From Phytohabitans rumicis (GTDB lineage: Bacteria; Actinomycetota; Actinomycetes; Mycobacteriales; Micromonosporaceae): 64,000 nt of DNA. The stretch's first letter is position 1, and each line of letters begins with the position of its first letter. The stretch covers positions 806,001 through 870,000 of the forward strand of contig NZ_BLPG01000002.1 in assembly GCF_011764445.1 (NCBI RefSeq), in the 5' to 3' direction. Shown in pieces: positions 1 through 64,000 of this stretch. Below the pieces are notes generated by a model. That model did not search any database and was not told the origin of the DNA. It saw nothing but the letters and a program-made list of their open reading frames with translations. The translations under genes and the position numbers were made by a program.

Positions 1-280
1 CGACCAGCGTCTCACCGATGTGGTCGACGCGGGCCGGGGCGCCGGCCCGCGCGTACTCCTCATGGAAGATCACTTGTCGGGCGAGCGGGGCGCCGCGGCC
101 GCCGTACTCCTGGGGCCAGGCCAGGCAGGTCCAGCCGGCGGCGGCGAGCCGCCGGTTGAAGGCCAGCCGTCCCTCGAACGCCTCGTGCTCGCGCCCCGGG
201 CCGCCGACACCGCGCAGCTCGGGGGTGACGTTGGCCGCCAGCCATTCGCGGATCTCGCTGCGGAAGTCATCATCGCGCAA
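1..280 (-). CDS. fadE30: Acyl-CoA dehydrogenase, FadE30-like, N-terminal part (runs off left edge)
   Basis: Only the first 93 codons are present; the gene continues beyond position 1. The reading begins at a TTG (280-278) eight bases after a strong GAGGAGGT ribosome-binding site. It gives an acyl-CoA dehydrogenase N-terminus: REWLAANV, then GGPGREHEAFEGRLAFNR, then WPQEYGGRGAPLARQ. It lies divergent from fadD3 across a KstR2-type operator, exactly as fadE30 (Rv3560c) faces fadD3 (Rv3561) in M. tuberculosis. FadE30 acts in the degradation of the HIP (rings C/D) propionate. The family call is from sequence; the specific FadE30 assignment rests mainly on synteny. No ATG is available in this frame near the start. 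Confidence 0.8.
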   Translation of the reverse strand, partial: MRDDDFRSEIREWLAANVTPELRGVGGPGREHEAFEGRLAFNRRLAAAGWTCLAWPQEYGGRGAPLARQVIFHEEYARAGAPARVDHIGETLV

Positions 281-317
281 CTGGCGCCACCTCCTCGATC
301 GCGCGTAGGCTCACCCT

Positions 318-331
318 ACCAAGCACTTGCT
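318..331. promoter_or_regulatory. KstR2-type operator between fadE30 and fadD3
   Basis: ACCAAGCACTTGCT matches the published KstR2 palindrome AnCAAGnnCTTGnT at every fixed position. It lies 37 bases upstream of the fadE30 TTG and 15 bases upstream of the fadD3 GTG, so one site could control both directions. KstR2 is a TetR repressor released by HIP-CoA in mycobacteria and rhodococci. No kstR2 gene is visible in this window. Confidence 0.8.
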
Positions 332-346
332 TTGTTGGGAGGATGC

Positions 347-1867
347 GTGACGCTCACCATCCCCTCCGCCGTGGCCGCCGCGGCCCGCGACCACGGCCGG
401 GCACCCGCGCTCGTCCAGCCGGACGGGCCGCGACTGAGCTATGTGGACCTTCACGAACGGGTCCGCACCGTCGCCCGCGCGCTCATCGCCTCGGGCCTGG
501 AGCCCGGCGACCGGATCGCCATCTGGGCGCCCAACACGCACCACTGGGTCGAGGCCGCGCTGGGCGCCAGCTATGCCGGCGCCACCCTCGTCCCGGTCAA
601 CACGCGGTTCACCGGCCCGGAGGCGCTGGACGTCATCACCCGCAGCGGGGCGCGCGGGCTCGTCGTGGCGGACCATTTCCTCGGCGTGGACCGGCTCGCG
701 GCACTGCGGGCGGCCGCCGCCGAGGAGGGCGCCGAACTGCCCAAGCTCATCATCCGCACCCCCGGCCCGGACTGGTCCACACTGGACGAGCTGGCCGCCG
801 CCGTGCCGGCCGCCGAGGCCGACGAGCGCGCCGCCGCGGTGTCCCCGGACGACGTCAGCGACATCCTCTACACCTCCGGGACCACCGGCCGCAGCAAGGG
901 CGCGATGAGCGCGCACCGCCAGGCCCTGGCCGTCGCCGAGGACTGGGCGCGGATCGGCGGGCTCGGCCCGCACGACCGCTACCTCGTCATCAACCCGTTC
1001 TTCCACAACTTCGGGTTCAAGGCCGGCATCCTCGCGTGCCTGCGCAGCGGCGCCGCCATCGTGCCGCAGGCGGTCTTCGACATCGGCGAGGCGATGCGGC
1101 TGGTCGCCGAGGAACGGATCACAGTGCTGCCCGGCGCGCCGACCATCTACACGAGCATCCTCGACCACCCCGACCGCGCCAAGCACGACCTTTCCACACT
1201 GCGCCTGGCGGTGACCGGCGCGGCGACCGTGCCGGCCGCGCTGGTCGAGCGGATGCGCGACGAACTGACGTTCGACACGGTGCTGACGGCGTACGGGCTG
1301 ACCGAGGCGGTCGTCGCCACGATGTGCCGGCCCGGCGACGACCCGCACACCGTCGCGCACACCTGCGGGCGGGCCGCCGCCGGCTTCGAGGTGCGGATCG
1401 CCCCGGACGGCGAGGTGCTGCTACGCGGGCCGAACGTGATGCTCGGCTACCTCGACGACCCGGAGGCCACCGCCGCCGCCATCGACGCGGACGGCTGGCT
1501 GCACACCGGCGACGCGGGCAGCCTCGACGAGCGCGGCTACCTCACCATCACCGACCGGCTCAAGGACATGTACATCTGCGGCGGCTTCAACGTGTACCCG
1601 GCCGAGGTCGAGAAGGCCCTGGCCCGGCTGCCCGGCGTGGCCGAGTCGGCGGTCGTCGGCGTGCCCGACCCGCGCCTCGGCGAGGTCGGCCGGGCGTACG
1701 TCGTGGCCCGGCCCGGCCACAAGCTGTCCACTGTGGAGGTCGTGGACTTCTGCAAACGGTCGCTCGCCAACTACAAGGTGCCGCGCTCGGTGGAGTTCCG
1801 CGCCGAGTTGCCCCGCAACGCGTCCGGGAAGGTCCTCAAGTACCTGCTCCGGGAGGAGACCCGATGA
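347..1867 (+). CDS. fadD3: HIP-CoA synthetase (acyl-CoA ligase FadD3)
   Basis: An ANL-superfamily acyl-CoA synthetase of 506 aa, the usual FadD3 length. The AMP-binding P-loop YTSGTTGRSKGA is at about residues 175-186. The A5-type motif AYGLTEA, the WLHTGD motif, the DRLKDMYICGG hinge and the C-terminal ASGKVLKY lysine motif are all present. FadD3 attaches CoA to 3aα-H-4α(3'-propanoate)-7aβ-methylhexahydro-1,5-indanedione (HIP), the first step of ring C/D breakdown. The start is GTG 347 with GGGAGGA just upstream; the in-frame ORF extends further but only as read-through. It heads a five-gene operon with 4-base overlaps and has a KstR2 operator in front. The substrate is inferred from family and synteny. 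Confidence 0.88.
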   Translation: MTLTIPSAVAAAARDHGRAPALVQPDGPRLSYVDLHERVRTVARALIASGLEPGDRIAIWAPNTHHWVEAALGASYAGATLVPVNTRFTGPEALDVITRSGARGLVVADHFLGVDRLAALRAAAAEEGAELPKLIIRTPGPDWSTLDELAAAVPAAEADERAAAVSPDDVSDILYTSGTTGRSKGAMSAHRQALAVAEDWARIGGLGPHDRYLVINPFFHNFGFKAGILACLRSGAAIVPQAVFDIGEAMRLVAEERITVLPGAPTIYTSILDHPDRAKHDLSTLRLAVTGAATVPAALVERMRDELTFDTVLTAYGLTEAVVATMCRPGDDPHTVAHTCGRAAAGFEVRIAPDGEVLLRGPNVMLGYLDDPEATAAAIDADGWLHTGDAGSLDERGYLTITDRLKDMYICGGFNVYPAEVEKALARLPGVAESAVVGVPDPRLGEVGRAYVVARPGHKLSTVEVVDFCKRSLANYKVPRSVEFRAELPRNASGKVLKYLLREETR

Positions 1868-2703
1868 CCGACGAACCCGTGGTGCGGTACGAGCGGCGGG
1901 GTGCGATCGCGCTGGTGACGATGAACCGGCCGCGCTACCGCAACGCGCAGAACTCCGCGATGACGTACGCCCTGGACGACGCGTTCACCCGTGCGGTCGA
2001 CGACGCGGACGTCGCCGTGGTGGTCCTCGCCGGCGCGGGCGACCACTTCTCCGCCGGGCACGACATCGGCAGCCCCGGGCGGGACGTGGACAAATCATTT
2101 CCCCGCCGGGCCGTCATGTGGTGGGACCACGTCGACAAGCCCGGCGGCGACCTGCGGTACGCCCGCGAGATGGAGGTGTATCTGGGCATGTGCCGGCGCT
2201 GGCGGGAGATGCCCAAGCCGGCCATCGCGATGGTGCAGGGCGCCTGTGTGGCCGGCGGGCTCATGCTGGCCTGGGTGTGCGACCTGATCGTCGCCGCCGA
2301 TGACGCGTTCTTCGCCGATCCGGTGGTGCGCATGGGCATCCCGGGCGTGGAGTACTTCGCGCACCCGTGGCTGCTCGGCTCCCGCTTCGCCAAGGAGGTG
2401 CTCTTCACCGGCGACCGCTTCGACGCCAAGCGGGCGTACGAGGTGGGCATGGTGAACCGGGTGGTGCCCCGCGCCGACTTGGCGGAGACGACGTTCGCGC
2501 TGGCGGAGCGGATCGCCACGATGCCACGGTTCGGGCTCGCCCTCACCAAGCGCGCCGTCAACCAGTGCGAGGACCTGATGGGCATGCGGTCCGCGATGGA
2601 CTCCGTCTTCGGCCTGCACCACCTCGCGCACGCGCACAACGCCGAGGTGACCGGCAACCCGCTGGCCGGCCTGGACGCGCGCGGCATGCGGGACAAGGCA
2701 TGA
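1864..2703 (+). CDS. Enoyl-CoA hydratase/isomerase (crotonase family)
   Basis: A 279-aa crotonase-fold protein. Visible are the N-terminal MNRPRYRNA segment, the oxyanion-hole loop SAGHDIG, the second loop VAGGLMLAWVCDLIVAADDA and FADPVVRMGIP, and the TGDRFDAKRAYEVGMVNRVV segment. It overlaps fadD3 by ATGA and the next fadE gene by ATGA, so it is translationally coupled inside the HIP operon. It is not a close match in sequence to EchA20, the D-ring hydrolase of this pathway, and M. tuberculosis has no gene at this place between fadD3 and fadE31. It probably hydrates or hydrolyses a ring C/D intermediate; the exact step is unknown. Confidence 0.82.
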   Translation: MTDEPVVRYERRGAIALVTMNRPRYRNAQNSAMTYALDDAFTRAVDDADVAVVVLAGAGDHFSAGHDIGSPGRDVDKSFPRRAVMWWDHVDKPGGDLRYAREMEVYLGMCRRWREMPKPAIAMVQGACVAGGLMLAWVCDLIVAADDAFFADPVVRMGIPGVEYFAHPWLLGSRFAKEVLFTGDRFDAKRAYEVGMVNRVVPRADLAETTFALAERIATMPRFGLALTKRAVNQCEDLMGMRSAMDSVFGLHHLAHAHNAEVTGNPLAGLDARGMRDKA

Positions 2704-3818
2704 ACCTCGACCTGGACGCCGACGCCCTCGCCTTCCGGGCCGAGGTGCGCGAATGGCTGGCCGCGCACGTGCCGGGCGTACCACTGCCCAGTGTGGACAC
2801 CGCGGAGGGCGACGTGGCGCACCGCGAATGGGAGCGGGAGCTGGCCAAGGCGCGGCTGTCGGCGGTGTCCTGGCCCACCGGGTACGGCGGCCGGGACGCG
2901 CCGGCCCTGCACTGGCTGCTGTTCGAGGAGGAGTACCACGCGGCCGGCGCGCCCGTGCGGATCGGCCAGAACGGCCTCTTCCTGCTCGCGCCGACGCTGT
3001 TCGCGCACGGCACCGCCGAGCAGCGCGACCGGCTGCTGCCCCGGATGGCGCGGGCGGACGACGTGTGGGCACAGGCGTGGTCCGAGCCGGACGCCGGCAG
3101 CGACCTGGCCGCCATCCGGTCCCGCGGTACGCGTACCGATTGCGGGTGGCTGCTGTCCGGCACGAAGACGTGGAGCTCCCGGGCCGCGTTCGCCGACCGG
3201 GCGTTCGGCCTGTTCCGCACCGACCCACTGGCGGAGCGGCACCGCGGGCTCACCTACGTCATGTTCGACCTGCGCGCCGACGGCGTCACCGTCCGGCCGA
3301 TCCGCCAGCTGAGCGGCGAGTCAGGCTTCGCGGAGATCTTCCTGGACGGGGTCTTCGTGCCGGACGCGGACGTGATCGGCGCTCCCGGCGAGGGCTGGCG
3401 GGTCGCGATGAGCACGGCCGGTCACGAGCGCGGCCTCACGCTGCGCAGCCCGGGACGGTTCCAGGCGGCCGCCGCCCGGCTGGTGCAGCTGTGGCGGGAC
3501 GCCGGGGACCCGGACGACACCGCCCTGCGTGATCGCGTCGTGGACGCCTGGATCGCCGCGCAGGCGTACCGGATGCACGGTTTCGCGGCGCTGGACGGCA
3601 CCGCGGCGGCGGCCACCGCGAGCATGGGCAAGGTCTTCTGGTCCGAACTGGACATCGCCCTGCACGAGACCGCGCTGGAGCTGCTGGGTCCGCACGGGGA
3701 GCTGCGCGGCGGCTGGCTCGACGGATACCTGTTCGCGCTCGCCGGCCCGATCTACGCCGGCACCAACGAGATCCAGCGCAGCATCATCGCCGAACGGCTG
3801 CTGGGGCTGCCGCGATGA
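2700..3818 (+). CDS. fadE31: Acyl-CoA dehydrogenase, FadE31-like
   Basis: A 372-aa flavin acyl-CoA dehydrogenase. Recognisable elements are WPTGYGGRDAPALH near the N-terminus, the substrate/FAD loop AQAWSEPDAGSDLAAIRS, the GTKTWSS β-domain segment, and the C-terminal YAGTNEIQRSIIAERLLGLPR signature that positions FAD. It starts at ATG 2700 overlapping the echA stop. By order (fadD3, fadE31, fadE32, fadE33) it corresponds to Rv3562. In the HIP pathway FadE31-33 are thought to act as heteromeric dehydrogenases on late open-chain intermediates. The subfamily is called from position; the enzymatic class is certain. Confidence 0.82.
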   Translation: MNLDLDADALAFRAEVREWLAAHVPGVPLPSVDTAEGDVAHREWERELAKARLSAVSWPTGYGGRDAPALHWLLFEEEYHAAGAPVRIGQNGLFLLAPTLFAHGTAEQRDRLLPRMARADDVWAQAWSEPDAGSDLAAIRSRGTRTDCGWLLSGTKTWSSRAAFADRAFGLFRTDPLAERHRGLTYVMFDLRADGVTVRPIRQLSGESGFAEIFLDGVFVPDADVIGAPGEGWRVAMSTAGHERGLTLRSPGRFQAAAARLVQLWRDAGDPDDTALRDRVVDAWIAAQAYRMHGFAALDGTAAAATASMGKVFWSELDIALHETALELLGPHGELRGGWLDGYLFALAGPIYAGTNEIQRSIIAERLLGLPR

Positions 3819-4774
3819 GACTCGCACTGTCGGACGAGCAGACCCAGTTCGGCGCGGCCCTGCACGAGCTACTGGACGGGGCCGACGTGGCCGCCGCGGC
3901 GCGGGACTGGGCCACCGGAGACCACGCCCGCGGGCTGGCGCTCTGGCGCCGGCTCGCGGCGACCGGTGTGACGGCGCTGGCGATCCCCGAACGCCACGGC
4001 GGCGCCGGGGCGGACCCGGCCGACCTGGTCGTCGCGTGCGAGGAGTTGGGCCACCACGCCATGCCCGGTCCGGTGGCCGAATCGGTCGCGGCCGTCCCGA
4101 CCCTGCTGGCGGCGCTCGGTGATCAGGGCTCGCTCCCCCGGCTCGCCGAGGGCGACCTCATCGCCACCCTCGCCGCGCCGCCCCAGCTCCCCTACGCCCT
4201 CGACGCCGACGCCGCTGGGCTCGTCCTGCTCGCCGCGGACGGCGCGTTGCGCATGGGAGTTCCCGGTGCCGCCCTGCGGTCGGTGGACGCCAGCCGGCGC
4301 CTCTTCGAGGTCGGTGCCGGCGCGCCCGTCGCCCCGGACGCGGCGGCGGCCATCGCCCGCGCCCTCGACCTGGGCGCGCTGGCCGGCGCCGCGCAGCTGC
4401 TCGGCGCCGGCCGGGCCCTGCTGGAGACGGCCGGCGACTACGCCCGGCAGCGCACCCAGTTCGGCCGGCCGGTCGGGCAGTTCCAGGCCGTCAAGCACCA
4501 GCTCGCCGACGTCGCGATCGGGCTGGAGTTCGCCCGCCCGCTGCTGTACGCCGCCGCCGTCACGCTCGCGCCCCGGGACATCTCGGCCGCCCGGGTCGCC
4601 TGCGCGGACGCCGCCGACCGGGCCGCCCGCACCGCACTGCAGGTGCACGGCGCGATGGGCTACACGCAGGAGTACGGCCTCGACCGCTGGCTGACCAAGG
4701 TGCGCGCGCTCCGATCGTCCTGGGGCACCCAGGCGGAGCACCGGGCCCGGGTGATGGCGGCGCTGGCGGGATGA
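3815..4774 (+). CDS. fadE32: Acyl-CoA dehydrogenase, FadE32-like (short subunit)
   Basis: A 319-aa acyl-CoA dehydrogenase, clearly shorter than the 370-400 aa norm, as expected of the partner subunits in actinobacterial α2β2 steroid dehydrogenases. Family features are IPERHGGAGADPADLVV, the RTQFGRPVGQFQAVKHQLAD segment and the C-terminal QVHGAMGYTQEYGLDRW block. The middle β-domain is compressed. It overlaps both neighbours by four bases. It matches the position of Rv3563 in the KstR2 regulon and probably pairs with the FadE31- or FadE33-like product. Confidence 0.78.
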   Translation: MRLALSDEQTQFGAALHELLDGADVAAAARDWATGDHARGLALWRRLAATGVTALAIPERHGGAGADPADLVVACEELGHHAMPGPVAESVAAVPTLLAALGDQGSLPRLAEGDLIATLAAPPQLPYALDADAAGLVLLAADGALRMGVPGAALRSVDASRRLFEVGAGAPVAPDAAAAIARALDLGALAGAAQLLGAGRALLETAGDYARQRTQFGRPVGQFQAVKHQLADVAIGLEFARPLLYAAAVTLAPRDISAARVACADAADRAARTALQVHGAMGYTQEYGLDRWLTKVRALRSSWGTQAEHRARVMAALAG

Positions 4775-5814
4775 CCATGGAACTGACCGAGGAACGGCTG
4801 GCGCTGCGCGAGGTGGTCGGCGACCTGCTGGCTCTCACGCCGCCGGAAAAGGTCTGGCCCCGGCTGTGCGGGGAGATCGGCGCCGCCGGCCTGGCCATCC
4901 CGGAGCGGTACGGCGGTGCCGGCGCCAGCCTGCTGGAGACCCACATCGTGCTGGAGCAACTGGGCCGCACGCTCACCCCGACTCCCCTGCTCGGCTCGGC
5001 CGTGCTCGCCGCCCAGGCGCTGCTGCTCACCTCGCCCGCCGCCGCCGAACGCCTGCTGCCCGGCATCGCGGACGGCAGCCAGGTCGCCGCGCTCGCCTGG
5101 GCCGGCGCGGACGGCCGCTGGGACGTACCCGCGGTCACCGCCTCGGACGGCACGCTGCGCGGCACGGCACACTACGTGCTGGACGGCGACACCGCGGGCA
5201 TCCTCCTCGTCGCGACCCGGGACGGCGCACTGTACGAAGTGGACACCGCCGATCCGGCCGTGACGCGTACCGCCGTCACCACCGTCGACCTGACCCGCCG
5301 GCTCGCCGTCGTCGAGCTGCGCGGCGCGGCCGGCCGGCGGCTGGGGCCGTGCCCGCTGGCACACCTGCGCGACATCGCCTGCGTCGCGCTGAGCGCCGAG
5401 CAGGTGGGCGCCGCCGCGCGGGCACTGGAGCTGACGGTCGAGTACACCCGCACCCGGGTGCAGTTCGGCCAGCCGATCGGCGCGTTCCAGGCACTCCAGC
5501 ACCGGCTGGCCGACCTGCACATACTGGTGGAAAGCGCCCGGTCCGCCTCGTACGCCGCGGCGTCGGCGCTGGTGGCCGGCGCCCCGGAAACGCCGGCGCT
5601 GGCCGCGGTGGCCAAGGTGCACTGCTCGGAGACGCTACAGGCGGTGGCCGCCGAGATGATCCAGCTGCACGGCGGGATCGGCATCACCTGGGAACACGAC
5701 GCGCACCGCTACTTCAAGCGGGCGCACGGCGCCGCCCACCTCTTCGGCCACCCCCGCGACCACGTAACCCGCCTATCCACCCTCCTCCCCACCCCCACAC
5801 CCGGAACGCCCTAG
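4771..5814 (+). CDS. fadE33: Acyl-CoA dehydrogenase, FadE33-like
   Basis: A 347-aa acyl-CoA dehydrogenase with IPERYGGAGASLLETH near residue 40, RVQFGQPIGAFQALQHRLAD in the C-terminal helical domain, and QLHGGIGITWEHDAHRY near the end. It is the last gene of the fadD3 operon and ends three bases before an intergenic palindromic repeat that may end the transcript. The likely start is ATG 4771 (overlap with fadE32); ATG 4777 is an alternative. It corresponds by order to Rv3564. The family is certain; the substrate (late HIP intermediate) is inferred. Confidence 0.78.
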   Translation: MTMELTEERLALREVVGDLLALTPPEKVWPRLCGEIGAAGLAIPERYGGAGASLLETHIVLEQLGRTLTPTPLLGSAVLAAQALLLTSPAAAERLLPGIADGSQVAALAWAGADGRWDVPAVTASDGTLRGTAHYVLDGDTAGILLVATRDGALYEVDTADPAVTRTAVTTVDLTRRLAVVELRGAAGRRLGPCPLAHLRDIACVALSAEQVGAAARALELTVEYTRTRVQFGQPIGAFQALQHRLADLHILVESARSASYAAASALVAGAPETPALAAVAKVHCSETLQAVAAEMIQLHGGIGITWEHDAHRYFKRAHGAAHLFGHPRDHVTRLSTLLPTPTPGTP

Positions 5815-5817
5815 CCG

Positions 5818-5910
5818 AAGGACTTTCCCGTCGATCAAGGGCGAACGGTCGTGCTTTGATCTCCGATCCACGGCCATACGCCCTTGATCGGCGCGGAAGT
5901 CCTTGATCGG
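5818..5910. repeat. Intergenic palindromic repeat, copy A
   Basis: Two long imperfect inverted arms of about 36 bases enclose the loop CTTTGATCTCCGATC. The arms are built on GTCGATCAAGGGC and GCCCTTGATCGGC and extend outward to AGGACTTTCCC and GGAAGTCCTT. The element begins three bases after the fadE33 stop codon. The same element recurs at 20559, 31171, 32270 and 47527. A terminator-like or 3'-UTR role is inferred from placement. Confidence 0.85.
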
Positions 5911-6017
5911 CGGGGCGCGGGATGCCGGGCAGCGTCGTCTAGGGGACAGAGGTGGACGATGGCAGTGGTTCTGGTCAATGATGGGAGCGCGAAAGCATCG
6001 GTATTCACGGGGGAATC

Positions 6018-7091
6018 GTGGTGCTTCGACTGCATCTCACGACGGACGACCTTGCCCAGATTCGAGTGGCCACCGCGCCCGATCCCATGTGGGAGATCCT
6101 GCTCAGCCTGCACCTGCTCAGGAGCCGCGCCGCACCGGTGGCCTTCGGCGCGTGGCGCCGGGCGATGCGCGGCCGGCTGGCCGGCGCGGAGCGGGCGCGG
6201 ATCGAACCGCTGGTGCCGCTCGCGCCGCCGGTCGGATACTCGCCGGATTTCCTGACGCCGTCGCCGGGCGCGGCGGGCACGGCGGAGGGCATCGAGCGGG
6301 TCCTCGCCACGCCGCGGCGGCACCTGCGCGCCGATCTGACCCGGCTCGCCAGCCAGCGCCGGCTGCCCGGCTGGACCGGCGCGCTAGCCGACGGAGACCC
6401 GGCGACCCTACGCCGGCTCGGTACGGCGATCGCCGCCTATCACCAGGTCGCGGTCGCGCCGCACTGGCAGCAGATCCACGCCCGGTTCGACGCCGACCGG
6501 GCGCTGCGCGGACGGATGCTGCTCGACGGCGGCGTCGATCGCCTGCTGAACGGCCTCAACCCGGCCATCCGGTGGCGACCGCCGGTGCTGGAGATGCGGC
6601 ACTACCGCGCGGACCGCGACGTCGTGCTGGACGGACGCCCGCTGCTGCTGGTGCCGTCGTTCTTCTGCTGGCAGCACCCGATCAGCCTCTACGACTGGGA
6701 CCGCCCACCGACGCTCGTCTACCCGGTCAACCACGATGTGAGCTGGTTCGCCTCCGCCGCGCGCGGCGACCCGGAACGCCGGCTCAGCACGCTGCTCGGG
6801 CCGAGCCGCGCCGCCGTGCTCGACGCGATCGCCGCCGGCTGCACCACGACCGAGCTGGCGCGCCGGGTGGGGATCTCCCGGGCCGGCGCGAGCCAGCACG
6901 CCACCGCGCTGCGCGACGCCGGCCTGGTCGTGACGGCGCGGCTGGGCAAGGCCGTACAGCACACGCTCACGCCGCTCGGCGCGGCGCTCCTCGACGGTCC
7001 TGCCGCGACTAGCCACAGTGGACGAAAAGCCGGCTGCTTTCAGCGTGACGTGAAAGGAGTGGCCCGCTTCCGCGCCACCGGCGGAGGGTGA
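6018..7091 (+). CDS. ArsR-like winged-helix transcriptional regulator
   Basis: A 357-aa protein. Residues about 250-330 form a winged-helix domain of ArsR type: LGPSRAAVLDAIAAG, then TTELARRVGISRAGASQHA as the recognition helix region, then LRDAGLVVTARLGKAVQHTLTPLG as the wing. The first 240 residues are a helical domain common in actinomycete regulators of this type, with WEILLSLHLL near the N-terminus. GTG 6018 is the best start, with a GGGGGAA box nine bases upstream; a second GTG follows directly. It stands alone between the fadD3 operon and a secreted-protein gene. A link to steroid metabolism is not evident. Confidence 0.72.
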   Translation: MVLRLHLTTDDLAQIRVATAPDPMWEILLSLHLLRSRAAPVAFGAWRRAMRGRLAGAERARIEPLVPLAPPVGYSPDFLTPSPGAAGTAEGIERVLATPRRHLRADLTRLASQRRLPGWTGALADGDPATLRRLGTAIAAYHQVAVAPHWQQIHARFDADRALRGRMLLDGGVDRLLNGLNPAIRWRPPVLEMRHYRADRDVVLDGRPLLLVPSFFCWQHPISLYDWDRPPTLVYPVNHDVSWFASAARGDPERRLSTLLGPSRAAVLDAIAAGCTTTELARRVGISRAGASQHATALRDAGLVVTARLGKAVQHTLTPLGAALLDGPAATSHSGRKAGCFQRDVKGVARFRATGGG

Positions 7092-7133
7092 CATCGACAA
7101 GAGCACATCGAGCACCGTTCAGAAAGGACGGCC

Positions 7134-7592
7134 ATGTCACTCCTCCGTCGTCTCGGCACCCTTGGCGCCGCCCTCACCATGGGCGCGGTGGCCATGCTGG
7201 CCAACGCCGCGCCCGCCCAAGCCGCCGACGCGTACCCGTGCGGCCCGCAGTGGTGGCACTCCGGTCAGGGCCTGTACGTGCAGACCTGTCCCGACTGGTC
7301 GCCGAACAACTGGATCCCGGTCTACGAGTACAACGACGCGAACTCGCGCCAGGTGGGCCAGATCTACGCGCCCGGCGACGACTGGTACGTCTGCGACTAC
7401 CCGGGCGCGTCGCTGACCCGGTACGGCCTCACCAACAACTGGTGGGCGTTGACCGTCGCGGACAACGGCGCGGCCGGCTGGGTCAACGAGATCTACTTCC
7501 GCGGTGGCGGCACCAACGAACCCGACGCCACGCTCCGGGTCTGCCCGTTCTTCGCCTCCGGCAAGACCCTGCTGGGCGCGTCCGCCCGCTGA
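7134..7592 (+). CDS. Small secreted protein of unknown function
   Basis: A 152-aa protein with a clear Sec signal peptide: MSLLRRLG, a hydrophobic core, then AAPAQA with predicted cleavage after AQA at about residue 30. The mature part is about 120 residues, rich in Trp and Tyr (QWWHSG, NNWIPVYEY, DDWYVCDY, NNWWALTV). It has four cysteines, which suggests two disulfides. The β-rich pattern recalls small extracellular SH3-like or bacteriocin-like proteins, but no family is recognised. AGAAAGGA lies nine bases before the ATG. It is followed by a hairpin at 7608-7640. Confidence 0.72.
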   Translation: MSLLRRLGTLGAALTMGAVAMLANAAPAQAADAYPCGPQWWHSGQGLYVQTCPDWSPNNWIPVYEYNDANSRQVGQIYAPGDDWYVCDYPGASLTRYGLTNNWWALTVADNGAAGWVNEIYFRGGGTNEPDATLRVCPFFASGKTLLGASAR

Positions 7593-7607
7593 GCCCCTGG
7601 CGTCTCG

Positions 7608-7640
7608 CCCCGTCGATCAAAGTCTTCCGCGTCGACGGGG
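7608..7640. terminator. Hairpin terminator between convergent genes; degenerate half of the palindromic repeat
   Basis: CCCCGTCGA and TCGACGGGG form a perfect 9-bp stem around a 15-base loop. The left half carries GTCGATCAAAGTCTTCC, close to the outer arm of the intergenic repeat seen at 5818. It sits between the end of the secreted-protein gene and the end of hsaB, so a bidirectional terminator is likely. Confidence 0.6.
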
Positions 7641-7681
7641 AGAGGCGCCGGGCCCGCGTGGCGGGCGCACGCGGCCGGCGG

Positions 7682-11155
<3,474 letters not shown>

Positions 11156-11171
11156 CTCGCGCTCCGCCTGG

Positions 11172-11224
11172 CTAGAAACGAACGCTCCTGACTAGAAACG
11201 AACGCCTTGGTTGGTACGAACGCC
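11172..11224. repeat. Direct repeats in the hsaA-kshA promoter region
   Basis: CTAGAAACGAACGC occurs at 11172-11185 and again at 11192-11205, a 20-base period. A weaker third unit GTACGAACGCC follows near 11214-11224. They lie between the hsaA start and the KstR operator. Possible meanings are a second transcription-factor site or a duplicated promoter element; nothing in the sequence decides. Confidence 0.6.
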
Positions 11225-11238
11225 CGCAGCCACTATAG

Positions 11239-11252
11239 TAGAACACGTTCTA
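11239..11252. promoter_or_regulatory. KstR operator, hsaA/kshA divergent promoter
   Basis: TAGAACACGTTCTA is a perfect palindrome and matches the KstR consensus TnnAACnnGTTnnA at all fixed bases. It lies 84 bases upstream of hsaA and 86 bases upstream of kshA and is placed to repress both. Confidence 0.9.
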
Positions 11253-11294
11253 GATTGGTCTGGCCACCGGCTACGTAGGAAGTCTAGCCGACGT

Positions 11295-11308
11295 AATAAC
11301 GTGTTTCA
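11295..11308. promoter_or_regulatory. Degenerate KstR-like site upstream of kshA
   Basis: AATAACGTGTTTCA matches TnnAACnnGTTnnA except for the first base. It lies 30 bases upstream of the kshA start and 43 bases downstream of the exact operator, so it may be an auxiliary site. Confidence 0.45.
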
Positions 11309-11337
11309 GATCGATGAACAGGCATGTGGAGGAGCCC

Positions 11338-12483
11338 ATGAACGACGGGGAGGCCGTACGCACCATCGACGCCGGCGCGCCGCCAGCCCGGTTCGCCCGG
11401 GGTTGGCACTGCCTCGGGCTCGCCGACACCTTCCGGGACGGCGTACCCCACGCCGTCGAGGCGTTCGGCACCAAGCTCGTCGTCTTCGCCGACTCCGGCG
11501 GTACGCTGCGCGTGCTCGACGCGTACTGCCGGCACATGGGCGGCGACCTGAGCATGGGCACCATCAAGGGCGACGCGGTGGCTTGCCCGTTCCACGACTG
11601 GCGGTGGGGTGGCGACGGCCGGTGTGCCAGCGTGCCGTACGCCAACCGGGTGCCGCCGCGGGCGCGTACCCGGTCGTGGATCACCTGCGAGGAGAACAAG
11701 CAGCTCTTCGTCTGGCACGACCCGCAGGGCGCGGCGCCCCCGCCGGAGGTGGCGATCCCGCGCATCGAGGGGTCGTTCTCCGACGAGTGGAGCCAGTGGA
11801 CCTGGGACTCGGTGCGCATCGACGGGGCGAACTGCCGCGAGGTCATCGACAACGTGGTCGACATGGCGCACTTCTTCTACATCCACTTCGCCTTCCCGAC
11901 GTACTTCAAGAACGTCATGGAGGGGCACGTGGCGACGCAGTTCCTCCAGACCCGGGGCCGGCCGGACGTGACCAACGGCTCCAACTACGCCGGCGACGCG
12001 CAGACCAAGCTGCGCTCGGAGGCGGCGTACTACGGGCCCTCGTACATGATCGACTACCTGTACCACGACTACCACGGCATCACCGTCGAGTCGGTCCTGA
12101 TCAACTGCCACTACCCGGTCACGCCCACCTCGTTCGTGCTCCAGTGGGGCGTCATCGTCAAGCGGCTGCCCGGACTGACCAGCGAGCAGGCCGAGCGGGT
12201 GGCCGGCAAGTTCGCCAAGAGCGTCGGCGTCGGCTTCCTGCAGGACGTGGAGATCTGGAAGCACAAGAGCCGGATCGACAACCCGCTGCTGTGCGCCGAG
12301 GACGGCCCGGTCTACCAGCTGCGCCGCTGGTACGAACAGTTCTATGTGGACGTCGAGGACGTCACCGACGAGATGGTCGCGCGCTTCGAGTTCGAGGTCG
12401 ACACCACCCGCGCGATCCAGGCGTGGGAGGCCGAGGTCGCCGGAAACCTCGCCCAGCGCGCGACGGCGGCGGAGGCACCGTGA
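11338..12483 (+). CDS. kshA: 3-ketosteroid 9α-hydroxylase oxygenase component KshA
   Basis: A 381-aa Rieske non-heme iron oxygenase. The [2Fe-2S] ligands are in YCRHMGGDLSMG and ACPFHDWRW (CxH...CxxH) at about residues 65-90. The mononuclear iron ligands fit DNVVDMAHFFYIHFAFP (D, H, H). The C-terminal helix-grip domain contains the KHKSRIDNP segment typical of KshA. With KshB it hydroxylates C9 of 3-ketosteroids, leading to opening of ring B. ATG 11338 has GGAGGAG close upstream; an in-frame ATG at 11314 lacks this. The stop overlaps the next gene by GTGA. It corresponds to Rv3526. Confidence 0.93.
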   Translation: MNDGEAVRTIDAGAPPARFARGWHCLGLADTFRDGVPHAVEAFGTKLVVFADSGGTLRVLDAYCRHMGGDLSMGTIKGDAVACPFHDWRWGGDGRCASVPYANRVPPRARTRSWITCEENKQLFVWHDPQGAAPPPEVAIPRIEGSFSDEWSQWTWDSVRIDGANCREVIDNVVDMAHFFYIHFAFPTYFKNVMEGHVATQFLQTRGRPDVTNGSNYAGDAQTKLRSEAAYYGPSYMIDYLYHDYHGITVESVLINCHYPVTPTSFVLQWGVIVKRLPGLTSEQAERVAGKFAKSVGVGFLQDVEIWKHKSRIDNPLLCAEDGPVYQLRRWYEQFYVDVEDVTDEMVARFEFEVDTTRAIQAWEAEVAGNLAQRATAAEAP

Positions 12484-12743
12484 GCGAAACGCGGACCTTG
12501 GACGATCGCCGCGCCTACCTGGAGGGCGGGCTGGTCGACCTCGCCTGCGGGCACTGCAGCGCGTGGGTGCGGGTGAAGAAGAGCAGCCCGCCGCACACCA
12601 GCGTGCAGTGGAGCCGCGAGGCGGTGCGCGCGTGCGCCGAGTTCGCCGGCTCCGCCACCCCGAACGCCCTGATCCGCACCTGCGCGCGGCTGCGCGACAG
12701 CATCGAGCACGCGGCCCGCGCGGGCTACCTGGAGCAGGAGTGA
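12480..12743 (+). CDS. Small conserved-looking protein between kshA and kshB
   Basis: An 87-aa protein starting at GTG 12480, overlapping both kshA (GTGA) and kshB (GTGA), so it is translationally coupled to the two halves of the 9α-hydroxylase. It has an N-terminal CGHCSAWVRVKK segment (CxxC), a basic middle and two further cysteines (VRACAEF, IRTCARL) followed by an amphipathic C-terminal helix. The four cysteines could bind zinc or a cluster. No family is recognised. Its position suggests a role with KshAB, perhaps assembly or regulation, but that is inference. Confidence 0.7.
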   Translation: MSETRTLDDRRAYLEGGLVDLACGHCSAWVRVKKSSPPHTSVQWSREAVRACAEFAGSATPNALIRTCARLRDSIEHAARAGYLEQE

Positions 12744-13734
12744 AGGCGTACCGGCGGCTGCGCGTCGCCGAGGTCATCGCGGAGACACCCGACGCCTGCT
12801 CGCTGGTCCTGGAGGTGCCGCCCGCGCTGGCCGCGGAGTTCGCGTACAAGCCCGGACAGTTCCTGACCGTCCGGGTGCCGAAGGACGCCGGCGGGACGGT
12901 GTCCCGCTGCTACTCGCTGTCCAGCTCGCCGCACACGGGGGAGCCCCCAAGATCACAATCAAGCGGGTACGCGACGGGCACGCGTCCAACTGGATCTGCG
13001 ACAACGTGCGGGCCGGCACCGAGCTGGACATGCTCCCGCCGGCCGGCGCGTTCACGCCTGGCTCGCTGGACGGCGACCTGCTCCTGCTGGCCGGCGGCAG
13101 CGGCATCACGCCGATGCTGTCCATCGTCAAGTCGGCGCTCGCGCACGGCACGGGCCGCTTGACCCTGGTGTACGCCAACCGCGACCCCGCGTCGGTCATC
13201 TTCGACGCGGAGCTGCGCGCCCTCGCCGTCCGGCACCCGGACCGGCTGTGCGTGGCGCACTGGCTGGACGGCGCGCAGGGGCCGCCCACGGCGGAGGGGC
13301 TGGCTCCCCTGCTGTCCGCGCACGCCGGACGGGACGCGTTCGTGTGCGGGCCGGAGCCGTTCGTCGCGGTGGCCTGCCGGTCCCTCGAAGCGGTCGGCCT
13401 GCCGGCGGACCGGATCCACATCGAACGGTGGGACTCCACCGTGGACGTGTCCGGCGAGCCGGTGGCCACCGCCGAGGTGGACCTGGACGGGCAGGTCCGC
13501 CGGCTGCCGTGGCCGGCCCAGACCCGCCTGCTCGACCTGCTCATCGCGGCCGGCCTGAACCCGCCGTACTCCTGCCGGCAGGGCACCTGCGGGGCCTGCG
13601 CGTGCCGCGTGGTCAGCGGCGAGGTGGAGCTGGTGCACAACGAGGTGCTGGAGGACGAGGACTTCGCCGAGGGCTACACGCTGGCCTGCCAGGCGCTGCC
13701 GCGCAGCGAGACGGTGGTCGTCACGTACTCGTGA
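12740..13734 (+). pseudogene. kshB: 3-ketosteroid 9α-hydroxylase reductase KshB, interrupted by one apparent frameshift
   Basis: The gene reads from GTG 12740 to about 12948 in one frame and from 12949 to 13734 in another. Together they give a full KshB of about 331 aa. The flavin-binding SRCYSLSSSPH is followed by KITIKRVRDGHASNWICDN, then the NAD-binding GGSGITPMLSI and CGPEPF. A C-terminal plant-type ferredoxin ends it, with CRQGTCGACAC and a fourth Cys in LACQA. The shift lies in the C run 12944-12948 and is cured by one extra C. Everything on both sides is well conserved, so a sequence error is more likely than a real loss. KshB passes electrons from NADH to KshA. Confidence 0.85.
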
Positions 13735-13742
13735 CGACCACC
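13713..13742. terminator. Hairpin overlapping the kshB stop codon, between convergent kshB and hsaF
   Basis: GGTGGTCGTCAC (13713-13724) and GTGACGACCACC (13731-13742) form a perfect 12-bp stem around a 6-base loop. The kshB stop codon is inside the right arm. The hsaF stop is only 5 bases further, so this is a probable bidirectional terminator squeezed into coding sequence. Confidence 0.6.
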
Positions 13743-13746
13743 TCGC

Positions 13747-14781
13747 TCAGCGGGCTTCCGCCGCGAGCCCGACCGCGATGTCGATGAGCTGGTCCTCCTG
13801 GCCGCCGACCAGCTTGCGCTCGCCCGCCCGGACCAGGATCTCCGCGCCGGACACCTGGTACCGCTCGGCCAGGCTGTAGGCGTGCTTGAGGAAGCTGGAG
13901 TAGACGCCCGCGTACCCCATGATGAGCGCGAGCCGGTCGAGCCGGCACTCCTCCGGCATGGCCGGGCGCACCACGTCCTCGGCGGCGTCGACGATCGCGA
14001 AGAAGTCCACGCCGGTGCGGATGCCCAGCTTGTCGCAGACGCCGACGAACGCCTCGACCGGCGTGTTGCCCGCGCCAGCACCGAACCGGCGGGTGCTGCC
14101 GTCGATCTGGGTGGCGCCGGCGCGCGCGGCGAGCACCGAGTTGGCCACGCCGAGCCCGAGGTTCTCGTGCCCGTGGAAGCCGACCTGCGCGTCGTCGCCC
14201 AGCTCCGCGACCAGGGCGGCGACCCGGTCGCCCACCTGGTCGAGCACCAGCGCGCCGGCCGAGTCCACGACGTACACGCACTGGCAGCCGGCGTCGGCCA
14301 TCAGCCGGCCCTGCTTCGCCAGGGCCTCCGGCGGCAGCGAGTGGGCCATCATGAGGAAGCCGACGGTCTCCAGGCCGCGGTCGCGGGCCAGCCCGAAGTG
14401 CTGCGCGGAGATGTCCGCCTCGGTGCAGTGGGTGGCGATGCGGCACACCGCCGCGCCGTGGTCGGCCGCCGCGAGGATGTCGTCCTTGACGCCCACGCCG
14501 GGCAGCATGAGGAACGCGATCTTCGCCCGCCGGGCCGCGCCCACCGCCGTGGCGATGAGCTCCTGCTCGGGCGTGTGGCTGAAGCCGTACGTGAACGACG
14601 AGCCGCCCAGCCCGTCGCCGTGGGTCACCTCGATCACGGGTACGCCGGCCGCGTCCAGCGCCTCCACAATGGAGCGCACCTCGGCGGCGGTGAACTGGTG
14701 GCGCTTGGCGTGCGAGCCGTCGCGCAGCGAGGAGTCGGTGATCCGCAGGTCAAGGTCGGCGGAGAAGCGGCGCGGCAGCAT
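13747..14781 (-). CDS. hsaF: 4-hydroxy-2-oxo acid aldolase HsaF
   Basis: A 344-aa DmpG/HsaF-type aldolase. [19 protein letters not shown] carries the metal and substrate Arg-Asp pair near the N-terminus. [15 protein letters not shown] holds the metal-binding HxH, and [13 protein letters not shown] lies in the barrel. The C-terminal communication domain ends in [11 protein letters not shown]. HsaF splits 4-hydroxy-2-oxohexanoate to pyruvate and propanal, which HsaG converts to propionyl-CoA in a channelled complex. ATG 14781 has GAAGGAG upstream and overlaps hsaG by 32 bases. It corresponds to Rv3534c. Confidence 0.93.
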
Positions 14782-15667
14782 GGGACTCCTTCAGGGATCG
14801 GGCCAGTTCCTCGCCGACCCGGGTCGCGGCGGCGGTCATGATGTCGAGGTTGCCGGCGTACGCTGGCAGGAAGTCGCCGGCACCGGTGATCTCGACGAAG
14901 ATGGCGACCCGCGTGCCGTCCCCGTACGGGTCGAACTGCGGCTCGTTGAGCAGCCGGTAGCCGGGCACGTAGCGGGCCACGTCGGCGGCCATGTCGGCGA
15001 TCGAGGCGGCCACCGCGTCGGTGTCCGCGCCCGCGCCGATCGCGCAGAAGATGGTGTCGCGCATGACCATCGGCGGCTCGGCCGGGTTGAGCACGATGAT
15101 GGCCTTGCCGCGCTCCGCGCCGCCGATCACCTCCAGCCCGCGGCTGGTGGTGCGGGTGAACTCGTCGATGTTGGCGCGGGTGCCCGGACCGGCGGACTTC
15201 GAGGCCACGGTGGCCACGATCTCGGCGTAGCTGACCGGGGTGACCCGGGACACCGCGTACACCATCGGGATGGTCGCCTGGCCGCCGCAGGTGATGAGGT
15301 TGACGTTCGGCGCGTCCAGGTGGGCTGCGAGGTTGACGTGCGGCACGACGGGCGGGCCGACCGCGGCCGGGGTGAGGTCCACGGCACGGATGCCGGCCTC
15401 GGCGTACCGGGGCGCGTTGTCCCGGTGCACGTACGCCGACGTGGCCTCGAAGACCAGGTCGGGCAGCGGGTCCTGGGCCAGCAGCCAGCCGGCGCCGTCC
15501 ACAGTGGTCGAGAGGCCGAGGTCGGCGGCCCGGCGCAGCCCGGGGCTGTCCGGGTCGATGCCGACCATCCAGCGCGGCTCGATCAGGTCCGAGCGCAGCA
15601 GCTTGTACAGCAGGTCGGTGCCGATGTTGCCGGACCCGACGATGGCCGCGGTCGCCTTGGCCGCCAT
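14750..15667 (-). CDS. hsaG: Acylating aldehyde dehydrogenase HsaG
   Basis: A 305-aa DmpF-type acylating dehydrogenase. The N-terminal [15 protein letters not shown] is the Rossmann glycine motif. [18 protein letters not shown] contains the catalytic Cys at about residue 130. [15 protein letters not shown] and [21 protein letters not shown] are family blocks. It oxidises the propanal delivered from HsaF to propionyl-CoA using NAD+ and CoA. ATG 15667 is the first in-frame Met of the family N-terminus, with GGAGGCGC upstream. It lies in the leftward hsaE-hsaG-hsaF operon and corresponds to Rv3535c. Confidence 0.93.
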
Positions 15668-15678
15668 GCGCGCCTCCT

Positions 15679-16451
15679 TCAGAACGTCAGCGACACGTCG
15701 CCGAGACCGGTGAACGAGGCCCGGAACGCGTCGCCCGGCCGGGCGTCGACCGCGCGGGCACACGCCCCGGGCAGGATCAGGTGGCCGGCGCGCAGCCGCA
15801 CGCCGAAGCCCGCGACCGTGCGGGCCAGCCAGGCCACGGCGGTGACCGGGTTGCCGAGCACCGCGTCGGAGCGGCCCTGCGCCACCGGCTCGTCGCCCTT
15901 GTAGAGCACGGCGTCGATGGCGCGGATGTCCACCGTGGCGGGGTCGACCCGGGCGGCGCCGACCACGAACCCGGCCGACGAGGCGTTGTCCGCGATCGTG
16001 TCCGCCAGGCTGATCCGCCAGTCAAGGATCCGGCTGTCGATCAGCTCGATGGACGGCGCGTACGCCTCCGTGGCGGCGAGCACGTCCTCCTCGGTGCAGC
16101 CCGCGCCGGGCAGGTCGGCGCCGAGGATGAAGGCGACCTCGATCTCCACCCGGGATAGCAGTAGCGGCCGGCGTCCACCGGCACGCTCTCGGACAGCCGC
16201 ATGTCGGCGAGCAGGTGCCCGTAGTCGGGCTCGTCGACGCCCATCATCTGCTGCATCGCCTTGGAGGACAGCCCCACCTTGTGGCCCACCACCTCGGCCG
16301 TGCGGCGCCTGATGTTGCGCAGCTGGATCTCGTACGCGTCGGCCGCCCCGAGCTCGGGGTGCGACTCGGTTAGGGGCGGGATCGGCGCCCGGTCCCGCTC
16401 GGCGGCGTGGAGCAGGTCGGCCAGTGTGGACTGTTGCACCTCGGTCAGCAC
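15679..16451 (-). pseudogene. hsaE: 2-hydroxypentadienoate hydratase HsaE, interrupted by one apparent frameshift
   Basis: The N-terminal third reads from GTG 16451 through GHKVGLSSKAMQQMMGVDEPDYGHL to DAGRYCYP. The remainder continues in another frame as VEIEVAFILGADLPG through [16 protein letters not shown]. Together they form a normal hydratase of about 257 aa. One missing base at the CCCGGG around 16149-16154 explains the break. HsaE hydrates 2-hydroxyhexa-2,4-dienoate to 4-hydroxy-2-oxohexanoate for HsaF. GAGGAGG lies just upstream of the GTG, which overlaps the previous gene's stop. It corresponds to Rv3536c. Confidence 0.85.
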
Positions 16452-18051
16452 TCGGCCTCCTCGGTAGACAGAGCGGCGTGCCGGCCCGCGCGCCGGCCGG
16501 AGAAGACGCAGTCGGCGAGCGAGAGCCCGCTGACGTACGAGTTCGAGCAGATGCCCACCGCGGTACGGCCGGCGGCGTACAGGCCGGGCAGGATCGCGCC
16601 GCCGGCCCGGCGTACCCCTCCGGTGTCCTCGTCGACCAGCAGGCCGCCCAGGGTGAGCATCGGCGCGGGCTGGGCCGGCCGTGGCCGTACCGAACAGTCG
16701 ATGAGCGAGAACGGCGGCCGCGCGAGCGGGCGGACCAGGTCGGCGGGCTTGCCCGCCGGGTCGCGCTCGCCGGCCTCGGCGGCGGCGTGGTACGCCTTGA
16801 CCGTCGCGGCCAGGCCCGCCGGGTCGACGCCGGCGCGGGCCGCGACCGCGGCGAGCGTCGGGGCGCTGACCCGGTCGAACGTGAGCAGCCAGCGGGCCTG
16901 CACGCGTTGAAACCACAGCGTCTGCTCGGGCACCTGGGCCCGCGCCTCGGCGAGCACCTCGGCGTCCACGAGCAGCCAGGCCCGCTGCCCCTCGCGCCGC
17001 ACCACCGCCTCGCCGATCGCGGCGCCGTAGCGGGACTCGTCGCAGACCCGCTCGCCGGCGCGGTCGACCAGCAGGCCCTGGAGCAGGGCCGCGGGCGGGG
17101 TGAGGAAGCGCCAGATCGAGACCCGGTCGAGGTGGCCGGTGCCGGCGCCGAGGTCGGTGCCGAGCCGGATGCCGGTGCCGTCGTCGCCGGGCGTGCCCAG
17201 GCGCAGGCCGCCCCGGTACGCGGGCGCGTGCTCGGCCAGCATCCGCCGGTTCATCACGAAACCGCCGGCGGCGAGCACCACGCCGCGCCGGGCCGCGACG
17301 CGCAGCGGGCGGGCGTACCGGCGCTCCAGCCACGCCACCGGCCGGTGCAGCGCGCGGCCGAGCGCGGGCAGGTACAGGCCGGGCTTGACCGACCAGCGGT
17401 GCAGGGCCCGGTGCGCGAACCGGGCCCAGGCCGGGGCTTGCTTGAGGGTGGCGCACTCGATCCCGACCACCCGGCCGCCGCCGTCGGTGAGCAGCCGCCG
17501 TGCGCTCGTCTGGGTGTGGACCCGGACCCCGCGGTCGTGGGCGGCGGCGGCGAGCCGGTTGTGCAGCAGCCGGCCGGACGTGCCGCGGCCGTGCGCCCGG
17601 TGCCCGCGTGGCGCCGGCGGCGCGGTGTCCGCATAGGACGCCTCGTTGCCGGAGTAGTACAGGTAGTGCCGGTCGGTCGGGTAGGACGTCTTGTACGGGC
17701 AGAGGCTGGCGTCGAACGGCACCCCGCGCTCCTCCAGCCAGGCCAGCATGGCGGCGCTGCCGTCGCAGAACCGGCGCAGGGTGGCCGGCGACACGGCATC
17801 GCCCACCTCGCGGCTCAGGTACGCGAACATCGCCTCCGGGTGTCCACCACGCCGGCCGCCCGCTGCTGGGCGGTGCCGCCGCCCGCGTACACGACGCCGC
17901 CGGACAGCGCGGTCGCGCCGCCGCCGTCGAAGCGGTCGACCACCGTGACGCTGGCGCCCGCCTCGGCCGCCTCGATCGCGGCGCACGCCCCGGCGGCGCC
18001 GAAGCCCACGACCACGACGTCGGCCCACTCGTCCCACGGGTAGGAATTCAT
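16445..18051 (-). pseudogene. Kst4D-like FAD steroid dehydrogenase, interrupted by one apparent frameshift
   Basis: A flavoprotein of about 535 aa in the fumarate reductase/KstD superfamily. The first 71 codons contain the FAD Rossmann motif VVVVGFGAAGACAAIEAAEAG and GGATALSGGVVYAGGGT. The frame then shifts at the G run 17838-17840 and resumes with PEAMFAYLSREVG. Later blocks are PAPRGHR, RRGVVLAAGGF and the C-terminal GLYAAGRTAVGICSNSYVSG. This pattern resembles 3-ketosteroid Δ4-(5α)-dehydrogenase of Rhodococcus jostii more than Δ1-KstD. The likely reaction is Δ4 desaturation of 5α-3-ketosteroids, by analogy. It is divergent from kstD across a KstR operator and upstream of hsaE. Confidence 0.75.
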
Positions 18052-18061
18052 CGCACAAAAC

Positions 18062-18075
18062 TATAACCTGTTCTA
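18062..18075. promoter_or_regulatory. KstR operator abutting the kstD start codon
   Basis: TATAACCTGTTCTA matches TnnAACnnGTTnnA fully. Its last base is directly before the kstD GTG (18076), and it ends 11 bases from the divergent ATG (18051). TATAAC could also serve as a -10 hexamer, placing the transcription start at or next to the GTG. Confidence 0.88.
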
Positions 18076-19716
18076 GTGACTGAGGACGAGGCCGAGTTCG
18101 ATGTCGTCGTGGTGGGCAGTGGCGCCGCTGGTATGACCGCCGCCCTCACCGCGGCGCACTCCGGACTGACCGCCGTGGTGGTCGAAAAAGAGAACGTGTT
18201 CGGCGGCTCCACCGCGCGCTCCGGCGGCGGCCTGTGGCTGCCCGGCAACGAGGTGCTGCGCCGCGCCGGGGTCGCCGACACGGCCGAGCGGGCGCAGGCG
18301 TACCTGGCGCACGTGGTCGGCCCGGAGGTGCCGCCGGCGCGGCAGCGCGCGCTGATCGAGCACGGGCCGGCGATGCTGGCCTTCGTGCGGGCGCACACGC
18401 CGCTCGCCTTCTCCTGGGTGCCCGGCTACGCCGACTACTACCCGGAGGCGCCCGGCGGCCTGCCCGGCGGCCGCACGATCGAGCCGGTGCCGCTGGACGG
18501 CCGGCTGCTCGGCCCGGACCTGGCCACCCTCGCCCCGCCGTACGTGCCCGTGCCGGACGGCGTGGTCGTCACCGCACGCGACTACAAGTGGTTGTCGCTG
18601 GGTACCCGGCACCGGCGCGCCCTGCTCACCGGCGCCCGGGTGTTCACCCGCGCCGTGGTCAACCGCGCGCTGGGGCGCCGGATGCTCGGCCTGGGCCAGG
18701 CCCTCGCCGCCGGGCTGCGGGCCGGCCTGCGCGACGCCGGGGTCCCGGTCCGATTGGGTACACCGATGACGGACCTGGTCGTCGACGGCGAGCGGGTCAC
18801 CGGGGTACGGGTGAACGGCGGGCATGTGGTACGAGCCCGGCGGGGCGTGGTACTCGGGTCGGGCGGATTCGAGCACAACGAGGCGATGCGCAAGCTGCAC
18901 CAGCGGGCCCCGATCGGCACGGACTGGACGGTGGGCGCGTCCGGCAACACCGGCGACGGCATCGAGGCCGGCCGCCGGCTCGGCGCGGCCCTGGACCTGA
19001 TGGACGACGCCTGGTGGGGCCCGGCCATCCCGCTGCCGCACGGCCCGTACTTCTGCCTCGCCGAACGCAGCCTGCCCGGCTCCCTGATCGTGAACACCGC
19101 CGGGCAGCGGTTCGTCAACGAGGCGGCGCCCTATGTGGACGCCGTGCACGCTATGTACGACACCGGCAGCATCCCGGCCTGGCTGATCGCCGACCAGACG
19201 TACCGGGACCGCTACCTGTTCGCCGGCCGCGGCCCGCGCGCCCCGCTCCCCCGCCGCTGGTACGCCTCGGGCGCCGTCCAGCGCGCCGTCACCCTGGACG
19301 AGCTGGCCGTCCGGATCGGCGTGGACGGGGCGGCGTTGCAGGCCACCGTCGAGCGGTTCAACGACTTCGCGGCGGCCGGCCGGGACGAGGACTTCGGGCG
19401 CGGCGACTCGGCCTACGACCGGTATTACGGCGACCCGCGCAACCGCCCCAACCCGTGCCTCGCGCCGCTGCGCAAGCCGCCGTTCCACGCGTTCCGGATG
19501 GTCCCCGGCGACCTGGGCACCAAGGGCGGGCTGCGCACCGACGACCGGGCCCGGGTGCTGCGCGACGACGGCACCCGGATCGCCGGCCTGTACGCCGCCG
19601 GCAACGCCAGCGCCTCGGTCATGGGCCACAGCTACGCCGGCGCCGGCGCCACCATCGGCCCGGCCATGACGTTCGCCTACCTGGCCGCCCTCGACGCCGC
19701 CACCCCGGAGGACTGA
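18076..19716 (+). CDS. kstD: 3-ketosteroid Δ1-dehydrogenase KstD, copy 1
   Basis: A 546-aa KstD. Visible are the FAD motif VVVVGSGAAGMTAALTAA, GGSTARSGGGLWLPGNEV, PGYADYYPEAPGG (active-site Tyr region) and RRGVVLGSGGFEHNEAMR. GASGNTGDGIEAG and the C-terminal GLYAAGNASASVMGHSYAGAGATIGPAMTF follow, with the Tyr-Gly active-site pair in the last block. It introduces the 1,2 double bond in ring A. GTG 18076 gives the usual short N-terminus but has no room for a Shine-Dalgarno, since the KstR operator ends at 18075; leaderless translation is likely. It corresponds to Rv3537. Confidence 0.92.
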   Translation: MTEDEAEFDVVVVGSGAAGMTAALTAAHSGLTAVVVEKENVFGGSTARSGGGLWLPGNEVLRRAGVADTAERAQAYLAHVVGPEVPPARQRALIEHGPAMLAFVRAHTPLAFSWVPGYADYYPEAPGGLPGGRTIEPVPLDGRLLGPDLATLAPPYVPVPDGVVVTARDYKWLSLGTRHRRALLTGARVFTRAVVNRALGRRMLGLGQALAAGLRAGLRDAGVPVRLGTPMTDLVVDGERVTGVRVNGGHVVRARRGVVLGSGGFEHNEAMRKLHQRAPIGTDWTVGASGNTGDGIEAGRRLGAALDLMDDAWWGPAIPLPHGPYFCLAERSLPGSLIVNTAGQRFVNEAAPYVDAVHAMYDTGSIPAWLIADQTYRDRYLFAGRGPRAPLPRRWYASGAVQRAVTLDELAVRIGVDGAALQATVERFNDFAAAGRDEDFGRGDSAYDRYYGDPRNRPNPCLAPLRKPPFHAFRMVPGDLGTKGGLRTDDRARVLRDDGTRIAGLYAAGNASASVMGHSYAGAGATIGPAMTFAYLAALDAATPED

Positions 19717-19717
19717 T

Positions 19718-20545
19718 ATGCCCATCGACCCCGCCGTCGCGATCGGTGCCGAGCTGCCCGGCCGCGACCTGTCCTGGACCACCACCGACGTGCTGCTCTA
19801 CCACCTCACGCTCGGCGCCCGCGCCACCGAGCTGCGGTACGTCTACGAGCGCGACCTGACGGTCCTGCCCACGTTCGCGGTGGTGACCGGCACGCTCGGC
19901 GAGACCGAGCCGCCCGCGCTCGACATGCCCGGCGTGGACATCAGCCTCGCCAGCACCCTGCACGGCGGCGAGGAGCTCGTCGTGCACAAGCCGTTGCCGC
20001 CCTCCGGCACCGCCCAGTCCCGGTCCCGGATCGCCGACGTGTACGACAAGGGCAGCTCGGCCATCATCGTGATCGAGACCGTCACCGACTACTTCACCAT
20101 CCGCAGGAGCGTCTTCGTCCGCGGCGAGGGTGGCTTCGGCGGCGACCGTGGCCCGTCCAGCCGGGTGCCCCCGCCGGACCGCGCGCCGGACACCGTCACG
20201 CTCAGCCCCACCTGGGCGGAGCAGGCGCTGTGGTACCGGCTCTGCGGCGACCGCAACCCCCTGCACGCCGACCCGGCGTTCGCCGCCATGGCCGGCTTTC
20301 CCGCCCCGATCCTGCACGGCCTGTGCACGTACGGGATGGTGTGCAAGGCGGTCGTGGACACGGTGCTGGACGGCGACCCGACCCGCGTGGCCGGCTTCAG
20401 CGCCCGCTTCTCCGGCGTCGTCTACCCCGGCGAGACCCTGCGCACCAGCATCTGGCGCCAGGACGACCGCCTGCTCGTCAACGCCACGGTGGTCGAGCGC
20501 GACGCCCCCGCCCTCTCCGACGCGGTCCTCACCATCCACGGGTAG
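19718..20545 (+). CDS. MaoC-type enoyl-CoA hydratase, ChsH3-like
   Basis: A 275-aa double-hotdog hydratase of the 17β-HSD type 4 hydratase-2 group. The N-terminal half covers LYHLTLGARATELRYVYERDLTVLPTFAVV. The C-terminal half carries the hydratase-2 motif around WYRLCGDRNPLHADPAFAAMAGFPAPILHGLCTYG, with the catalytic Asp and His. GGAGGACTGAT precedes the ATG one base after the kstD stop, so it is co-transcribed. The same kstD-hydratase order occurs as Rv3537-Rv3538 (ChsH3). It probably hydrates a side-chain enoyl-CoA. Confidence 0.85.
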   Translation: MPIDPAVAIGAELPGRDLSWTTTDVLLYHLTLGARATELRYVYERDLTVLPTFAVVTGTLGETEPPALDMPGVDISLASTLHGGEELVVHKPLPPSGTAQSRSRIADVYDKGSSAIIVIETVTDYFTIRRSVFVRGEGGFGGDRGPSSRVPPPDRAPDTVTLSPTWAEQALWYRLCGDRNPLHADPAFAAMAGFPAPILHGLCTYGMVCKAVVDTVLDGDPTRVAGFSARFSGVVYPGETLRTSIWRQDDRLLVNATVVERDAPALSDAVLTIHG

Positions 20546-20558
20546 CCGTCGGCATGGT

Positions 20559-20650
20559 TCGATCAAGGGATTCGACGTCGATCAAGGGCATACGGTCGTG
20601 GTTTAGAGATCAAAGCACGACCATATGCCCTTGATCGACGGGAAAGGGGC
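20559..20650. repeat. Intergenic palindromic repeat, copy C (inverted orientation)
   Basis: The outer GATCAAGGGATTCGACG is followed by the inner arms GTCGATCAAGGGCATACGG and CCATATGCCCTTGATCGAC around GAGATCAAAGCACG. Relative to copies A, D and E the loop is reversed. It lies between the convergent ends of the ChsH3-like gene and ltp2, where a bidirectional terminator would be useful. Confidence 0.85.
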
Positions 20651-20664
20651 GGCCTGGACCGTGA

Positions 20665-21828
20665 CTATGCGCTGAGGATCAGGCCGCTGGTGGGGACGCC
20701 GGTGCCGGCGGTTACCAGGACCGGGCCGGCGCCGGCGACCTGGTTGGCGGCGGTGCCGCGGACCTGGCGTACCGCCTCGGCGATGCCGTTCATGCCGTGG
20801 ATGTACGCCTCGCCGAGCTGCCCGCCGTGCGGGTTGATCGGCAGCCGGCCGCCCAGCTCGATGGCGCCGTCGGCGATGAAGTGCCGGGCCTCGCCGCGCG
20901 GGCAGAACCCCAGCTCCTCCAGCTGGATCAGCACGTACGGGGTGAAGTGGTCGTACAGCACAGCCACCCGGACGTCGTCGGGTGCGAAGCCGGACTGCCG
21001 CCACAGCTGCTGGGCCACCACCCCCATCTCCGGCAGGCCGGGCAGGTCGTCGCGGTAGTAGCTGGTCATCACGTACTGGTCGGGCCCGCTGCCCTGGGCC
21101 GCGGCGCACACGAGCGCCGGCGGCCGGGGCAGGTCGCGGGCGCGCGCCGCGCTCGTCACCACCAGCGCGACCGCGCCGTCGCTCTCCTGGCAGCAGTCCA
21201 GCAGCCGCAGCGGCTCGGCGATCCACCGCGACGCCTGGTGGTCGGCCAGCGTGATGGGCCGCCCGTAGAACCAGGCGTGCGGGTTCGTGGCGGCGTGCCG
21301 GCGGTCGGCCACCGCCACCCGGCCGAAGTCCTCGCTGCCGGCCCCGTACTCGTGCTGGTAGCGGCGGGCCACCATGGCGACCATCGCGGCCGGGGTGGCG
21401 AGGCCCATCGGGTAGTGCCAGCCGGCGTCCACACCGGACGATGTGGGCGCCCCGGCCACGGCCCGCGACACCTGGCCGAAGCGGCGGCCGGACCGCTCGT
21501 TGAGGGCGCGGTAGCAGACGACCACCTCCGCCACACCGGTCGCGACGGCCATCGCCGCCTGCTGCACGACCGCGCACGCCGCTCCCCCGCCGTAGCCGAT
21601 CTGGCTGAAGAAGGTCAACTGCGGCAGGCCGAGCTCGCGCGCCACCGCGATCTCCAGGTTGCTGTCCATGGTGAACGTCGCGAGCCCGTCCACATCGGAT
21701 GGCGAGAGTCCGGCGTCGGCGAGGGCGGCCCGTACCGCCTCCACCGCGAGGCGCAGCTCGCTGCGGCCGGAGTCCTTGCTGAACTCGGTCGCCCCGATGC
21801 CGGCGATCGCGGCCGTCCGGGCGATCAC
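20665..21828 (-). CDS. ltp2: Steroid side-chain thiolase-like aldolase Ltp2
   Basis: A 387-aa thiolase-superfamily protein of the SCP-2/lipid-transfer type: AAIAGIGATEFSKDSG at the start, then FFSQIGYGGGAACAVVQQAA, DHFTPYVLIQLEELGF, and INPHGGQLGEAYIHGMNGI near the end. Ltp2 carries out the retro-aldol cleavage of 17-hydroxy-3-oxo-pregnene-carboxyl-CoA, releasing propionyl-CoA and androstenedione. It works together with the DUF35 domain of ChsH2. The GTG start (21828) overlaps the chsH1 stop by GTGA. It ends the six-gene side-chain operon and corresponds to Rv3540c. Confidence 0.9.
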   Translation of the reverse strand: MIARTAAIAGIGATEFSKDSGRSELRLAVEAVRAALADAGLSPSDVDGLATFTMDSNLEIAVARELGLPQLTFFSQIGYGGGAACAVVQQAAMAVATGVAEVVVCYRALNERSGRRFGQVSRAVAGAPTSSGVDAGWHYPMGLATPAAMVAMVARRYQHEYGAGSEDFGRVAVADRRHAATNPHAWFYGRPITLADHQASRWIAEPLRLLDCCQESDGAVALVVTSAARARDLPRPPALVCAAAQGSGPDQYVMTSYYRDDLPGLPEMGVVAQQLWRQSGFAPDDVRVAVLYDHFTPYVLIQLEELGFCPRGEARHFIADGAIELGGRLPINPHGGQLGEAYIHGMNGIAEAVRQVRGTAANQVAGAGPVLVTAGTGVPTSGLILSA

Positions 21829-22202
21829 GCGGGGCCCCGGAGGAGCCGCACTGTCCCGGTCACGTGCGCGCCCAGGCTGTTGCGCCCCACCACTTCCACC
21901 ACACACTCACCGCCGTCGTCGGAGGCCACACGGCCGGTGAAGGTGAGTGTCTCGTACGGGTAGCACGGCACGCCCAGCCGGATCGCGATGCGGCCCACCG
22001 TCGCCTCGGGGCCGGCCCAGTCGGTCACGTACCGCTGCACCAGCCCGGTGGTCGTCAGGATGTTGAGGAAGATGTCCTTCCCGCCCCGGCGTACCGCCCG
22101 GTCCCGGTCGTGGTGCACGTCCTGGAAGTCGCGGGTGGCGATGGCGGTGCTGACCACGAGGGTCGGCGTCACCTCGACTGTCCACACAGGTAGCTCGGTC
22201 AC
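21825..22202 (-). CDS. chsH1: Steroid enoyl-CoA hydratase small subunit ChsH1
   Basis: A 125-aa single hotdog MaoC-like protein: VEVTPTLVVSTAIATRDFQDVHHDRD, then GGKDIFLNILTTTGLVQRYVTDW, then CVVEVVGRNSLGAHVTGTVRL. The length fits ChsH1 (Rv3541c). It forms an α2β2 hydratase with ChsH2 that hydrates the Δ17(20) enoyl-CoA of the C22 steroid side chain. GTG 22202 overlaps the chsH2 stop by GTGA. The much longer frame upstream of this GTG is shadow sequence over chsH2. Confidence 0.88.
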   Translation of the reverse strand: MTELPVWTVEVTPTLVVSTAIATRDFQDVHHDRDRAVRRGGKDIFLNILTTTGLVQRYVTDWAGPEATVGRIAIRLGVPCYPYETLTFTGRVASDDGGECVVEVVGRNSLGAHVTGTVRLLRGPA

Positions 22203-23091
22203 GACAGCCGCCACGCGGGCAGCGTCAGCTCGTCGTCCACGCGGACGAAGTCGACCCGTACCGGGTCGCCGATCCGCACCAACGCCGGGTCGCAGCCGAG
22301 CAGTTCGCCGGTCATGCGTACCCCCTCGGGCAGTTCCACCAGGACGACCACGACGGGCGGTTCGCGGCCGGGCAGTGGCGGATGGTGGTGCACCACATAG
22401 CTGTAGATCTCGCCACGGCCGGACGCCACGACGTACTCGGGTCGCAGGGCGCCGCAGTGCGGGCAGGACGGGCCGGGCGGGTGGCGCAGCGCGCCGCACG
22501 CGCCGCAGCTCTGGACGCGCAGCTCGCCGACGGCCGTGCCCGCCCAGAAGAAAGCGGTGTCCGCGCTGACGACCGGCCGCAGCACGTCGGCGGGGGCGCG
22601 GTCGCCACCGGCGTCTCGGCCGGGCGAAACTTCAGGACGCGGAAGAGCATGGTGGCGACCGGCTCGGCGTCGACGTACCAGGTGCTCTCGGTGGTGACGA
22701 ACCAGCCTTCGCCGAGCGAGGTGCGCTTCGGCCCGGCCACGTCGGTGAGCCGGCTGCGCACCGCCACCCGCTCGCCGTCGCGCAGATACCGGTGGTACGT
22801 CTGCTCGCAGTCGGTCGCCACCACGGAGGTGAACCCGGCCTCGTCCAGCACGGTGGACATGGCGGCCAGCCGGTCTCCGGGATCGGCGACGGGGTGCAGG
22901 CCGCGCATCGTCCACACCTGGGTCATCGCCGGCGGGGCGAGGCCGTCCCTTTCGTACACCGGGTTGGCGTCGCCCATGGCCTCCAGCCAGTTGCGGACCA
23001 TCGGCAGGTTGACCGGGTCGCGGGCCAGCCGGGGCGGCCCCTCGCCCAGGGCCTTGATGCGCTCGGCCGCCGCCGTGATGGTCTCCGCCAC
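22199..23091 (-). pseudogene. chsH2: Steroid enoyl-CoA hydratase large subunit ChsH2 (MaoC-DUF35), interrupted by one apparent frameshift
   Basis: The N-terminal MaoC half runs from GTG 23091 through NWLEAMGDANPVYERDGLAPP and TMLFRVLKFRPAETPVA. The frame then slips at the G run 22592-22596. The DUF35 half resumes with DTAFFWAGTAVGELR, the zinc-ribbon CGACGALRHPPGPSCPHCGAL and the OB-fold FVRVDDELTLPAW. One added base restores a protein of about 298 aa. ChsH2 pairs with ChsH1 for hydration, and its DUF35 domain binds Ltp2. Both halves look intact, so a base-call error is likely. It corresponds to Rv3542c. Confidence 0.85.
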
Positions 23092-23101
23092 ACCAGCCTC
23101 C

Positions 23102-24247
23102 CTATCGGGGTACGCGCGGCAGGTGCAGCCCGGCCGTCGCGATGAGCTCCCGCTGGATCTCGTTGGCCCCGCCGCCGAAGGTGAGCACCAGGTTGCGCTT
23201 GCTCTGGATGTCCAACCAGGACAGCAGCTCGGCGGTGTCCTGCTCGGCGGGGTCGCCGTACCGGCCGACGATTTCCTCCAGCGCCCGCCCGAGCTCCTGC
23301 AGCCGCTCGGAGGCGAACACCTTGGTGGCGGAGGCGTCCGCGACGCGCACCGGGTCGACGGCGGCCACCTGCCAGTTGAGCAGCTCGTTGACGCGCAGGA
23401 CGGCGTACGCGCGGGCCAGCGCCCGGCGCACGTCCGGCTCGTCCACAAGGGAGCGTGCCGACGCCCAGGCGTGCACCCGTTGGTAGAGCGCGCCCAGCCG
23501 GCCGGCCGGGCCGAGCATCACCCGCTCGTGGTTGAGCTGCGTGGTGATCAGGCGCCAGCCGTCGTTCTCGGCGCCGACCCGCATGCCCACCGGCACCCGC
23601 ACGTCGCTGTAGTAGGTCGCGTTGACGTGGTGGGCGCCGTCGCAGGTGATGATGGGTGTCCACGAGTAGCCGGGGTCCGTGGTGTCGACGATGAGGATCG
23701 AGATGCCCTTGTGCTTGGGCGCGTCGGGGTCGGTACGGCAGGCCAGCCAGACGTAGTCCGCGTCGTGCGCCCCGGTGGTGAACGTCTTCTGCCCGTCGAC
23801 GACGTACGCGTCGCCCGCGCGTACCGCGCGGGTCCGCAGCGCGGCCAGGTCGGTGCCGGCGCCCGGCTCGGTGTATCCGATCGCGAAGTGCACCTCGCCG
23901 GCCAGGATCCGGGGCAGGAAGCGCTCCTTCTGCTCCGCCGTGCCGAACGTCATCAGGGTCGGCCCCACGGTTTGCAGCGTCACGGCGGGCAGCGGCACGT
24001 CGGCGCGGGCCGCCTCGTTGACGAAGATCTGCTGCTCGACCGGGCCTAGGCCGCGGCCGCCGTACTCGACCGGCCAGCCCACGCCGAGCCAGCCGTCGCG
24101 GCCCATCCGGCGGACCACCTCGCGCAGCACCGGGCCGTGCCGTTCGCGCAGCAGCGTGGTGCGCTCCGCGGCGGTCATCAGGCCGGCGAAGTACGCCCGC
24201 AGCTCGGCCCGCAGCGCGTGCTGGGCCGGGGTCAGGTCGAGGAACAC
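23102..24247 (-). CDS. fadE29: Acyl-CoA dehydrogenase FadE29 (ChsE2 subunit)
   Basis: A 381-aa acyl-CoA dehydrogenase. It has GVGWPVEYGGRGLGPVEQQIF, the FAD/substrate loop GYTEPGAGTDLAALRTRAV, GQKTFTTGAHDADYVW, NHERVMLGPAGRLG and the C-terminal LTFGGGANEIQRELIATAGL. With FadE28 it forms the ChsE1-ChsE2 α2β2 enzyme that desaturates the three-carbon side chain of pregnene-carboxyl-CoA. The GTG start (24247) overlaps the fadE28 stop by 16 bases. ChsH2 begins ten bases after its stop. It corresponds to Rv3543c. Confidence 0.88.
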   Translation of the reverse strand: MFLDLTPAQHALRAELRAYFAGLMTAAERTTLLRERHGPVLREVVRRMGRDGWLGVGWPVEYGGRGLGPVEQQIFVNEAARADVPLPAVTLQTVGPTLMTFGTAEQKERFLPRILAGEVHFAIGYTEPGAGTDLAALRTRAVRAGDAYVVDGQKTFTTGAHDADYVWLACRTDPDAPKHKGISILIVDTTDPGYSWTPIITCDGAHHVNATYYSDVRVPVGMRVGAENDGWRLITTQLNHERVMLGPAGRLGALYQRVHAWASARSLVDEPDVRRALARAYAVLRVNELLNWQVAAVDPVRVADASATKVFASERLQELGRALEEIVGRYGDPAEQDTAELLSWLDIQSKRNLVLTFGGGANEIQRELIATAGLHLPRVPR

Positions 24248-25257
24248 GGCACCCTCCCGAGCAGGTGCTCGGCCCCGCCGAGCAGGCGCACCAGGTCCTT
24301 GATGGTGGACGAGTGCCGGTGCAGCGGGTACGTGACGTCCAGGCCGAGCCCGCCGTGCAGGTGGTGGCAGGCTTGGACGGCCGCGGGCGCCTCGCTCGCC
24401 AGCCAGTACGCCGCCACGGCCAGGTCGTCGTCGGCCGGCAGCCCGGCGCCCAACCGCCAGGACGCCGACAGGGCGGCCAGCTCCATCGTGCGGGACACCA
24501 CGTACGCGTCGGCGATCTGCTGGGCGACCGCCTGGAACCGGGCCAGCGGCCGGCCGAACTGCTCCCGGGTGCCGACGTGCGCGGCGGTCAGCGCGAGCGC
24601 CCCGGCCAGCGCCCCGGCGCCGGCCGCGCACGCCCCGGCGATGGCGCACCGGTAGAGGTCGGCAACCGAGCCGCCGATCAGTTGCGGCTGGACGCCGTCC
24701 AGCCGCACGGTGTACTCGGGCTCGCCGGTGGCGCTGGGCGTGCGATGCATCCTCAAGCCGGGCGCGGCCGGGTCGACCACGGCGACGGCCGTGCCTCCAC
24801 TGTCGAGGGTCACGGGCACGAGGATGCGGTGCGCCTGCTCGGCGTACGGGACGCCGACCTTCGTGCCGGTGACGAGCGGCGACGCCGTGGTGCGCGGTAC
24901 GAGCGGCAGCGGGTCGCCCGGCTCGCGCAGGGCCGCGGTCAGCACGGTGTCGCCAGCGGCCACACCGGCCAACAGCTGCGGCGCGGGGTCGGCCCAGCGC
25001 ACCACCGGCAGCACGCCGAGCGCCAGAGTGGACAGTGCCGGTACGGCGGCGGCGCGCCGGCCGACCTCGGTCAGCACGAGGCTGGTCTCCAGCACGCCGA
25101 GCCCGGAGCCGCCCAGCCCAGGTGGGAGCGCCAGAGCCAGCAGCCCGGCCTGGGCCAGCGCCTTCCAGGCCCGCTCGGGCGCGTCGCCGGCGCCCTCCAG
25201 TACGTCGGCCGCGAGGCGTACCACCGCCTCCTGTGCCTCGTCCGGTGTGAAGTCCAT
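24232..25257 (-). CDS. fadE28: Acyl-CoA dehydrogenase FadE28 (ChsE1 subunit)
   Basis: A 341-aa acyl-CoA dehydrogenase of the short partner type: LALALPPGLGGSGLGVLETSLVLTE, then HVGTREQFGRPLARFQAVAQQIADAYV, then CHHLHGGLGLDVTYPLHRHSS at the C-terminus. The compact β-domain fits the FadE28/FadE32 subunit class. ATG 25257 overlaps the fadE34 stop (TGATG). Position directly before fadE29-chsH2-chsH1-ltp2 matches Rv3544c. It acts with FadE29 on the last β-oxidation cycle of the sterol side chain. Confidence 0.86.
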   Translation of the reverse strand: MDFTPDEAQEAVVRLAADVLEGAGDAPERAWKALAQAGLLALALPPGLGGSGLGVLETSLVLTEVGRRAAAVPALSTLALGVLPVVRWADPAPQLLAGVAAGDTVLTAALREPGDPLPLVPRTTASPLVTGTKVGVPYAEQAHRILVPVTLDSGGTAVAVVDPAAPGLRMHRTPSATGEPEYTVRLDGVQPQLIGGSVADLYRCAIAGACAAGAGALAGALALTAAHVGTREQFGRPLARFQAVAQQIADAYVVSRTMELAALSASWRLGAGLPADDDLAVAAYWLASEAPAAVQACHHLHGGLGLDVTYPLHRHSSTIKDLVRLLGGAEHLLGRVPCSST

Positions 25258-27323
25258 CAGCGCTCCTTGTCCCGAGGGAGCCCGAGCACCCGTTCGGCGA
25301 CCACCGACAGCAGGATCTGCGTGGTGCCGCCGGCGATGCTCAAGCACCGGGTGAGCAGGAACTCGTACGCCGCACCGCCGTCGGCCGCGCCGTCCGGGCC
25401 GAGCGCCAGCAGGGCGGCCTCGGCGACCGCCTGCCGGTGCGCGACGCCGACCAGCTTGGCCACCGCCGACTCGGGCCCGCCCGCCTGGCCGTCGAGGCGG
25501 CGCAGCATGCCCCGCAGGTCCAGAAGGGACACCGCGAGGCCGTCGGCCACCAGCCCGCCGAGCCGGTCCCGCTGTACCGCGTCCCCGGCGGCGAGCAGCT
25601 TCTCGACGCCCTCGCCCAGGGACGAGCCGCGCCCCATGGCCACCCGCTCGTACGCCAGCGTGCCGCGGGCCAGCCGCCACCCGTCGCCGGGCGCGCCGAC
25701 CACGCAGTCGTCCGGCACGAGGACGTCGTCGAGGAAGACCTCGTTGAAGACCGCTCGCCCGGTGATCTCGCGCAGCGGGCGCACTTCGATGCCCGGCGTG
25801 CGCATCGACACCAGGAAGTACGTCAGGCCGCGGTGCTTGGGCGCGTCCGGGTCGGTGCGGGCCAGGCAGATGGCCCAGTCCGCCTCGGCCGCCAGCGAGG
25901 TCCACACCTTCTGGCCGGTCAGCCGCCAGCCGCCCGGCACGCGGACCGCCCGGGTGCGCAGCGAGGCGAGGTCGGAGCCCGCTTCCGGCTCGCTGAAGAG
26001 CTGGCACCAGGTGAGCTCGCCGCGCAGCGACGGGCCGGTGAAGCGTTCCTGCTGCTCGGCGGTGCCGTGCGCGAGGATGGTGGGCACCGCCCAGCCGGCG
26101 ATCGCCAGGTCCGGCCGGGTCACGCCGGCCCGGCTCAGCTCCCCGTCGATGGCGAGCTGCTCGGCGGGTGCGGCGCCCAACCCGTACAGGCCGGCGTCGG
26201 CCAGCGCGGCGCGCTGCCGCTCCGCGGGGAGGGCGGCGATCTGCTCGACCTTGGCGCGTACGTCCGGGGACGCCGGTGCCTGCCCATCCGGGGCGCGCAG
26301 CGTGCGGCGTACCCCGGAAAGGGCCAGCGCGGCGGCGCGCTCGCGCCAGACCGCGCCGTCGCCGAAGAGCTGGCGCAGTGCGACCGCCCGGCGCAGGTAG
26401 AGGTGGGCGTCGTGCTCCCAGGTGAAGCCGATGCCGCCGAGCACCTGGACGCAGTCCTTGGCGGTGTCGACGGCGGCGTCGAGCGCGATGGCCGCCGCGG
26501 CCGCGACGGCGAGGGGGAATTCGTCCGGCGCCTCGTCGTACGCCCGGGCGGCGTCCCAGGTGGTGGCGGTGGCCCGTTCGAGCCGGCACAGCATCTGCGC
26601 GCACAGGTGCTTGACCGCCTGGAACGTGCCGATCGCCCGGCCGAACTGGTGACGCACCTTGGCGTACTCGCTCGCGGTGCGAACACACCAGCCGGCGACG
26701 GCGGTGGCCTCGACGGCGGCCAGTAGCGCCGCGGTGTCTTTGACCTGTCCCGTGACGAGCGGGACGCGGCGGTCTTCGGGCAGGGCCGCGGCGCCCGCGT
26801 GGACGTCGGCGAGCGGGCGGGAGAAGTCGACCGGCACGCGCGGCGCGACGTGCAGCCCGGGGTGGCCGGCCGCCAGCAGGTACCAGGCGTCGCCGGCGGG
26901 CAGCAGCAGGTGGGATGTGCCGCCCGCGCCGAGCACCGGCCCGTCCCCGGTCCTTACGGCCACGGACGCGTCGCCGGCCGCGAGGGCCGGCAGCAGCTCC
27001 TTCACCGCCGGTACGTCGGCGTGCACGGCGAGGATCAGCTCGGCGAGGAACGTGGGCAGCAGCGGGCCGGGCACGAGGGCGTCCGCGAGCTGCTCGACGG
27101 CGGCGGCCAGGTCGAGCGTGGTGCCGCCCGCGCCGCCGGCCGAGACGGGCACCGCGATGGCGAAAACGCCCAGATCGGCCGCCTCGGCCCAGTGCCGCCG
27201 CCAGGAGTCCGGCTCGCGGCCGGATTCGAGGGCGCGCACGGCCGCCACGGTGCCCGCGCCGCCGGCCCAGCGGCGGATCGACTCCTGTAGGGCCCGTTGC
27301 TCCTCGGAGATGGCGATCGGCAC
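25257..27323 (-). CDS. fadE34: Two-domain acyl-CoA dehydrogenase FadE34 (ChsE3)
   Basis: A 688-aa protein made of two fused acyl-CoA dehydrogenase units. The first, to about residue 320, contains RHQFGRAIGTFQAVKHLCAQM and QVLGGIGFTWEHDAHLYLRRA. The second contains CQLFSEPEAGSDLASLRTRAV, GQKVWTSLAAEADW and the terminal SIAGGTTQILLSVVAERVLGLPR. FadE34 in M. tuberculosis (Rv3573c) has this fused design, acts on the C24 (five-carbon) side-chain CoA ester and also lies next to kstR. GTG 27323 is eight bases from a KstR operator, without a Shine-Dalgarno. Longer ORF readings run backwards into the kstR promoter and are rejected. Confidence 0.88.
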   Translation of the reverse strand: MPIAISEEQRALQESIRRWAGGAGTVAAVRALESGREPDSWRRHWAEAADLGVFAIAVPVSAGGAGGTTLDLAAAVEQLADALVPGPLLPTFLAELILAVHADVPAVKELLPALAAGDASVAVRTGDGPVLGAGGTSHLLLPAGDAWYLLAAGHPGLHVAPRVPVDFSRPLADVHAGAAALPEDRRVPLVTGQVKDTAALLAAVEATAVAGWCVRTASEYAKVRHQFGRAIGTFQAVKHLCAQMLCRLERATATTWDAARAYDEAPDEFPLAVAAAAAIALDAAVDTAKDCVQVLGGIGFTWEHDAHLYLRRAVALRQLFGDGAVWRERAAALALSGVRRTLRAPDGQAPASPDVRAKVEQIAALPAERQRAALADAGLYGLGAAPAEQLAIDGELSRAGVTRPDLAIAGWAVPTILAHGTAEQQERFTGPSLRGELTWCQLFSEPEAGSDLASLRTRAVRVPGGWRLTGQKVWTSLAAEADWAICLARTDPDAPKHRGLTYFLVSMRTPGIEVRPLREITGRAVFNEVFLDDVLVPDDCVVGAPGDGWRLARGTLAYERVAMGRGSSLGEGVEKLLAAGDAVQRDRLGGLVADGLAVSLLDLRGMLRRLDGQAGGPESAVAKLVGVAHRQAVAEAALLALGPDGAADGGAAYEFLLTRCLSIAGGTTQILLSVVAERVLGLPRDKER

Positions 27324-27331
27324 GGCAAAAT

Positions 27332-27345
27332 TGAAACACGTTTCA
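27332..27345. promoter_or_regulatory. KstR operator, fadE34/kstR divergent region
   Basis: TGAAACACGTTTCA is a perfect palindrome and an exact TnnAACnnGTTnnA match. It lies eight bases before fadE34 and 141 bases before kstR, so it mainly controls the side-chain operon. Autoregulation of kstR from here is possible. Confidence 0.9.
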
Positions 27346-27486
27346 CCATGGGTATGCCAGCCCGGCTTCCGGCCGGTAACGACCGCCGCGTTGGTAGTCT
27401 TGAAGACAACAGGCACTTCACGAGCGTGAAACTTCTTCGCGAGATGATGAAGGGGACGCTCCGAGGCAGGACGACGAGAGGGAAAG

Positions 27487-28116
27487 ATGGCAGCGCCGAG
27501 AACAAATACCAGCAGCAACACCGGACTGGTCACGCTCACCGGCGCCGACTCCGAGCAGGGTTCGGCCGCGCAGCGTGACCGCCGCCGCCGGATCCTCGAC
27601 GCCACCCTGCAGCTGGCCTCCAAGGGTGGGTACGACGCGGTGCAGATGCGGGCCGTGGCGGAGAAGGCCGACGTGGCGCTCGGCACGCTGTACCGCTACT
27701 TCCCCTCCAAGATCCACCTGCTGGTGTCGGCGCTGGCGCGGGAGCTGGAGCGCATCCAGGAGCGGCTCGACCGCACCGCCATCACCGGAGACACGCCGCA
27801 TGAGCGGATGCTCTTCGTGCTCGGCCGGGTCACCCGGTCGATGCAGCGCGAGCCGCTGCTCACCGAGGCGATGACGCGGGCGTTCATGTTCGCCGACCCG
27901 TCGGCCGCGGCCGAGGTCAACGCGGTGGCGCAGCTGATGGAAGACATGTTCACCCGGGCCATGCACGACAGCGACCCCACGGCGGACGACCGCGCCAAGG
28001 CACGCGTCATCGGCGACGTCTGGCTCTCCAACCTCGTCGCCTGGGTGACCAGGCGCGCCTCCGCGAACGACGTGATAAACCACCTCGAACTGGCGGCGCG
28101 CCTGCTGCTGCGTTAG
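27487..28116 (+). CDS. kstR: TetR-family repressor KstR
   Basis: A 209-aa TetR regulator. Its DNA-binding domain is almost that of mycobacterial KstR: AQRDRRRRILDATLQLASKGGYDAVQMRAVAEKADVALGTLYRYF spans about residues 30-76. The ligand domain keeps MQREPLLTEAMTRAFMFADPSAAAEV and DVWLSNLVAWVTRRASANDV. KstR represses sterol side-chain and ring genes and is released by 3-oxo-4-cholestenoyl-CoA type esters. ATG 27487 follows GAGGGAAAG. Divergent orientation to fadE34 is conserved with Rv3573c-Rv3574c, and the window holds at least six matching operators. Confidence 0.93.
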   Translation: MAAPRTNTSSNTGLVTLTGADSEQGSAAQRDRRRRILDATLQLASKGGYDAVQMRAVAEKADVALGTLYRYFPSKIHLLVSALARELERIQERLDRTAITGDTPHERMLFVLGRVTRSMQREPLLTEAMTRAFMFADPSAAAEVNAVAQLMEDMFTRAMHDSDPTADDRAKARVIGDVWLSNLVAWVTRRASANDVINHLELAARLLLR

Positions 28117-28126
28117 CTAAATCCGG

Positions 28127-28561
28127 TCACCCGAGCAACGCGGTGAACTTCTCCAGGGAAGCCTTCGCCGCGGTGCCGGCCTGCTTTTCCAGCATCGTCG
28201 CCATCGGGCCGGCGAGCGCCGGTCCGGCGAACTCCATCTCGTACGTGATCTGCGAGCCGGCGTCGGCCGGCTCGATGATGAAGCGGTTCTTGGCCTTGAC
28301 GCCCATCGGGCCGTCACCGGCCAACTCCAGGCGCCCCGTCGGCTCGTCGGCCGTGACGACCTGCCAGGCCATCTCGGCCGGCATGCCCATGAGCTTGACC
28401 CGCTGCCGGTACGCCGTGCCCTCGCTCAGCGTCGCCGGCACGTCACCGGTAAAGCCCTCGTGCATGGTGAGCCACTCGGCGTACCTGGGTAGATCTATGA
28501 CCAGCTTCCACACCTGCTCGGGCCCTGCCGCAGCAACGGCGGACACGCTGACCTTCGCCAT
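28127..28561 (-). CDS. SRPBCC (polyketide cyclase/START-like) protein
   Basis: A 144-aa SRPBCC-fold protein: VSVSAVAAAGPEQVWKLVIDLPRYAEWL at the start, a β-rich middle (GMPAEMAWQVVTADEPTGRLEL) and the long C-terminal helix around MLEKQAGTAAKASLEKF. Such proteins bind hydrophobic ligands in a deep cavity. ATG 28561 has AGGAGG upstream, and an exact KstR operator lies 32 bases before it, so it belongs to the steroid regulon. It could bind or shuttle a sterol or a steroid intermediate; no reaction is established. It ends ten bases from the convergent kstR stop. Confidence 0.8.
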   Translation of the reverse strand: MAKVSVSAVAAAGPEQVWKLVIDLPRYAEWLTMHEGFTGDVPATLSEGTAYRQRVKLMGMPAEMAWQVVTADEPTGRLELAGDGPMGVKAKNRFIIEPADAGSQITYEMEFAGPALAGPMATMLEKQAGTAAKASLEKFTALLG

Positions 28562-28592
28562 AACGAACCTCCTAGGTGCCGGCTCCCGGCAG

Positions 28593-28606
28593 TGTAACGT
28601 GTTCTA
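28593..28606. promoter_or_regulatory. KstR operator upstream of the SRPBCC gene
   Basis: TGTAACGTGTTCTA matches TnnAACnnGTTnnA. It sits between the end of the second kstD and the SRPBCC start and points to separate KstR control of this small gene. Confidence 0.85.
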
Positions 28607-28628
28607 GTTCTCGTGGATAGCAACACAA

Positions 28629-30284
28629 TCACGACGCGGCGATGTCCCGGCCGGCGACGTACGCGAATGTCATGGCCGGACCCAGCGTGGAGCCGGCGCC
28701 GGCGTAGCTGCGCCCCATCACCGCGCCGCTGGCGTTTCCGGCGGCGTACAGGCCGGGGATCACGGTGCCGTCCGGGCGCAGCGCGCGGGCGCGGGCGTCG
28801 GTGCGGATGCCACCCTTGGTGCCCAGGTCACCGGGCACGATCTTGAACGCGTAGTACGGCGGCAGCCACAGCGGCGCCAGGCACGGGCTGGGCTGGTTGG
28901 TCGGGTCGGCGAAGTACGCGTCGTACGTGCTGTCGCCGCGGTGGAAGTCGGTGTCCTGCCCGGCGCGGGCCATCGCGTTGAACCGGTTGATCGTCGCGCG
29001 CAGCGCCGCCGGCGGCACCCCGATCTTCGTGGCGAGCCCCTCGATGGTCCAGTCCCGGTGTAGCGCGCCGCTGTTGTACCAGGCGTCCGGGTACGGCAGG
29101 GCCGGCGAGACGTCCTTGAACAGGTACCGGTTGCGGTACTGCTGGTCGGTGACCATCCAGCACGGGATGTGCGGCGCCTGCGGGGTGTCCTTCTCGTACA
29201 TCACGTGCACCACGTCGCTGTACGGCGCGGCCTCGTTGACGAACCGGTTGCCGGCGGCGTTGACGAAGATGTTGCCCGGCAGGGTGCGCTCGGACAGGCA
29301 GAAGTAGGGCCCCTCGGGCAGCGGGATCATCGGCCCCCACCACGCGTCGTCCATCAACTCCAGCGCGGCGCCGGCCCGCGCGCCGGCCTCGATCCCGTCG
29401 CCGGTGTTGGACGCGGCGCCGACCGTCCAGTTCACGCCGATCGGCTCCTGCTGGAACTGCTTGCGCATGCGCTCGTTGTGCTCGAAGCCGCCGGACGCGA
29501 CGAGCACGCCGCGCCGGGCCCGGACGAGGATCTCGGCGCCGTCCCGGATCGCCCGCACGCCGGCCACCCGGCCGCCCTCGACGTACAGGTCGGTGAGTGG
29601 GGTGTTGAGCCAGACCGGCACGTCCGCGGCGATCAGCCCGGCGCGCAGACCGCCGGCCAGCGCCTGCCCCATCGTGATGGGCTTCTGCCCGAGGAACGCG
29701 GCCGCCAGGTACCGCCGGACGATCTCGGTGGCGGTGGCCAGGCCGCGCGGGTGGCGCGCGATGAGGGCGAGCCACTTGTAGTCCACCGCCATGACCACGG
29801 TGCCGGCCGGGACCGCCAGGTAGGCCGGGTTCAGGTTCGCGTACTCGGTGCCGAGGATGTTGGCGTCCAGCGGCGCCGGCTCGATGGAGCGGCCGTTCGG
29901 CATCCCGCCGTACAGCTCGGGATAGTAGTCGGGGTAGCTCTCCATGAAGGAGAACCGCAGCGGCGTCTCGCGCAGCAGAAACGAGATCATCGCCGGCCCG
30001 TTGGCCAGGTACGCCTGCTGCCGCGCGGCGGGCACGTCCGGGCCCACCACGGCCGACAGGTACGCCGCGGCCTTGGCGGGCGTGTCCGGCACACCGGCGG
30101 CGAGGACGACCTCGTTGCCGGGCACCCAGATGCCGGCGCCGGAACGGGCGGCCGAGCCGCCGTACTTCGCCGCCTTTTCGATGACGAGGGTCCGCAATCC
30201 CTGCTTCGCGGCGGCCAGCGCGCCGACCATGCCCGCTCCGCCGGCACCGACCACGACGACGTCGTACTCCACCACGGCTGCCAT
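28629..30284 (-). CDS. 3-ketosteroid Δ1-dehydrogenase, copy 2
   Basis: A 551-aa KstD-family flavoprotein. Visible are VVVVGAGGAGMVGALAAAKQG (FAD), GGSAARSGAGIWVPGNEVVL, ESYDPD-type YPDYYPELYGGMPNGRS, GAASNTGDGIEAGARAG and NASGAVMGRSYAGAGSTLGP at the C-terminus. It is clearly paralogous to the kstD at 18076 but diverged. The GGMP segment and GRSYAGAG replace GGLP and GHSYAGAG, so substrate preference may differ. AAGGAGG lies just before ATG 30284 and an exact KstR operator 19 bases upstream. Multiple KstDs with different steroid ranges are known in Rhodococcus. Confidence 0.88.
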   Translation of the reverse strand: MAAVVEYDVVVVGAGGAGMVGALAAAKQGLRTLVIEKAAKYGGSAARSGAGIWVPGNEVVLAAGVPDTPAKAAAYLSAVVGPDVPAARQQAYLANGPAMISFLLRETPLRFSFMESYPDYYPELYGGMPNGRSIEPAPLDANILGTEYANLNPAYLAVPAGTVVMAVDYKWLALIARHPRGLATATEIVRRYLAAAFLGQKPITMGQALAGGLRAGLIAADVPVWLNTPLTDLYVEGGRVAGVRAIRDGAEILVRARRGVLVASGGFEHNERMRKQFQQEPIGVNWTVGAASNTGDGIEAGARAGAALELMDDAWWGPMIPLPEGPYFCLSERTLPGNIFVNAAGNRFVNEAAPYSDVVHVMYEKDTPQAPHIPCWMVTDQQYRNRYLFKDVSPALPYPDAWYNSGALHRDWTIEGLATKIGVPPAALRATINRFNAMARAGQDTDFHRGDSTYDAYFADPTNQPSPCLAPLWLPPYYAFKIVPGDLGTKGGIRTDARARALRPDGTVIPGLYAAGNASGAVMGRSYAGAGSTLGPAMTFAYVAGRDIAAS

Positions 30285-30302
30285 CGCGCCTCCTTTGTAA
30301 AC

Positions 30303-30316
30303 TAGAACAGGTTATA
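30303..30316. promoter_or_regulatory. KstR operator upstream of kstD copy 2
   Basis: TAGAACAGGTTATA matches TnnAACnnGTTnnA. It lies 19 bases before the leftward kstD copy and 96 bases before the rightward thioesterase gene. Confidence 0.88.
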
Positions 30317-30357
30317 GCGCGTAACACCATGTACACCAGTCGTCTCGCCTCTTCTGT

Positions 30358-30371
30358 TAGAACGTGATACA
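30358..30371. promoter_or_regulatory. Degenerate KstR-like site upstream of the thioesterase gene
   Basis: TAGAACGTGATACA fits TnnAACnnGTTnnA except GAT for GTT. It lies 41 bases before the thioesterase ATG and may give weak KstR control in the rightward direction. Confidence 0.45.
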
Positions 30372-30411
30372 GCTCGCTGCCCGACCCCGGGACGGCTGTG
30401 ATAATCAACAG

Positions 30412-31134
30412 ATGACCGACAGCGGGCGCAGCTACCACACCATCGGGGACCCGGCCGAGGTGGAGGCCGAGACCGAGTCGCTGCGCGACCGGCGCGCGGC
30501 GATCACGGAGCTGGGCGACGCGCTGCGCACCCTGGTCGAGCAGGCGGCGGCCACCGAAGCCCCGGCCGACGAGCTGCGTCGCGCGGCGGCGCTCGTCCGG
30601 GAGGCGACCATTCCGGTCGGCAAGCAGCAGCGGGAACGCGGTCAGATGCCGACCGCCGACGACCTGCTCGGCGGCGTGCGGATGTACAACCCGGTGTGCG
30701 GGTCCGGCAGCGCGCTCGCACCGCCGCTGCTCATCGAGCTGGGCGCCGGCGGCGTCACCGGCAGCTGCACGCTCGGCCTGGCGTACGAGGGGCCGCCGAT
30801 GTACGCCCACGGCGGCGTCAGCGCACTCCTGCTCGACCAGATCCTCGGGTACGCCACGAGCGCGTCCGGGCACCCCGGCATGACGGTGCGGCTGGACACC
30901 GAGTATCGGGCGCCGGTGCCCCTGCAAACCGAGCTGCGGCTGAGCGCCGAAGTAGTCAACGTGGACGGTCGCAAGGTCACCGCCCGAGCGACCATCGCCA
31001 CCGCCGCCGAGCCCGACCGCGAGTTGGTGGTGGCGACCGGGCTCTTCATCGCGCTGCGCGCCGACCAAGCCATCCGCCTCTTCGGCACCGTACTGCACCC
31101 AGACGCCTCAAACCCCGCGGTCGCCCACGACTGA
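30412..31134 (+). CDS. Hotdog-fold acyl-CoA thioesterase (PaaI-like)
   Basis: A 240-aa protein with a helical N-terminal extension of about 85 residues followed by one hotdog domain. The core is YEGPPMYAHGGVSALLLDQILGYATSASGHPGMTVRLDTEYRAPVPL, where HGG and the following Asp form the usual thioesterase site. It is divergent from kstD copy 2 across KstR sites. It could release CoA from stalled steroid acyl-CoA esters or recycle CoA. No clear counterpart in the M. tuberculosis cluster is known to me, so the steroid role is inferred from context only. Confidence 0.8.
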   Translation: MTDSGRSYHTIGDPAEVEAETESLRDRRAAITELGDALRTLVEQAAATEAPADELRRAAALVREATIPVGKQQRERGQMPTADDLLGGVRMYNPVCGSGSALAPPLLIELGAGGVTGSCTLGLAYEGPPMYAHGGVSALLLDQILGYATSASGHPGMTVRLDTEYRAPVPLQTELRLSAEVVNVDGRKVTARATIATAAEPDRELVVATGLFIALRADQAIRLFGTVLHPDASNPAVAHD

Positions 31135-31170
31135 CCCCGCCCCTCGCGCGCCCGCGCCGCTCCCTCTGTG

Positions 31171-31274
31171 CGTCGATCAAGGACTTCGCCGTCGATCAAG
31201 GGCATATGGTCGTGCTTTGATCTCTTTTCCACGACCGTTTGCCCTTGATCGACGGCGAATCCCTTGATCGACGC
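31171..31274. repeat. Intergenic palindromic repeat, copy D
   Basis: The outer arms CGTCGATCAAGGACTTCGCC and GGCGAATCCCTTGATCGACG surround the inner arms GTCGATCAAGGGCATATGG and CCGTTTGCCCTTGATCGAC. The loop is CTTTGATCTCTTTTC. This is the most complete copy, with two nested inverted repeats. It follows the thioesterase gene and precedes the KstR operator of the LLM gene. Confidence 0.87.
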
Positions 31275-31322
31275 GGGCGGTGCGCGGGCGGACGCGGCGG
31301 CGCGGGCGGTGCGCGACGGGAG

Positions 31323-31336
31323 TAGAACCTGTTACA
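31323..31336. promoter_or_regulatory. KstR operator upstream of the LLM oxidoreductase gene
   Basis: TAGAACCTGTTACA matches TnnAACnnGTTnnA and ends eight bases before ATG 31345, which has no Shine-Dalgarno. Confidence 0.87.
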
Positions 31337-31344
31337 GTTTTTCT

Positions 31345-32214
31345 ATGAGGTTCACGCTGGGGATCGCGCTCAACCCGCTTGACCAGCTCATTGAACTGGC
31401 ACGTACGGCCGAGGAGTGCGGCTACTCCGCCATCGCGCTGCCGGACTCGATCTTCTACTCCGAGCAGGTCGCGGCCGCGTACCCGTACACCAAGGACGGC
31501 AGCCGGTTCTGGGGCGCCGACACGCCGTGGGCCGACCCGCTGGTCGCCGCGGCCGCGATGGGTGCCGCCACCACCCGGATCCGCTTCTACACCCAGGTGC
31601 TCAAGCTCGGCCCGCGCAACCCGGTGCTGCTGGCCCGGCAGGTCGGCTCGGTGGCCGTCCTGACCGGCAACCGCTTCGGCCTCGGCGTCGGGCTCGGCTG
31701 GACCCCCGAGGAGTTCGAGTGGTGCGGCGCGCCGTTCACCGACAAGGGCGCCCGGGCCGACGAGTCCATCGAGGTGCTCCGGCTCATCCTCGGCGGCGGC
31801 ATGGTCGCGTACGACGGCCGGCACTTCCGCTTCGACAAGCTGCAGATGAGCCCGGCGCCGACCGCGCCGGTGCCGATCTACGTGGGCGGGCACACCGACG
31901 CCGCCCTGCGCCGGGCGGCCCGCACCGGGGACGGCTGGACGTCCGCCATGATGCGCTTCGACAAGCTGCGCGCGACCATCGCGCGCCTGGCGGAGCTGCG
32001 TGCGGAGTACGGCCGGGAGGCCACGCCGTTCGAGGTGCAGGCGGTGTGCGTGGACCGCTTCGGGCTGGACGGCTACCGCCAGCAGGCCGAGATCGGCGTC
32101 ACCGACGCGATCGTGGTGCCCTGGCTCCTCTACGGCGCAGGCTTCGACGCCACCCTGGCCGAGAAGAAGGACGGCCTCCGCCGATTCGCCGACGACGTCA
32201 TCGCCGCCCTCTGA
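31345..32214 (+). CDS. LLM-class F420-dependent oxidoreductase
   Basis: A 289-aa luciferase-like TIM-barrel protein. It begins RFTLGIALNPLDQLIELARTAEECGYSAIALPDSIFY and has LGPRNPVLLARQVGSVAVLTGNRFGLGVGLGWTPEEFEWCG in the core, typical of actinobacterial F420 enzymes. PIYVGGHTDAALRRAARTGDGW is the phosphate-binding end. A comparable F420-type gene, Rv3520c, belongs to the M. tuberculosis steroid locus. ATG 31345 is chosen because the KstR operator and likely promoter lie immediately upstream; longer readings run through the operator and the repeat. The substrate is unknown. Confidence 0.85.
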   Translation: MRFTLGIALNPLDQLIELARTAEECGYSAIALPDSIFYSEQVAAAYPYTKDGSRFWGADTPWADPLVAAAAMGAATTRIRFYTQVLKLGPRNPVLLARQVGSVAVLTGNRFGLGVGLGWTPEEFEWCGAPFTDKGARADESIEVLRLILGGGMVAYDGRHFRFDKLQMSPAPTAPVPIYVGGHTDAALRRAARTGDGWTSAMMRFDKLRATIARLAELRAEYGREATPFEVQAVCVDRFGLDGYRQQAEIGVTDAIVVPWLLYGAGFDATLAEKKDGLRRFADDVIAAL

Positions 32215-32217
32215 CCC

Positions 32218-32268
32218 CCGCGCTCCTCCCCGCGCTCCTCCCCCGCGCTCCTCCCCCGCGCTCCTCCC
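32218..32268. repeat. Short C-rich tandem repeat
   Basis: About four tandem units of CGCGCTCCTCCCC(C) follow the stop of the LLM gene directly and lead into palindromic copy E. Units are 12-13 bases with small length variation. No coding sense is visible. Confidence 0.75.
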
Positions 32269-32269
32269 C

Positions 32270-32354
32270 CGTCGATCAAGGGCATATGGTCGTGCTTTGA
32301 TCTCTAATCCATGACCTTTTGGCCTTGATCGACGCGAAAATCCTTGATCGACGG
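32270..32354. repeat. Intergenic palindromic repeat, copy E
   Basis: GTCGATCAAGGGCATATGGTCGTG, loop CTTTGATCTCTAATC, then CATGACC and GGCCTTGATCGACG, with an extra TCCTTGATCGACG arm on the right. The right inner arm has more mismatches than the other copies. It lies between the convergent LLM and sulfotransferase genes. Confidence 0.82.
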
Positions 32355-32411
32355 GCGCTCCCGCGACCGGACCGCTAGGCCCGGCCCTTCCGGCCCTCCC
32401 GGCCCGGCTCC

Positions 32412-32438
32412 GTCCCAAGAGGGCAGCCCTCTTGGGAC
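32412..32438. repeat. 27-base perfect palindrome in the intergenic region
   Basis: GTCCCAAGAGGGC (32412-32424) and GCCCTCTTGGGAC (32426-32438) are exact inverse complements with a single A between them. A degraded half copy, TGCCCTTTGGGGACGC, lies about 50 bases further right. With palindromic copy E this accounts for the 365-base gap between the two convergent genes. Terminator or protein-binding site are both possible. Confidence 0.7.
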
Positions 32439-32579
32439 GCAATACTGAGGAGGGGTCCCGCATACCCGTCTGGCGAGGCATACGGCTGCCCTTTGGGGAC
32501 GCGCGCGCCGCACCCCGCACCGTGTGCGCTGCACCCTCCTGGCGAGCTAGGGGGTGTCCACCGGTCGGAGATCAACTAG

Positions 32580-33716
32580 CTATGGCATGAAGCGGGCGTC
32601 GACCTCGGCTGGGGTTAGGCCGAAGTCTTCCAAGGTGTAGCTGTGGGACGGGCGGTGGGTGCCGGTCTTGCTTTCCGCGTGCAGCGAGGTCATCGCCTCG
32701 CGCGCCGGGGCCGACATGGGCGTGTCGAGGCGGGCGTAGATCCGCTCGACCGTCCCCAGTGGATCGGCCACGAACTCTTCGTACTGGACGTCGACGAACT
32801 GAGCAGGGTCGTGCGACGCCCGTACCTTGGTGAAGCGCTCCAGGCCGCGCGCCCACAGGTCGAGCTGGGTACGCCCGACGACCTCCGGCGTGAACGCGGT
32901 GGACCAGCCCTCGGCGGCCTGCGCGTTGAGGCTGCACACGGAGGCGATCGCGGTGCGCGGGGCGCGATGGGTCTGCACCACGAGCGCGTCCGGGTACACC
33001 GCCAGCAGGGCGTCCAGCGCGAACAGGTGGCTCGGGTTCTTCAGCACCCAGCGCCGCCCGGCGTCCGGCAACCCGATGAGCTGCAGGTTGCGCCGGTGCC
33101 GGCGGTACGCCGCGGTCCAGTCCCGCTCCCGCAACCAGTCCGAGTACGACGGGACGTACGCGAGGCACTCGAACGAGATGGAGGTCAGCGACTGGCGCAG
33201 CAGTTGCCAGCACTCCTCCACCTGGTCCGCCGACGTGTAGTGCACGCCCATGAACTCCGGGTGGGTCACGTGGTGCCGGCGGTACCCCTCCTGGATGGCC
33301 GCGAAGATGGGGTTGTCGTCCCAGGTGTCCCGCGGCGGGCGGGGCTGCGGCACCTCGGTCAGCCACATCTCCAGGCCCTGGTGCGCCGGGTCGGCGGTGA
33401 GCAGCCGGTGCAGGGCCGTGGTGCCGGTGCGGGGCAGCCCGGTGACGAAGACGGGCCGGGTCACCGGCACGTCCGCGTGCTCCGGGTACTGCCGCCAGGC
33501 CGCCTCGCTGAGCAGCCGGGCGGTCAGGGCGCCGCGCAGGAACGCGCGCTTCGTCTTGCTGCCCGCCGGGGTGAGCGCGCTCTCGTGGGCGTACGAGTCG
33601 AGCAGCACCCGCAGTCCGTCGAGGTAGTCGTCGTCGCCGAAGTCGTCCAGCCCGGTCATCCTGGTGGCGGACGCGTGCAGGTCCTCGACCGTGCCAACGT
33701 CGGTACGAGTGTCCAT
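32580..33716 (-). CDS. Sulfotransferase-family protein (Rv3529c-like)
   Basis: A 378-aa sulfotransferase-fold protein. The PAPS 5'-phosphosulfate loop is PVFVTGLPRTGTTALHRLL at about residues 80-98. VQTHRAPRTAIASVCSL is the 3'-phosphate region, and WVLKNPSHLFALDALLAVYP is a family block. It is the last of three leftward genes whose order (Rv3531c-, Rv3530c-, Rv3529c-like) is the same in the M. tuberculosis cholesterol locus. A role in steroid or lipid sulfation is possible, but the true acceptor is unknown. ATG 33716 has GGGGAG upstream. Confidence 0.85.
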   Translation of the reverse strand: MDTRTDVGTVEDLHASATRMTGLDDFGDDDYLDGLRVLLDSYAHESALTPAGSKTKRAFLRGALTARLLSEAAWRQYPEHADVPVTRPVFVTGLPRTGTTALHRLLTADPAHQGLEMWLTEVPQPRPPRDTWDDNPIFAAIQEGYRRHHVTHPEFMGVHYTSADQVEECWQLLRQSLTSISFECLAYVPSYSDWLRERDWTAAYRRHRRNLQLIGLPDAGRRWVLKNPSHLFALDALLAVYPDALVVQTHRAPRTAIASVCSLNAQAAEGWSTAFTPEVVGRTQLDLWARGLERFTKVRASHDPAQFVDVQYEEFVADPLGTVERIYARLDTPMSAPAREAMTSLHAESKTGTHRPSHSYTLEDFGLTPAEVDARFMP

Positions 33717-33732
33717 TGTGACTCCCCGGGAC

Positions 33733-34508
33733 TCAGTGGTGGAACTCGCCGGCGTTGACGTCGAGGCAGTGCCCGGTGATGGCGCGCGCCAGGTCGGAGG
33801 CGAGAAACACGACGGCGTCCGCGATCTCGTCGGGCACGGGCAGCCGGCGCAGGTCGGTAGTGGCGGCGATGTCGTCGTACACCTGTTCGGCCGTGACGCC
33901 GCGCTTGCTGGCCAGGTACGCGAAGTACATCTGGAGCGTGTCGGCCCAGATGTAGCTCGGCGCGACCGAGTTGACCCGGACGCCACGCGGGCCCAACTCG
34001 GTGGACAGGCTCTGGGCGAGCGCGAGCAGGCCGGACTTGGCCATCTTGTACGCGCCGAACGTGCGCCGCGAGTGCCGCAGCACCGCCGAATTGATCATCA
34101 CGACCGAGCCGCCCGCCTCGACCAGCGCGGGCACGGCCAGCCGGGTCAGGCGCAGCGCGGCCAGCACGTTGATCTCGTGGCTCAGGCGCAGCGCGTCCAG
34201 GTCCACAGTGGTCAGCTTCTGCATGGGCGGCATCGCGAACGCGTTGTGCACCACCGTGTCCACCCGGCCGTACTCGGCCAGCGCGGCTTGGACGAGGCGC
34301 TCGGCGGCCGCGTCGTCGGTCACGTCGGTCGGGACGACCAGGGCGCGGCGGCCGGTCTCCGCCACCTTCTTGGCCACCTCGCCGAGGTACGACTCGGTGC
34401 GCGCGGCGAGCACCACGTCCGCCCCGCCGCCGCGCTGCGTACCGCGATCGCCTGACCGAGCCCCGGCCCGACGCCGGACACGAGCACCACTTTGCCGTCG
34501 AGCAGCAT
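33733..34508 (-). pseudogene. Short-chain dehydrogenase (Rv3530c-like), interrupted by one apparent frameshift
   Basis: The first 28 codons give LLDGKVVLVSGVGPGLGQAIAVRSAA, the SDR nucleotide-binding motif. After a slip at the C run 34422-34425 the frame resumes as VVLAARTESYLGEVAKKVAETG through the active-site YKMAKSGLLALAQSL (YxxxK) and LDVNAGEFHH. One restored base gives an SDR of about 258 aa. It sits between the sulfotransferase and the Rv3531c-like gene in the KstR-controlled trio. It is probably a hydroxysteroid or hydroxyacyl-CoA dehydrogenase. Confidence 0.8.
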
Positions 34509-34512
34509 CACG

Positions 34513-35670
34513 TCACCCCAGCATCCGGTCGGCGACCGCCGCCTGCCGGGCGGCGATCCGGGCCTGGTACGTCGCCGGCTCGATCCGCTCGTGGAAGGGC
34601 AGCCGCTTGGGCAGTTCGTCGAGCGGCACGAGCTCCACCCGCGGCCCGTCCTCGGGCGTGAGCGCGCGCGCCAGCCGTTGCCAGCGGATCTGCACGTAGC
34701 CGCGCCGGTGGCCGGTGCGCTCCAGCCAGTTGGCCACCCCGGGGTCGCGTTCGCTGATGACGAACCGGATCATCCCGTCCGGGTCGGTCACCGCCTGGCG
34801 CGAGGTGAGGCTGGTCTGGTGGTTGATGTAGTCCAGCGACAGGTACCACATGCTGCCCAGCTGGATCCCCTGGTACGGCGCGTCGGAGGCCGGCACGGTG
34901 ACCACCATCGCCCAGTCGTCGTCCAGGTCGTAGTGGCCCACCGAGGAGAACTGGGTGGCCAGGCCGCCCGGCGTACGGCGGGGCTCGGTAAGCGTGTTGA
35001 CCGGCAGCTTGAGGTAGAACCACTCGGGGAACGCCAGGAACGTCTTGAGCCGGCTGATCAGGATCTTGCCGGCAACGGCGTACCGCTTGGCGGGTGTGCC
35101 CGGGGACGGCGCGGGCGGGCTGGCGCCGAGCCGGTCGGCGCGGTGGATGCGCAGGGTGCCGCGCCGCTCGGTGGCCCAGTCGCTGTAGACCTCCCGGACG
35201 ACGAGCATCGCCGACCCGGGCGCGAGCGAGAACGCGTTCTTACCTTGCAGGCCCGGACCGAAGCGGATCTCGAAGTGGCCGTCGCCGTCGATCTCGATCT
35301 CGCGGTCGTCGAACGCGGCGAGGCTGCCCGGCACCTGGACCGGCGAGTAGTCCCCGTCGAGCACCTGGAAGCTCAGGTCGGAGGTGCTGCCCCGCTGTCC
35401 GGTCACCACGTACTCGGCGTCGTCGCGCAGGTAGGAGTGGAAATAGAGTGCGTCCGGGTTATCCAGCCCCATCTTGGTGTACGGCCCGGTGGACTGGACG
35501 AAGTACGGAAAGTCCCGCTCGTACGCCCAGGCAAGCTGGAGCGAGGCCCGGATGCTGCCGGCGAGGTAGTCGTACCCCTCCGCGAGGTCCTGCTCGGACC
35601 GCACGTGCGGCGCCGTCTTGATGATCTTCTCGGCTTCGGCTAATGCGTCGGCGAACGGCTCGGTGACCAC
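34513..35670 (-). CDS. Conserved hypothetical protein of steroid clusters (Rv3531c-like)
   Basis: A 385-aa protein of unknown biochemical function, first of the leftward trio under a KstR operator. Its order and length match Rv3531c. It is rich in aromatic residues, with WAYERDFPYFVQS, GLDNPDALYFHSYLRDDAEYVVTG, a DDWAMVVTVPASDAPYQGIQLGSMWY segment and a charged helical C-terminus. The two blocks resemble the DUF1214/DUF1254 type of fold. GTG 35670 begins only ten bases from the operator without a Shine-Dalgarno. It is a soluble protein by appearance (no signal or membrane segment). Confidence 0.78.
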   Translation of the reverse strand: MVTEPFADALAEAEKIIKTAPHVRSEQDLAEGYDYLAGSIRASLQLAWAYERDFPYFVQSTGPYTKMGLDNPDALYFHSYLRDDAEYVVTGQRGSTSDLSFQVLDGDYSPVQVPGSLAAFDDREIEIDGDGHFEIRFGPGLQGKNAFSLAPGSAMLVVREVYSDWATERRGTLRIHRADRLGASPPAPSPGTPAKRYAVAGKILISRLKTFLAFPEWFYLKLPVNTLTEPRRTPGGLATQFSSVGHYDLDDDWAMVVTVPASDAPYQGIQLGSMWYLSLDYINHQTSLTSRQAVTDPDGMIRFVISERDPGVANWLERTGHRRGYVQIRWQRLARALTPEDGPRVELVPLDELPKRLPFHERIEPATYQARIAARQAAVADRMLG

Positions 35671-35680
35671 CGACCCATGC

Positions 35681-35694
35681 TAGAACGTGTTCTA
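35681..35694. promoter_or_regulatory. KstR operator between the Rv3531c-like gene and the alcohol dehydrogenase
   Basis: TAGAACGTGTTCTA is an exact TnnAACnnGTTnnA match within the longer palindrome CTAGAACGTGTTCTAG. It lies 10 bases from the leftward GTG and 30 bases from the rightward ATG. Confidence 0.9.
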
Positions 35695-35724
35695 GAATCG
35701 GGTCAACGAGACAGGAGGATCCGC

Positions 35725-36774
35725 ATGACGGAGACCATGCGCGCGTACCGGATGACGGAGTGGACGGCGCCGCCGCGTGCGGTGGAGGTCGACGTGCCGT
35801 CGCCGGGTCCCGGCCAGGTGCTGGTCCGGGTGGCGGGCTGCGGCCTGTGCCGCTCCGACCTGACCATGCGGCAGATCCCCCGGGTCGCCGGCGAGCGGCT
35901 GGGCTGGGCGATGCCGTTCACGCTCGGGCACGAGACCGCGGGCCGGATCGCGGCGCTCGGTGCGGGCGCCGGCGGTCTTTCCGAGGGCGACGCGGTCGCG
36001 CTCGTCTCCGCCACGTCGTGCGGCAGCTGCTGGTTCTGCGTGCGCGGCCTGGACAACTCCTGTCCACAGGGGACGACCGGCCGGGGGTACGGCCGGGACG
36101 GCGGGCTCGCCGACTACGTGCTGGCCGACCGGCGCGCCCTGCTCCCGCTGGGCTCGCTCGACCCGCGGCACGCCGGGCCGCTCACCGATGCGGGCGCGAC
36201 CGCCTACCACGCCGTACGCCGGGCGCTGCCGCGCATCGCGCCGGGCGGCACCGCCGTGGTGCTCGGGGCCGGCGGACTCGGCGCGTTCGCGGTGCAGTTC
36301 CTGCGGGTGCTGACCGCGGCCCGGGTCGTCGCGGTCGATCCGAGCGAGGACCGCCTGGCGTACGCCCGCGCGATCGGGGCCCACGAGGCGCTGCCCGGTG
36401 TGGACGGGTCCACTGTGGGCCAGCTCCGCAGGCTCACCGAGCGGCGGGGCGCGGACGCCGTGCTGGACTTCGTCGGCACGGACGCGACGATCGCCGCCGG
36501 TGTCGCCTCGGTGCGGCCGGGTGGCGCGTTCGGGCTGGTCGGCTCGGCCGGCGGCGGCCTGGCCACGGGGTGGTTCGGCGCCCTACCGCGCGACGGCGAG
36601 GTGTACACGTTCCAGGGCGCCAGCATCGCCGACGCCCAGGAGGTGATCGGCCTGGCCGGCGCGGGCCTGATCCAGAACGAGGTCGAGGAGTTCTCGTTCG
36701 ACCGTGCCGGCGACGCGTACGCCGGCCTGGCGGCCGGCACCCTGAAGGGCCGCGCCGTAGTGGTCCTCGACTAA
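35725..36774 (+). CDS. Zinc-dependent alcohol dehydrogenase (MDR family)
   Basis: A 349-aa medium-chain dehydrogenase. Catalytic zinc residues fit GCGLCRSD and FTLGHETAGRI. The structural-zinc lobe is CGSCWFCVRGLDNSC with four Cys. The NAD-binding VVLGAGGLGAFAVQFLRVL is at about residue 180. AGGAGG lies upstream of ATG 35725, and a KstR operator precedes it, so it likely oxidises an alcohol in sterol degradation, for instance at the side chain. It is the last gene of the steroid island and is followed at once by a hairpin element. Confidence 0.85.
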   Translation: MTETMRAYRMTEWTAPPRAVEVDVPSPGPGQVLVRVAGCGLCRSDLTMRQIPRVAGERLGWAMPFTLGHETAGRIAALGAGAGGLSEGDAVALVSATSCGSCWFCVRGLDNSCPQGTTGRGYGRDGGLADYVLADRRALLPLGSLDPRHAGPLTDAGATAYHAVRRALPRIAPGGTAVVLGAGGLGAFAVQFLRVLTAARVVAVDPSEDRLAYARAIGAHEALPGVDGSTVGQLRRLTERRGADAVLDFVGTDATIAAGVASVRPGGAFGLVGSAGGGLATGWFGALPRDGEVYTFQGASIADAQEVIGLAGAGLIQNEVEEFSFDRAGDAYAGLAAGTLKGRAVVVLD

Positions 36775-36780
36775 CGCGCT

Positions 36781-36850
36781 CCCCGTCGATCTTGAGGTTA
36801 TCAGGTGCCATTTCGGGCATCCGGGCATGACAACTTCAAGATCGACGCTT
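36781..36850. repeat. Hairpin related to the palindromic repeat family, copy F (divergent)
   Basis: CGTCGATCTTGA and TCAAGATCGACG are perfect outer arms. The inner GTTATCAGGTGCC pairs imperfectly with GGGCATGACAAC. The design (GTCGATC outer arms directly after a stop codon) is that of copies A-G but with TTGA inverted to CTTGA. It begins six bases after the alcohol dehydrogenase stop; a terminator role is likely. Confidence 0.65.
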
Positions 36851-36910
36851 GAAGAAGGCGCGGCGGCGTGGTGGAATACGCTTTCCCGAGCCAGATTGAT
36901 GCCGCATAAC

Positions 36911-38008
36911 ATGACGCAACGCACTTACCGTACGGCCATTGTCGGCACCGGAGGGATCGCGGGGGCCCACGCGCGGGCCGTACGCGCGGCCGGCGACCGG
37001 GCCCACCTCGTCGCGGCCGTGGACGTCGACGTCGACCGGGCCCGGGCGTTCGCCGCGGAGTGGGGCGTGCCGCGCTCCTTCGCGAGCCTGGGCGAGCTGC
37101 TGCTGGAGGAGGAGGTGGACGTGGTGCACGTGTGCACCCCTCCCCGGCTGCACGCCCGGCTGGCGCTGGACTGCCTGGCCGCCGGCGTGACGGCGCTGGT
37201 GGAGAAGCCGCCGGCGCTGTCGCTCGCGGAGATGGACGAGCTGGTCGCGGCCGAACGGCGGTCGGCTGCCCACGTCGCCACCGTGTTCCAGCACCGCTTC
37301 GGCTCGGCCGCCGTCCGCCTGCGGCGGATGGCGGCCGCCGGGGAGCTGGGCCGGCCGCTGCTGGCCACCTGCGCCACGCAGTGGTACCGCGACGACGCGT
37401 ACTTCGCGGTGCCGTGGCGCGGCTCCTGGGAGAACGAGGGCGGCGGGCCGACGATGGGGCACGGCATCCACCAGTTCGACCTGCTCTTCTCGGTGCTCGG
37501 GCCGTGGCGGGAGGTCACCGCCGTGGCCGCCCGCCAGGCCCGCCCCACGCAGACCGAGGACGTGTCGATGGCGCTCGTGACGTTCGACAACGGCGCGGTC
37601 GCGTCCATCGTCAACTCGGTGGTGTCGCCGCGGGAGACGTCCGTGCTGCGGTTCGACTACGAGCGCGCGACGGTGGAGGTGGAGCACCTGTACGGGTACA
37701 CGGACGCCGACTGGACCGTCACGCCAGCGCCCGGACAGGACGGCGTCGCGAGCCGGTGGACCGCCGCCGGGGCCACCGAAACGGTCAGCGGTCACGACGG
37801 GCAGCTCGCGGCCGTGTACGACGCCCTCGACGCCGGCGATCCGCCGCCCGTCACGCTGGCCGACGCCCACCGCACGATGGAGTTCATCGCGGCGCTCTAC
37901 GCGTCCGCCTTCACCGGTGAAAGAGTTCGATGTGGACAGATACCGCCCGAGTTCACCCAACGGATGGACGGCACCGGCGCGCCGTGGAGCGCGGTGAGCG
38001 CCCCGTGA
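36911..38008 (+). CDS. Gfo/Idh/MocA-family oxidoreductase
   Basis: A 365-aa NAD(P)-dependent sugar dehydrogenase-like protein. The N-terminal Rossmann motif is TAIVGTGGIAGAHARAVRAAG. VDVVHVCTPPRLHARLALDCL and the catalytic ALVEKPPALS (EKP motif) follow at about residues 85-100. The C-terminal α/β domain has GGGPTMGHGIHQFDLLFSVLG with the active His. It is first of a three-gene operon with overlapping starts. ATG 36911 is preferred over upstream Met codons because the family motif starts a few residues later. The substrate is a sugar or inositol-like compound, not defined. Confidence 0.85.
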   Translation: MTQRTYRTAIVGTGGIAGAHARAVRAAGDRAHLVAAVDVDVDRARAFAAEWGVPRSFASLGELLLEEEVDVVHVCTPPRLHARLALDCLAAGVTALVEKPPALSLAEMDELVAAERRSAAHVATVFQHRFGSAAVRLRRMAAAGELGRPLLATCATQWYRDDAYFAVPWRGSWENEGGGPTMGHGIHQFDLLFSVLGPWREVTAVAARQARPTQTEDVSMALVTFDNGAVASIVNSVVSPRETSVLRFDYERATVEVEHLYGYTDADWTVTPAPGQDGVASRWTAAGATETVSGHDGQLAAVYDALDAGDPPPVTLADAHRTMEFIAALYASAFTGERVRCGQIPPEFTQRMDGTGAPWSAVSAP

Positions 38009-38916
38009 CACCGACCCTGCGGGCGAATCACCTCCTCGACCACTCGGTGACCGTCGCGGCTGGCGGCGTCGACCTGTTCACCTACACGTACCGGCCGGAC
38101 ACGCCCACGCTGGAGTCGCCGAAGCCGTACCTGCATCCAATGCGCACGCTGGCGGGTGAGCTGGTGACGCTGTACCGGCCGCACGACCACGTCTGGCACA
38201 AGGGGATCGCCTGGTCGCTGCCGCACGTGGGCGAGCACAACTTCTGGGGCGGCCCGACGTACGTGCACGGCCAGTTCTACGTGCAGCAGGACAACAACGG
38301 CAGCGCCGTACACCGGGAGCTGACCGCGCTGTCCGCGGGCGGCGACCGTGCGGAGGTCGCGCACCGGCTGGACTGGGTCTCCCAGGCCGGCCGGCCGGTC
38401 ATCGACGAGCACCGGGCGCTCACCGCGGTCGTGCTGGACGACGCGACGTGGGTGCTCGTCTTCGACACCGCCATGACGAACGTGTCCGGGTCCACACTGG
38501 ACATCGGCTCCCCCACCACCAAGGGGCGCCCGAACGCCGGCTACGGCGGGCTCTTCTGGCGCGGGCCGCGGTCGTTCACCGGCGGCCTGGTGCAGTCGCC
38601 GTACGGCACCGGCAGCGGAAACGACCTGCGCGGCACCCGGGCGGAGTGGCTCGCCTTCCGGGGGCGGCACGACGAGACCGAGACGCAGTCGACGGTCGTC
38701 ATGGTGGACGACGTGGCCAACCCGCAGCACCCGCCGCTGTGGTTCACCCGCAGCGAGGAGTTCGCCTGCATCTGCCCCGCGCCGTTCTTCAGCGAGGAGG
38801 TCCCGGTGCCGGCCGGGAGCACGGTCCGCTTCCGGTACGCCGTCGTCGTGGCCGCCGGCGACCACGGCGACGAGGGCACCGTCGCGCTGGCCGAGAAGGG
38901 CCGGGCCCTGCTGTGA
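38005..38916 (+). CDS. DUF6807 (PmoA-like) family protein
   Basis: A 303-aa soluble β-rich protein with the DUF6807/PmoA pattern: ESPKPYLHPMRTLAGELVTLYRPHDHVWHKGIAWSLPHV near the N-terminus and GYGGLFWRGPRSF in the middle. These are found next to Gfo/Idh/MocA oxidoreductases in many sugar-catabolic operons. The His-rich DHVWHKG segment suggests a metal or sugar site. The GTG start overlaps the previous stop by GTGA. The biochemical function of the family is not established. Confidence 0.78.
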   Translation: MTPTLRANHLLDHSVTVAAGGVDLFTYTYRPDTPTLESPKPYLHPMRTLAGELVTLYRPHDHVWHKGIAWSLPHVGEHNFWGGPTYVHGQFYVQQDNNGSAVHRELTALSAGGDRAEVAHRLDWVSQAGRPVIDEHRALTAVVLDDATWVLVFDTAMTNVSGSTLDIGSPTTKGRPNAGYGGLFWRGPRSFTGGLVQSPYGTGSGNDLRGTRAEWLAFRGRHDETETQSTVVMVDDVANPQHPPLWFTRSEEFACICPAPFFSEEVPVPAGSTVRFRYAVVVAAGDHGDEGTVALAEKGRALL

Positions 38917-39632
38917 ACGGGTTTCCCGGCGGCACCTCCGTCACCCGGCTGTCCGTCTACACCGGAGCGTGCGCCGACGGCCTCGAAGGCGGTACGCCGC
39001 ACATGCACACCGCGTCGACCGAGGCGTACGTCGTGGTCGGTGGCGAGGGCGCGCTGCAGACCCTCGACGCGTCCGGCTTCCGGGAGACCCCGCTGCGGGC
39101 CGGCTCGACGGTGTGGTTCACCCCCGGCACCATCCACCGGGCGGTCAACCGGGACGGTCTCGAGGTCGTCGTGGTGATGCAGAACGCCGGCCTGCCGGAG
39201 GCCGGGGACGCGGTCATGACGTTCCCGCCGGAGGTGGTCGGGGACGGCGAGCGCTACCGGAACGCGGCGGTCCTGCCGGCGGGCGCCGAATCCACTGTGG
39301 AGGACGCCGTCCGGCGGCGCCGCGACCTCGCGGTCGAGGGGTTCCTCCGGCTGGCGGACAGCGCCCGGGCGGGCGACTTCGCGCCGCTGGAACGCTTCTA
39401 CGACAGCGCTGTCGCGCTGGTGCGGCCGGCGGTCGCGGTGTGGCGCCAGATCTTCCAGGACACCGTCGCCCGCGAGACCCGGCACACCGCCGACGTGCTG
39501 GACGCCTTGGACCGCGGGGACGGGGGCCACCTGCGCCGCTCCGAGGTCCTTCTGTCGCCGCCCAGCCCCACGGCGAAGTTCGGCATGTGCGGGCGGCTGC
39601 GCCCGCTACTCCCCGGTGAGCCCGTCCACTGA
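38913..39632 (+). CDS. Cupin-domain protein
   Basis: A 239-aa protein. Residues about 25-95 form a cupin: GTPHMHTASTEAYVVVGGEGAL carries the HxH...E metal motif and GSTVWFTPGTIHRAVN the second His. The C-terminal 120 residues are helical (FLRLADSARAGDF, ALVRPAVAVWRQIF) and not recognised. It overlaps the DUF6807 gene by GTGA and its 3' end overlaps the convergent DinB gene by 27 bases. It is probably an isomerase or sugar-binding component of the same small catabolic operon. Confidence 0.78.
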   Translation: MNGFPGGTSVTRLSVYTGACADGLEGGTPHMHTASTEAYVVVGGEGALQTLDASGFRETPLRAGSTVWFTPGTIHRAVNRDGLEVVVVMQNAGLPEAGDAVMTFPPEVVGDGERYRNAAVLPAGAESTVEDAVRRRRDLAVEGFLRLADSARAGDFAPLERFYDSAVALVRPAVAVWRQIFQDTVARETRHTADVLDALDRGDGGHLRRSEVLLSPPSPTAKFGMCGRLRPLLPGEPVH

Positions 39633-40141
39633 CTCGCGGATCAGGTCGGCGTGGCCGTTGTGCCGCGCGTACTCCTCGATCATGTGGCACAGGATCCAGC
39701 GCCGGCTCGGCGACCGGCCGTCCGGCCATGTCCACCGCGCGAGGCCGTCCAGGCCGCCGTCGGCCAGCGCCTCCGCGACCACGGCACGGGACCGGGCCAC
39801 CGCGCCCTGCCACAGCGTGAAGAGCTGCTCGGGGTGTCGCGGGTGGCCGATTGCCAGTCCCAGTCGGGATCGGCGGCCCAGTCCACCGCGTCCCACGGCG
39901 GTTGCCGGTCTCCCCCGTGCCAACGGGAGAACCACGCGTCCTCCACGTAAGCCAGGTGCTTGAGCATCCCGCCGAGGGTCATCGACGAGGCGGCGACCGT
40001 CGCGTTCAGCCCGGCCGCGTCGAGCCCGCCGCACTTCCAGGCCAGGGTCGCCCGCTGCCAATCCAGGAAGCCCAGCAGGGTGCCGGCCTCGTCTGCCGCG
40101 AGCGGTGGCTCCGGGCGCCCGTGCTCGTCGATGTCGATCAT
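39606..40141 (-). pseudogene. DinB/DUF664 family protein, interrupted by one apparent frameshift
   Basis: The N-terminal half reads FLDWQRATLAWKCGGLDAAGLNATV, SMTLGGMLKHLAYVEDAWF and WAADPDWDWQSATRDTP. After a slip at the G run 39831-39834 it continues EQLFTLWQGAVARSRAVVAEAL to RRWILCHMIEEYARHNGHADLIRE. Together about 178 aa form a normal DUF664 protein with the three metal-type His (HLAYVE, HMIEEYARHNGH). DinB-like proteins are metal-dependent thiol transferases or hydrolases of uncertain role. One added G repairs the frame. Confidence 0.8.
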
Positions 40142-40152
40142 GGCTGGAGAGT

Positions 40153-41109
40153 CTACCGGCGCTGCTCGACGAGCACGGCGAGACCGTCGAGGAGCATCCG
40201 CAGGCCGATCTCGAAGAGCTTGTCCAGGTCGAGGTCGTACCCGTCGTGGGCGAAGGTGGCCATGAGCTTGGCGAAGGTCGGGTAACGGCCGCTGCGGGCG
40301 ATTGCGTTGAGCGCGTCGCCCTGCTGCTCCACCCACTCGTCGTCGGTCAGGCCGGTGGCCGCCTGCGCGTGGGCCTCGCGTTCCAGGTTGGCGGCCAGGC
40401 CCTGGATGTGGCTGTAGAGCACGACTTCCAGGTCGAGCGCGGCGGCGGGCTCGAATCCGAGCTCGTCCAGGGCCGCGAGGATCCACTCGCCGTGCAGCAG
40501 CAGGCTCGGCAGCGGCAGCGGCCGGGTGAGCGGGTTGAGCTGGGCGAGCCACGGATGCCGCCGGTACAGCGTCCACAGTGTACGGGCGGCGAGCTCGATC
40601 CGGGCCCGCCAGCCGGCCGGCGGCGGCTCCGCGTACCCCTGCTCGGCGAACGCGGCGTCGGCCATCAGCAGCACCAGTTCGTCCTTGCTGGCGACGTGGC
40701 GGTACATGGACATGGTGGCGGCGCCGAGCCGCGCCGCGACCGCTCGCATGGACACCGCGTCCAGCCCTTCGCTGTCCGCGATCTCGATCGCGGTCCGCAC
40801 GACGCGCTCGCGGGTCAGCTCCTGCTCGGGCCGGGTGGAAGTGCGCGGCCGCGCCGGGCCGGACGGCGCCGCTTCGTCTTCGGGTACGGCCACCACCGTG
40901 CCGACCCGCGGGATGGCCTGGACCAGGCCCTCCTGCCGCAGCGCGTTCAGCGCCTTGGTGGCGGTGGCCAGCGCGACCCGCGACCGCCGGGCGATCTGCC
41001 GGGTCGACGGCAGCCGGTCCCCCGGGCCGAGCTCGCCGGCGGCTATCTGCCCGCGGATCTCCTCGACGATGCGCCGGTACGGCGGCTCGGCGGTCGTGGA
41101 CACGCCCAT
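40153..41109 (-). CDS. GntR-TetR fusion transcriptional regulator
   Basis: A 318-aa regulator with two DNA-binding domains. Residues about 10-75 are a GntR winged helix (IVEEIRGQIAAGELGPGDRLPSTRQIARRS). Residues about 95-150 are a TetR helix-turn-helix (RTAIEIADSEGLDAVSMRAVAARLGAATMSMYRHVASKDEL) followed by a TetR_C tetracycline-repressor-like ligand domain. Such fusions occur in actinomycetes and usually control a neighbouring oxygenase or efflux gene. It is divergent from a flavin monooxygenase across a 125-base region packed with repeats. It is probably autoregulated and inducer-responsive. Confidence 0.87.
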   Translation of the reverse strand: MGVSTTAEPPYRRIVEEIRGQIAAGELGPGDRLPSTRQIARRSRVALATATKALNALRQEGLVQAIPRVGTVVAVPEDEAAPSGPARPRTSTRPEQELTRERVVRTAIEIADSEGLDAVSMRAVAARLGAATMSMYRHVASKDELVLLMADAAFAEQGYAEPPPAGWRARIELAARTLWTLYRRHPWLAQLNPLTRPLPLPSLLLHGEWILAALDELGFEPAAALDLEVVLYSHIQGLAANLEREAHAQAATGLTDDEWVEQQGDALNAIARSGRYPTFAKLMATFAHDGYDLDLDKLFEIGLRMLLDGLAVLVEQRR

Positions 41110-41120
41110 CCCTCGCTCTC

Positions 41121-41221
41121 TGTCCTAGTACAAGCAGCTGCCTGTCCTAGCACACATTAGCAGCTCAGAGCGCTTGAATGCACTGTCTGTACGTCGTACA
41201 TTCAGGTTGCGTACGACGTAC
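41121..41221. promoter_or_regulatory. Operator cluster between the GntR-TetR regulator and the monooxygenase
   Basis: TGTCCTAGTACA (41121-41132) and TGTCCTAGCACA (41143-41154) are direct repeats 22 bases apart. Further right, TGTACGTCGTACA (41188-41200) is a palindrome, and GTACGACGTAC (41211-41221) repeats its core in inverse orientation just before AGGAGG. Two kinds of site suit a regulator with two DNA-binding domains, which is inference. Confidence 0.65.
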
Positions 41222-41234
41222 CTAGGAGGATGAG

Positions 41235-42338
41235 ATGACGACAGTACTGATCTCCGGCGCCAGCATCGCCGGGCCCGCCCTGGCGTACTGGCTGCGCCGG
41301 CACGGCCTCACCCCGACCATCGTGGAGCGGGCTCCCGCGCCCCGGATCGGCGGTCAGGCCATCGACATCCGCGGCGTGGCCCTGGACGTCGTCGACCGCA
41401 TGGACCTGCTGGAGCCGCTGCGGCAGGTGCGCACCCGGATGCGCGGGATGTCCATGCTGGACGGTGACGGCAACGAGCTGATGCGCTCCACCGAGCACGC
41501 CATCAGCAGCGGCCGGCTGGACAGCGACGACATCGAGGTGCTGCGCGAGGACCTCACCCGGATGCTGTACGAGCGCACCGAAAGCGACGTCGAGTACCTC
41601 TTCGACGACTCAGTCACCGGCATCGAGCAGGACGCGCACGGCGTACACGTGCGGTTCGATCGGGCCGCGCCGCGCACCTTCGACCTGGTGGTGGGCGCCG
41701 ACGGGCTGCACTCGACAGTGCGGCGGCTGGCGTTCGGCCCCGAGGCGCGGTTCGTGCACCACCTCGGCACCTACCTCGCGGTCTTCACCGCCGAGAACTT
41801 CCTGGACCTGGACAACTGGCAGGTCTGGTTCAACGACGGCGACGCCGGCGGCGGCCTCTACCCCGCCCGCGACAACACCCAACTACGGGTCAACCTCGGC
41901 TTCCGGTCCGAGCCGATCGCCTACGACTACCGCGACGTGGACGCCCAGCGCCGGCTGCTCGCCGAGCGGCTCGCCGGCCTGCGCTGGGAGACACCCCGGC
42001 TACTCAAGGCGATGTGGCAGGCGCCCGACTTCTACTTCGACGCGATGGCCCAGGTCCGCATGGACTCGTGGTCGCGCGGCCGGGTCACGCTCATCGGCGA
42101 CGCAGGCTACTGCGCCTCGCCGCTGTCCGGCCAGGGCACCAGCCTCGCCCTGGTCGGCGCGTACGTCCTGGCCGCGGAACTGGCCGGCGCCGGCGGCGAC
42201 CACCGGGCCGCCTTCGACCGGTACGAGCGGCGCATGCGCCCGTTCGTCGACCTCAACCAGGCCCTGGCCACCGAGAACCCCGGCGGCCCCGCCTCCGACG
42301 AATCCATCGATCGCGCCAAGCAAGCCATCGCCCTGTAA
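41235..42338 (+). CDS. FAD-dependent monooxygenase (PHBH/TetX-like)
   Basis: A 367-aa class A flavoprotein monooxygenase. The N-terminal TVLISGASIAGPALAYWLRRHG binds FAD (GxSxxG form seen in this subgroup). FDLVVGADGLHSTVRRL is the DG motif, and RVTLIGDAGYCASPLSGQGTSLALVGAYVLA is the GD motif near residue 285. The arrangement with a divergent TetR-type regulator is typical of xenobiotic or antibiotic hydroxylases. AGGAGG lies upstream of ATG 41235. The transcript should end at the hairpin directly after the stop. Confidence 0.87.
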   Translation: MTTVLISGASIAGPALAYWLRRHGLTPTIVERAPAPRIGGQAIDIRGVALDVVDRMDLLEPLRQVRTRMRGMSMLDGDGNELMRSTEHAISSGRLDSDDIEVLREDLTRMLYERTESDVEYLFDDSVTGIEQDAHGVHVRFDRAAPRTFDLVVGADGLHSTVRRLAFGPEARFVHHLGTYLAVFTAENFLDLDNWQVWFNDGDAGGGLYPARDNTQLRVNLGFRSEPIAYDYRDVDAQRRLLAERLAGLRWETPRLLKAMWQAPDFYFDAMAQVRMDSWSRGRVTLIGDAGYCASPLSGQGTSLALVGAYVLAAELAGAGGDHRAAFDRYERRMRPFVDLNQALATENPGGPASDESIDRAKQAIAL

Positions 42339-42342
42339 GTGT

Positions 42343-42391
42343 TAGGAAGGGCCCCTGCTATGCAAAAAGCGTTAACAGGGTGCCCTTCCTT
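42343..42391. terminator. Bidirectional terminator hairpin
   Basis: AGGAAGGGCCCCTGCTA (42344-42360) pairs with TAACAGGGTGCCCTTCCT (42373-42390) around TGCAAAAAGCGT. It is a near-perfect 17-bp stem between convergent genes, and the stop of the leftward DUF3068 gene is inside it. From memory, hairpins with this AGGAAGGGC core are common in Micromonosporaceae genomes. Confidence 0.8.
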
Positions 42392-43431
42392 GCAGTTCGG
42401 GTCAGCAGGAATAGCACGACCGCGGCGAGGATCAGCAGGATGCCGACGATGAGCAGGATCAGCGGCAGCGTCGTATCGGCGAGGTCGAGCGTGTCCTTCT
42501 TGTCCTTCGCGTCGCTGGCCGCCTCACCGGCGCTCGCCGACGTGTACGCGACCGCGACGTCGAACACGGGCAGCACCGCCGCGATCGTCCTGCCCTGCAC
42601 GGACAGCCCGGCCTTGCGGGTCTCCGCGCGCTGGACGTCGACCACGAGCCCGGTCCTCGGTTCCACCCAGTACGTGGTCTGGGCCTCGTAGGTGTAACTG
42701 AGCGGCACGGGCTGGGTCACCTGCGGCAGCAGCGCCGCCAGCTGGCTCTTGAGCTCCGGCGTCAGCGGCAGCACCGCCGAGAGCGCCTCCAGGGTGCTGA
42801 CCGGCAGCGCCGTCGGCAGCGCCTGGAGCACCTGCGGGTCCTTGACCGGCGCGGCCTCCGCGTTGGCCTCGTAGACGTACGTGGTGAGGCCGTTCTTGGT
42901 CTCCTCGCGCAGGTACTTCAGCGGCGTGGTGGTCTGCGTCTCCTGCACCCAGCCGGTGTAGTCCTTCTTGTCCGCGCCGATCGGCCAACTCACCGTCAGC
43001 CCCTGCGCGGCGGTCACCTGCCAGTCGGACGGATGGTCGGAGGTGGCCTCCAGCGTCTTGCGGTCGACCGCGTAGCTCGCCTGGGTCTGCCCGACCGTCT
43101 GGCCGCTGGTGGTGGTCAGCGTGCGGCTGTCCTGCATCTGCGCGGTATCGCCGCTGGTGGCGAGGGTCTTGACCGTGCGGGTGGCCGCCACCGGCGTGTT
43201 GACCAGGAGTGCCGACTGCAGGTCGCCGGTGTTCAACGCCTGCGGGTTGAGCAGGACCTTCGCCGTTCCGTCGAACTGGCGGGTCGTGCTCTCGTCGGAC
43301 GGCACCCGGGCCTGGTTCGGCACGACGACCCACTTGAGGATGGCCGCGGCCGCCAGGCACAGCACGCCCAGAACAGCGAGGCCCACGACGAGCACACGCC
43401 GGGAGCTCGATGACATGCCTGAGTCAACCAT
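42358..43431 (-). CDS. DUF3068 family membrane-anchored protein
   Basis: A 357-aa protein with an N-terminal membrane segment (VLVVGLAVLGVLCLAAAAILKWVVVP), a long extracytoplasmic β-rich domain and a C-terminal membrane helix (LPLILLIVGILLILAAVVLFLL). This is the DUF3068/PorA-like layout of actinobacteria. The outer domain has YLREETKNGLTTYVYEANAE and TYWVEPRTGLVVDVQRAE. The last residues (KGTLLTLFA) are encoded by the terminator stem. ATG 43431 and ATG 43416 are both possible starts. The function is unknown; a cell-envelope role is likely. Confidence 0.8.
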   Translation of the reverse strand: MVDSGMSSSSRRVLVVGLAVLGVLCLAAAAILKWVVVPNQARVPSDESTTRQFDGTAKVLLNPQALNTGDLQSALLVNTPVAATRTVKTLATSGDTAQMQDSRTLTTTSGQTVGQTQASYAVDRKTLEATSDHPSDWQVTAAQGLTVSWPIGADKKDYTGWVQETQTTTPLKYLREETKNGLTTYVYEANAEAAPVKDPQVLQALPTALPVSTLEALSAVLPLTPELKSQLAALLPQVTQPVPLSYTYEAQTTYWVEPRTGLVVDVQRAETRKAGLSVQGRTIAAVLPVFDVAVAYTSASAGEAASDAKDKKDTLDLADTTLPLILLIVGILLILAAVVLFLLTRTARKGTLLTLFA

Positions 43432-43473
43432 GATGAAGCGGTGGAAAATGGCGGTTTTGAGATATAGGCGCTA

Positions 43474-43899
43474 ATGGCGGCTTTTACTCGGTTCATGGCT
43501 GACGTGGCGGGGCTGACGTTCACCGAGCTGATGGAGCACGTGGCACAGGGCTTCGAGGCGTTCGGCGTACTGGTGCTGATCGTGGGGTTGATCTGGTCGC
43601 TCACCGTGGCGGCCCGGATCCGCCGCGCGGAGGGCAACCAGCCCGCGTACCGCGCGATCCGGCGGCTCTTCGGCGGGGTGCTGCTGCTGGGCCTGGAGAT
43701 CCTGGTCGCCGCCGACCTCATCCGCACCGTGGCGGTTTCCCCGACGCTGGAGAGCGTGGCGATCCTCGGCCTGATCGTGGTGATCCGGACGTTCCTCAGC
43801 TTCTCCCTCGAGATCGAGATCGAGGGCGTGGTGCCCTGGCGGCGCGCCCTGATGGGCAGCGGCGCGCGCGGCGATCCGACCCGACGCCCGGACGGCTAG
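43474..43899 (+). CDS. DUF1622 family membrane protein
   Basis: A 141-aa protein with three hydrophobic helices: EAFGVLVLIVGLIWSLTVAA, FGGVLLLGLEILVAADLIRTV and SVAILGLIVVIRTFLSFSLEIEIEG. The conserved VIRTFLSFSLE..EG block ends the domain, as in DUF1622. It is divergent from the DUF3068 gene by 42 bases. Its stop TAG shares bases with the stop of the convergent next gene (CTAG). No function has been assigned to the family. Confidence 0.83.
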   Translation: MAAFTRFMADVAGLTFTELMEHVAQGFEAFGVLVLIVGLIWSLTVAARIRRAEGNQPAYRAIRRLFGGVLLLGLEILVAADLIRTVAVSPTLESVAILGLIVVIRTFLSFSLEIEIEGVVPWRRALMGSGARGDPTRRPDG

Positions 43900-44480
43900 G
43901 ACGGGCCGGCATCGGTGGCACGGTTCGCCTGCCGTACCCGCCGGACGCTGTGCACCACCACCGCGGTCGCCGGCGTGGCCAGCGCCATCCCCGCGACCCC
44001 CGGCCACGGCACCACCCAGGAGCTGTACAGGCCGAGCGCGACGCCGACGACGGTGCCGAGCAGGTTGCTCAGCACGGGCGCCAGGCCGGCCAGGAGAACG
44101 TCCGCCGAGCCGTACACCGATTGCGGGTCAACGTCACCGAGCTCGCTGGCGGCCGCGTCGACGTTCGCCCTGATCTCGTCCTTCTGCCGGAGCACTCCCC
44201 AGACGACGAGCGCGGTCGCGCCGGCGGCCAGCGCGATCACGATCAGCAGGGCGGCGACGGCGCCGGCCGCCCGGGGAACGCCGCGGTGGTCCACCGCGTC
44301 GACGACCGGCATGAACGCGATGGCCAGGAACAACGCCACCACCAGGGCGAGCAGGATCGGCCGCAGCACGACGACGAGGAGCCCCGCCGCGGCGAGCAGC
44401 AGGACCACCCCGACGAGCGACCAGGCCACGGCGCCCGCGGCGCGCAGCCGGTCCGCCATCCCCGCCATGCCGGTAAGCAT
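43896..44480 (-). CDS. Short AI-2E-transporter-like membrane protein
   Basis: A 194-aa integral membrane protein. Residues about 10-110 look like the N-terminus of AI-2E family permeases: VVLRPILLALVVALFLAIAFMPVVDAVDHRGVPRAAGAVAALLIVI, then the soluble AAASELGDVDPQ linker. AI-2E proteins are normally about 350 aa with eight helices; here the second half is reduced to one further hydrophobic stretch. It is either a truncated relative or a distinct short family. The start is ATG 44480; later Met codons at 44468 and 44459 are alternatives. Confidence 0.6.
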   Translation of the reverse strand: MLTGMAGMADRLRAAGAVAWSLVGVVLLLAAAGLLVVVLRPILLALVVALFLAIAFMPVVDAVDHRGVPRAAGAVAALLIVIALAAGATALVVWGVLRQKDEIRANVDAAASELGDVDPQSVYGSADVLLAGLAPVLSNLLGTVVGVALGLYSSWVVPWPGVAGMALATPATAVVVHSVRRVRQANRATDAGPS

Positions 44481-44533
44481 GCCGCCAGACCACGGCCCGC
44501 ACGCGTCGATCGGCGGGAACGGGGGGCTTGGTG

Positions 44534-45598
44534 CTACTGGCGGGTGGCGATCAGGGTCACGATCGCGGCGATCACCAGGAGCGCGGCGAGCACGGCGGCA
44601 ATGATCTTGGGAACGCTGTACGGGCGCTCGCCGGCGACCTCGCCGCTGCGCCCGTTGACCAGGACGGTGTACGTCTTGCCGGCATGCAGGTAGCAGGCGA
44701 CCCAGACCGGCAGCAGCATGAGCTTGAACATGACGTCGTGGTACGCGGTGTCGACCTGGTGCAGCCGCTGCTCGTCGCCGCCGATGTCGCGCTCGCAGTC
44801 GTCCCGGATCACCGAGGCCATGTGGGCCTTCGCCGTCTCCAGACCGCTTTCCGGCTCGACGTCGTAGCGCAGCGTCTCGTGGCCGGCGAGGTATTCGGGC
44901 CGGTACGCCTCGGCGTTGCGCAGCGGCCACGGCTCCAGCGCGTCCAGGTGCTTGGGGGTCACCCGGGTCGTACCGGCCACCAGCAGGTCGTCGAAGTCGC
45001 GGGACACCGTGCCGCGCGCGGCCCGCCACCGGGTCTTGCGCACCTTGCGGGACTTGGTCTGGCCGTTCTCGGTGTAGTTCTCGGTGTCCCAGTAGTGGTC
45101 GCCGCGCTCACCGGAGTAGTCGGAGACGGTCCCGGCGTCGTACGTCCAGTGCGGCAGGTAGGTGCCGCGCGACGACTCGGCCTCGGTGACCTTCTTCAGC
45201 CCGTTCGGCGCGAACCAGCGCGACGAGGCCCATCCGCGCAGCGCGGAGCGCATCTGGCCGCGGTCGACGGCGAACGGCAGCACCGCCTCGGGCGTCACCA
45301 TGTCGCCGTGCGGGCCGCCGCTGACCAGCGGCGCGCCGCAGAACTGGCAGCGGTCGGAGATCTTGTCGGTCTCGGTCACCGCACCGCAGCCCCGGCAGGT
45401 GAACGCCTGCGGTGCGAGCGCGCTCACCGGCTTGCGCGGCAGTTGGGCGAACTCGGCGTACGCGTGCTCGCGCACCCGCAGCCCGGTCGGTTGCAGTGGC
45501 GTGCTCGCGCCGCAGTACGGGCAGGCCAGGACCGTGGTGCCCGGCGCGTATTCGACGTTGGCCCCGCAACTCCCGCAGGGGTACTGGGTTGGGCTCAT
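44534..45598 (-). CDS. Zinc-ribbon protein with C-terminal membrane helix
   Basis: A 354-aa protein. The N-terminus holds two zinc ribbons: PCGSCGANVEYAPG with ACPYCGAS, and FTCRGCGAVTETDKISDRCQFCGAPL (four CxxC pairs in the first 95 residues). A β-rich middle contains GWASSRWFAPNGLK and YLPHWTYDAGTVSDYSGERGDHYW. It ends in one membrane helix (IIAAVLAALLVIAAIVTLIA). ATG 45598 overlaps the stop of the SPFH gene, so the two are co-transcribed. Such pairs recall TFIIB-type zinc-ribbon/SPFH neighbours of unknown role. Confidence 0.75.
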   Translation of the reverse strand: MSPTQYPCGSCGANVEYAPGTTVLACPYCGASTPLQPTGLRVREHAYAEFAQLPRKPVSALAPQAFTCRGCGAVTETDKISDRCQFCGAPLVSGGPHGDMVTPEAVLPFAVDRGQMRSALRGWASSRWFAPNGLKKVTEAESSRGTYLPHWTYDAGTVSDYSGERGDHYWDTENYTENGQTKSRKVRKTRWRAARGTVSRDFDDLLVAGTTRVTPKHLDALEPWPLRNAEAYRPEYLAGHETLRYDVEPESGLETAKAHMASVIRDDCERDIGGDEQRLHQVDTAYHDVMFKLMLLPVWVACYLHAGKTYTVLVNGRSGEVAGERPYSVPKIIAAVLAALLVIAAIVTLIATRQ

Positions 45599-46704
45599 GC
45601 CTGCGGCGGCAGCGGCGGCGGTACGGCGGCGAAGACGCCGCCGAGCTCGGGCACCTGGCCGGCCGCGGTCCACCCGGCCATGCCGTCGGCCCAGACCAGC
45701 GTCTCCCGGGTCAGCGTGCCGGCCCGGGCCTGTCCGGCCAACCCGGCCGCGTCGAACGGGCCGAGTTGCTGCCCGTTGGCGCCGACGAACCACTGCTTGA
45801 CCGGCAACGGCGGCGGCCCGGCTGTCGGGACCGGTGGCGGTGCCGGCGCCGGCGGGTTGAGCGACTGGCCGGCCCGCTGGGCGGCGGCCATGCCGAGCCC
45901 GAAGCCGAACGCCTCGCCGGCGCCGCCCGGGTTGTTCGCCGCGTCCTCCACGGCGTTGGCCGTCTGGAACTTCGCGTACTGGTCCAGGTCGCCGAGCACC
46001 CCGATCGAGGCGCGCTTGTCCAGCGCCTCCTCCACCTCGGGCGGCACGGAGATGTTCTCGATCACGAACTTCGGGATCGCGATGCCGGAGCTGGACAGCT
46101 CGTCACCGAGCACCGCGGCCAGCGCGTTGCCGATGCTCAGCTGCTGCGCGGCCAGCTCGAGCAGTGGCACGTTGGCGGTGGCCAGCGCGCTGCCGAGGTG
46201 GCTGACGACCAGCTGCCGCAGGTACTCGTGCACCTCCTCGGTGCGAAACTGCGCGTCGGTGCCGACCAACTCGCGCAGCAGCGCCGCCGGGTCGGTCACC
46301 CGCAGCGTGAACGAGCCGAACGCGCGCAGCCGGACCGCGCCGAACTCCGCGTCCCGCACGATCACCGGGTTCTGCGTGCCCCACTTCAGCCCGGGAAACT
46401 GCCGGGTGTTGACGAAGTAGACCTCGGCCTTCCAGGGCGACTCGAAGCCGTACTTCCAACCCTTGAGGGTGCTCAGGATCGGCAGATTCTTCGTGGTCAA
46501 CGTGTAGGTGCCCGGCGTGAACACGTCGGCGATCGAACCCTCGTTGACGAAGACCGCCGCCTGCGACTCGCGGACGATGAGCTTGGCGCCCATCTTTATC
46601 TCGTTCTCGTACCGGGGGAACCGCCACACGATGGTGTCCCGGCTGTCGTCGGTCCACTCGATGACATCGATCAGCTCACCCTTGAGCTTGTCCCACAGAC
46701 CCAC
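45595..46704 (-). CDS. SPFH-domain protein with C-terminal GYF_2 domain
   Basis: A 369-aa protein. Residues about 20-250 are an SPFH/virion-core-like domain (LIVRESQAAVFVNEGSIADVFTPGTYTL; PVIVRDAEFGAVRLRAFGSFTLRV). A proline-rich linker follows, then a C-terminal GYF_2 module: WFVGANGQQLGPFDAAGLAGQARAGTLTRETLVWADGMAGWTAA. GTG 46704 gives the usual MGLWDKLKGELIDVIEW start of this family. It overlaps the zinc-ribbon gene by ATGA. The family probably forms membrane-associated assemblies; the cellular role is unknown. Confidence 0.85.
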   Translation of the reverse strand: MGLWDKLKGELIDVIEWTDDSRDTIVWRFPRYENEIKMGAKLIVRESQAAVFVNEGSIADVFTPGTYTLTTKNLPILSTLKGWKYGFESPWKAEVYFVNTRQFPGLKWGTQNPVIVRDAEFGAVRLRAFGSFTLRVTDPAALLRELVGTDAQFRTEEVHEYLRQLVVSHLGSALATANVPLLELAAQQLSIGNALAAVLGDELSSSGIAIPKFVIENISVPPEVEEALDKRASIGVLGDLDQYAKFQTANAVEDAANNPGGAGEAFGFGLGMAAAQRAGQSLNPPAPAPPPVPTAGPPPLPVKQWFVGANGQQLGPFDAAGLAGQARAGTLTRETLVWADGMAGWTAAGQVPELGGVFAAVPPPLPPQA

Positions 46705-46837
46705 GGCGCCCCTGACGGTCCCCCGACGACTTGATCGACGCGGCGGCAGCGACGCTAGCAACCCTCCGCCACCGTGACCACCCCGGCCGGCGATCCAGAA
46801 CCCGGCCGGGCCGGGTCCGCCCAGTAGGTTTGCCCGC

Positions 46838-47596
46838 ATGGCACACATCCTCGACCGCGCGCTCTGGGCATCGCTGTCCGGCCCGCACGCACACCTCGCC
46901 GAGGTCAACGGGCAGGCCATGCGCTACGCCCCGGACGTCGCGCCGTTCGCCGTACTGCGGCCGGACCACGACGGCCGGGCCTGGGACGACCTGGCCGAGC
47001 TGGTCGGGCCGGGTGAGCGGACCGCGCTGGCCGGTGCCGACCCGACCGCCCCGCCGGCCGGCTGGGAGGTGGACGACGCGATCGACGGCGTCCAACTCGT
47101 GGACAGCACGCTGCGGGCCACTCCCGACCCGGAGGCCGTCCCGCTGGGCCCGGACGACCTGCCCGAGATGCTCGACCTGGTAGCGCGCACCGAGCCCGGC
47201 CCGTTCCGGCAACGGGCCATCGAACTCGGCGCGTACCTGGGCATCCGCCGCGACGGGCAGCTCGTCGCCATGGCCGGCGAACGCCTGCACCCACCCGGCT
47301 GGACCGAGATCAGCGCGGTCTGCACCGACCCCGCGTACCGCCGGCTCGGCCTCGCCACCCGCCTGATCCGCGCGGTGGCCGCCGGGATCCGCGGCCGCGG
47401 CGAGACCCCGTTCCTACACGCGGCGGCCTCGAACACGACCGGGATCCGGCTCTACGAGTCGATCGGGTTCACCCTGCGCCGCAAGACCGTGTTCCTGTCC
47501 GTCCGCGCACCGGGCACACCGTCCACAAGGACTTTCGCGTCGATCAAGGGCAAACGGTCGTGGATCGGAGATCAAAGCACGACCGTTCGCCCTTGA
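46838..47596 (+). CDS. GNAT-family acetyltransferase with repeat-encoded C-terminal tail
   Basis: A 252-aa GNAT protein. The acetyl-CoA loop is SAVCTDPAYRRLGLATRLIRAVAAG at about residues 165-190, followed by FLHAAASNTTGIRLYESIGFTLRRKTVF. The last 23 residues or so (from about TRTFASIKG to DQSTTVRP) are encoded by the palindromic repeat copy G, which contains the stop codon. The ancestral stop was probably near residue 228. ATG 46838 is the start. The gene is divergent from the SPFH operon. The substrate is unknown. Confidence 0.83.
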   Translation: MAHILDRALWASLSGPHAHLAEVNGQAMRYAPDVAPFAVLRPDHDGRAWDDLAELVGPGERTALAGADPTAPPAGWEVDDAIDGVQLVDSTLRATPDPEAVPLGPDDLPEMLDLVARTEPGPFRQRAIELGAYLGIRRDGQLVAMAGERLHPPGWTEISAVCTDPAYRRLGLATRLIRAVAAGIRGRGETPFLHAAASNTTGIRLYESIGFTLRRKTVFLSVRAPGTPSTRTFASIKGKRSWIGDQSTTVRP

Positions 47597-47640
47597 TCGG
47601 CGGGCATTCCCTTGATCGGCGGGCATTCCCTTGATCGGCG
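47527..47640. repeat. Intergenic palindromic repeat, copy G, fused into the GNAT gene end
   Basis: AGGACTTTCGCGTCGATCAA begins the left arm, and CACGACCGTTCGCCCTTGATCG the right. The loop GATCGGAGATCAAAG is in the reversed orientation. The right flank then repeats GGCGGGCATTCCCTTGATC twice in tandem, so one outer arm is duplicated. The element covers the last 70 bases of the GNAT reading frame. Confidence 0.85.
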
Positions 47641-47670
47641 CGGCGCCGGGCCGCCGGGCCGCCGGAACCG

Positions 47671-48135
47671 CTACCACCGCCGCGAGTAGCGGCGCGCCCC
47701 GAAGGTAACGGTGGCGCTGCGTGCGCCGGCTGCGAGCATGTCGTCCAGGACCAGTTCGGCGGCCAGTGCCTGGGCGGCGGCGCCGGGGTCCAGGGCCCGG
47801 TCGCCGCGGCGACCCACCGTGCTGTGCCGGGCGTCCACGAGCACGTCGCTGGTGGCCAGCCGGGTGGCGAGCCGGACGGTGTCGGCGCAGACCGGCAGCA
47901 TCACGCCGGGGTACGCGTTGAGGCGGGCGATCTCGCTGCGCCGGCCGTGCGGGGACCACTTCTCGGACAGCTCGGTCAGCCGGTCGCGGCCGGTGCGGAG
48001 CGGGTCGCCGTCGTCGGCGAGCGCCACCAGGCTGACCCGCTCGCCCAGCGCGACGCCGTACCAGCGGAAGGGGTGCGGACGCCGGCTGGCGACAGTCGGT
48101 GCGGCGGGCGTCACGATGGTCATGGTTCTGAGCAT
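47671..48135 (-). CDS. Short ApbE-like protein
   Basis: A 154-aa protein. RLTELSEKWSPHGRRSEIARLNAYPGVMLPVCADTVRLATRLA resembles the N-terminal half of FAD:protein FMN transferases (ApbE), where a WSPxxxSEIxRLN block is usual. The catalytic metal and FAD regions that follow in ApbE are missing or strongly reduced (ALDPGAAAQALAAELVLDDML). At less than half normal length it is unlikely to be an active transferase. ATG 48135 has AGGA nine bases upstream; ATG 48123 is an alternative. No flavinylated partner is visible nearby. Confidence 0.6.
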   Translation of the reverse strand: MLRTMTIVTPAAPTVASRRPHPFRWYGVALGERVSLVALADDGDPLRTGRDRLTELSEKWSPHGRRSEIARLNAYPGVMLPVCADTVRLATRLATSDVLVDARHSTVGRRGDRALDPGAAAQALAAELVLDDMLAAGARSATVTFGARRYSRRW

Positions 48136-48214
48136 CGAAGCGGATCCTGTGCCCACCGCGAGTCGCCGCTGTGTGGCGCCTGTGCGGTCAGGAAGCGGTG
48201 CCCGGGGGCGCCGG

Positions 48215-49036
48215 CTATCCGGGCACGATGTGGACGGTCGGGTCGCCGTCGAGGCGCACCTCGTACCCCGTGGGTGGGCCGGTCCGCGACCAGCGGACGC
48301 CGACGACGGTGGCGGCCAGATCGCCGACGCGCACCCGCGCGCCCGGCGGGTGCCCCTCGTACGCCTCGACGAGCAGGGCGTCGAGGATGTGCCGGACGCC
48401 GTCGACGGAGCCGCGCAGGCTGACCGCGCGCAGCTCCCGGCCGAGGGTGATCGCCACGTCCCGGACCCGCCGGTCGGGCCCGGCCTCGCCGGCCGTGAGC
48501 GCGGCCTCGACGCGGGTCCACAGCCGCCAGCGGTCGTCGTCCAGCAGCAGCCGGGCGGCCCGGTCGAGCGCGGCGCAGGGGATGTCGACGGCCGCCTCCT
48601 CGCCCAGCTCGGCGACCCAGGTGAGCTCCCCCGCGGTGGGCAGCAGTTGCGGCGACTCGTGGGCGAGCACGGCGTACAGCATGGCGAGGGTCGTCTGACG
48701 GCCCGGGCCGTCGTAGAGCGGGTCGACGCCGGCGGCGCGCAGCCGCGGGTATCGGGCGGTCAGGTGCGCGGCCCGGCCCAGCGGCAGGTCGGTGGCCTGG
48801 CGGGTGTCGCGGACGCGGGCGTGGAACGGGCGCTGTTCGCGCAGAGCGAACAACCACGCGCGGTGCTCGTCGGTGCCTGCGGGCGGAGCGGTCCAGCGGT
48901 GCCCGCCCGCCGGCGTCTGGTCCGTGAGCAGGCGCGCGGCGACCGAGTACGCCACGCCGAGCCGGGTGGCGAGCGCACGGATCGCGCGCCTGCGGGCCCG
49001 ATCTGGCACGGAGCGTCGGCGCTCGGTAGTGGTCAT
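48215..49036 (-). CDS. Hypothetical protein divergent from clpC
   Basis: A 273-aa soluble protein not assigned to a family. The basic N-terminus RRRSVPDRARRRAIRALATRLGVAYSVAARLL looks like a DNA-binding helical segment. The middle is helical and acidic (VAELGEEAAVDIPCAALDRAARLLL). The C-terminus is β-rich, with GARVRVGDLAATVVGVRWSRTGPPTGYEVRLDGDPTVHIVPG recalling a small barrel. GGGAGGA lies before ATG 49036. It shares a 218-base promoter region with the M-domain-less ClpC, so an adaptor, substrate or regulator role for that unfoldase can be imagined but is not shown. Confidence 0.65.
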   Translation of the reverse strand: MTTTERRRSVPDRARRRAIRALATRLGVAYSVAARLLTDQTPAGGHRWTAPPAGTDEHRAWLFALREQRPFHARVRDTRQATDLPLGRAAHLTARYPRLRAAGVDPLYDGPGRQTTLAMLYAVLAHESPQLLPTAGELTWVAELGEEAAVDIPCAALDRAARLLLDDDRWRLWTRVEAALTAGEAGPDRRVRDVAITLGRELRAVSLRGSVDGVRHILDALLVEAYEGHPPGARVRVGDLAATVVGVRWSRTGPPTGYEVRLDGDPTVHIVPG

Positions 49037-49254
49037 CGCAGTCCTCCCTCGGCCCATCGTAAGTGTGCCCATCCGGGTTCGTTGTACCCTGGACGGGCAG
49101 CGCGCCTGCACGAGCGTAGCGAGGCCCCCCACGCGGGTCGCGTGTCAACGCCAAGAGGCTCCGACTCAGCGCATTCACCCCCTTTCGTTTCCGCGCGCAC
49201 GCGTGCGTCTGTCGGGTGGGGTGCGTGGGGCCTCGCCGCGAGGACGTGAGTGTC

Positions 49255-51546
<2,292 letters not shown>

Positions 51547-51550
51547 CCCT

Positions 51551-52780
51551 TTACCGCAGGCGGAAGAGGACCTCGCCGGCCTGCGGTACGACCAAGGTGT
51601 GCGGGTCGGTGGCGGAAACGTCCACAGTGGATGGCTCGAGATAGTCGAGGTTGGCGCCGCGGACCACGTCTTCGGGGATGCCGGTGGCGAGCGTGACCGT
51701 GACCCGGTTGCGCTCGCCGTCCTCGGCGGTCCAGGTGCCGGCGCCGCGCAGGTGGGTGGAGTGCCCGAGGACGCCCCAGTGCTCGTCCCGGAACCGGTCC
51801 CACTGCCCGACGAAGTAGTCACGGCAGTGGTAGCCGATGCGCTCGATCTCCGGGTGCATCGCGGACAGCCGGGTGATGTGCGGGGCGTACAGGATGACCT
51901 GGCCACCGTCGGCGACGACGGGCTCGACCTTGTAGAAGCCCTTCGCGCCGGTCCACATGTCGTCGTACTTGGCCGGCAGGACCGACAGCACCCGGCGGAC
52001 CGGGGCGTCCAGGTAGCGGATGTGGGTCTGGGCGGACACCTCGGCGCAGGCGGCCCACGCCTCCTCCGGCGGGCCGAACGACGCGGCGTGCAGGGCGCCG
52101 GTGCCGGACTGGACCACCAGGCACAGGGCGAGCCGGCGGGTGGGGATCATGGCGGCGGCCTGGTCGATCAGGGCGCGGACCGGGGTGGTGCCCGGGGTGC
52201 CGATGATCTGCCAGCTGGTGATCAGGGCACCGAGCCAGTGCGACAGGTCGATGATGTCCGGCCCGGCCACGCCGGGGAAGAAGTACTTGTTGCCGCCGGA
52301 GAAGCCGACCACCTCGTGCGGGAAGACCGGCCCGAGCACCAGGCACACGTCGTGCTCGACCGCGGCCCGGTTGAGCACCACGTCCACCGGCTGGCGCAGG
52401 CGGCCCTCGGAGAGCTTGTCCACCTCGTCGGCGCCGATCGTGCCGACCGGGACCAGCGCCTCCGGCCGCCACCACTCGTGGTTGACGACGGTGAAGCCCG
52501 GGTACGGGCCGCCGAGGTGGGCGCGTAGCTGCTGCTCGCTCATCGCCGCGTGGGTGCCGAGCGCGATGAGCACGGTGACCCGGGTGGCCCGGCCGGCGAG
52601 CGCCTCGTGCACCGCACCCATCAGCGGCGGCAGCGGGCAGCTGCGGGTGCCGTCCGGCACGATCACGCACACGCTGCGCCCGTCCAGGTCGGCCGCGGCC
52701 AGCCGGTCGGCGACGAACGCGCGTACCGTCGCATGGTCCAGGATCCGGTCCGCGCCGCCGATGAGGTGGGTGTCCGTCAC
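51551..52780 (-). CDS. LarA-type nickel-pincer racemase (DUF2088 family)
   Basis: A 409-aa LarA-like protein. The N-terminal half contains VCVIVPDGTRSCPLPPLM and LIALGTHAAMSEQQLRAHLG. The junction holds VFPHEVVGFSGGNKYFFPGVAG (His and Lys for the nickel-pincer cofactor) and IIDLSHWLGALI (His). The cofactor-site H, K and H appear to be retained. Known relatives racemise lactate, malate or other 2-hydroxyacids. No larB, larC or larE is in the window, so the cofactor must be made elsewhere. It is last in the leftward sugar-acid cluster; the likely substrate is a 2-hydroxy acid of that pathway. GTG 52780 is the start. Confidence 0.83.
   Translation of the reverse strand: MTDTHLIGGADRILDHATVRAFVADRLAAADLDGRSVCVIVPDGTRSCPLPPLMGAVHEALAGRATRVTVLIALGTHAAMSEQQLRAHLGGPYPGFTVVNHEWWRPEALVPVGTIGADEVDKLSEGRLRQPVDVVLNRAAVEHDVCLVLGPVFPHEVVGFSGGNKYFFPGVAGPDIIDLSHWLGALITSWQIIGTPGTTPVRALIDQAAAMIPTRRLALCLVVQSGTGALHAASFGPPEEAWAACAEVSAQTHIRYLDAPVRRVLSVLPAKYDDMWTGAKGFYKVEPVVADGGQVILYAPHITRLSAMHPEIERIGYHCRDYFVGQWDRFRDEHWGVLGHSTHLRGAGTWTAEDGERNRVTVTLATGIPEDVVRGANLDYLEPSTVDVSATDPHTLVVPQAGEVLFRLR
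51552..51588. terminator. Possible terminator hairpin after clpC
   Basis: TACCGCAGGC (51552-51561) and GCCTGCGGTA (51579-51588) form a perfect 10-bp stem with a 17-base loop, six bases after the clpC stop. It lies within the 3' coding end of the convergent larA-like gene. Confidence 0.45.
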
Positions 52781-52815
52781 CCTTGCACGATATGCGGCCC
52801 GGTGCCGTGCGGCGG

Positions 52816-53793
52816 TCAGCCGCGGCGGGCCGGGGTGCCGGGCAGCGGGGTGAGGGCGTCGTGCCCGTCCAGGACGGCGAGGATGTTGCGGGCGGCCAGG
52901 TCGACCATGGCGGCGCGGGTGGCCTCGGTGGCCGAGCCGATGTGTGGCAGGACGACCAGGTGCGGCTCGTGGAAGAGCGGGTCGGCCGGGTCGGCGCGCG
53001 GCTCGTCGACCATGACGTCGAGGCCGGCGGAGTGCAGGGTCCCGGCGCGCAGGGCGGCCACCAGGGCGACCTCGTCGACGATGCCGCCGCGGGAGGTGTT
53101 GACCAGGGTCGCGGTCGGCTTCATCCGGGCCAGCTCGGCGGCGCCGATGAGCCCGGCGGTGCGCCGGGTCAGCGGTACGTGCAGGGAGATGACGTCGCTC
53201 GTACGCAGCAGCTCGTCGAAGCCGACCGCGCGCGAGCCGACGGCGTCCTGCGCGTGGGACGGGTCGTGGTGCTGGATCCGCATGCCCAGTCCGGCGGCGC
53301 GGCGGGCCAGGGCCTGCCCGATCTGGCCGTAGCCGATCAGGCCCAGGGTGGCGCCGTGGACGTCGAGGCCGAGGAAGCCGTCCATGCGGAAGTGGGTCCA
53401 CCCGCCGCCGCGCATGGTGTCCACGGCGGCGCCGATCCGGCGGCGGGCCAGGAGGATCAGCGCGAGTGCGACGTCGGCGGTGGTTTCGGCCAGGACGTGG
53501 GGAGTGTGGGTGACCAGCACGCCCCGATCGTTCGCGGTGGCCACGTCGACCGCGTCGTACCCCATCGAGGCGAGCGCGACCACGCGGAGCCGGGGCGCGG
53601 CGTCCAGCAGGGCGGCGTCGACCCGGTCGGTGCCGAGCACGAGCGCCGCGTCGCAGTCGCCGACCAGCCCGGCGAGCTGCGCCGGCGCGGGCGGGGCGTC
53701 GCCGTCCCAGACGGTCAGGCGGCACCGGTCGGCCAACTGGGCGAGGCCGGCGCCGGGCAGGTCGCGGCGGGAGACGGCGACGCGAGGCAGCAT
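52816..53793 (-). CDS. D-2-hydroxyacid dehydrogenase (NAD-binding)
   Basis: A 325-aa 2-hydroxyacid dehydrogenase: ASMGYDAVDVATANDRGVLVTHTPHVLAETTADVALALIL, the Rossmann motif GATLGLIGYGQIGQALARRAAGLG, VNTSRGGIVDEVALVAAL (Arg site), LDVMVDEPR (Glu site) and LPHIGSATEATR (His site). Its closest functional types are glyoxylate/hydroxypyruvate or 2-ketogluconate reductases. It lies between the IclR gene and the LarA-like gene. It probably reduces a 2-keto acid such as hydroxypyruvate or 2-ketogluconate, or oxidises the matching D-hydroxy acid. Confidence 0.87.
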   Translation of the reverse strand: MLPRVAVSRRDLPGAGLAQLADRCRLTVWDGDAPPAPAQLAGLVGDCDAALVLGTDRVDAALLDAAPRLRVVALASMGYDAVDVATANDRGVLVTHTPHVLAETTADVALALILLARRRIGAAVDTMRGGGWTHFRMDGFLGLDVHGATLGLIGYGQIGQALARRAAGLGMRIQHHDPSHAQDAVGSRAVGFDELLRTSDVISLHVPLTRRTAGLIGAAELARMKPTATLVNTSRGGIVDEVALVAALRAGTLHSAGLDVMVDEPRADPADPLFHEPHLVVLPHIGSATEATRAAMVDLAARNILAVLDGHDALTPLPGTPARRG

Positions 53794-53810
53794 GGGTACT
53801 CCGTTCGAGC

Positions 53811-54578
53811 TTAGGGTCGGGCCAGTCGGGACAGGTCGGTGGCGAGCGTCGTCAGGTCCTTGGTCAGCGACTCGCGCAGGTCCGGCGTCACCCGGGCGGT
53901 GAGCATGGTGGCGCTGACCGCGGTCGGCGTGTCGGGGCCGCCGGGCAGGGCGACGCCGAAACAGGTGACGCCTTCGGTGTTCTGCTCGTCGTCGAGGGCG
54001 TACCCGCGCTGCCGGATCTCGTCCAGGTCGCGGCGCAGCGCGTCCATGGACCGGTGCGAGCGTGGCGTGTAGGCCGGCAGTTCGCCGATGGTCGCGAGCC
54101 GGCGGTCCTGCTCGGCCGGCGGCAGGCTGGCGAGCATCGCCTTGCCGAGGGCGGTCACGACGGCCGGCAGCCGGCGGCCGATGTCGCTGGCGAGCCGCAC
54201 CGGCTGGTTGCCGTCGTGCCGGGCCAGGTAGACGACGTCGAGGTCGTCCAGGACGGCCAGCAGCAGGGTCTCCTGCGCCGCCACCGGCAGCAGCGTCGCC
54301 GCCCGGCGGAACTCGGTGACCAGGTCGGTGCCGGCCAGGAAGCCCTGGCCGAGCTCGACGACCTTGTAGCCCAGCGCCCACCGCTGGTCCATCCGGCGGA
54401 TGAGGTGGCTGTCCTCCAGCGCGGCGCACAGGTTCGCCACGGTCGACTTCGCCAGGTCCAGCGACCGGGCGAGCTCGGTGAGGGAGAGCGGGCCGCGGCG
54501 GGCCAGCTCTTCCAGCATGGCCACCGCCCGGGTCACCGCGGGGGCACGGCTGTCGACGTCGCGGAGCGAGCGCGTCAC
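53811..54578 (-). CDS. IclR-family transcriptional regulator
   Basis: A 255-aa IclR regulator. The winged helix AVTRAVAMLEELARRGPLSLTELARSLDLAKSTVANLCAALED is at about residues 12-55. The effector domain includes SDIGRRLPAVVTALGKAMLASLPP and RGYALDDEQNTEGVTCFGVALP. GTG 54578 follows GGAG. It lies inside the leftward catabolic cluster and probably controls it in response to a sugar acid. TTGAAAATTAAGG just upstream (54588-54600) is A/T-rich and could hold an operator or promoter. Confidence 0.88.
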   Translation of the reverse strand: MTRSLRDVDSRAPAVTRAVAMLEELARRGPLSLTELARSLDLAKSTVANLCAALEDSHLIRRMDQRWALGYKVVELGQGFLAGTDLVTEFRRAATLLPVAAQETLLLAVLDDLDVVYLARHDGNQPVRLASDIGRRLPAVVTALGKAMLASLPPAEQDRRLATIGELPAYTPRSHRSMDALRRDLDEIRQRGYALDDEQNTEGVTCFGVALPGGPDTPTAVSATMLTARVTPDLRESLTKDLTTLATDLSRLARP

Positions 54579-54638
54579 GGTAGGACTCCTTAATTTTCAA
54601 CGGCACGGCCGGGTGGTGACTTCCGCCAATCTTCGCAG

Positions 54639-55688
54639 TCAGGGCTTGCCCGCCGCGAAGTCCAGCAGCACCTTGCACGACCGTGCCGGATCGGCGGCCA
54701 GCGCGAACCCGTCCGCGACCGCGTCCAGCGGCACCACCTGCGTGACGACCGGCTCGACGGCGAGCCGGCCGGCGGCCAGCGCGTCCAGAACGGCCGCCGG
54801 CTCGTGGTCGAACCGGAACGACCCGACCACCCGCAGCTCGCGGGTGATGATCAGGTTCGCGGCGATCGGGCTGTCGCCCGGCGGCAGCAGCCCCAGACCG
54901 ACCACCAGGCCGCCGCGGTCCACCGCGCGCAGGCAGGTGGAGAAGCCGGCCGGGCTGCCGGACGACTCGATCGCCGCGTCCGCGGCCAGGTCCGCGAGGT
55001 CACCGGCCCCGGGAGCACCCACCAGCACGGTACGCGTCGCGCCGGCCGCCGCCGCGACGGCCAGCGGCTGCGGGTGCACGTCGGTGACCACGATCTCGGC
55101 CGCGCCGGCCGCCCGCAGCGCGGACACCACGAGGCAGCCGATCGGGCCGGCGCCGGTGACCAGCACCCGCGCGCCGCGTACGTCGCCGCACCGCTGGACG
55201 GCGTGCCACGCCACGGAGGCCGGCTCGACCACCGCCGCGTGACGCAGGTCCAGCCCGGGTGGCAGCGCGATGACCTGGTCCGCCCGTACGACCAGCAGCT
55301 CGGCGAAGCCGCCCTGCACGTGCGGGAACCGGGCGGCGCTGCCGAGGTACCGGGCGTCGGGGCAGATGTTGGGCCGGCCGGCCTGGCACTGGCGGCAGGC
55401 CCCGCACGGGGTCGCGGGGTGGACGGTCACCGGCGCGCCGACGGTCACGGAGTCGACGCCGTCGCCGAGCGCGTGGACGGTGCCGGCGACCTCGTGCCCG
55501 AGCACCAGCGGCTCGCGCAGCCGGAACTCCCCGACCGCGCCGTGCCGCCAGTAGTGCAGGTCGGAGCCGCAGATGCCGCCGTAGCGGACCGCCACCGCCA
55601 CCTCGCCGGGGCCCGGCTCGGGCGCGGGCCGGCGTTCCAGCCGCAGGTCGCCGGCGCCGTGCACCACCACCGCGCGAACGTCCGCCAT
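54639..55688 (-). CDS. Zinc alcohol dehydrogenase, L-idonate 5-dehydrogenase-like
   Basis: A 349-aa MDR dehydrogenase with the IdnD pattern: YGGICGSDLHYWRHGAVGEF, LVLGHEVAGTVHALG, the structural-zinc CGACRQCQAGRPNIC, VVEPASVAWHAV and ARVLVTGAGPIGCLVVSALRAAG. The WRHGAVG block is typical of L-idonate dehydrogenases that oxidise L-idonate to 5-ketogluconate. It directly follows the IdnO-like SDR gene (one-base gap), as in idonate/gluconate operons. ATG 55688 is the start. The exact sugar acid is inferred. Confidence 0.82.
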   Translation of the reverse strand: MADVRAVVVHGAGDLRLERRPAPEPGPGEVAVAVRYGGICGSDLHYWRHGAVGEFRLREPLVLGHEVAGTVHALGDGVDSVTVGAPVTVHPATPCGACRQCQAGRPNICPDARYLGSAARFPHVQGGFAELLVVRADQVIALPPGLDLRHAAVVEPASVAWHAVQRCGDVRGARVLVTGAGPIGCLVVSALRAAGAAEIVVTDVHPQPLAVAAAAGATRTVLVGAPGAGDLADLAADAAIESSGSPAGFSTCLRAVDRGGLVVGLGLLPPGDSPIAANLIITRELRVVGSFRFDHEPAAVLDALAAGRLAVEPVVTQVVPLDAVADGFALAADPARSCKVLLDFAAGKP

Positions 55689-55689
55689 G

Positions 55690-56441
55690 TCAGATCACCG
55701 CCGTGAGGCCACCGTCGACGGCGACCACCTGGCCGTTGACGAAATCGGAGGCCGGCGCGGCCAGCCAGATCAGGGTGCCCACCAGGTCGTCGGGGTTGGC
55801 CCAGCGCCCGGCCGGCGTACGCCCGCGGATCCACGCGTCGAACGCGGGATCGTCGACGAGCGGCTGGGTCAGCTCGGTCACCACGTACCCCGGGCGAGGC
55901 CGTTGGCGGTCACGCCGTGCGGGGCCCACTCGGCGCACATCGCCCGGGTCAGCATGGCGAGGGCGCCCTTCGAGGCGGTGTACGCGGCGATGCCCGGACG
56001 GGCCAGCCAGGTCTGCACCGAGCACACGTTGATGATCTTGCCGTGGCCGCGCGCGACCATGCCGGCCGCGACCGCCCGGCCGACCAGGAACGCGCTGGTG
56101 ACGTTGGTGTCCAGCACCCGCCGGAAGGTGTCCACGCCGACGTCGAGCATCGGCTCGCGGTGCTGCACGCCGGTGTTGTTCACCAGGATGTCGACGGGGC
56201 CGAGCCGCTCGACTCCATCGTGGACGGCGGCGGCGTCGGTGACGTCGAAGGCGACCGCGTCCACGGTGGCGCCGGTGCGCTCGGCCAGGTCCCGCCGGGC
56301 GCGCTCCAGCGCCGCGCCGTCGCGCCCGTTGAGCACGACCCGCGCGCCGGCCCGCGCCAGGCCGGTGGCCAGCGCCGCGCCGATCCCCCGGCTGGAGCCG
56401 GTGACCAGCGCCCGGCGCCCAGTGAGGTCGAACAGCTTCAT
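55690..56441 (-). pseudogene. SDR dehydrogenase, gluconate 5-dehydrogenase (IdnO)-like, interrupted by one apparent frameshift
   Basis: From ATG 56441 the frame gives FDLTGRRALVTGSSRGIGAALATGLARAG (NAD(P) motif), LVNNTGVQHREPM, and the active site AAYTASKGALAMLTRAM to HGVTANGLA. It then slips near 55892-55894 and resumes GYVVTELTQPLVDD to FVNGQVVAVDGGLTAVI. One added base gives a complete SDR of about 250 aa. IdnO-type enzymes reduce 5-ketogluconate to gluconate and pair with IdnD. It overlaps the upstream HIBADH-type gene by ATGA. Confidence 0.82.
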
Positions 56442-57319
56442 GGGACAGTCTCCTCGATGACCGTGATGACGGCGCAGTGGTCGATGTCCGGGGCGCGGGC
56501 GGCGAGCCGGTCGACGACCCGGCCGGCGGCGTCCAGCACCGGGGTGGCGAGCGCCGCGTCGCCGGCCAGCTCCCGGACGATCCGTACGTCCTTGGCGAGC
56601 AGGCCGGCCTTGCCCTGCCCGGCGAAGTCGCCGCGCAGCATCCGCCCGCCCTGCAGCTCCAGCACCCGGGATGCGGCGTACCCGCCCAGCAGGGCGCTGC
56701 GGACCAGGGCCGGGTCGACGCCGCTGCGCCGGGCCAGCGCCAGCGCCTCGGCGACGGCCACCAGCGTGCCGGCCACGACGAGCTGGTTGCACGCCTTGGC
56801 CACCTGGCCCGCGCCGGGCGGACCACAGTGGACGACCGTGCCGAGGTGCGCCAGGACCGGCGCGGCGGCCCGCAACGCGTCCACCGTGGCGCCGGCCATG
56901 ATGGACAGTGTGCCGGCACGGGCGCCCGTGGGGCCGCCGGAGACGGGCGCGTCGATCGCGGCGTGCCCGCCGGCGCCGAGCCGGGCGTGCAGCTCGGCGG
57001 CCTCCCCCGGCGCCGTCGTGCTCAGGTCGACCAGCAGCAGCGACCGGCCGGGTGGCAGCCCGCCGACCAGGTCGGCGGCGACCTGCGCCACCTCGGCGCC
57101 GCTCGGCAGGCTGGTCAGCACCAGGACCGGGCCGGCCGCCGCGACCTGCGCCGGCGTACCCCTGATGGCAAGCTGAGGCACGGCGGCGGCCGCCGCGTCG
57201 CGCGTGGCCGGGGTCCGCGAGGTGGCGATCACCGGTACGCCGGCCTCGGCGAGCCGCGCGGCGACCGCCCGGCCCATGACGCCCAGCCCGACCAGCCCCA
57301 CCGATCCGCGCACCGTCAC
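56438..57319 (-). CDS. 3-hydroxyisobutyrate dehydrogenase-family protein, copy 1
   Basis: A 293-aa β-hydroxyacid dehydrogenase. It shows GLVGLGVMGRAVAARLAEAG (NAD), LLLVDLSTTAPGEAAELHARL, IDAPVSGGPTGARAGTLSIMAG (substrate loop) and the catalytic Lys in AGQVAKACNQLVVAG. Neighbours overlap by GTGA on one side and ATGA on the other. Family members act on 3-hydroxyisobutyrate, tartronate semialdehyde, L-threonate and related acids. Two such genes in tandem suggest two oxidation or reduction steps. Confidence 0.87.
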   Translation of the reverse strand: MTVRGSVGLVGLGVMGRAVAARLAEAGVPVIATSRTPATRDAAAAAVPQLAIRGTPAQVAAAGPVLVLTSLPSGAEVAQVAADLVGGLPPGRSLLLVDLSTTAPGEAAELHARLGAGGHAAIDAPVSGGPTGARAGTLSIMAGATVDALRAAAPVLAHLGTVVHCGPPGAGQVAKACNQLVVAGTLVAVAEALALARRSGVDPALVRSALLGGYAASRVLELQGGRMLRGDFAGQGKAGLLAKDVRIVRELAGDAALATPVLDAAGRVVDRLAARAPDIDHCAVITVIEETVP

Positions 57320-58188
57320 GCCTCCGCACCGCCGGTGTAGTAGAGCATCAGCGCCGCGTTGTCCGAACCGCCGTGATCCCGGGCCACCAGCCAGCGGTGC
57401 AGTTCGGAGACCGCGGTGGTCATCGGCAGCGGCACGTTGCGGGTACGGGCGAAGTCGCGGGCGATCTCCAGGTCCTTGACCATGTTGGCGACCCGGCCGG
57501 TGGGCGACAGGTCGACCGCGGCGAACTTGGTGAAGAACTCCTGCAGCAGCGCGGAGTCGGCCCGCCCGCCGGTCAGCGCGGTAAGGATCTGCTCGGCGGG
57601 CAGGCCGGCGGCGCGGACCAGGGCGGCCGCCTCCGCCAGCGCCGCGAACCCGCAACCGACGAGCACCTGGTTGACCAGCTTGCCGAGCTGCCCGGCGCCG
57701 ACCGGCCCGAGGTGCGTGGTACGCGAGGCGAGCACGCCCAGCACCGGCAGCGCCCGGGCCACGTCCTCGTCCCGACCGCCCAGCATCAGGGTCAGCTCGC
57801 CGCGCAGGGCGCCCGGCGCGCCGCCGGACAGCGGCGCGTCGACCCAGGCGGCGCCGCGGCGTTCGGCCCGGGTGGCCAGGTCGCGGGTGCTGGCCGGGTC
57901 GATGCTGGACATGTCCACCAGCAGCGTGCCGTCGGCCGGGTCGGCCAGCACACCGCCGGGGCCGAACACCGCCTGCTCGACGATCGTGGCGGTGTTCAGC
58001 GACAGCAGCACCGGCTCGCAGCCGGCCAGGTCGGCCGGGCGCGCGGCGGGCACCGCGCCCTCGGCGGCGAGCTCGGCGACGGCCTCGGGCCGTACGTCGT
58101 ACACGTGGGTCCGGTGCCCGGCGGCCAGCAGCCGCCGGGCGATGGCCGAGCCCATCACGCCGAGCCCGATGACGGCAACGTCGGTCAC
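57316..58188 (-). CDS. 3-hydroxyisobutyrate dehydrogenase-family protein, copy 2
   Basis: A 290-aa β-hydroxyacid dehydrogenase: VAVIGLGVMGSAIARRLLAAG, LLVDMSSIDPASTRDLA, WVDAPLSGGAPGALRGELTLMLGG, and GAGQLGKLVNQVLVGCGF with the catalytic Lys. It is a distant paralogue of the next gene, overlapping it by GTGA, and it also overlaps the ABC substrate-binding gene by GTGA. It is possibly a tartronate semialdehyde reductase or L-threonate/D-glycerate-type dehydrogenase within the sugar-acid pathway. Confidence 0.87.
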   Translation of the reverse strand: MTDVAVIGLGVMGSAIARRLLAAGHRTHVYDVRPEAVAELAAEGAVPAARPADLAGCEPVLLSLNTATIVEQAVFGPGGVLADPADGTLLVDMSSIDPASTRDLATRAERRGAAWVDAPLSGGAPGALRGELTLMLGGRDEDVARALPVLGVLASRTTHLGPVGAGQLGKLVNQVLVGCGFAALAEAAALVRAAGLPAEQILTALTGGRADSALLQEFFTKFAAVDLSPTGRVANMVKDLEIARDFARTRNVPLPMTTAVSELHRWLVARDHGGSDNAALMLYYTGGAEA

Positions 58189-59360
58189 TGGCCGGACCAG
58201 ATCTTCTTGTAGATGTCCCGGTACCCCGACGGCGGGTCGAACACGTCGCCGTCCGGCACGTTCTGCTTGGTGATCAGCGCCGGCATCGGCACGAATCCGG
58301 ACGGCTGCTGCCCGGCAATGGCCCGGTTCAGCTCGTCGACGAGCTGCCAGCCCTGCAACGGCATCGGCTCGGCGACCGTGGCGGCCTGGTAGTCGACGGT
58401 GCGGATGCGCTGGAACTCGGCCGCGTCGCCGTCCCCTGCTGCCACCGCCCACGGCGGGCCCGCCCCGGCCTTGCCGGCGTCGCGCAGCGCGCTCTTCGCA
58501 CCGCCGAAGTAGTTGCCGTTGATGCCCAGCAGGAAGGTGAGCTTGTCGCCGTTCTGCTGCAGCAGGGACGAGATCAGGGCCGGCATCCGGGCGTCCGCCT
58601 CGGCGATCGGGGCGTCCTCATAGGACAGTACGGTGCAGCCGGTGCACAGCTTGACGTAGTCGCGCATGGCGTCCGCCTTGCGCACCGCGATCTGGTACTG
58701 GGAGTCGGTGAAGATGGCCACGCCCGCGGTGCCCTCGGACTGCGCCACGGCGTACGCGGCGGCCAGCCAGGAGACCTGCAGCGGGTCGGTGGTCACGTTG
58801 GTGAACAGGCCGGCGGACGCGATCGGGCCGGACTCCGGGCCGGCGTGCCAGCCCACCACCGGGATGGACAGGCTGGTCGCCTGCTTGATGGTGGCGGCCT
58901 GCTCGGTGGCGTCGAACCCGCCGAGGATGATGCCGGCCGGCTTGAGGGCGATCGCCTGGTTGAGCGCGTTCGTACGGCCCTGGGCGCTGCCCTTGCCGTC
59001 GATGACGTTCACCTTCCAGCCGATCGCGGCGCCCGCCTCGGTGACCGCCTTGGCGACCGTGTTGACGCCACCGTTGGTCAGGTCCGCGGCCACGTACGCG
59101 ATGGTGCTGCCCTTCTTCTGGGCGGCCGGCCCGGTGCTGGACGGGGTGAAGCCCGCGCCGCCGGACAGGCTGTCGGCGACCCGCTTCTTGGCGTCCGCGA
59201 GCACGTCCGTGATGCCGGGCGGGACGAGCGCCTGCGCGGCGGCCGACGGGGTCGACCCGGTGGTGGCGGTGCCGGCCTGCTCCGCGGCGGTTTCGCTGGA
59301 ACATCCGGCGGCGACGGCGAGGACGGCGGCGACTGAAACAACCGCCCGGAAGGTTCTCAT
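58185..59360 (-). CDS. Sugar ABC transporter substrate-binding lipoprotein
   Basis: A 391-aa periplasmic-binding-protein type lipoprotein. The signal is FRAVVSVAAVLAVAAGCSSE, with the lipobox AAGC at about residue 20. After a Ser/Thr/Ala linker, residues from about 85 form a type 1 binding fold: TIAYVAADLTNGGVNTVAKAV, IGWKVNVIDGKGSAQGRTNALNQAI, AGIILGGFDATEQA and VVGWHAGPESGP. It is the first-line receptor of the adjacent permease and ATPase, and of the ribose/xylose binding class. ATG 59360 is the start; the gene follows the permease by an ATGA overlap. Confidence 0.87.
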   Translation of the reverse strand: MRTFRAVVSVAAVLAVAAGCSSETAAEQAGTATTGSTPSAAAQALVPPGITDVLADAKKRVADSLSGGAGFTPSSTGPAAQKKGSTIAYVAADLTNGGVNTVAKAVTEAGAAIGWKVNVIDGKGSAQGRTNALNQAIALKPAGIILGGFDATEQAATIKQATSLSIPVVGWHAGPESGPIASAGLFTNVTTDPLQVSWLAAAYAVAQSEGTAGVAIFTDSQYQIAVRKADAMRDYVKLCTGCTVLSYEDAPIAEADARMPALISSLLQQNGDKLTFLLGINGNYFGGAKSALRDAGKAGAGPPWAVAAGDGDAAEFQRIRTVDYQAATVAEPMPLQGWQLVDELNRAIAGQQPSGFVPMPALITKQNVPDGDVFDPPSGYRDIYKKIWSGQ

Positions 59361-60448
59361 ACGGTGCTCCCAATGGTTGTCGACTGTGCGGTGTCGGGTG
59401 TGGACGGTGTGGCGGCGACCTGGTGCCGTTCGGCGCTGGCGAGCCGCTTGCGGCTGGCCAGGCTCGCGATCGTGATGGCGGCGACCAGGGTGAGCCCGTT
59501 GAAGAGCGGGTCGAGGTAGAACCGGCCGGGCAGCAGCTGCTGCAGGCCGGAGATGCCGATGGTGGTGACGACGACGCCGAGGACGGTGCCCCACGCGTTC
59601 ACCCGTCCCGGCCGGATGGTGGTGGAGCCGAGGAACGCCGCGGCGAGCGCCGGCAGCAGGAAGTCCGGGCCGATGTTGGCCTGGGCCACGCCGCCCTGGC
59701 GGGCCGAGAGCAGGATGCCGCCGATCGCGCACAGCACGCCGGAGGTGACCATCGAGCCGACCACGTAGTGGCGGCGCCGGATGCCGGTCAGCTCCGCGGC
59801 CCGCGGGTTGGCGCCGACCGCGTACAGGTAGCGGCCGACGGGCAGGAACTCCAGCACCGCCCACAGCCCCACCGCGAGCACGACGGCGATCACGAACGGG
59901 CCCGGCACCGGCCCCAACGACCAGGTGGCCAGCGCGTCGAAGTTGGCCGCGCGGCGGCCGTCGCTGTCGACCACCTGCCGCCCGCCGGTGTGCCAGTAGG
60001 TGATCGCGAAGATGACCTGGCCGGTGGCCAGGGTGGCGATGAACGCGTCCACCTGCGCCAGTTCGACCAGCGCGGCGTTGACCAGCCCCACCACCGCGCC
60101 GCCGACCAGCACCAGCAGGATGACCAGCCGGTAGTCCAGGCCGTTCAGCTGCCACGACAGCGCCAGCACCTGCCACAGCCCCAGCGCGTAGCCGACGGAC
60201 AGGTCGATCTTCCCGGCGACCATCGGCACGGTCACCGCGAGAGCCAGGATCAGGGGTACGGCGTTGCCGGCGGTGAGCAGCTTGAAGTTCAGCAGGGTGG
60301 GGAAGGTGTCCGGCTTCAACACCGCGAACAGCCCGAACAGCAGCACGGTGAGCAGCACCATGCCGTACACCGTGAGCAGCCGGCGCCCGGCGGACCCGCC
60401 CTTGCGGGGCTCCAGCGCGGTCGAGCGCACGGACGTGTGCAGAGCCAT
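59357..60448 (-). CDS. Sugar ABC transporter permease (RbsC/XylH type)
   Basis: A 363-aa membrane protein with eight or more helices: YGMVLLTVLLFGLFAVL, AVPLILALAVTVPMVAGKIDLSVG, LVILLVLVGGAVVGLVNAAL, FVIAVVLAVGLWAVLEF, and others. The GKIDLSVGYALGL block corresponds to the GGIDLSVG signature of ribose-type permeases, and GANPRAAELTGI to the coupling helix motif. It lies between the ATPase and the binding lipoprotein. A single permease suggests a homodimer. Confidence 0.88.
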   Translation of the reverse strand: MALHTSVRSTALEPRKGGSAGRRLLTVYGMVLLTVLLFGLFAVLKPDTFPTLLNFKLLTAGNAVPLILALAVTVPMVAGKIDLSVGYALGLWQVLALSWQLNGLDYRLVILLVLVGGAVVGLVNAALVELAQVDAFIATLATGQVIFAITYWHTGGRQVVDSDGRRAANFDALATWSLGPVPGPFVIAVVLAVGLWAVLEFLPVGRYLYAVGANPRAAELTGIRRRHYVVGSMVTSGVLCAIGGILLSARQGGVAQANIGPDFLLPALAAAFLGSTTIRPGRVNAWGTVLGVVVTTIGISGLQQLLPGRFYLDPLFNGLTLVAAITIASLASRKRLASAERHQVAATPSTPDTAQSTTIGSTV

Positions 60449-60481
60449 CTGTACTCCTCTGTCTTCTCTGGCCTGTCGGGG

Positions 60482-61955
60482 CTACAGGCCGGTCGCGGCG
60501 CTCATGAGGGCGGACACGGTCAGGTCGGCGCCGGCCAACTCCCGGCAGACCCGGCCGCGGTGGAAGACCAGGGCGCGGTGGCAGATCGCGGCGACCTCCT
60601 CCAGGTCGGTGGAGACCACCAGCGCCGCGGTGCCGCGCTCGCCGGCCTGCCGCAGCAGCGCGTAGATGTCGCTCTTGGCGCCGACGTCGACGCCCATGGT
60701 CGGCTCCTCCAGCACCGCCACCGCCCGGCCGACCCCGAACCAGCGGGCGACGATCACCTTCTGCTGGTTGCCGCCGGACAGCGTGTCGATGGGGCGTTCC
60801 GGGTCGGCGGGCGCACGTCGAACTCGCGCACCAGGCGCGCGGCCCAGGCCCGTTCCGTGCGGGTGAGGCCCGGCACGAGGAGCCGGCGGCCCCAGACGGA
60901 CGGGTTCAGAAAGAGGTTCTCGCGCACCGACAGGCCGGCCGCGATGCCGTCGGACTCGCGGTTGGAGGTGGCGAACCCGACCCCGGCGCGTACCGCCATC
61001 GCGCTGTGCCGGGGCGCGAACGGGGCCCCGTCCAGCCGCATGGCGCCGCCCCGGGCCGGGAGCACGCCGGCCACCGCGCGGCCGACCTCCTCCTGCCCGG
61101 CGCCGCGCAGGCCGACCAGCCCGACCACCTCGCCGGCGCGTACCCGAAGATCCACCGGGCCGACGTCGCCGACCCGGACCCCGTCGAGCTCCAGCCGGAC
61201 CCGCTCCCCACCGCGCCCGGCGCGCCCGGGCGGGTCTCCCGGCCGACGATGAGCCGGACCAGCTCGGCCGGGGTGAACCGCGCGGTCGGCGCCGCGCCGA
61301 CGACCCGGCCGTTGCGCATCACCACCACGTCGTCGGCGATCTGGAAGATCTCGTCCAGCCGGTGCGACACGTAGATCATGCCGACGCCGTCCTCCCGGAG
61401 CCGGCGCAGGACCGCGAACAGCCGCTCCACGTCGGCCGCCGGCAGGCTCGCGGTGGGCTCATCGAGTACGAGTAGTTTGGCCCCGCCGACCAGGGCGCGC
61501 GCGATGGCCAGCAGCGAGCGCTCGGTCCGCGGCAGGTCGAAGATCCGGGTGTCCGGGTCGATGCCGCCGCCGATCAGCGCGAGGGTCTGCTCGGCCTGCC
61601 GGCGTACGGCCCGCCAGGAGACCAGCCGGCGCCGGCCGCCCGGAAAGCCGGTGGCCAGGGCGATGTTCTCCGCGACGGTCATCCACTCGACCAAGCCGAG
61701 GTCCTGGTGGATGAACGAGATGCCGTCCGGCTTGGTGATCTCCTGCCCGTCCAGGAAGATGTGGCCGGCGTCCCGCCCGTACACGCCGGCGAGCATCTTG
61801 ATCACCGTGGACTTGCCGGCGCCGTTCTCGCCGAGCAGCGCCACCACCCGCCCGGCCGGTACGTCGAAGGAGACGTCGTCGACCGCCCGGTTGCCGTAGA
61901 AGGACTTGACCAGCCCCTGCACCCGCAGCAGCGGGGCGCTCACCGGCGCACTCAT
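60482..61955 (-). pseudogene. Sugar ABC transporter ATP-binding protein (two-domain, RbsA type), two apparent frameshifts
   Basis: From ATG 61955 the first ATPase domain has VALLGENGAGKSTVIKML (Walker A), a Q-loop in FIHQDLGLVEWM and LLVLDEPTASLP (Walker B). The frame slips at 61206-61209, giving the second domain start (VDLRVRAGEVVGLVGLRGAGQ; TSNRESDGIAAGLSVRENL). It slips again at 60809-60811, after which GGNQQKVIVARWF, LEEPTMGVDVGAKSDIY and STDLEEVAAICHRALV follow. Adding one base at each site gives a normal tandem ATPase of about 490 aa. Both slips are in G/C runs. Confidence 0.83.
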
Positions 61956-62842
61956 CGGGCCGCTCCCTGAGTGCGGGTGGGCAGGCGGTACAGGCCGGTG
62001 CCGGCGGCGATGAAGAGCACGTCCCCGTCCGGGCCGCCGAAGCACAGGTTGCCGACCTTCTCCGGCACCGGGATCTTGCCCAGGCGGGTGCCGTCCGGCG
62101 CGTACACCTGGATCGAGTCGGCGCTGGACGTCCAGACGTTGCCGTCGACGTCGACCTTGATCCCGTCCGCCAGGCCCGGCGTCACCTCGGCGAAGACCCG
62201 GCCGTTCTTGCACCGCCGGCCGTCGACCACGTCGTACACCCGGATCCAGTGGTTGCCCGTGCCGTCGGTGCGCAGGGCCGCCGACGTGTCGGTCACGTAC
62301 AGCAGCGACCCGTCCGGCGAGAAGGCCAGCCCGTTGGGCTCCTCCACGTCCAGCACGGCCGGGGCCAGCTCGCCGGTGGCCGGGTCGAAGCGAAACACGT
62401 AGCAGTCGCCGTACTCCCGCTCCCCGGGGTGGCCCTCGTGCGGCTGCACGATCCCGTACGGCGGGTCGGTGAACCAGATCGCGCCGTCGGCGGCCACCAC
62501 GACGTCGTTGGGCGAGTTGAGCCGGGCCGCGCCGAAGCGGTCGACGAGCACCTCGCCGGGCTCGCCGGCCGGGCCACCCTCGATCGCCCGCCGGCCGTGT
62601 GAGCAGGTCACCACCTGGCCGTCCCGGTCGAGGCAGCGCCCGTTGGTGAACTCCACCCCGGTACGGTCGACGGTCACGGCACCGGTGCCGGCGCTCCACC
62701 GCAGGATCCGGTTGCCGGGAATGTCCGACCAGATCACGGCGTCCTCGCCGGGCAGCCACAGCGGTCCCTCGCTCCAGGCGGCGTCGCCGCCGAGCCGCTC
62801 GGGCTGCGCGTACGGGTCGACCAGGTCGCCCAGCTTCACCAT
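61952..62842 (-). CDS. SMP-30/gluconolactonase family lactonase
   Basis: A 296-aa six-bladed propeller: GDAAWSEGPLWLPGEDAVIWSDIPGNRILRW near the N-terminus (metal Glu in SEGP), RLNSPNDVVVAADGAIWFTDPPYGI (metal Asn), PNGLAFSPDGSLLYVTDTS (metal Asn and Asp), and ADGIKVDVDGNVWTSS. It hydrolyses sugar lactones to aldonic acids, fitting the following idonate/gluconate-type enzymes. ATG 62842 has AGGGAGGGG upstream; a Met 24 bases earlier is less suitable. It is the first gene of the leftward cluster and overlaps the ATPase gene by ATGA. Confidence 0.87.
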   Translation of the reverse strand: MVKLGDLVDPYAQPERLGGDAAWSEGPLWLPGEDAVIWSDIPGNRILRWSAGTGAVTVDRTGVEFTNGRCLDRDGQVVTCSHGRRAIEGGPAGEPGEVLVDRFGAARLNSPNDVVVAADGAIWFTDPPYGIVQPHEGHPGEREYGDCYVFRFDPATGELAPAVLDVEEPNGLAFSPDGSLLYVTDTSAALRTDGTGNHWIRVYDVVDGRRCKNGRVFAEVTPGLADGIKVDVDGNVWTSSADSIQVYAPDGTRLGKIPVPEKVGNLCFGGPDGDVLFIAAGTGLYRLPTRTQGAAR

Positions 62843-63241
62843 GTGCCCCTCCCTCTGTGGTGCCACATAGTGAACGCCGTACCACAGGTGGAACGCAAGA
62901 GGTCGGGGCGAAGATCTTTAACTCGGCGGAAACAACCGAGCAACCAGCGAGCGTTTCGCGACGATAGCCGGTCTTGGCCGATTTTGTCACCGGTAGCCCG
63001 GCCGGGCGGCGGTCGTGATCGATGATCGGGCATCCGCGCACATCCGTCGGTCCATCCGGCGTGTCCTCATTGGACGACCACGTACGTGGCGATCGCGCGG
63101 TGTTCCCCCGGATGAGCGAAGCCGTTCAGCTTGAGGTGCGCGCCGGTGGGGCAGGACGGCGAATTCACCATTCTCACCAACACGTAGCGCTGGAAATGTC
63201 ACCGGTGTGCCGAGCCGCCATCGCCGCCGAGGAGTGACATC
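62843..63241. promoter_or_regulatory. Promoter region of the sugar-acid cluster and of the right-end secreted protein
   Basis: This 399-base gap holds no convincing gene. Near the cluster start, TGTGGTGCCACA (62856-62867) is a palindrome. About 20 bases further, TACCACAGGTGGAA repeats the CCAC/GTGG pattern, so IclR- or LacI-type operators are likely. AGATCTTTAACTCGG lies near 62912. The right part is unremarkable up to the GAGGAG before 63242. Confidence 0.5.
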
Positions 63242-64000
63242 GTGAAGTATCCACCATGGACAAAGATCGTGCTGGGGTTGACCACGTCCGTCCTCATCGG
63301 ACTGCCCGGGTTCGCGACGCCCGCGGGAGCCACGCCGAAAGGTGACCCGGCAACGGGCACCGTACAGGTGAAGATCCATACACCGGACGGCATTCCGGCG
63401 ACCGTCACGCTGGCCGGCAAGACGCGGCAGGTCGCTGCCAAGGCCCCCACCGGCACGTCCACGCTGGTCTCCCTTTCCCTGCCGGCAGGGCTCTACCATG
63501 TGCCGCCGGTGAGCACCACGGTCGACGGCGTGCGGTACGTAGGCCACGCGTCGCCGCCGGTCGCCGTCGTGAAGTCAGGTGCGATGACGACCGTCAACGT
63601 GACCTACGCTCCGGATGGCGGGGCGCATCATCTGGTCGCCACGGACCTGACCCGGACCAGCCTGAAGCTCTCCTGGAACGCACCCGCCGGCGCCCGGTTC
63701 GTCCTGCGGCGTACGCCCGGTGGTACGCCGGTCTCGCTCAAGACCCTGGGCGTCGGCGTGCCGGTCAAAGGCACCTCGGCCGCCGACCAAGGGCTGAAGC
63801 CGGGAACGCGGTACACGTACTCACTGTTCACCCAGACCAAGCACGGCTGGACCGGCCCCCTGGTCAGCTCCATCAGCACCACGCCGCCGGTCGGATCCAC
63901 GCAGGCCACCTACGTCGCCGCGCCGACGACGCTGCTCGCCGTGCCGGCCGACCTAGCCGCCGCGCAGACCACGGGAACGGGCGTCCAGGTCGTGCTGCGG
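63242..64000 (+). CDS. Secreted protein with a fibronectin type III-like domain, partial (runs off right edge)
   Basis: The frame is open from GTG 63242 to the window end (253 codons). GAGGAG lies about seven bases upstream. A signal peptide covers YPPWTKIVLGLTTSVLIGL to PAGA, with cleavage near residue 31. Next comes a carboxypeptidase-regulatory or PEGA-like β segment (VQVKIHTPDGIPATVTLAG; LPAGLYHVPPVSTTVDG). A fibronectin type III-like domain follows (HHLVATDLTRTSLKLSWNAP; GLKPGTRYTYSLFTQTK). The rest, starting near AAPTTLLAVP, may open another domain. An extracellular enzyme or adhesin is likely, and the main domain lies outside the window. Confidence 0.75.
   Translation, partial: MKYPPWTKIVLGLTTSVLIGLPGFATPAGATPKGDPATGTVQVKIHTPDGIPATVTLAGKTRQVAAKAPTGTSTLVSLSLPAGLYHVPPVSTTVDGVRYVGHASPPVAVVKSGAMTTVNVTYAPDGGAHHLVATDLTRTSLKLSWNAPAGARFVLRRTPGGTPVSLKTLGVGVPVKGTSAADQGLKPGTRYTYSLFTQTKHGWTGPLVSSISTTPPVGSTQATYVAAPTTLLAVPADLAAAQTTGTGVQVVLR

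Follow-up and report, generated by a model that had tools for sequence, protein, structure and literature searches.

What is the nested palindrome that recurs at gene ends along the window (the whole 64-kb stretch of DNA analysed here), and what could it do there? A preliminary description had listed five full and two degenerate copies, built of nested arms, an inner stem and a CTTTGATCTC loop occurring in both orientations. We recovered this architecture, and the five full copies are real, as they score 91.6-100.6 bits with a covariance model (whose training set includes copy 5829-5912) and fold as hairpins with z-scores of -6.5 to -13.6. Arm repeats with at most 2 mismatches were found 21 times in the window, compared with 2.5 expected and a maximum of 6 in 100 shuffles, and the second, outer inverted repeat corresponds to one or more added 19-bp half-arms. 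The two degenerate copies fared less well: the one at 7608 is a fragment at best, and the one at 36781 gives no covariance-model match and belongs to a different hairpin family (fold of -34.9 kcal/mol, z -7.0), similar hairpins being present near C1:4,254,611 and at an NlpC/P60 gene end of the window's genome. All features are collected in Table 1. The GNAT reading frame ends at an in-frame TGA (47594-47596) supplied by the right arm of the 47520 copy. An element is also found in Micromonospora sp. CPCC 205371, 3' of the gene matching that of the 20557 copy and 3' of the thioesterase gene of the 31190 copy.

Table 1. Hairpin elements and associated features of the window.
Feature	Position	Strand	Score	Description
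Full element	5829..5912	+	98.3 bits	Loop CTTTGATCTC forward; 3' of acyl-CoA dehydrogenase gene 4771-5814 (stop 5812-5814)
Hairpin of the 5829 copy, 65 nt	5829-5893	+		
3' half-arm (tail) of the 5829 copy	5894-5912	+		
Short fragment	7608..7640		17.8 bits, E 0.017	One arm-like half; membership doubtful
Full element, minus-strand loop	20557..20640	-	96.4 bits	Between convergent genes 19718-20545 (+) and 20665-21828 (-, thiolase-like lipid-transfer protein)
Hairpin of the 20557 copy	20576-20640	-		
Tail of the 20557 copy	20557-20575	-		
C-rich tract	31135..31170	+		Stop codon to element; read from sequence
Extra 5' half-arm	31171..31189	+		19-bp unit CGTCGATCAAGG..; outer inverted repeat of the 31190 copy
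Full element	31190..31273	+	100.6 bits	3' of thioesterase gene 30412-31134 (+)
C/T-rich, G-poor tract	32215..32269	+		Repeated GCGCTCCTCC units, stop codon to hairpin
Full element	32270..32353	+	91.9 bits	3' of F420 LLM oxidoreductase gene 31345-32214 (+)
Second hairpin family	36783..36850			CGTCGATCTTGA.../...TCAAGATCGACG; 3' of gene 35725-36774 (+)
Full element, minus-strand loop	47520..47602	-	91.6 bits	Between GNAT gene 46838-47596 (+) and gene 47671-48135 (-)
Two extra half-arms	47603..47640	-		CCCTTGATCGGCG repeats, 19-bp spacing; 5' side in loop orientation

The complete unit is a 65-nt hairpin (25-bp stem, 15-nt loop) with a polar TGATCTC loop, preceded by a C-rich, G-poor tract and followed by a 19-nt half-arm that is a feature of the window's genus. 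Its outer arms are conserved (GATCWAGGGC), its inner stem is lineage-specific, and CGTC is paired with GACG in the folds (CGTCGATC/GATCGACG). Among 84 cores from 17 genomes, the GATC of the loop stands at position 25 in 81 and GATCT(C/T) is present in 75; each unit carries several (C/T)TTGATC cores, and the loop sequence is conserved past what pairing needs. At least 3 T were found in the 8 nt 3' of the stem in 12 of 89 copies, so that most copies are U-poor and a minority could qualify as intrinsic terminators. We also considered a locus-specific extension of the stem by C-rich and G-rich flanks, which was no better than with swapped flanks (p 0.63 and 0.69) and was rejected.

Exact 13-mer arms occur 941 times in the window's genome (Micromonosporaceae; reversed control 0), with 529 strict hairpins, compared with 341 in one congener and with 1-5 exact arms per genome in the four remaining congeners. 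Across 354 genomes of the family, G000 (the window's genome), G001, G069, G049, G059, G068 and the G343/G245/G333 group are rich in copies, while G002-G005 and likewise G011, G087, G103 and G116 are poor in them. The preliminary description had assigned the elements to a REP/MITE-like kind, and this assignment agrees with what we found: multi-copy, lineage-amplified intergenic palindromes, lying between convergent genes or mostly 3' of genes and forming units of opposite orientation. Its suggestion that they are specific to one lineage did not hold, as relatives with other inner stems exist in at least six genera; arms, loop and geometry are common to the 17 genomes of six genera, while the inner stem differs with its pairing retained.

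This pairing was then quantified. Over the 84 cores, 718 of 924 inner-arm positions pair, against a swapped-arm mean of 570 (maximum 609), and taking one core per genome gave 81% vs 61%. When arms were swapped inside genomes, the mean rose to 688 and 2 of 2000 swaps reached 718; inner-stem pairing is thus weakly protected within a genome. The claim that arm changes are often compensated is weakly true within the window's genome, whereas a comparison of species shows compensation clearly. GC forms pair 20-46 in 40/40 copies of the window's genome (aligned out of 89 usable copies) and CG forms it in 25/25 of the congener (alignment A2, omitting two weak copies of 27), of which 11 were retrieved by a GCACGTG-containing pattern and 14 independently of that stem. 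Pair 21-45 is AT in 0/40 and 25/25, respectively, and in the window's genome it shows C-A mismatches in 10/40 copies vs 8.8 by chance. The model of the window's genome, applied to one congener contig, found 12 of 12 copies with the GCA-type stem. Each of the two congeneric species has its own master inner stem, GGTCGTG vs GCACGTG.

Placement was studied in a non-random sample of 1.904 Mb (18% of the genome), with genes from our own caller. It contains 93 full copies: 43 sit between convergent genes, 37 between co-directional and 9 between divergent ones, 2 overlap gene calls and another 2 fall at the edges of blocks. Elements had been said never to occur in divergent promoters, which is right for the five window copies but not for this sample. 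A terminator role had been said to fail if further copies lay mostly inside genes or in divergent promoters; this was not the case, as 9 of the 93 are divergent and 2 overlap gene calls. Counted by gaps, an element is present in 18% of the convergent ones (33/183), compared with 3.9% of the co-directional ones (30/765, Fisher 9.6e-10) and 3.9% of the divergent ones (7/180, Fisher 1.6e-5). In co-directional gaps, the loop showed no preference for the direction of transcription (15 vs 10, p 0.42). Element pairs at most 2.5 kb apart face inward (+/-) in 17 of 25 cases and outward (-/+) in none, as expected if every element caps its own side. The DNA enclosed by such pairs is a mosaic of other repeats, and one 2-kb centre (L043:15244-17304) contains open frames. 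Other hairpins were found at 3/26 gene 3' ends with an element vs 21/309, in regions that differ in length.

The strong convergent enrichment, the multiple (C/T)TTGATC cores and the conserved loop would also fit a site acting at the DNA level, namely a cruciform, or a site bound by gyrase or another protein, which would relieve the supercoiling between convergent units or keep it isolated. A role related to supercoiling has been discussed for E. coli BIMEs. We consider this quite unlikely here, as 37 of the 93 copies are co-directional and the inner stem was rewritten with pairing kept, which points to a folded strand being recognised and not duplex sequence.

In loop orientation, the DNA lying 20-80 nt 5' of the element has a C content of 50-53% and a G content of 24-27%, with skews of +0.33 to +0.35, while the first 60 nt past 285 element-free gene stops gave 0.009. 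At orthologous ends differing in the element, C-G skew was higher on the element side in 11 of 11 cases (mean 0.40 with vs -0.07 without, p 0.001), considering that second-species stops were extrapolated from tblastn and that some control stretches may be neighbouring coding DNA. In three of these ends the skew comes from 15 nt only, within or overlapping the element; without them the difference persists in 8 of 8 (0.36 vs -0.07, p 0.008). In three Micromonospora genomes (G343, G245 and G333), C exceeds G in the 5' flank of 21/21 elements, and a co-oriented gene lies 5' of 17 of the 21 (one of them 1.4 kb off).

However, for 30 of 89 copies of the window's genome, no stop codon faces the element from the C-rich side. 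A gene-finder artefact was rejected as explanation: open frames ending near 32 copies (these 30 plus the 2 overlapping calls) were re-scanned, and none was convincing when composition and translation were judged by eye. No RNA gene was found within 600 nt of the 30 copies by Rfam scans (20 of the 21 loci holding them, plus L078; L152 and L149 were left out) and tRNA scans (all 21 loci plus L078). These copies keep a C-rich flank (mean skews +0.30 and +0.19), so the flank may be part of the element and not a rut site.

Taken together, we lean slightly towards reading this REP-like family as portable RNA 3'-end or terminator modules, U-poor and perhaps Rho-assisted, in part of the Micromonosporaceae. 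A transcript leaving the gene would expose the C-rich tract, which may load Rho or slow the polymerase; the C-rich, G-poor stretch 5' of the hairpin is indeed a Rho-type upstream feature. The hairpin would then fix the 3' end, as a U-poor terminator and/or as a block to 3'-5' exonucleases. As the palindrome would serve both strands, an excess between convergent genes is expected. New copies might arise from a lineage-specific master hairpin, by non-Y1 mobilisation or by copying, and would persist at gene ends, where they are useful or harmless. That Rho takes part, that the hairpin terminates transcripts or protects their 3' ends, and that the unit is mobilised are inferences; the terminator or 3'-end role already proposed in the preliminary description is favoured by the convergent-gap enrichment, the C-rich tract that tracks the element and the hairpin swaps described below.

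Such swaps were seen when orthologous gene ends were compared. At the NlpC/P60 gene end, G002-G005 carry a 65-nt arm-like hairpin, the copy-rich congener G001 carries the amplified element and the window's genome (G000) a hairpin of the other family, while in the related G015 and G069 of another genus this end has no hairpin and the next gene begins there. A second swap was found at C1:4,103,956. In the block compared between the two rich species, one element in eight near orthologous ends is common to both, whichever species is taken as the start. In Micromonospora, 4 of 8 fetched G245 sites have a G343 counterpart with a DNA identity of 88-91%. The sister species (~79-85% DNA identity in the alignments) are too far apart for target duplications to be read at empty sites, where inspection by eye gave no clear one, and no parent transposon was recognised in the sample.

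It is possible, though rather doubtful, that the family is a selfish REP/MITE-like repeat that does nothing for its host, inserted throughout by some transposase and left mainly between convergent genes once insertions in genes, operons and promoters are purged. The jump within one genus from 1-5 exact arms to hundreds would then be expected, as would the positions that mostly differ between rich species, the separate master stem of each, the third of copies away from a facing stop and the repeat mosaics between paired elements. Selfishness alone leaves unexplained why the C-rich tract is polar, why no pair faces outward (0/25), why arms, loop and pairing are kept across genera, and why sites are retained at orthologous positions in Micromonospora.

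We also asked how the putative 3'-end modules relate to known mobile palindromes. REP elements, BIMEs and REPINs are described in PMC3733652 as short, species-specific palindromes, often in hundreds, intergenic and near 3' ends in convergent or co-directional settings. Our elements resemble the GTAG REPs of that account in copy number, intergenic position at 3' ends, opposite-orientation pairs and species-specific families. They differ in their polar loop, C-rich tract, length (GTAG REP palindromes are given as 20-50 nt in PMC8266576) and lack of a GTAG tag: no such foot was found in the aligned copies, where the 5' neighbour is the C-rich tract or an added half-arm. A REP-associated transposase had been suggested as a check; no Y1 transposase (PF01797, RAYT-type) matched in the six genomes of the genus (G000-G005), and RAYT mobilisation was rejected for this genus. 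PF01797 was detected in one of ten other element-bearing genomes (G333, three matches) and in 5 of 14 control genomes. The REPs tagged with CGTC (Di Nocera et al. 2013) share the CGTC start, the 3'-end location and the absence, as reported there, of a known dedicated transposase; PMC3733652 describes them as having an unpaired CGTC, a stem of 8-9 bp, a loop of 4-5 nt and a CCA-like tail, unlike the paired CGTC, longer stem and longer loop found here. The hosts named there are Proteobacteria, Chlorobi, Bacteroidetes, Spirochaetes and Thermotogae, and the word 'Actinobacteria' is absent from the main text of that paper. The elements share with MITEs the lack of coding sequence, the inverted repeats and the presence or absence at orthologous sites, and differ in that the entire unit is a single hairpin; no parent transposon was recognised in the sample, and a target duplication would be hard to read at the divergence of the sister species. 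Finally, among the 3' ends of high-GC actinobacteria, the U-lacking structured type, as distinct from I-shaped terminators and Rho-dependent ends, was mapped in Streptomyces clavuligerus with term-seq (PMC8269248); these too have a strong GC-rich hairpin 3' of genes with no U-tract, but they are not presented there as a repeat family, while the elements found here reuse one sequence hundreds-fold with a conserved loop.

A bolder version, which we judge unlikely, would make the elements self-spreading gene-end signals: a non-Y1 enzyme would read the outer arms and TGATCTC loop on a folded strand, the inner stem would be a lineage dialect whose two sides change together before the new version re-propagates genome-wide, and each copy would bring or build a C-rich Rho-loading tract, forming a complete terminator where it lands and even displacing other hairpin families at orthologous gene ends. 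Species dialects are also reported for the DUS (PMC3630211), and hundreds of copies, hairpins at gene ends and species-specific versions could evoke an uptake signal analogous to Neisseria DUS or Pasteurellaceae USS, with inverted pairs that also act as terminators and diverge into dialects from species to species. This analogy is highly improbable: isolated arms are rare (41 of 361 9-mers lie off full elements, 22 of these in called genes), the entire 65-84-nt unit is conserved, and the outer arm, the would-be signal, is the shared part and not the dialect.

If the elements are indeed 3'-end modules, a family rich in drug producers would have a sequence-tagged module for ending genes that is reusable, open to searching and mapping, and available as a building part. 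Two copy-rich sister species with different dialects, next to near-empty congeners, would moreover provide a clean test of RAYT-less REP multiplication. Among the titles returned by full-text literature searches, none was on this hairpin family, and an Rfam scan of the window gave no match at the gathering score. At 20 Micromonospora loci, the sole Rfam matches were two cobalamin riboswitches, both off the element; at one locus (L325), a cobalamin riboswitch adjoins the element on the opposite strand.

A covariance-model search of the window, which spans C2:806001-870000, recovered the five full copies that the preliminary description had counted (see table); of two further copies proposed there, the one at 7608 is a fragment at most in this search, and the one at 36781 belongs, by folding and covariance-model search, to another hairpin family. 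In loop orientation, the strand on which the loop reads TGATCTC, the 65-nt hairpin consists of CGTCGATCAAGGGC, an 11-nt inner arm, CTTTGATCTC-N5, the matching inner arm and GCCCTTGATCGACG, small changes being tolerated, and is followed after a spacer of about 7 nt by a second half-arm, CCTTGATCGGCG. The outer inverted repeat reported for some copies is a variable stack of 19-bp half-arms: among 93 full copies sampled, the 3' half-arm was present once in 87, absent in 4 and doubled in 2, and the 5' one was absent in 55, single in 35 and present more than once in three. The core folds with very high stability (-45 kcal/mol on average), and a flank pairing test formed no longer locus-specific stem from the element flanks.

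Full copies of the element in the window
Feature	Window positions	Strand	Evidence
Full element	5829-5912	+	covariance-model search
Full element	20557-20640	-	covariance-model search
Full element	31190-31273	+	covariance-model search
Full element	32270-32353	+	covariance-model search
Full element	47520-47602	-	covariance-model search

Convergent gaps hosted an element in 33 of 183 cases, 4.6 times the rate of other gaps (co-directional, 30/765; divergent, 7/180). The idea that copies never lie in divergent promoters is true of the window and fails genome-wide, as 9 of the 93 sampled copies are divergent. Facing stops within 250 nt (89 copies) were found only 5' of the loop in 35, only 3' in 12, on both sides in 19 and on neither in 23, an excess on the 5' side (sign test, 0.001 at 250 nt and 0.049 at 400 nt) that was not seen within co-directional gaps (15 vs 10, p 0.42). 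Neighbouring copies at most 2.5 kb apart were arranged +/- in 17 pairs, +/+ in 4, -/- in 4 and -/+ in none, and many convergent gaps had a separate copy for each gene end with a mosaic of other repeats in between. In the centres of +/- pairs (loci L095, L099, L083, L035 and others), pieces of additional repeat families form the mosaic; many of these are palindromic, and they recur at distant sites.

Over roughly 100 nt 5' of the element C exceeds G, the skew per 20 nt staying between +0.26 and +0.35, whereas element-free genes have unskewed 3' flanks (0.009, n=285); the tract persists at copies where no gene end was found. At orthologous gene ends carrying the element in one of two sister species, skew was higher on the element side in 11/11 (mean 0.40 vs -0.07), with stop positions in the second species extrapolated and three comparisons measured over just 15 nt that overlap the element or lie inside it; with these three set aside it was higher in 8/8 (0.36 vs -0.07, p 0.008). 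Control orthologous pairs lacking the element (110) gave -0.02 and -0.01.

Downstream of the stem the sequence is mostly U-poor, only 12/89 copies having at least 3 T within 8 nt. A Streptomyces clavuligerus study (PMC8269248) describes mapped structured 3' ends lacking U, compared there with I-shaped terminators and Rho-dependent ends, which the element resembles. Given the stable stem, the U-poor downstream and this likeness, we favour a reading in which C-tract and hairpin would together form a 3'-end module; Rho may act there, and the unit might terminate or protect transcripts. Repeats of REP-like type that lie in convergent gaps or at 3' ends are already known, according to PMC3733652; the two super-families defined there have an unpaired GTAG or CGTC tag and short stems, neither of which fits the element. 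We file it as REP-like, outside both. The window had no Rfam match. Spread by a RAYT (REP-associated tyrosine transposase) was considered and is unlikely.

The exact 13-mer arm occurs 941 times in the 10.7-Mb genome (reversed control pattern, 0), and strict hairpins GATCWAGGGC...GCCCTWGATC number 529. A sample of 1.904 Mb (18%) in 36 blocks yielded the 93 full copies when searched with an HMM built for the element. None lay in the 400 kb of C1:7000001-7400000 or in six sampled 20-kb blocks between C1:600001 and 1520000, where single arms are present. In these element-free regions GC (0.67-0.71) and GC3 are lower, as coding density often is, and they look like acquired DNA; as full copies are missing there, the elements mark one genome compartment. 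Triple head-to-tail copies with duplicated flanks at C1:505131-505707 and C1:6212071-6212595 are local tandem amplifications; the gaps that hold them lack a stop codon facing the element from its C-rich side.

The nearest named relative, Micromonospora sp. CPCC 205371, equated with G001 because counts and positions agree exactly, is also rich in copies, with 898 near-matches to its own arm on both strands and 341 strict hairpins; four other congeners (G002-G005) have 1-5 exact arms and 1-3 model matches each. Within each species, copies resemble one another. The inner stem is GCACGTG in G001 and GGTCGTG in the window's genome, both sides being altered, and the former type was found in 25/25 aligned G001 copies, 11 of them retrieved through that stem itself, vs 0/40 in the window's genome. 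The window-genome model found 12 copies on one G001 contig, 12/12 with the GCA-type stem, which occurs in 0/93 sampled copies of the window's genome. Both species carry the element at the thioesterase and lipid-transfer protein gene ends of the window. Only 1/8 elements near orthologous ends was common to both (400-kb block vs 240 kb of G001), and clear element-free orthologous sites were found between them; therefore, elements turn over. Several acyl-CoA/steroid-catabolism-type genes lie at window 4771-48135 (an IpdE2-like acyl-CoA dehydrogenase, a thiolase-like lipid-transfer protein and a MaoC hydratase); 28629-30284 may be KstD-like, and these genes may belong to a steroid pathway. In at least 10 G001 draft contigs an element lies no more than about 70 nt from the contig start (C32:41, C43:36, C62:35, C75:7, C128:36, C133:30, C143:42, C153:45, C154:30, C163:2), so the repeat probably breaks short-read assemblies, hiding gene-end context in drafts.

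One NlpC/P60 gene is followed in G002-G005 by a single 65-nt hairpin whose arms are related and whose tail spacing is the same, and three of these four genomes show a paired A-to-G/T-to-C arm change; at this gene end G001 carries the amplified element, and the window's genome (L314) a hairpin of the 36781 type. G015 and G069, from a different genus, showed no hairpin at this place, where the following gene begins. At C1:4,103,956 the window's genome has another perfect hairpin where G001 carries the element. At these two loci a hairpin persists across the genus even though the sequence family it belongs to switches, which we read as probable selection for a gene-end hairpin. The second, rarer family, whose arms resemble (C)GT(C/T)GATCTTG(A/G)(A/G)GTT(A/G)TCA, lies at gene ends at window 36783-36850, near C1:4254611 and at L314, and at one orthologous site it occupies the place of the main element.

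Across the family Micromonosporaceae, the covariance model matched 28/150 genomes at E 0.001 or better (at most 30 candidates scored per genome), and a pattern fixing only the outer 10-mers matched 39/354 (control, 0). As we read the hairpins of 32 of these 39 genomes, 17, spread over six genera, share one 55-57-nt core, and 15 have another hairpin geometry, with one or two hairpins each. In 84 cores of the 17 genomes (all those listed, with three each added from the window's genome and G001 and one from G069), oriented by the loop motif GATCT(C/T), GATC stands at position 25 in 81 and GATCT(C/T) occurs in 75. Inner arms, unconstrained by the search, paired at 718/924 positions; in 2000 shuffles over all cores the mean was 570 and the highest value 609, and in shuffles within genomes the mean was 688, with 718 reached by 2/2000. 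With one core per genome, 81% paired vs 61% after swapping. Among 21 copies in three Micromonospora genomes, 12 were convergent and 0 divergent, 17 had a co-oriented gene 5' of the element and all 21 a 5' flank with C>G. Finally, 4/8 sites fetched from G245 matched sites of G343, and elements there are therefore vertically inherited.
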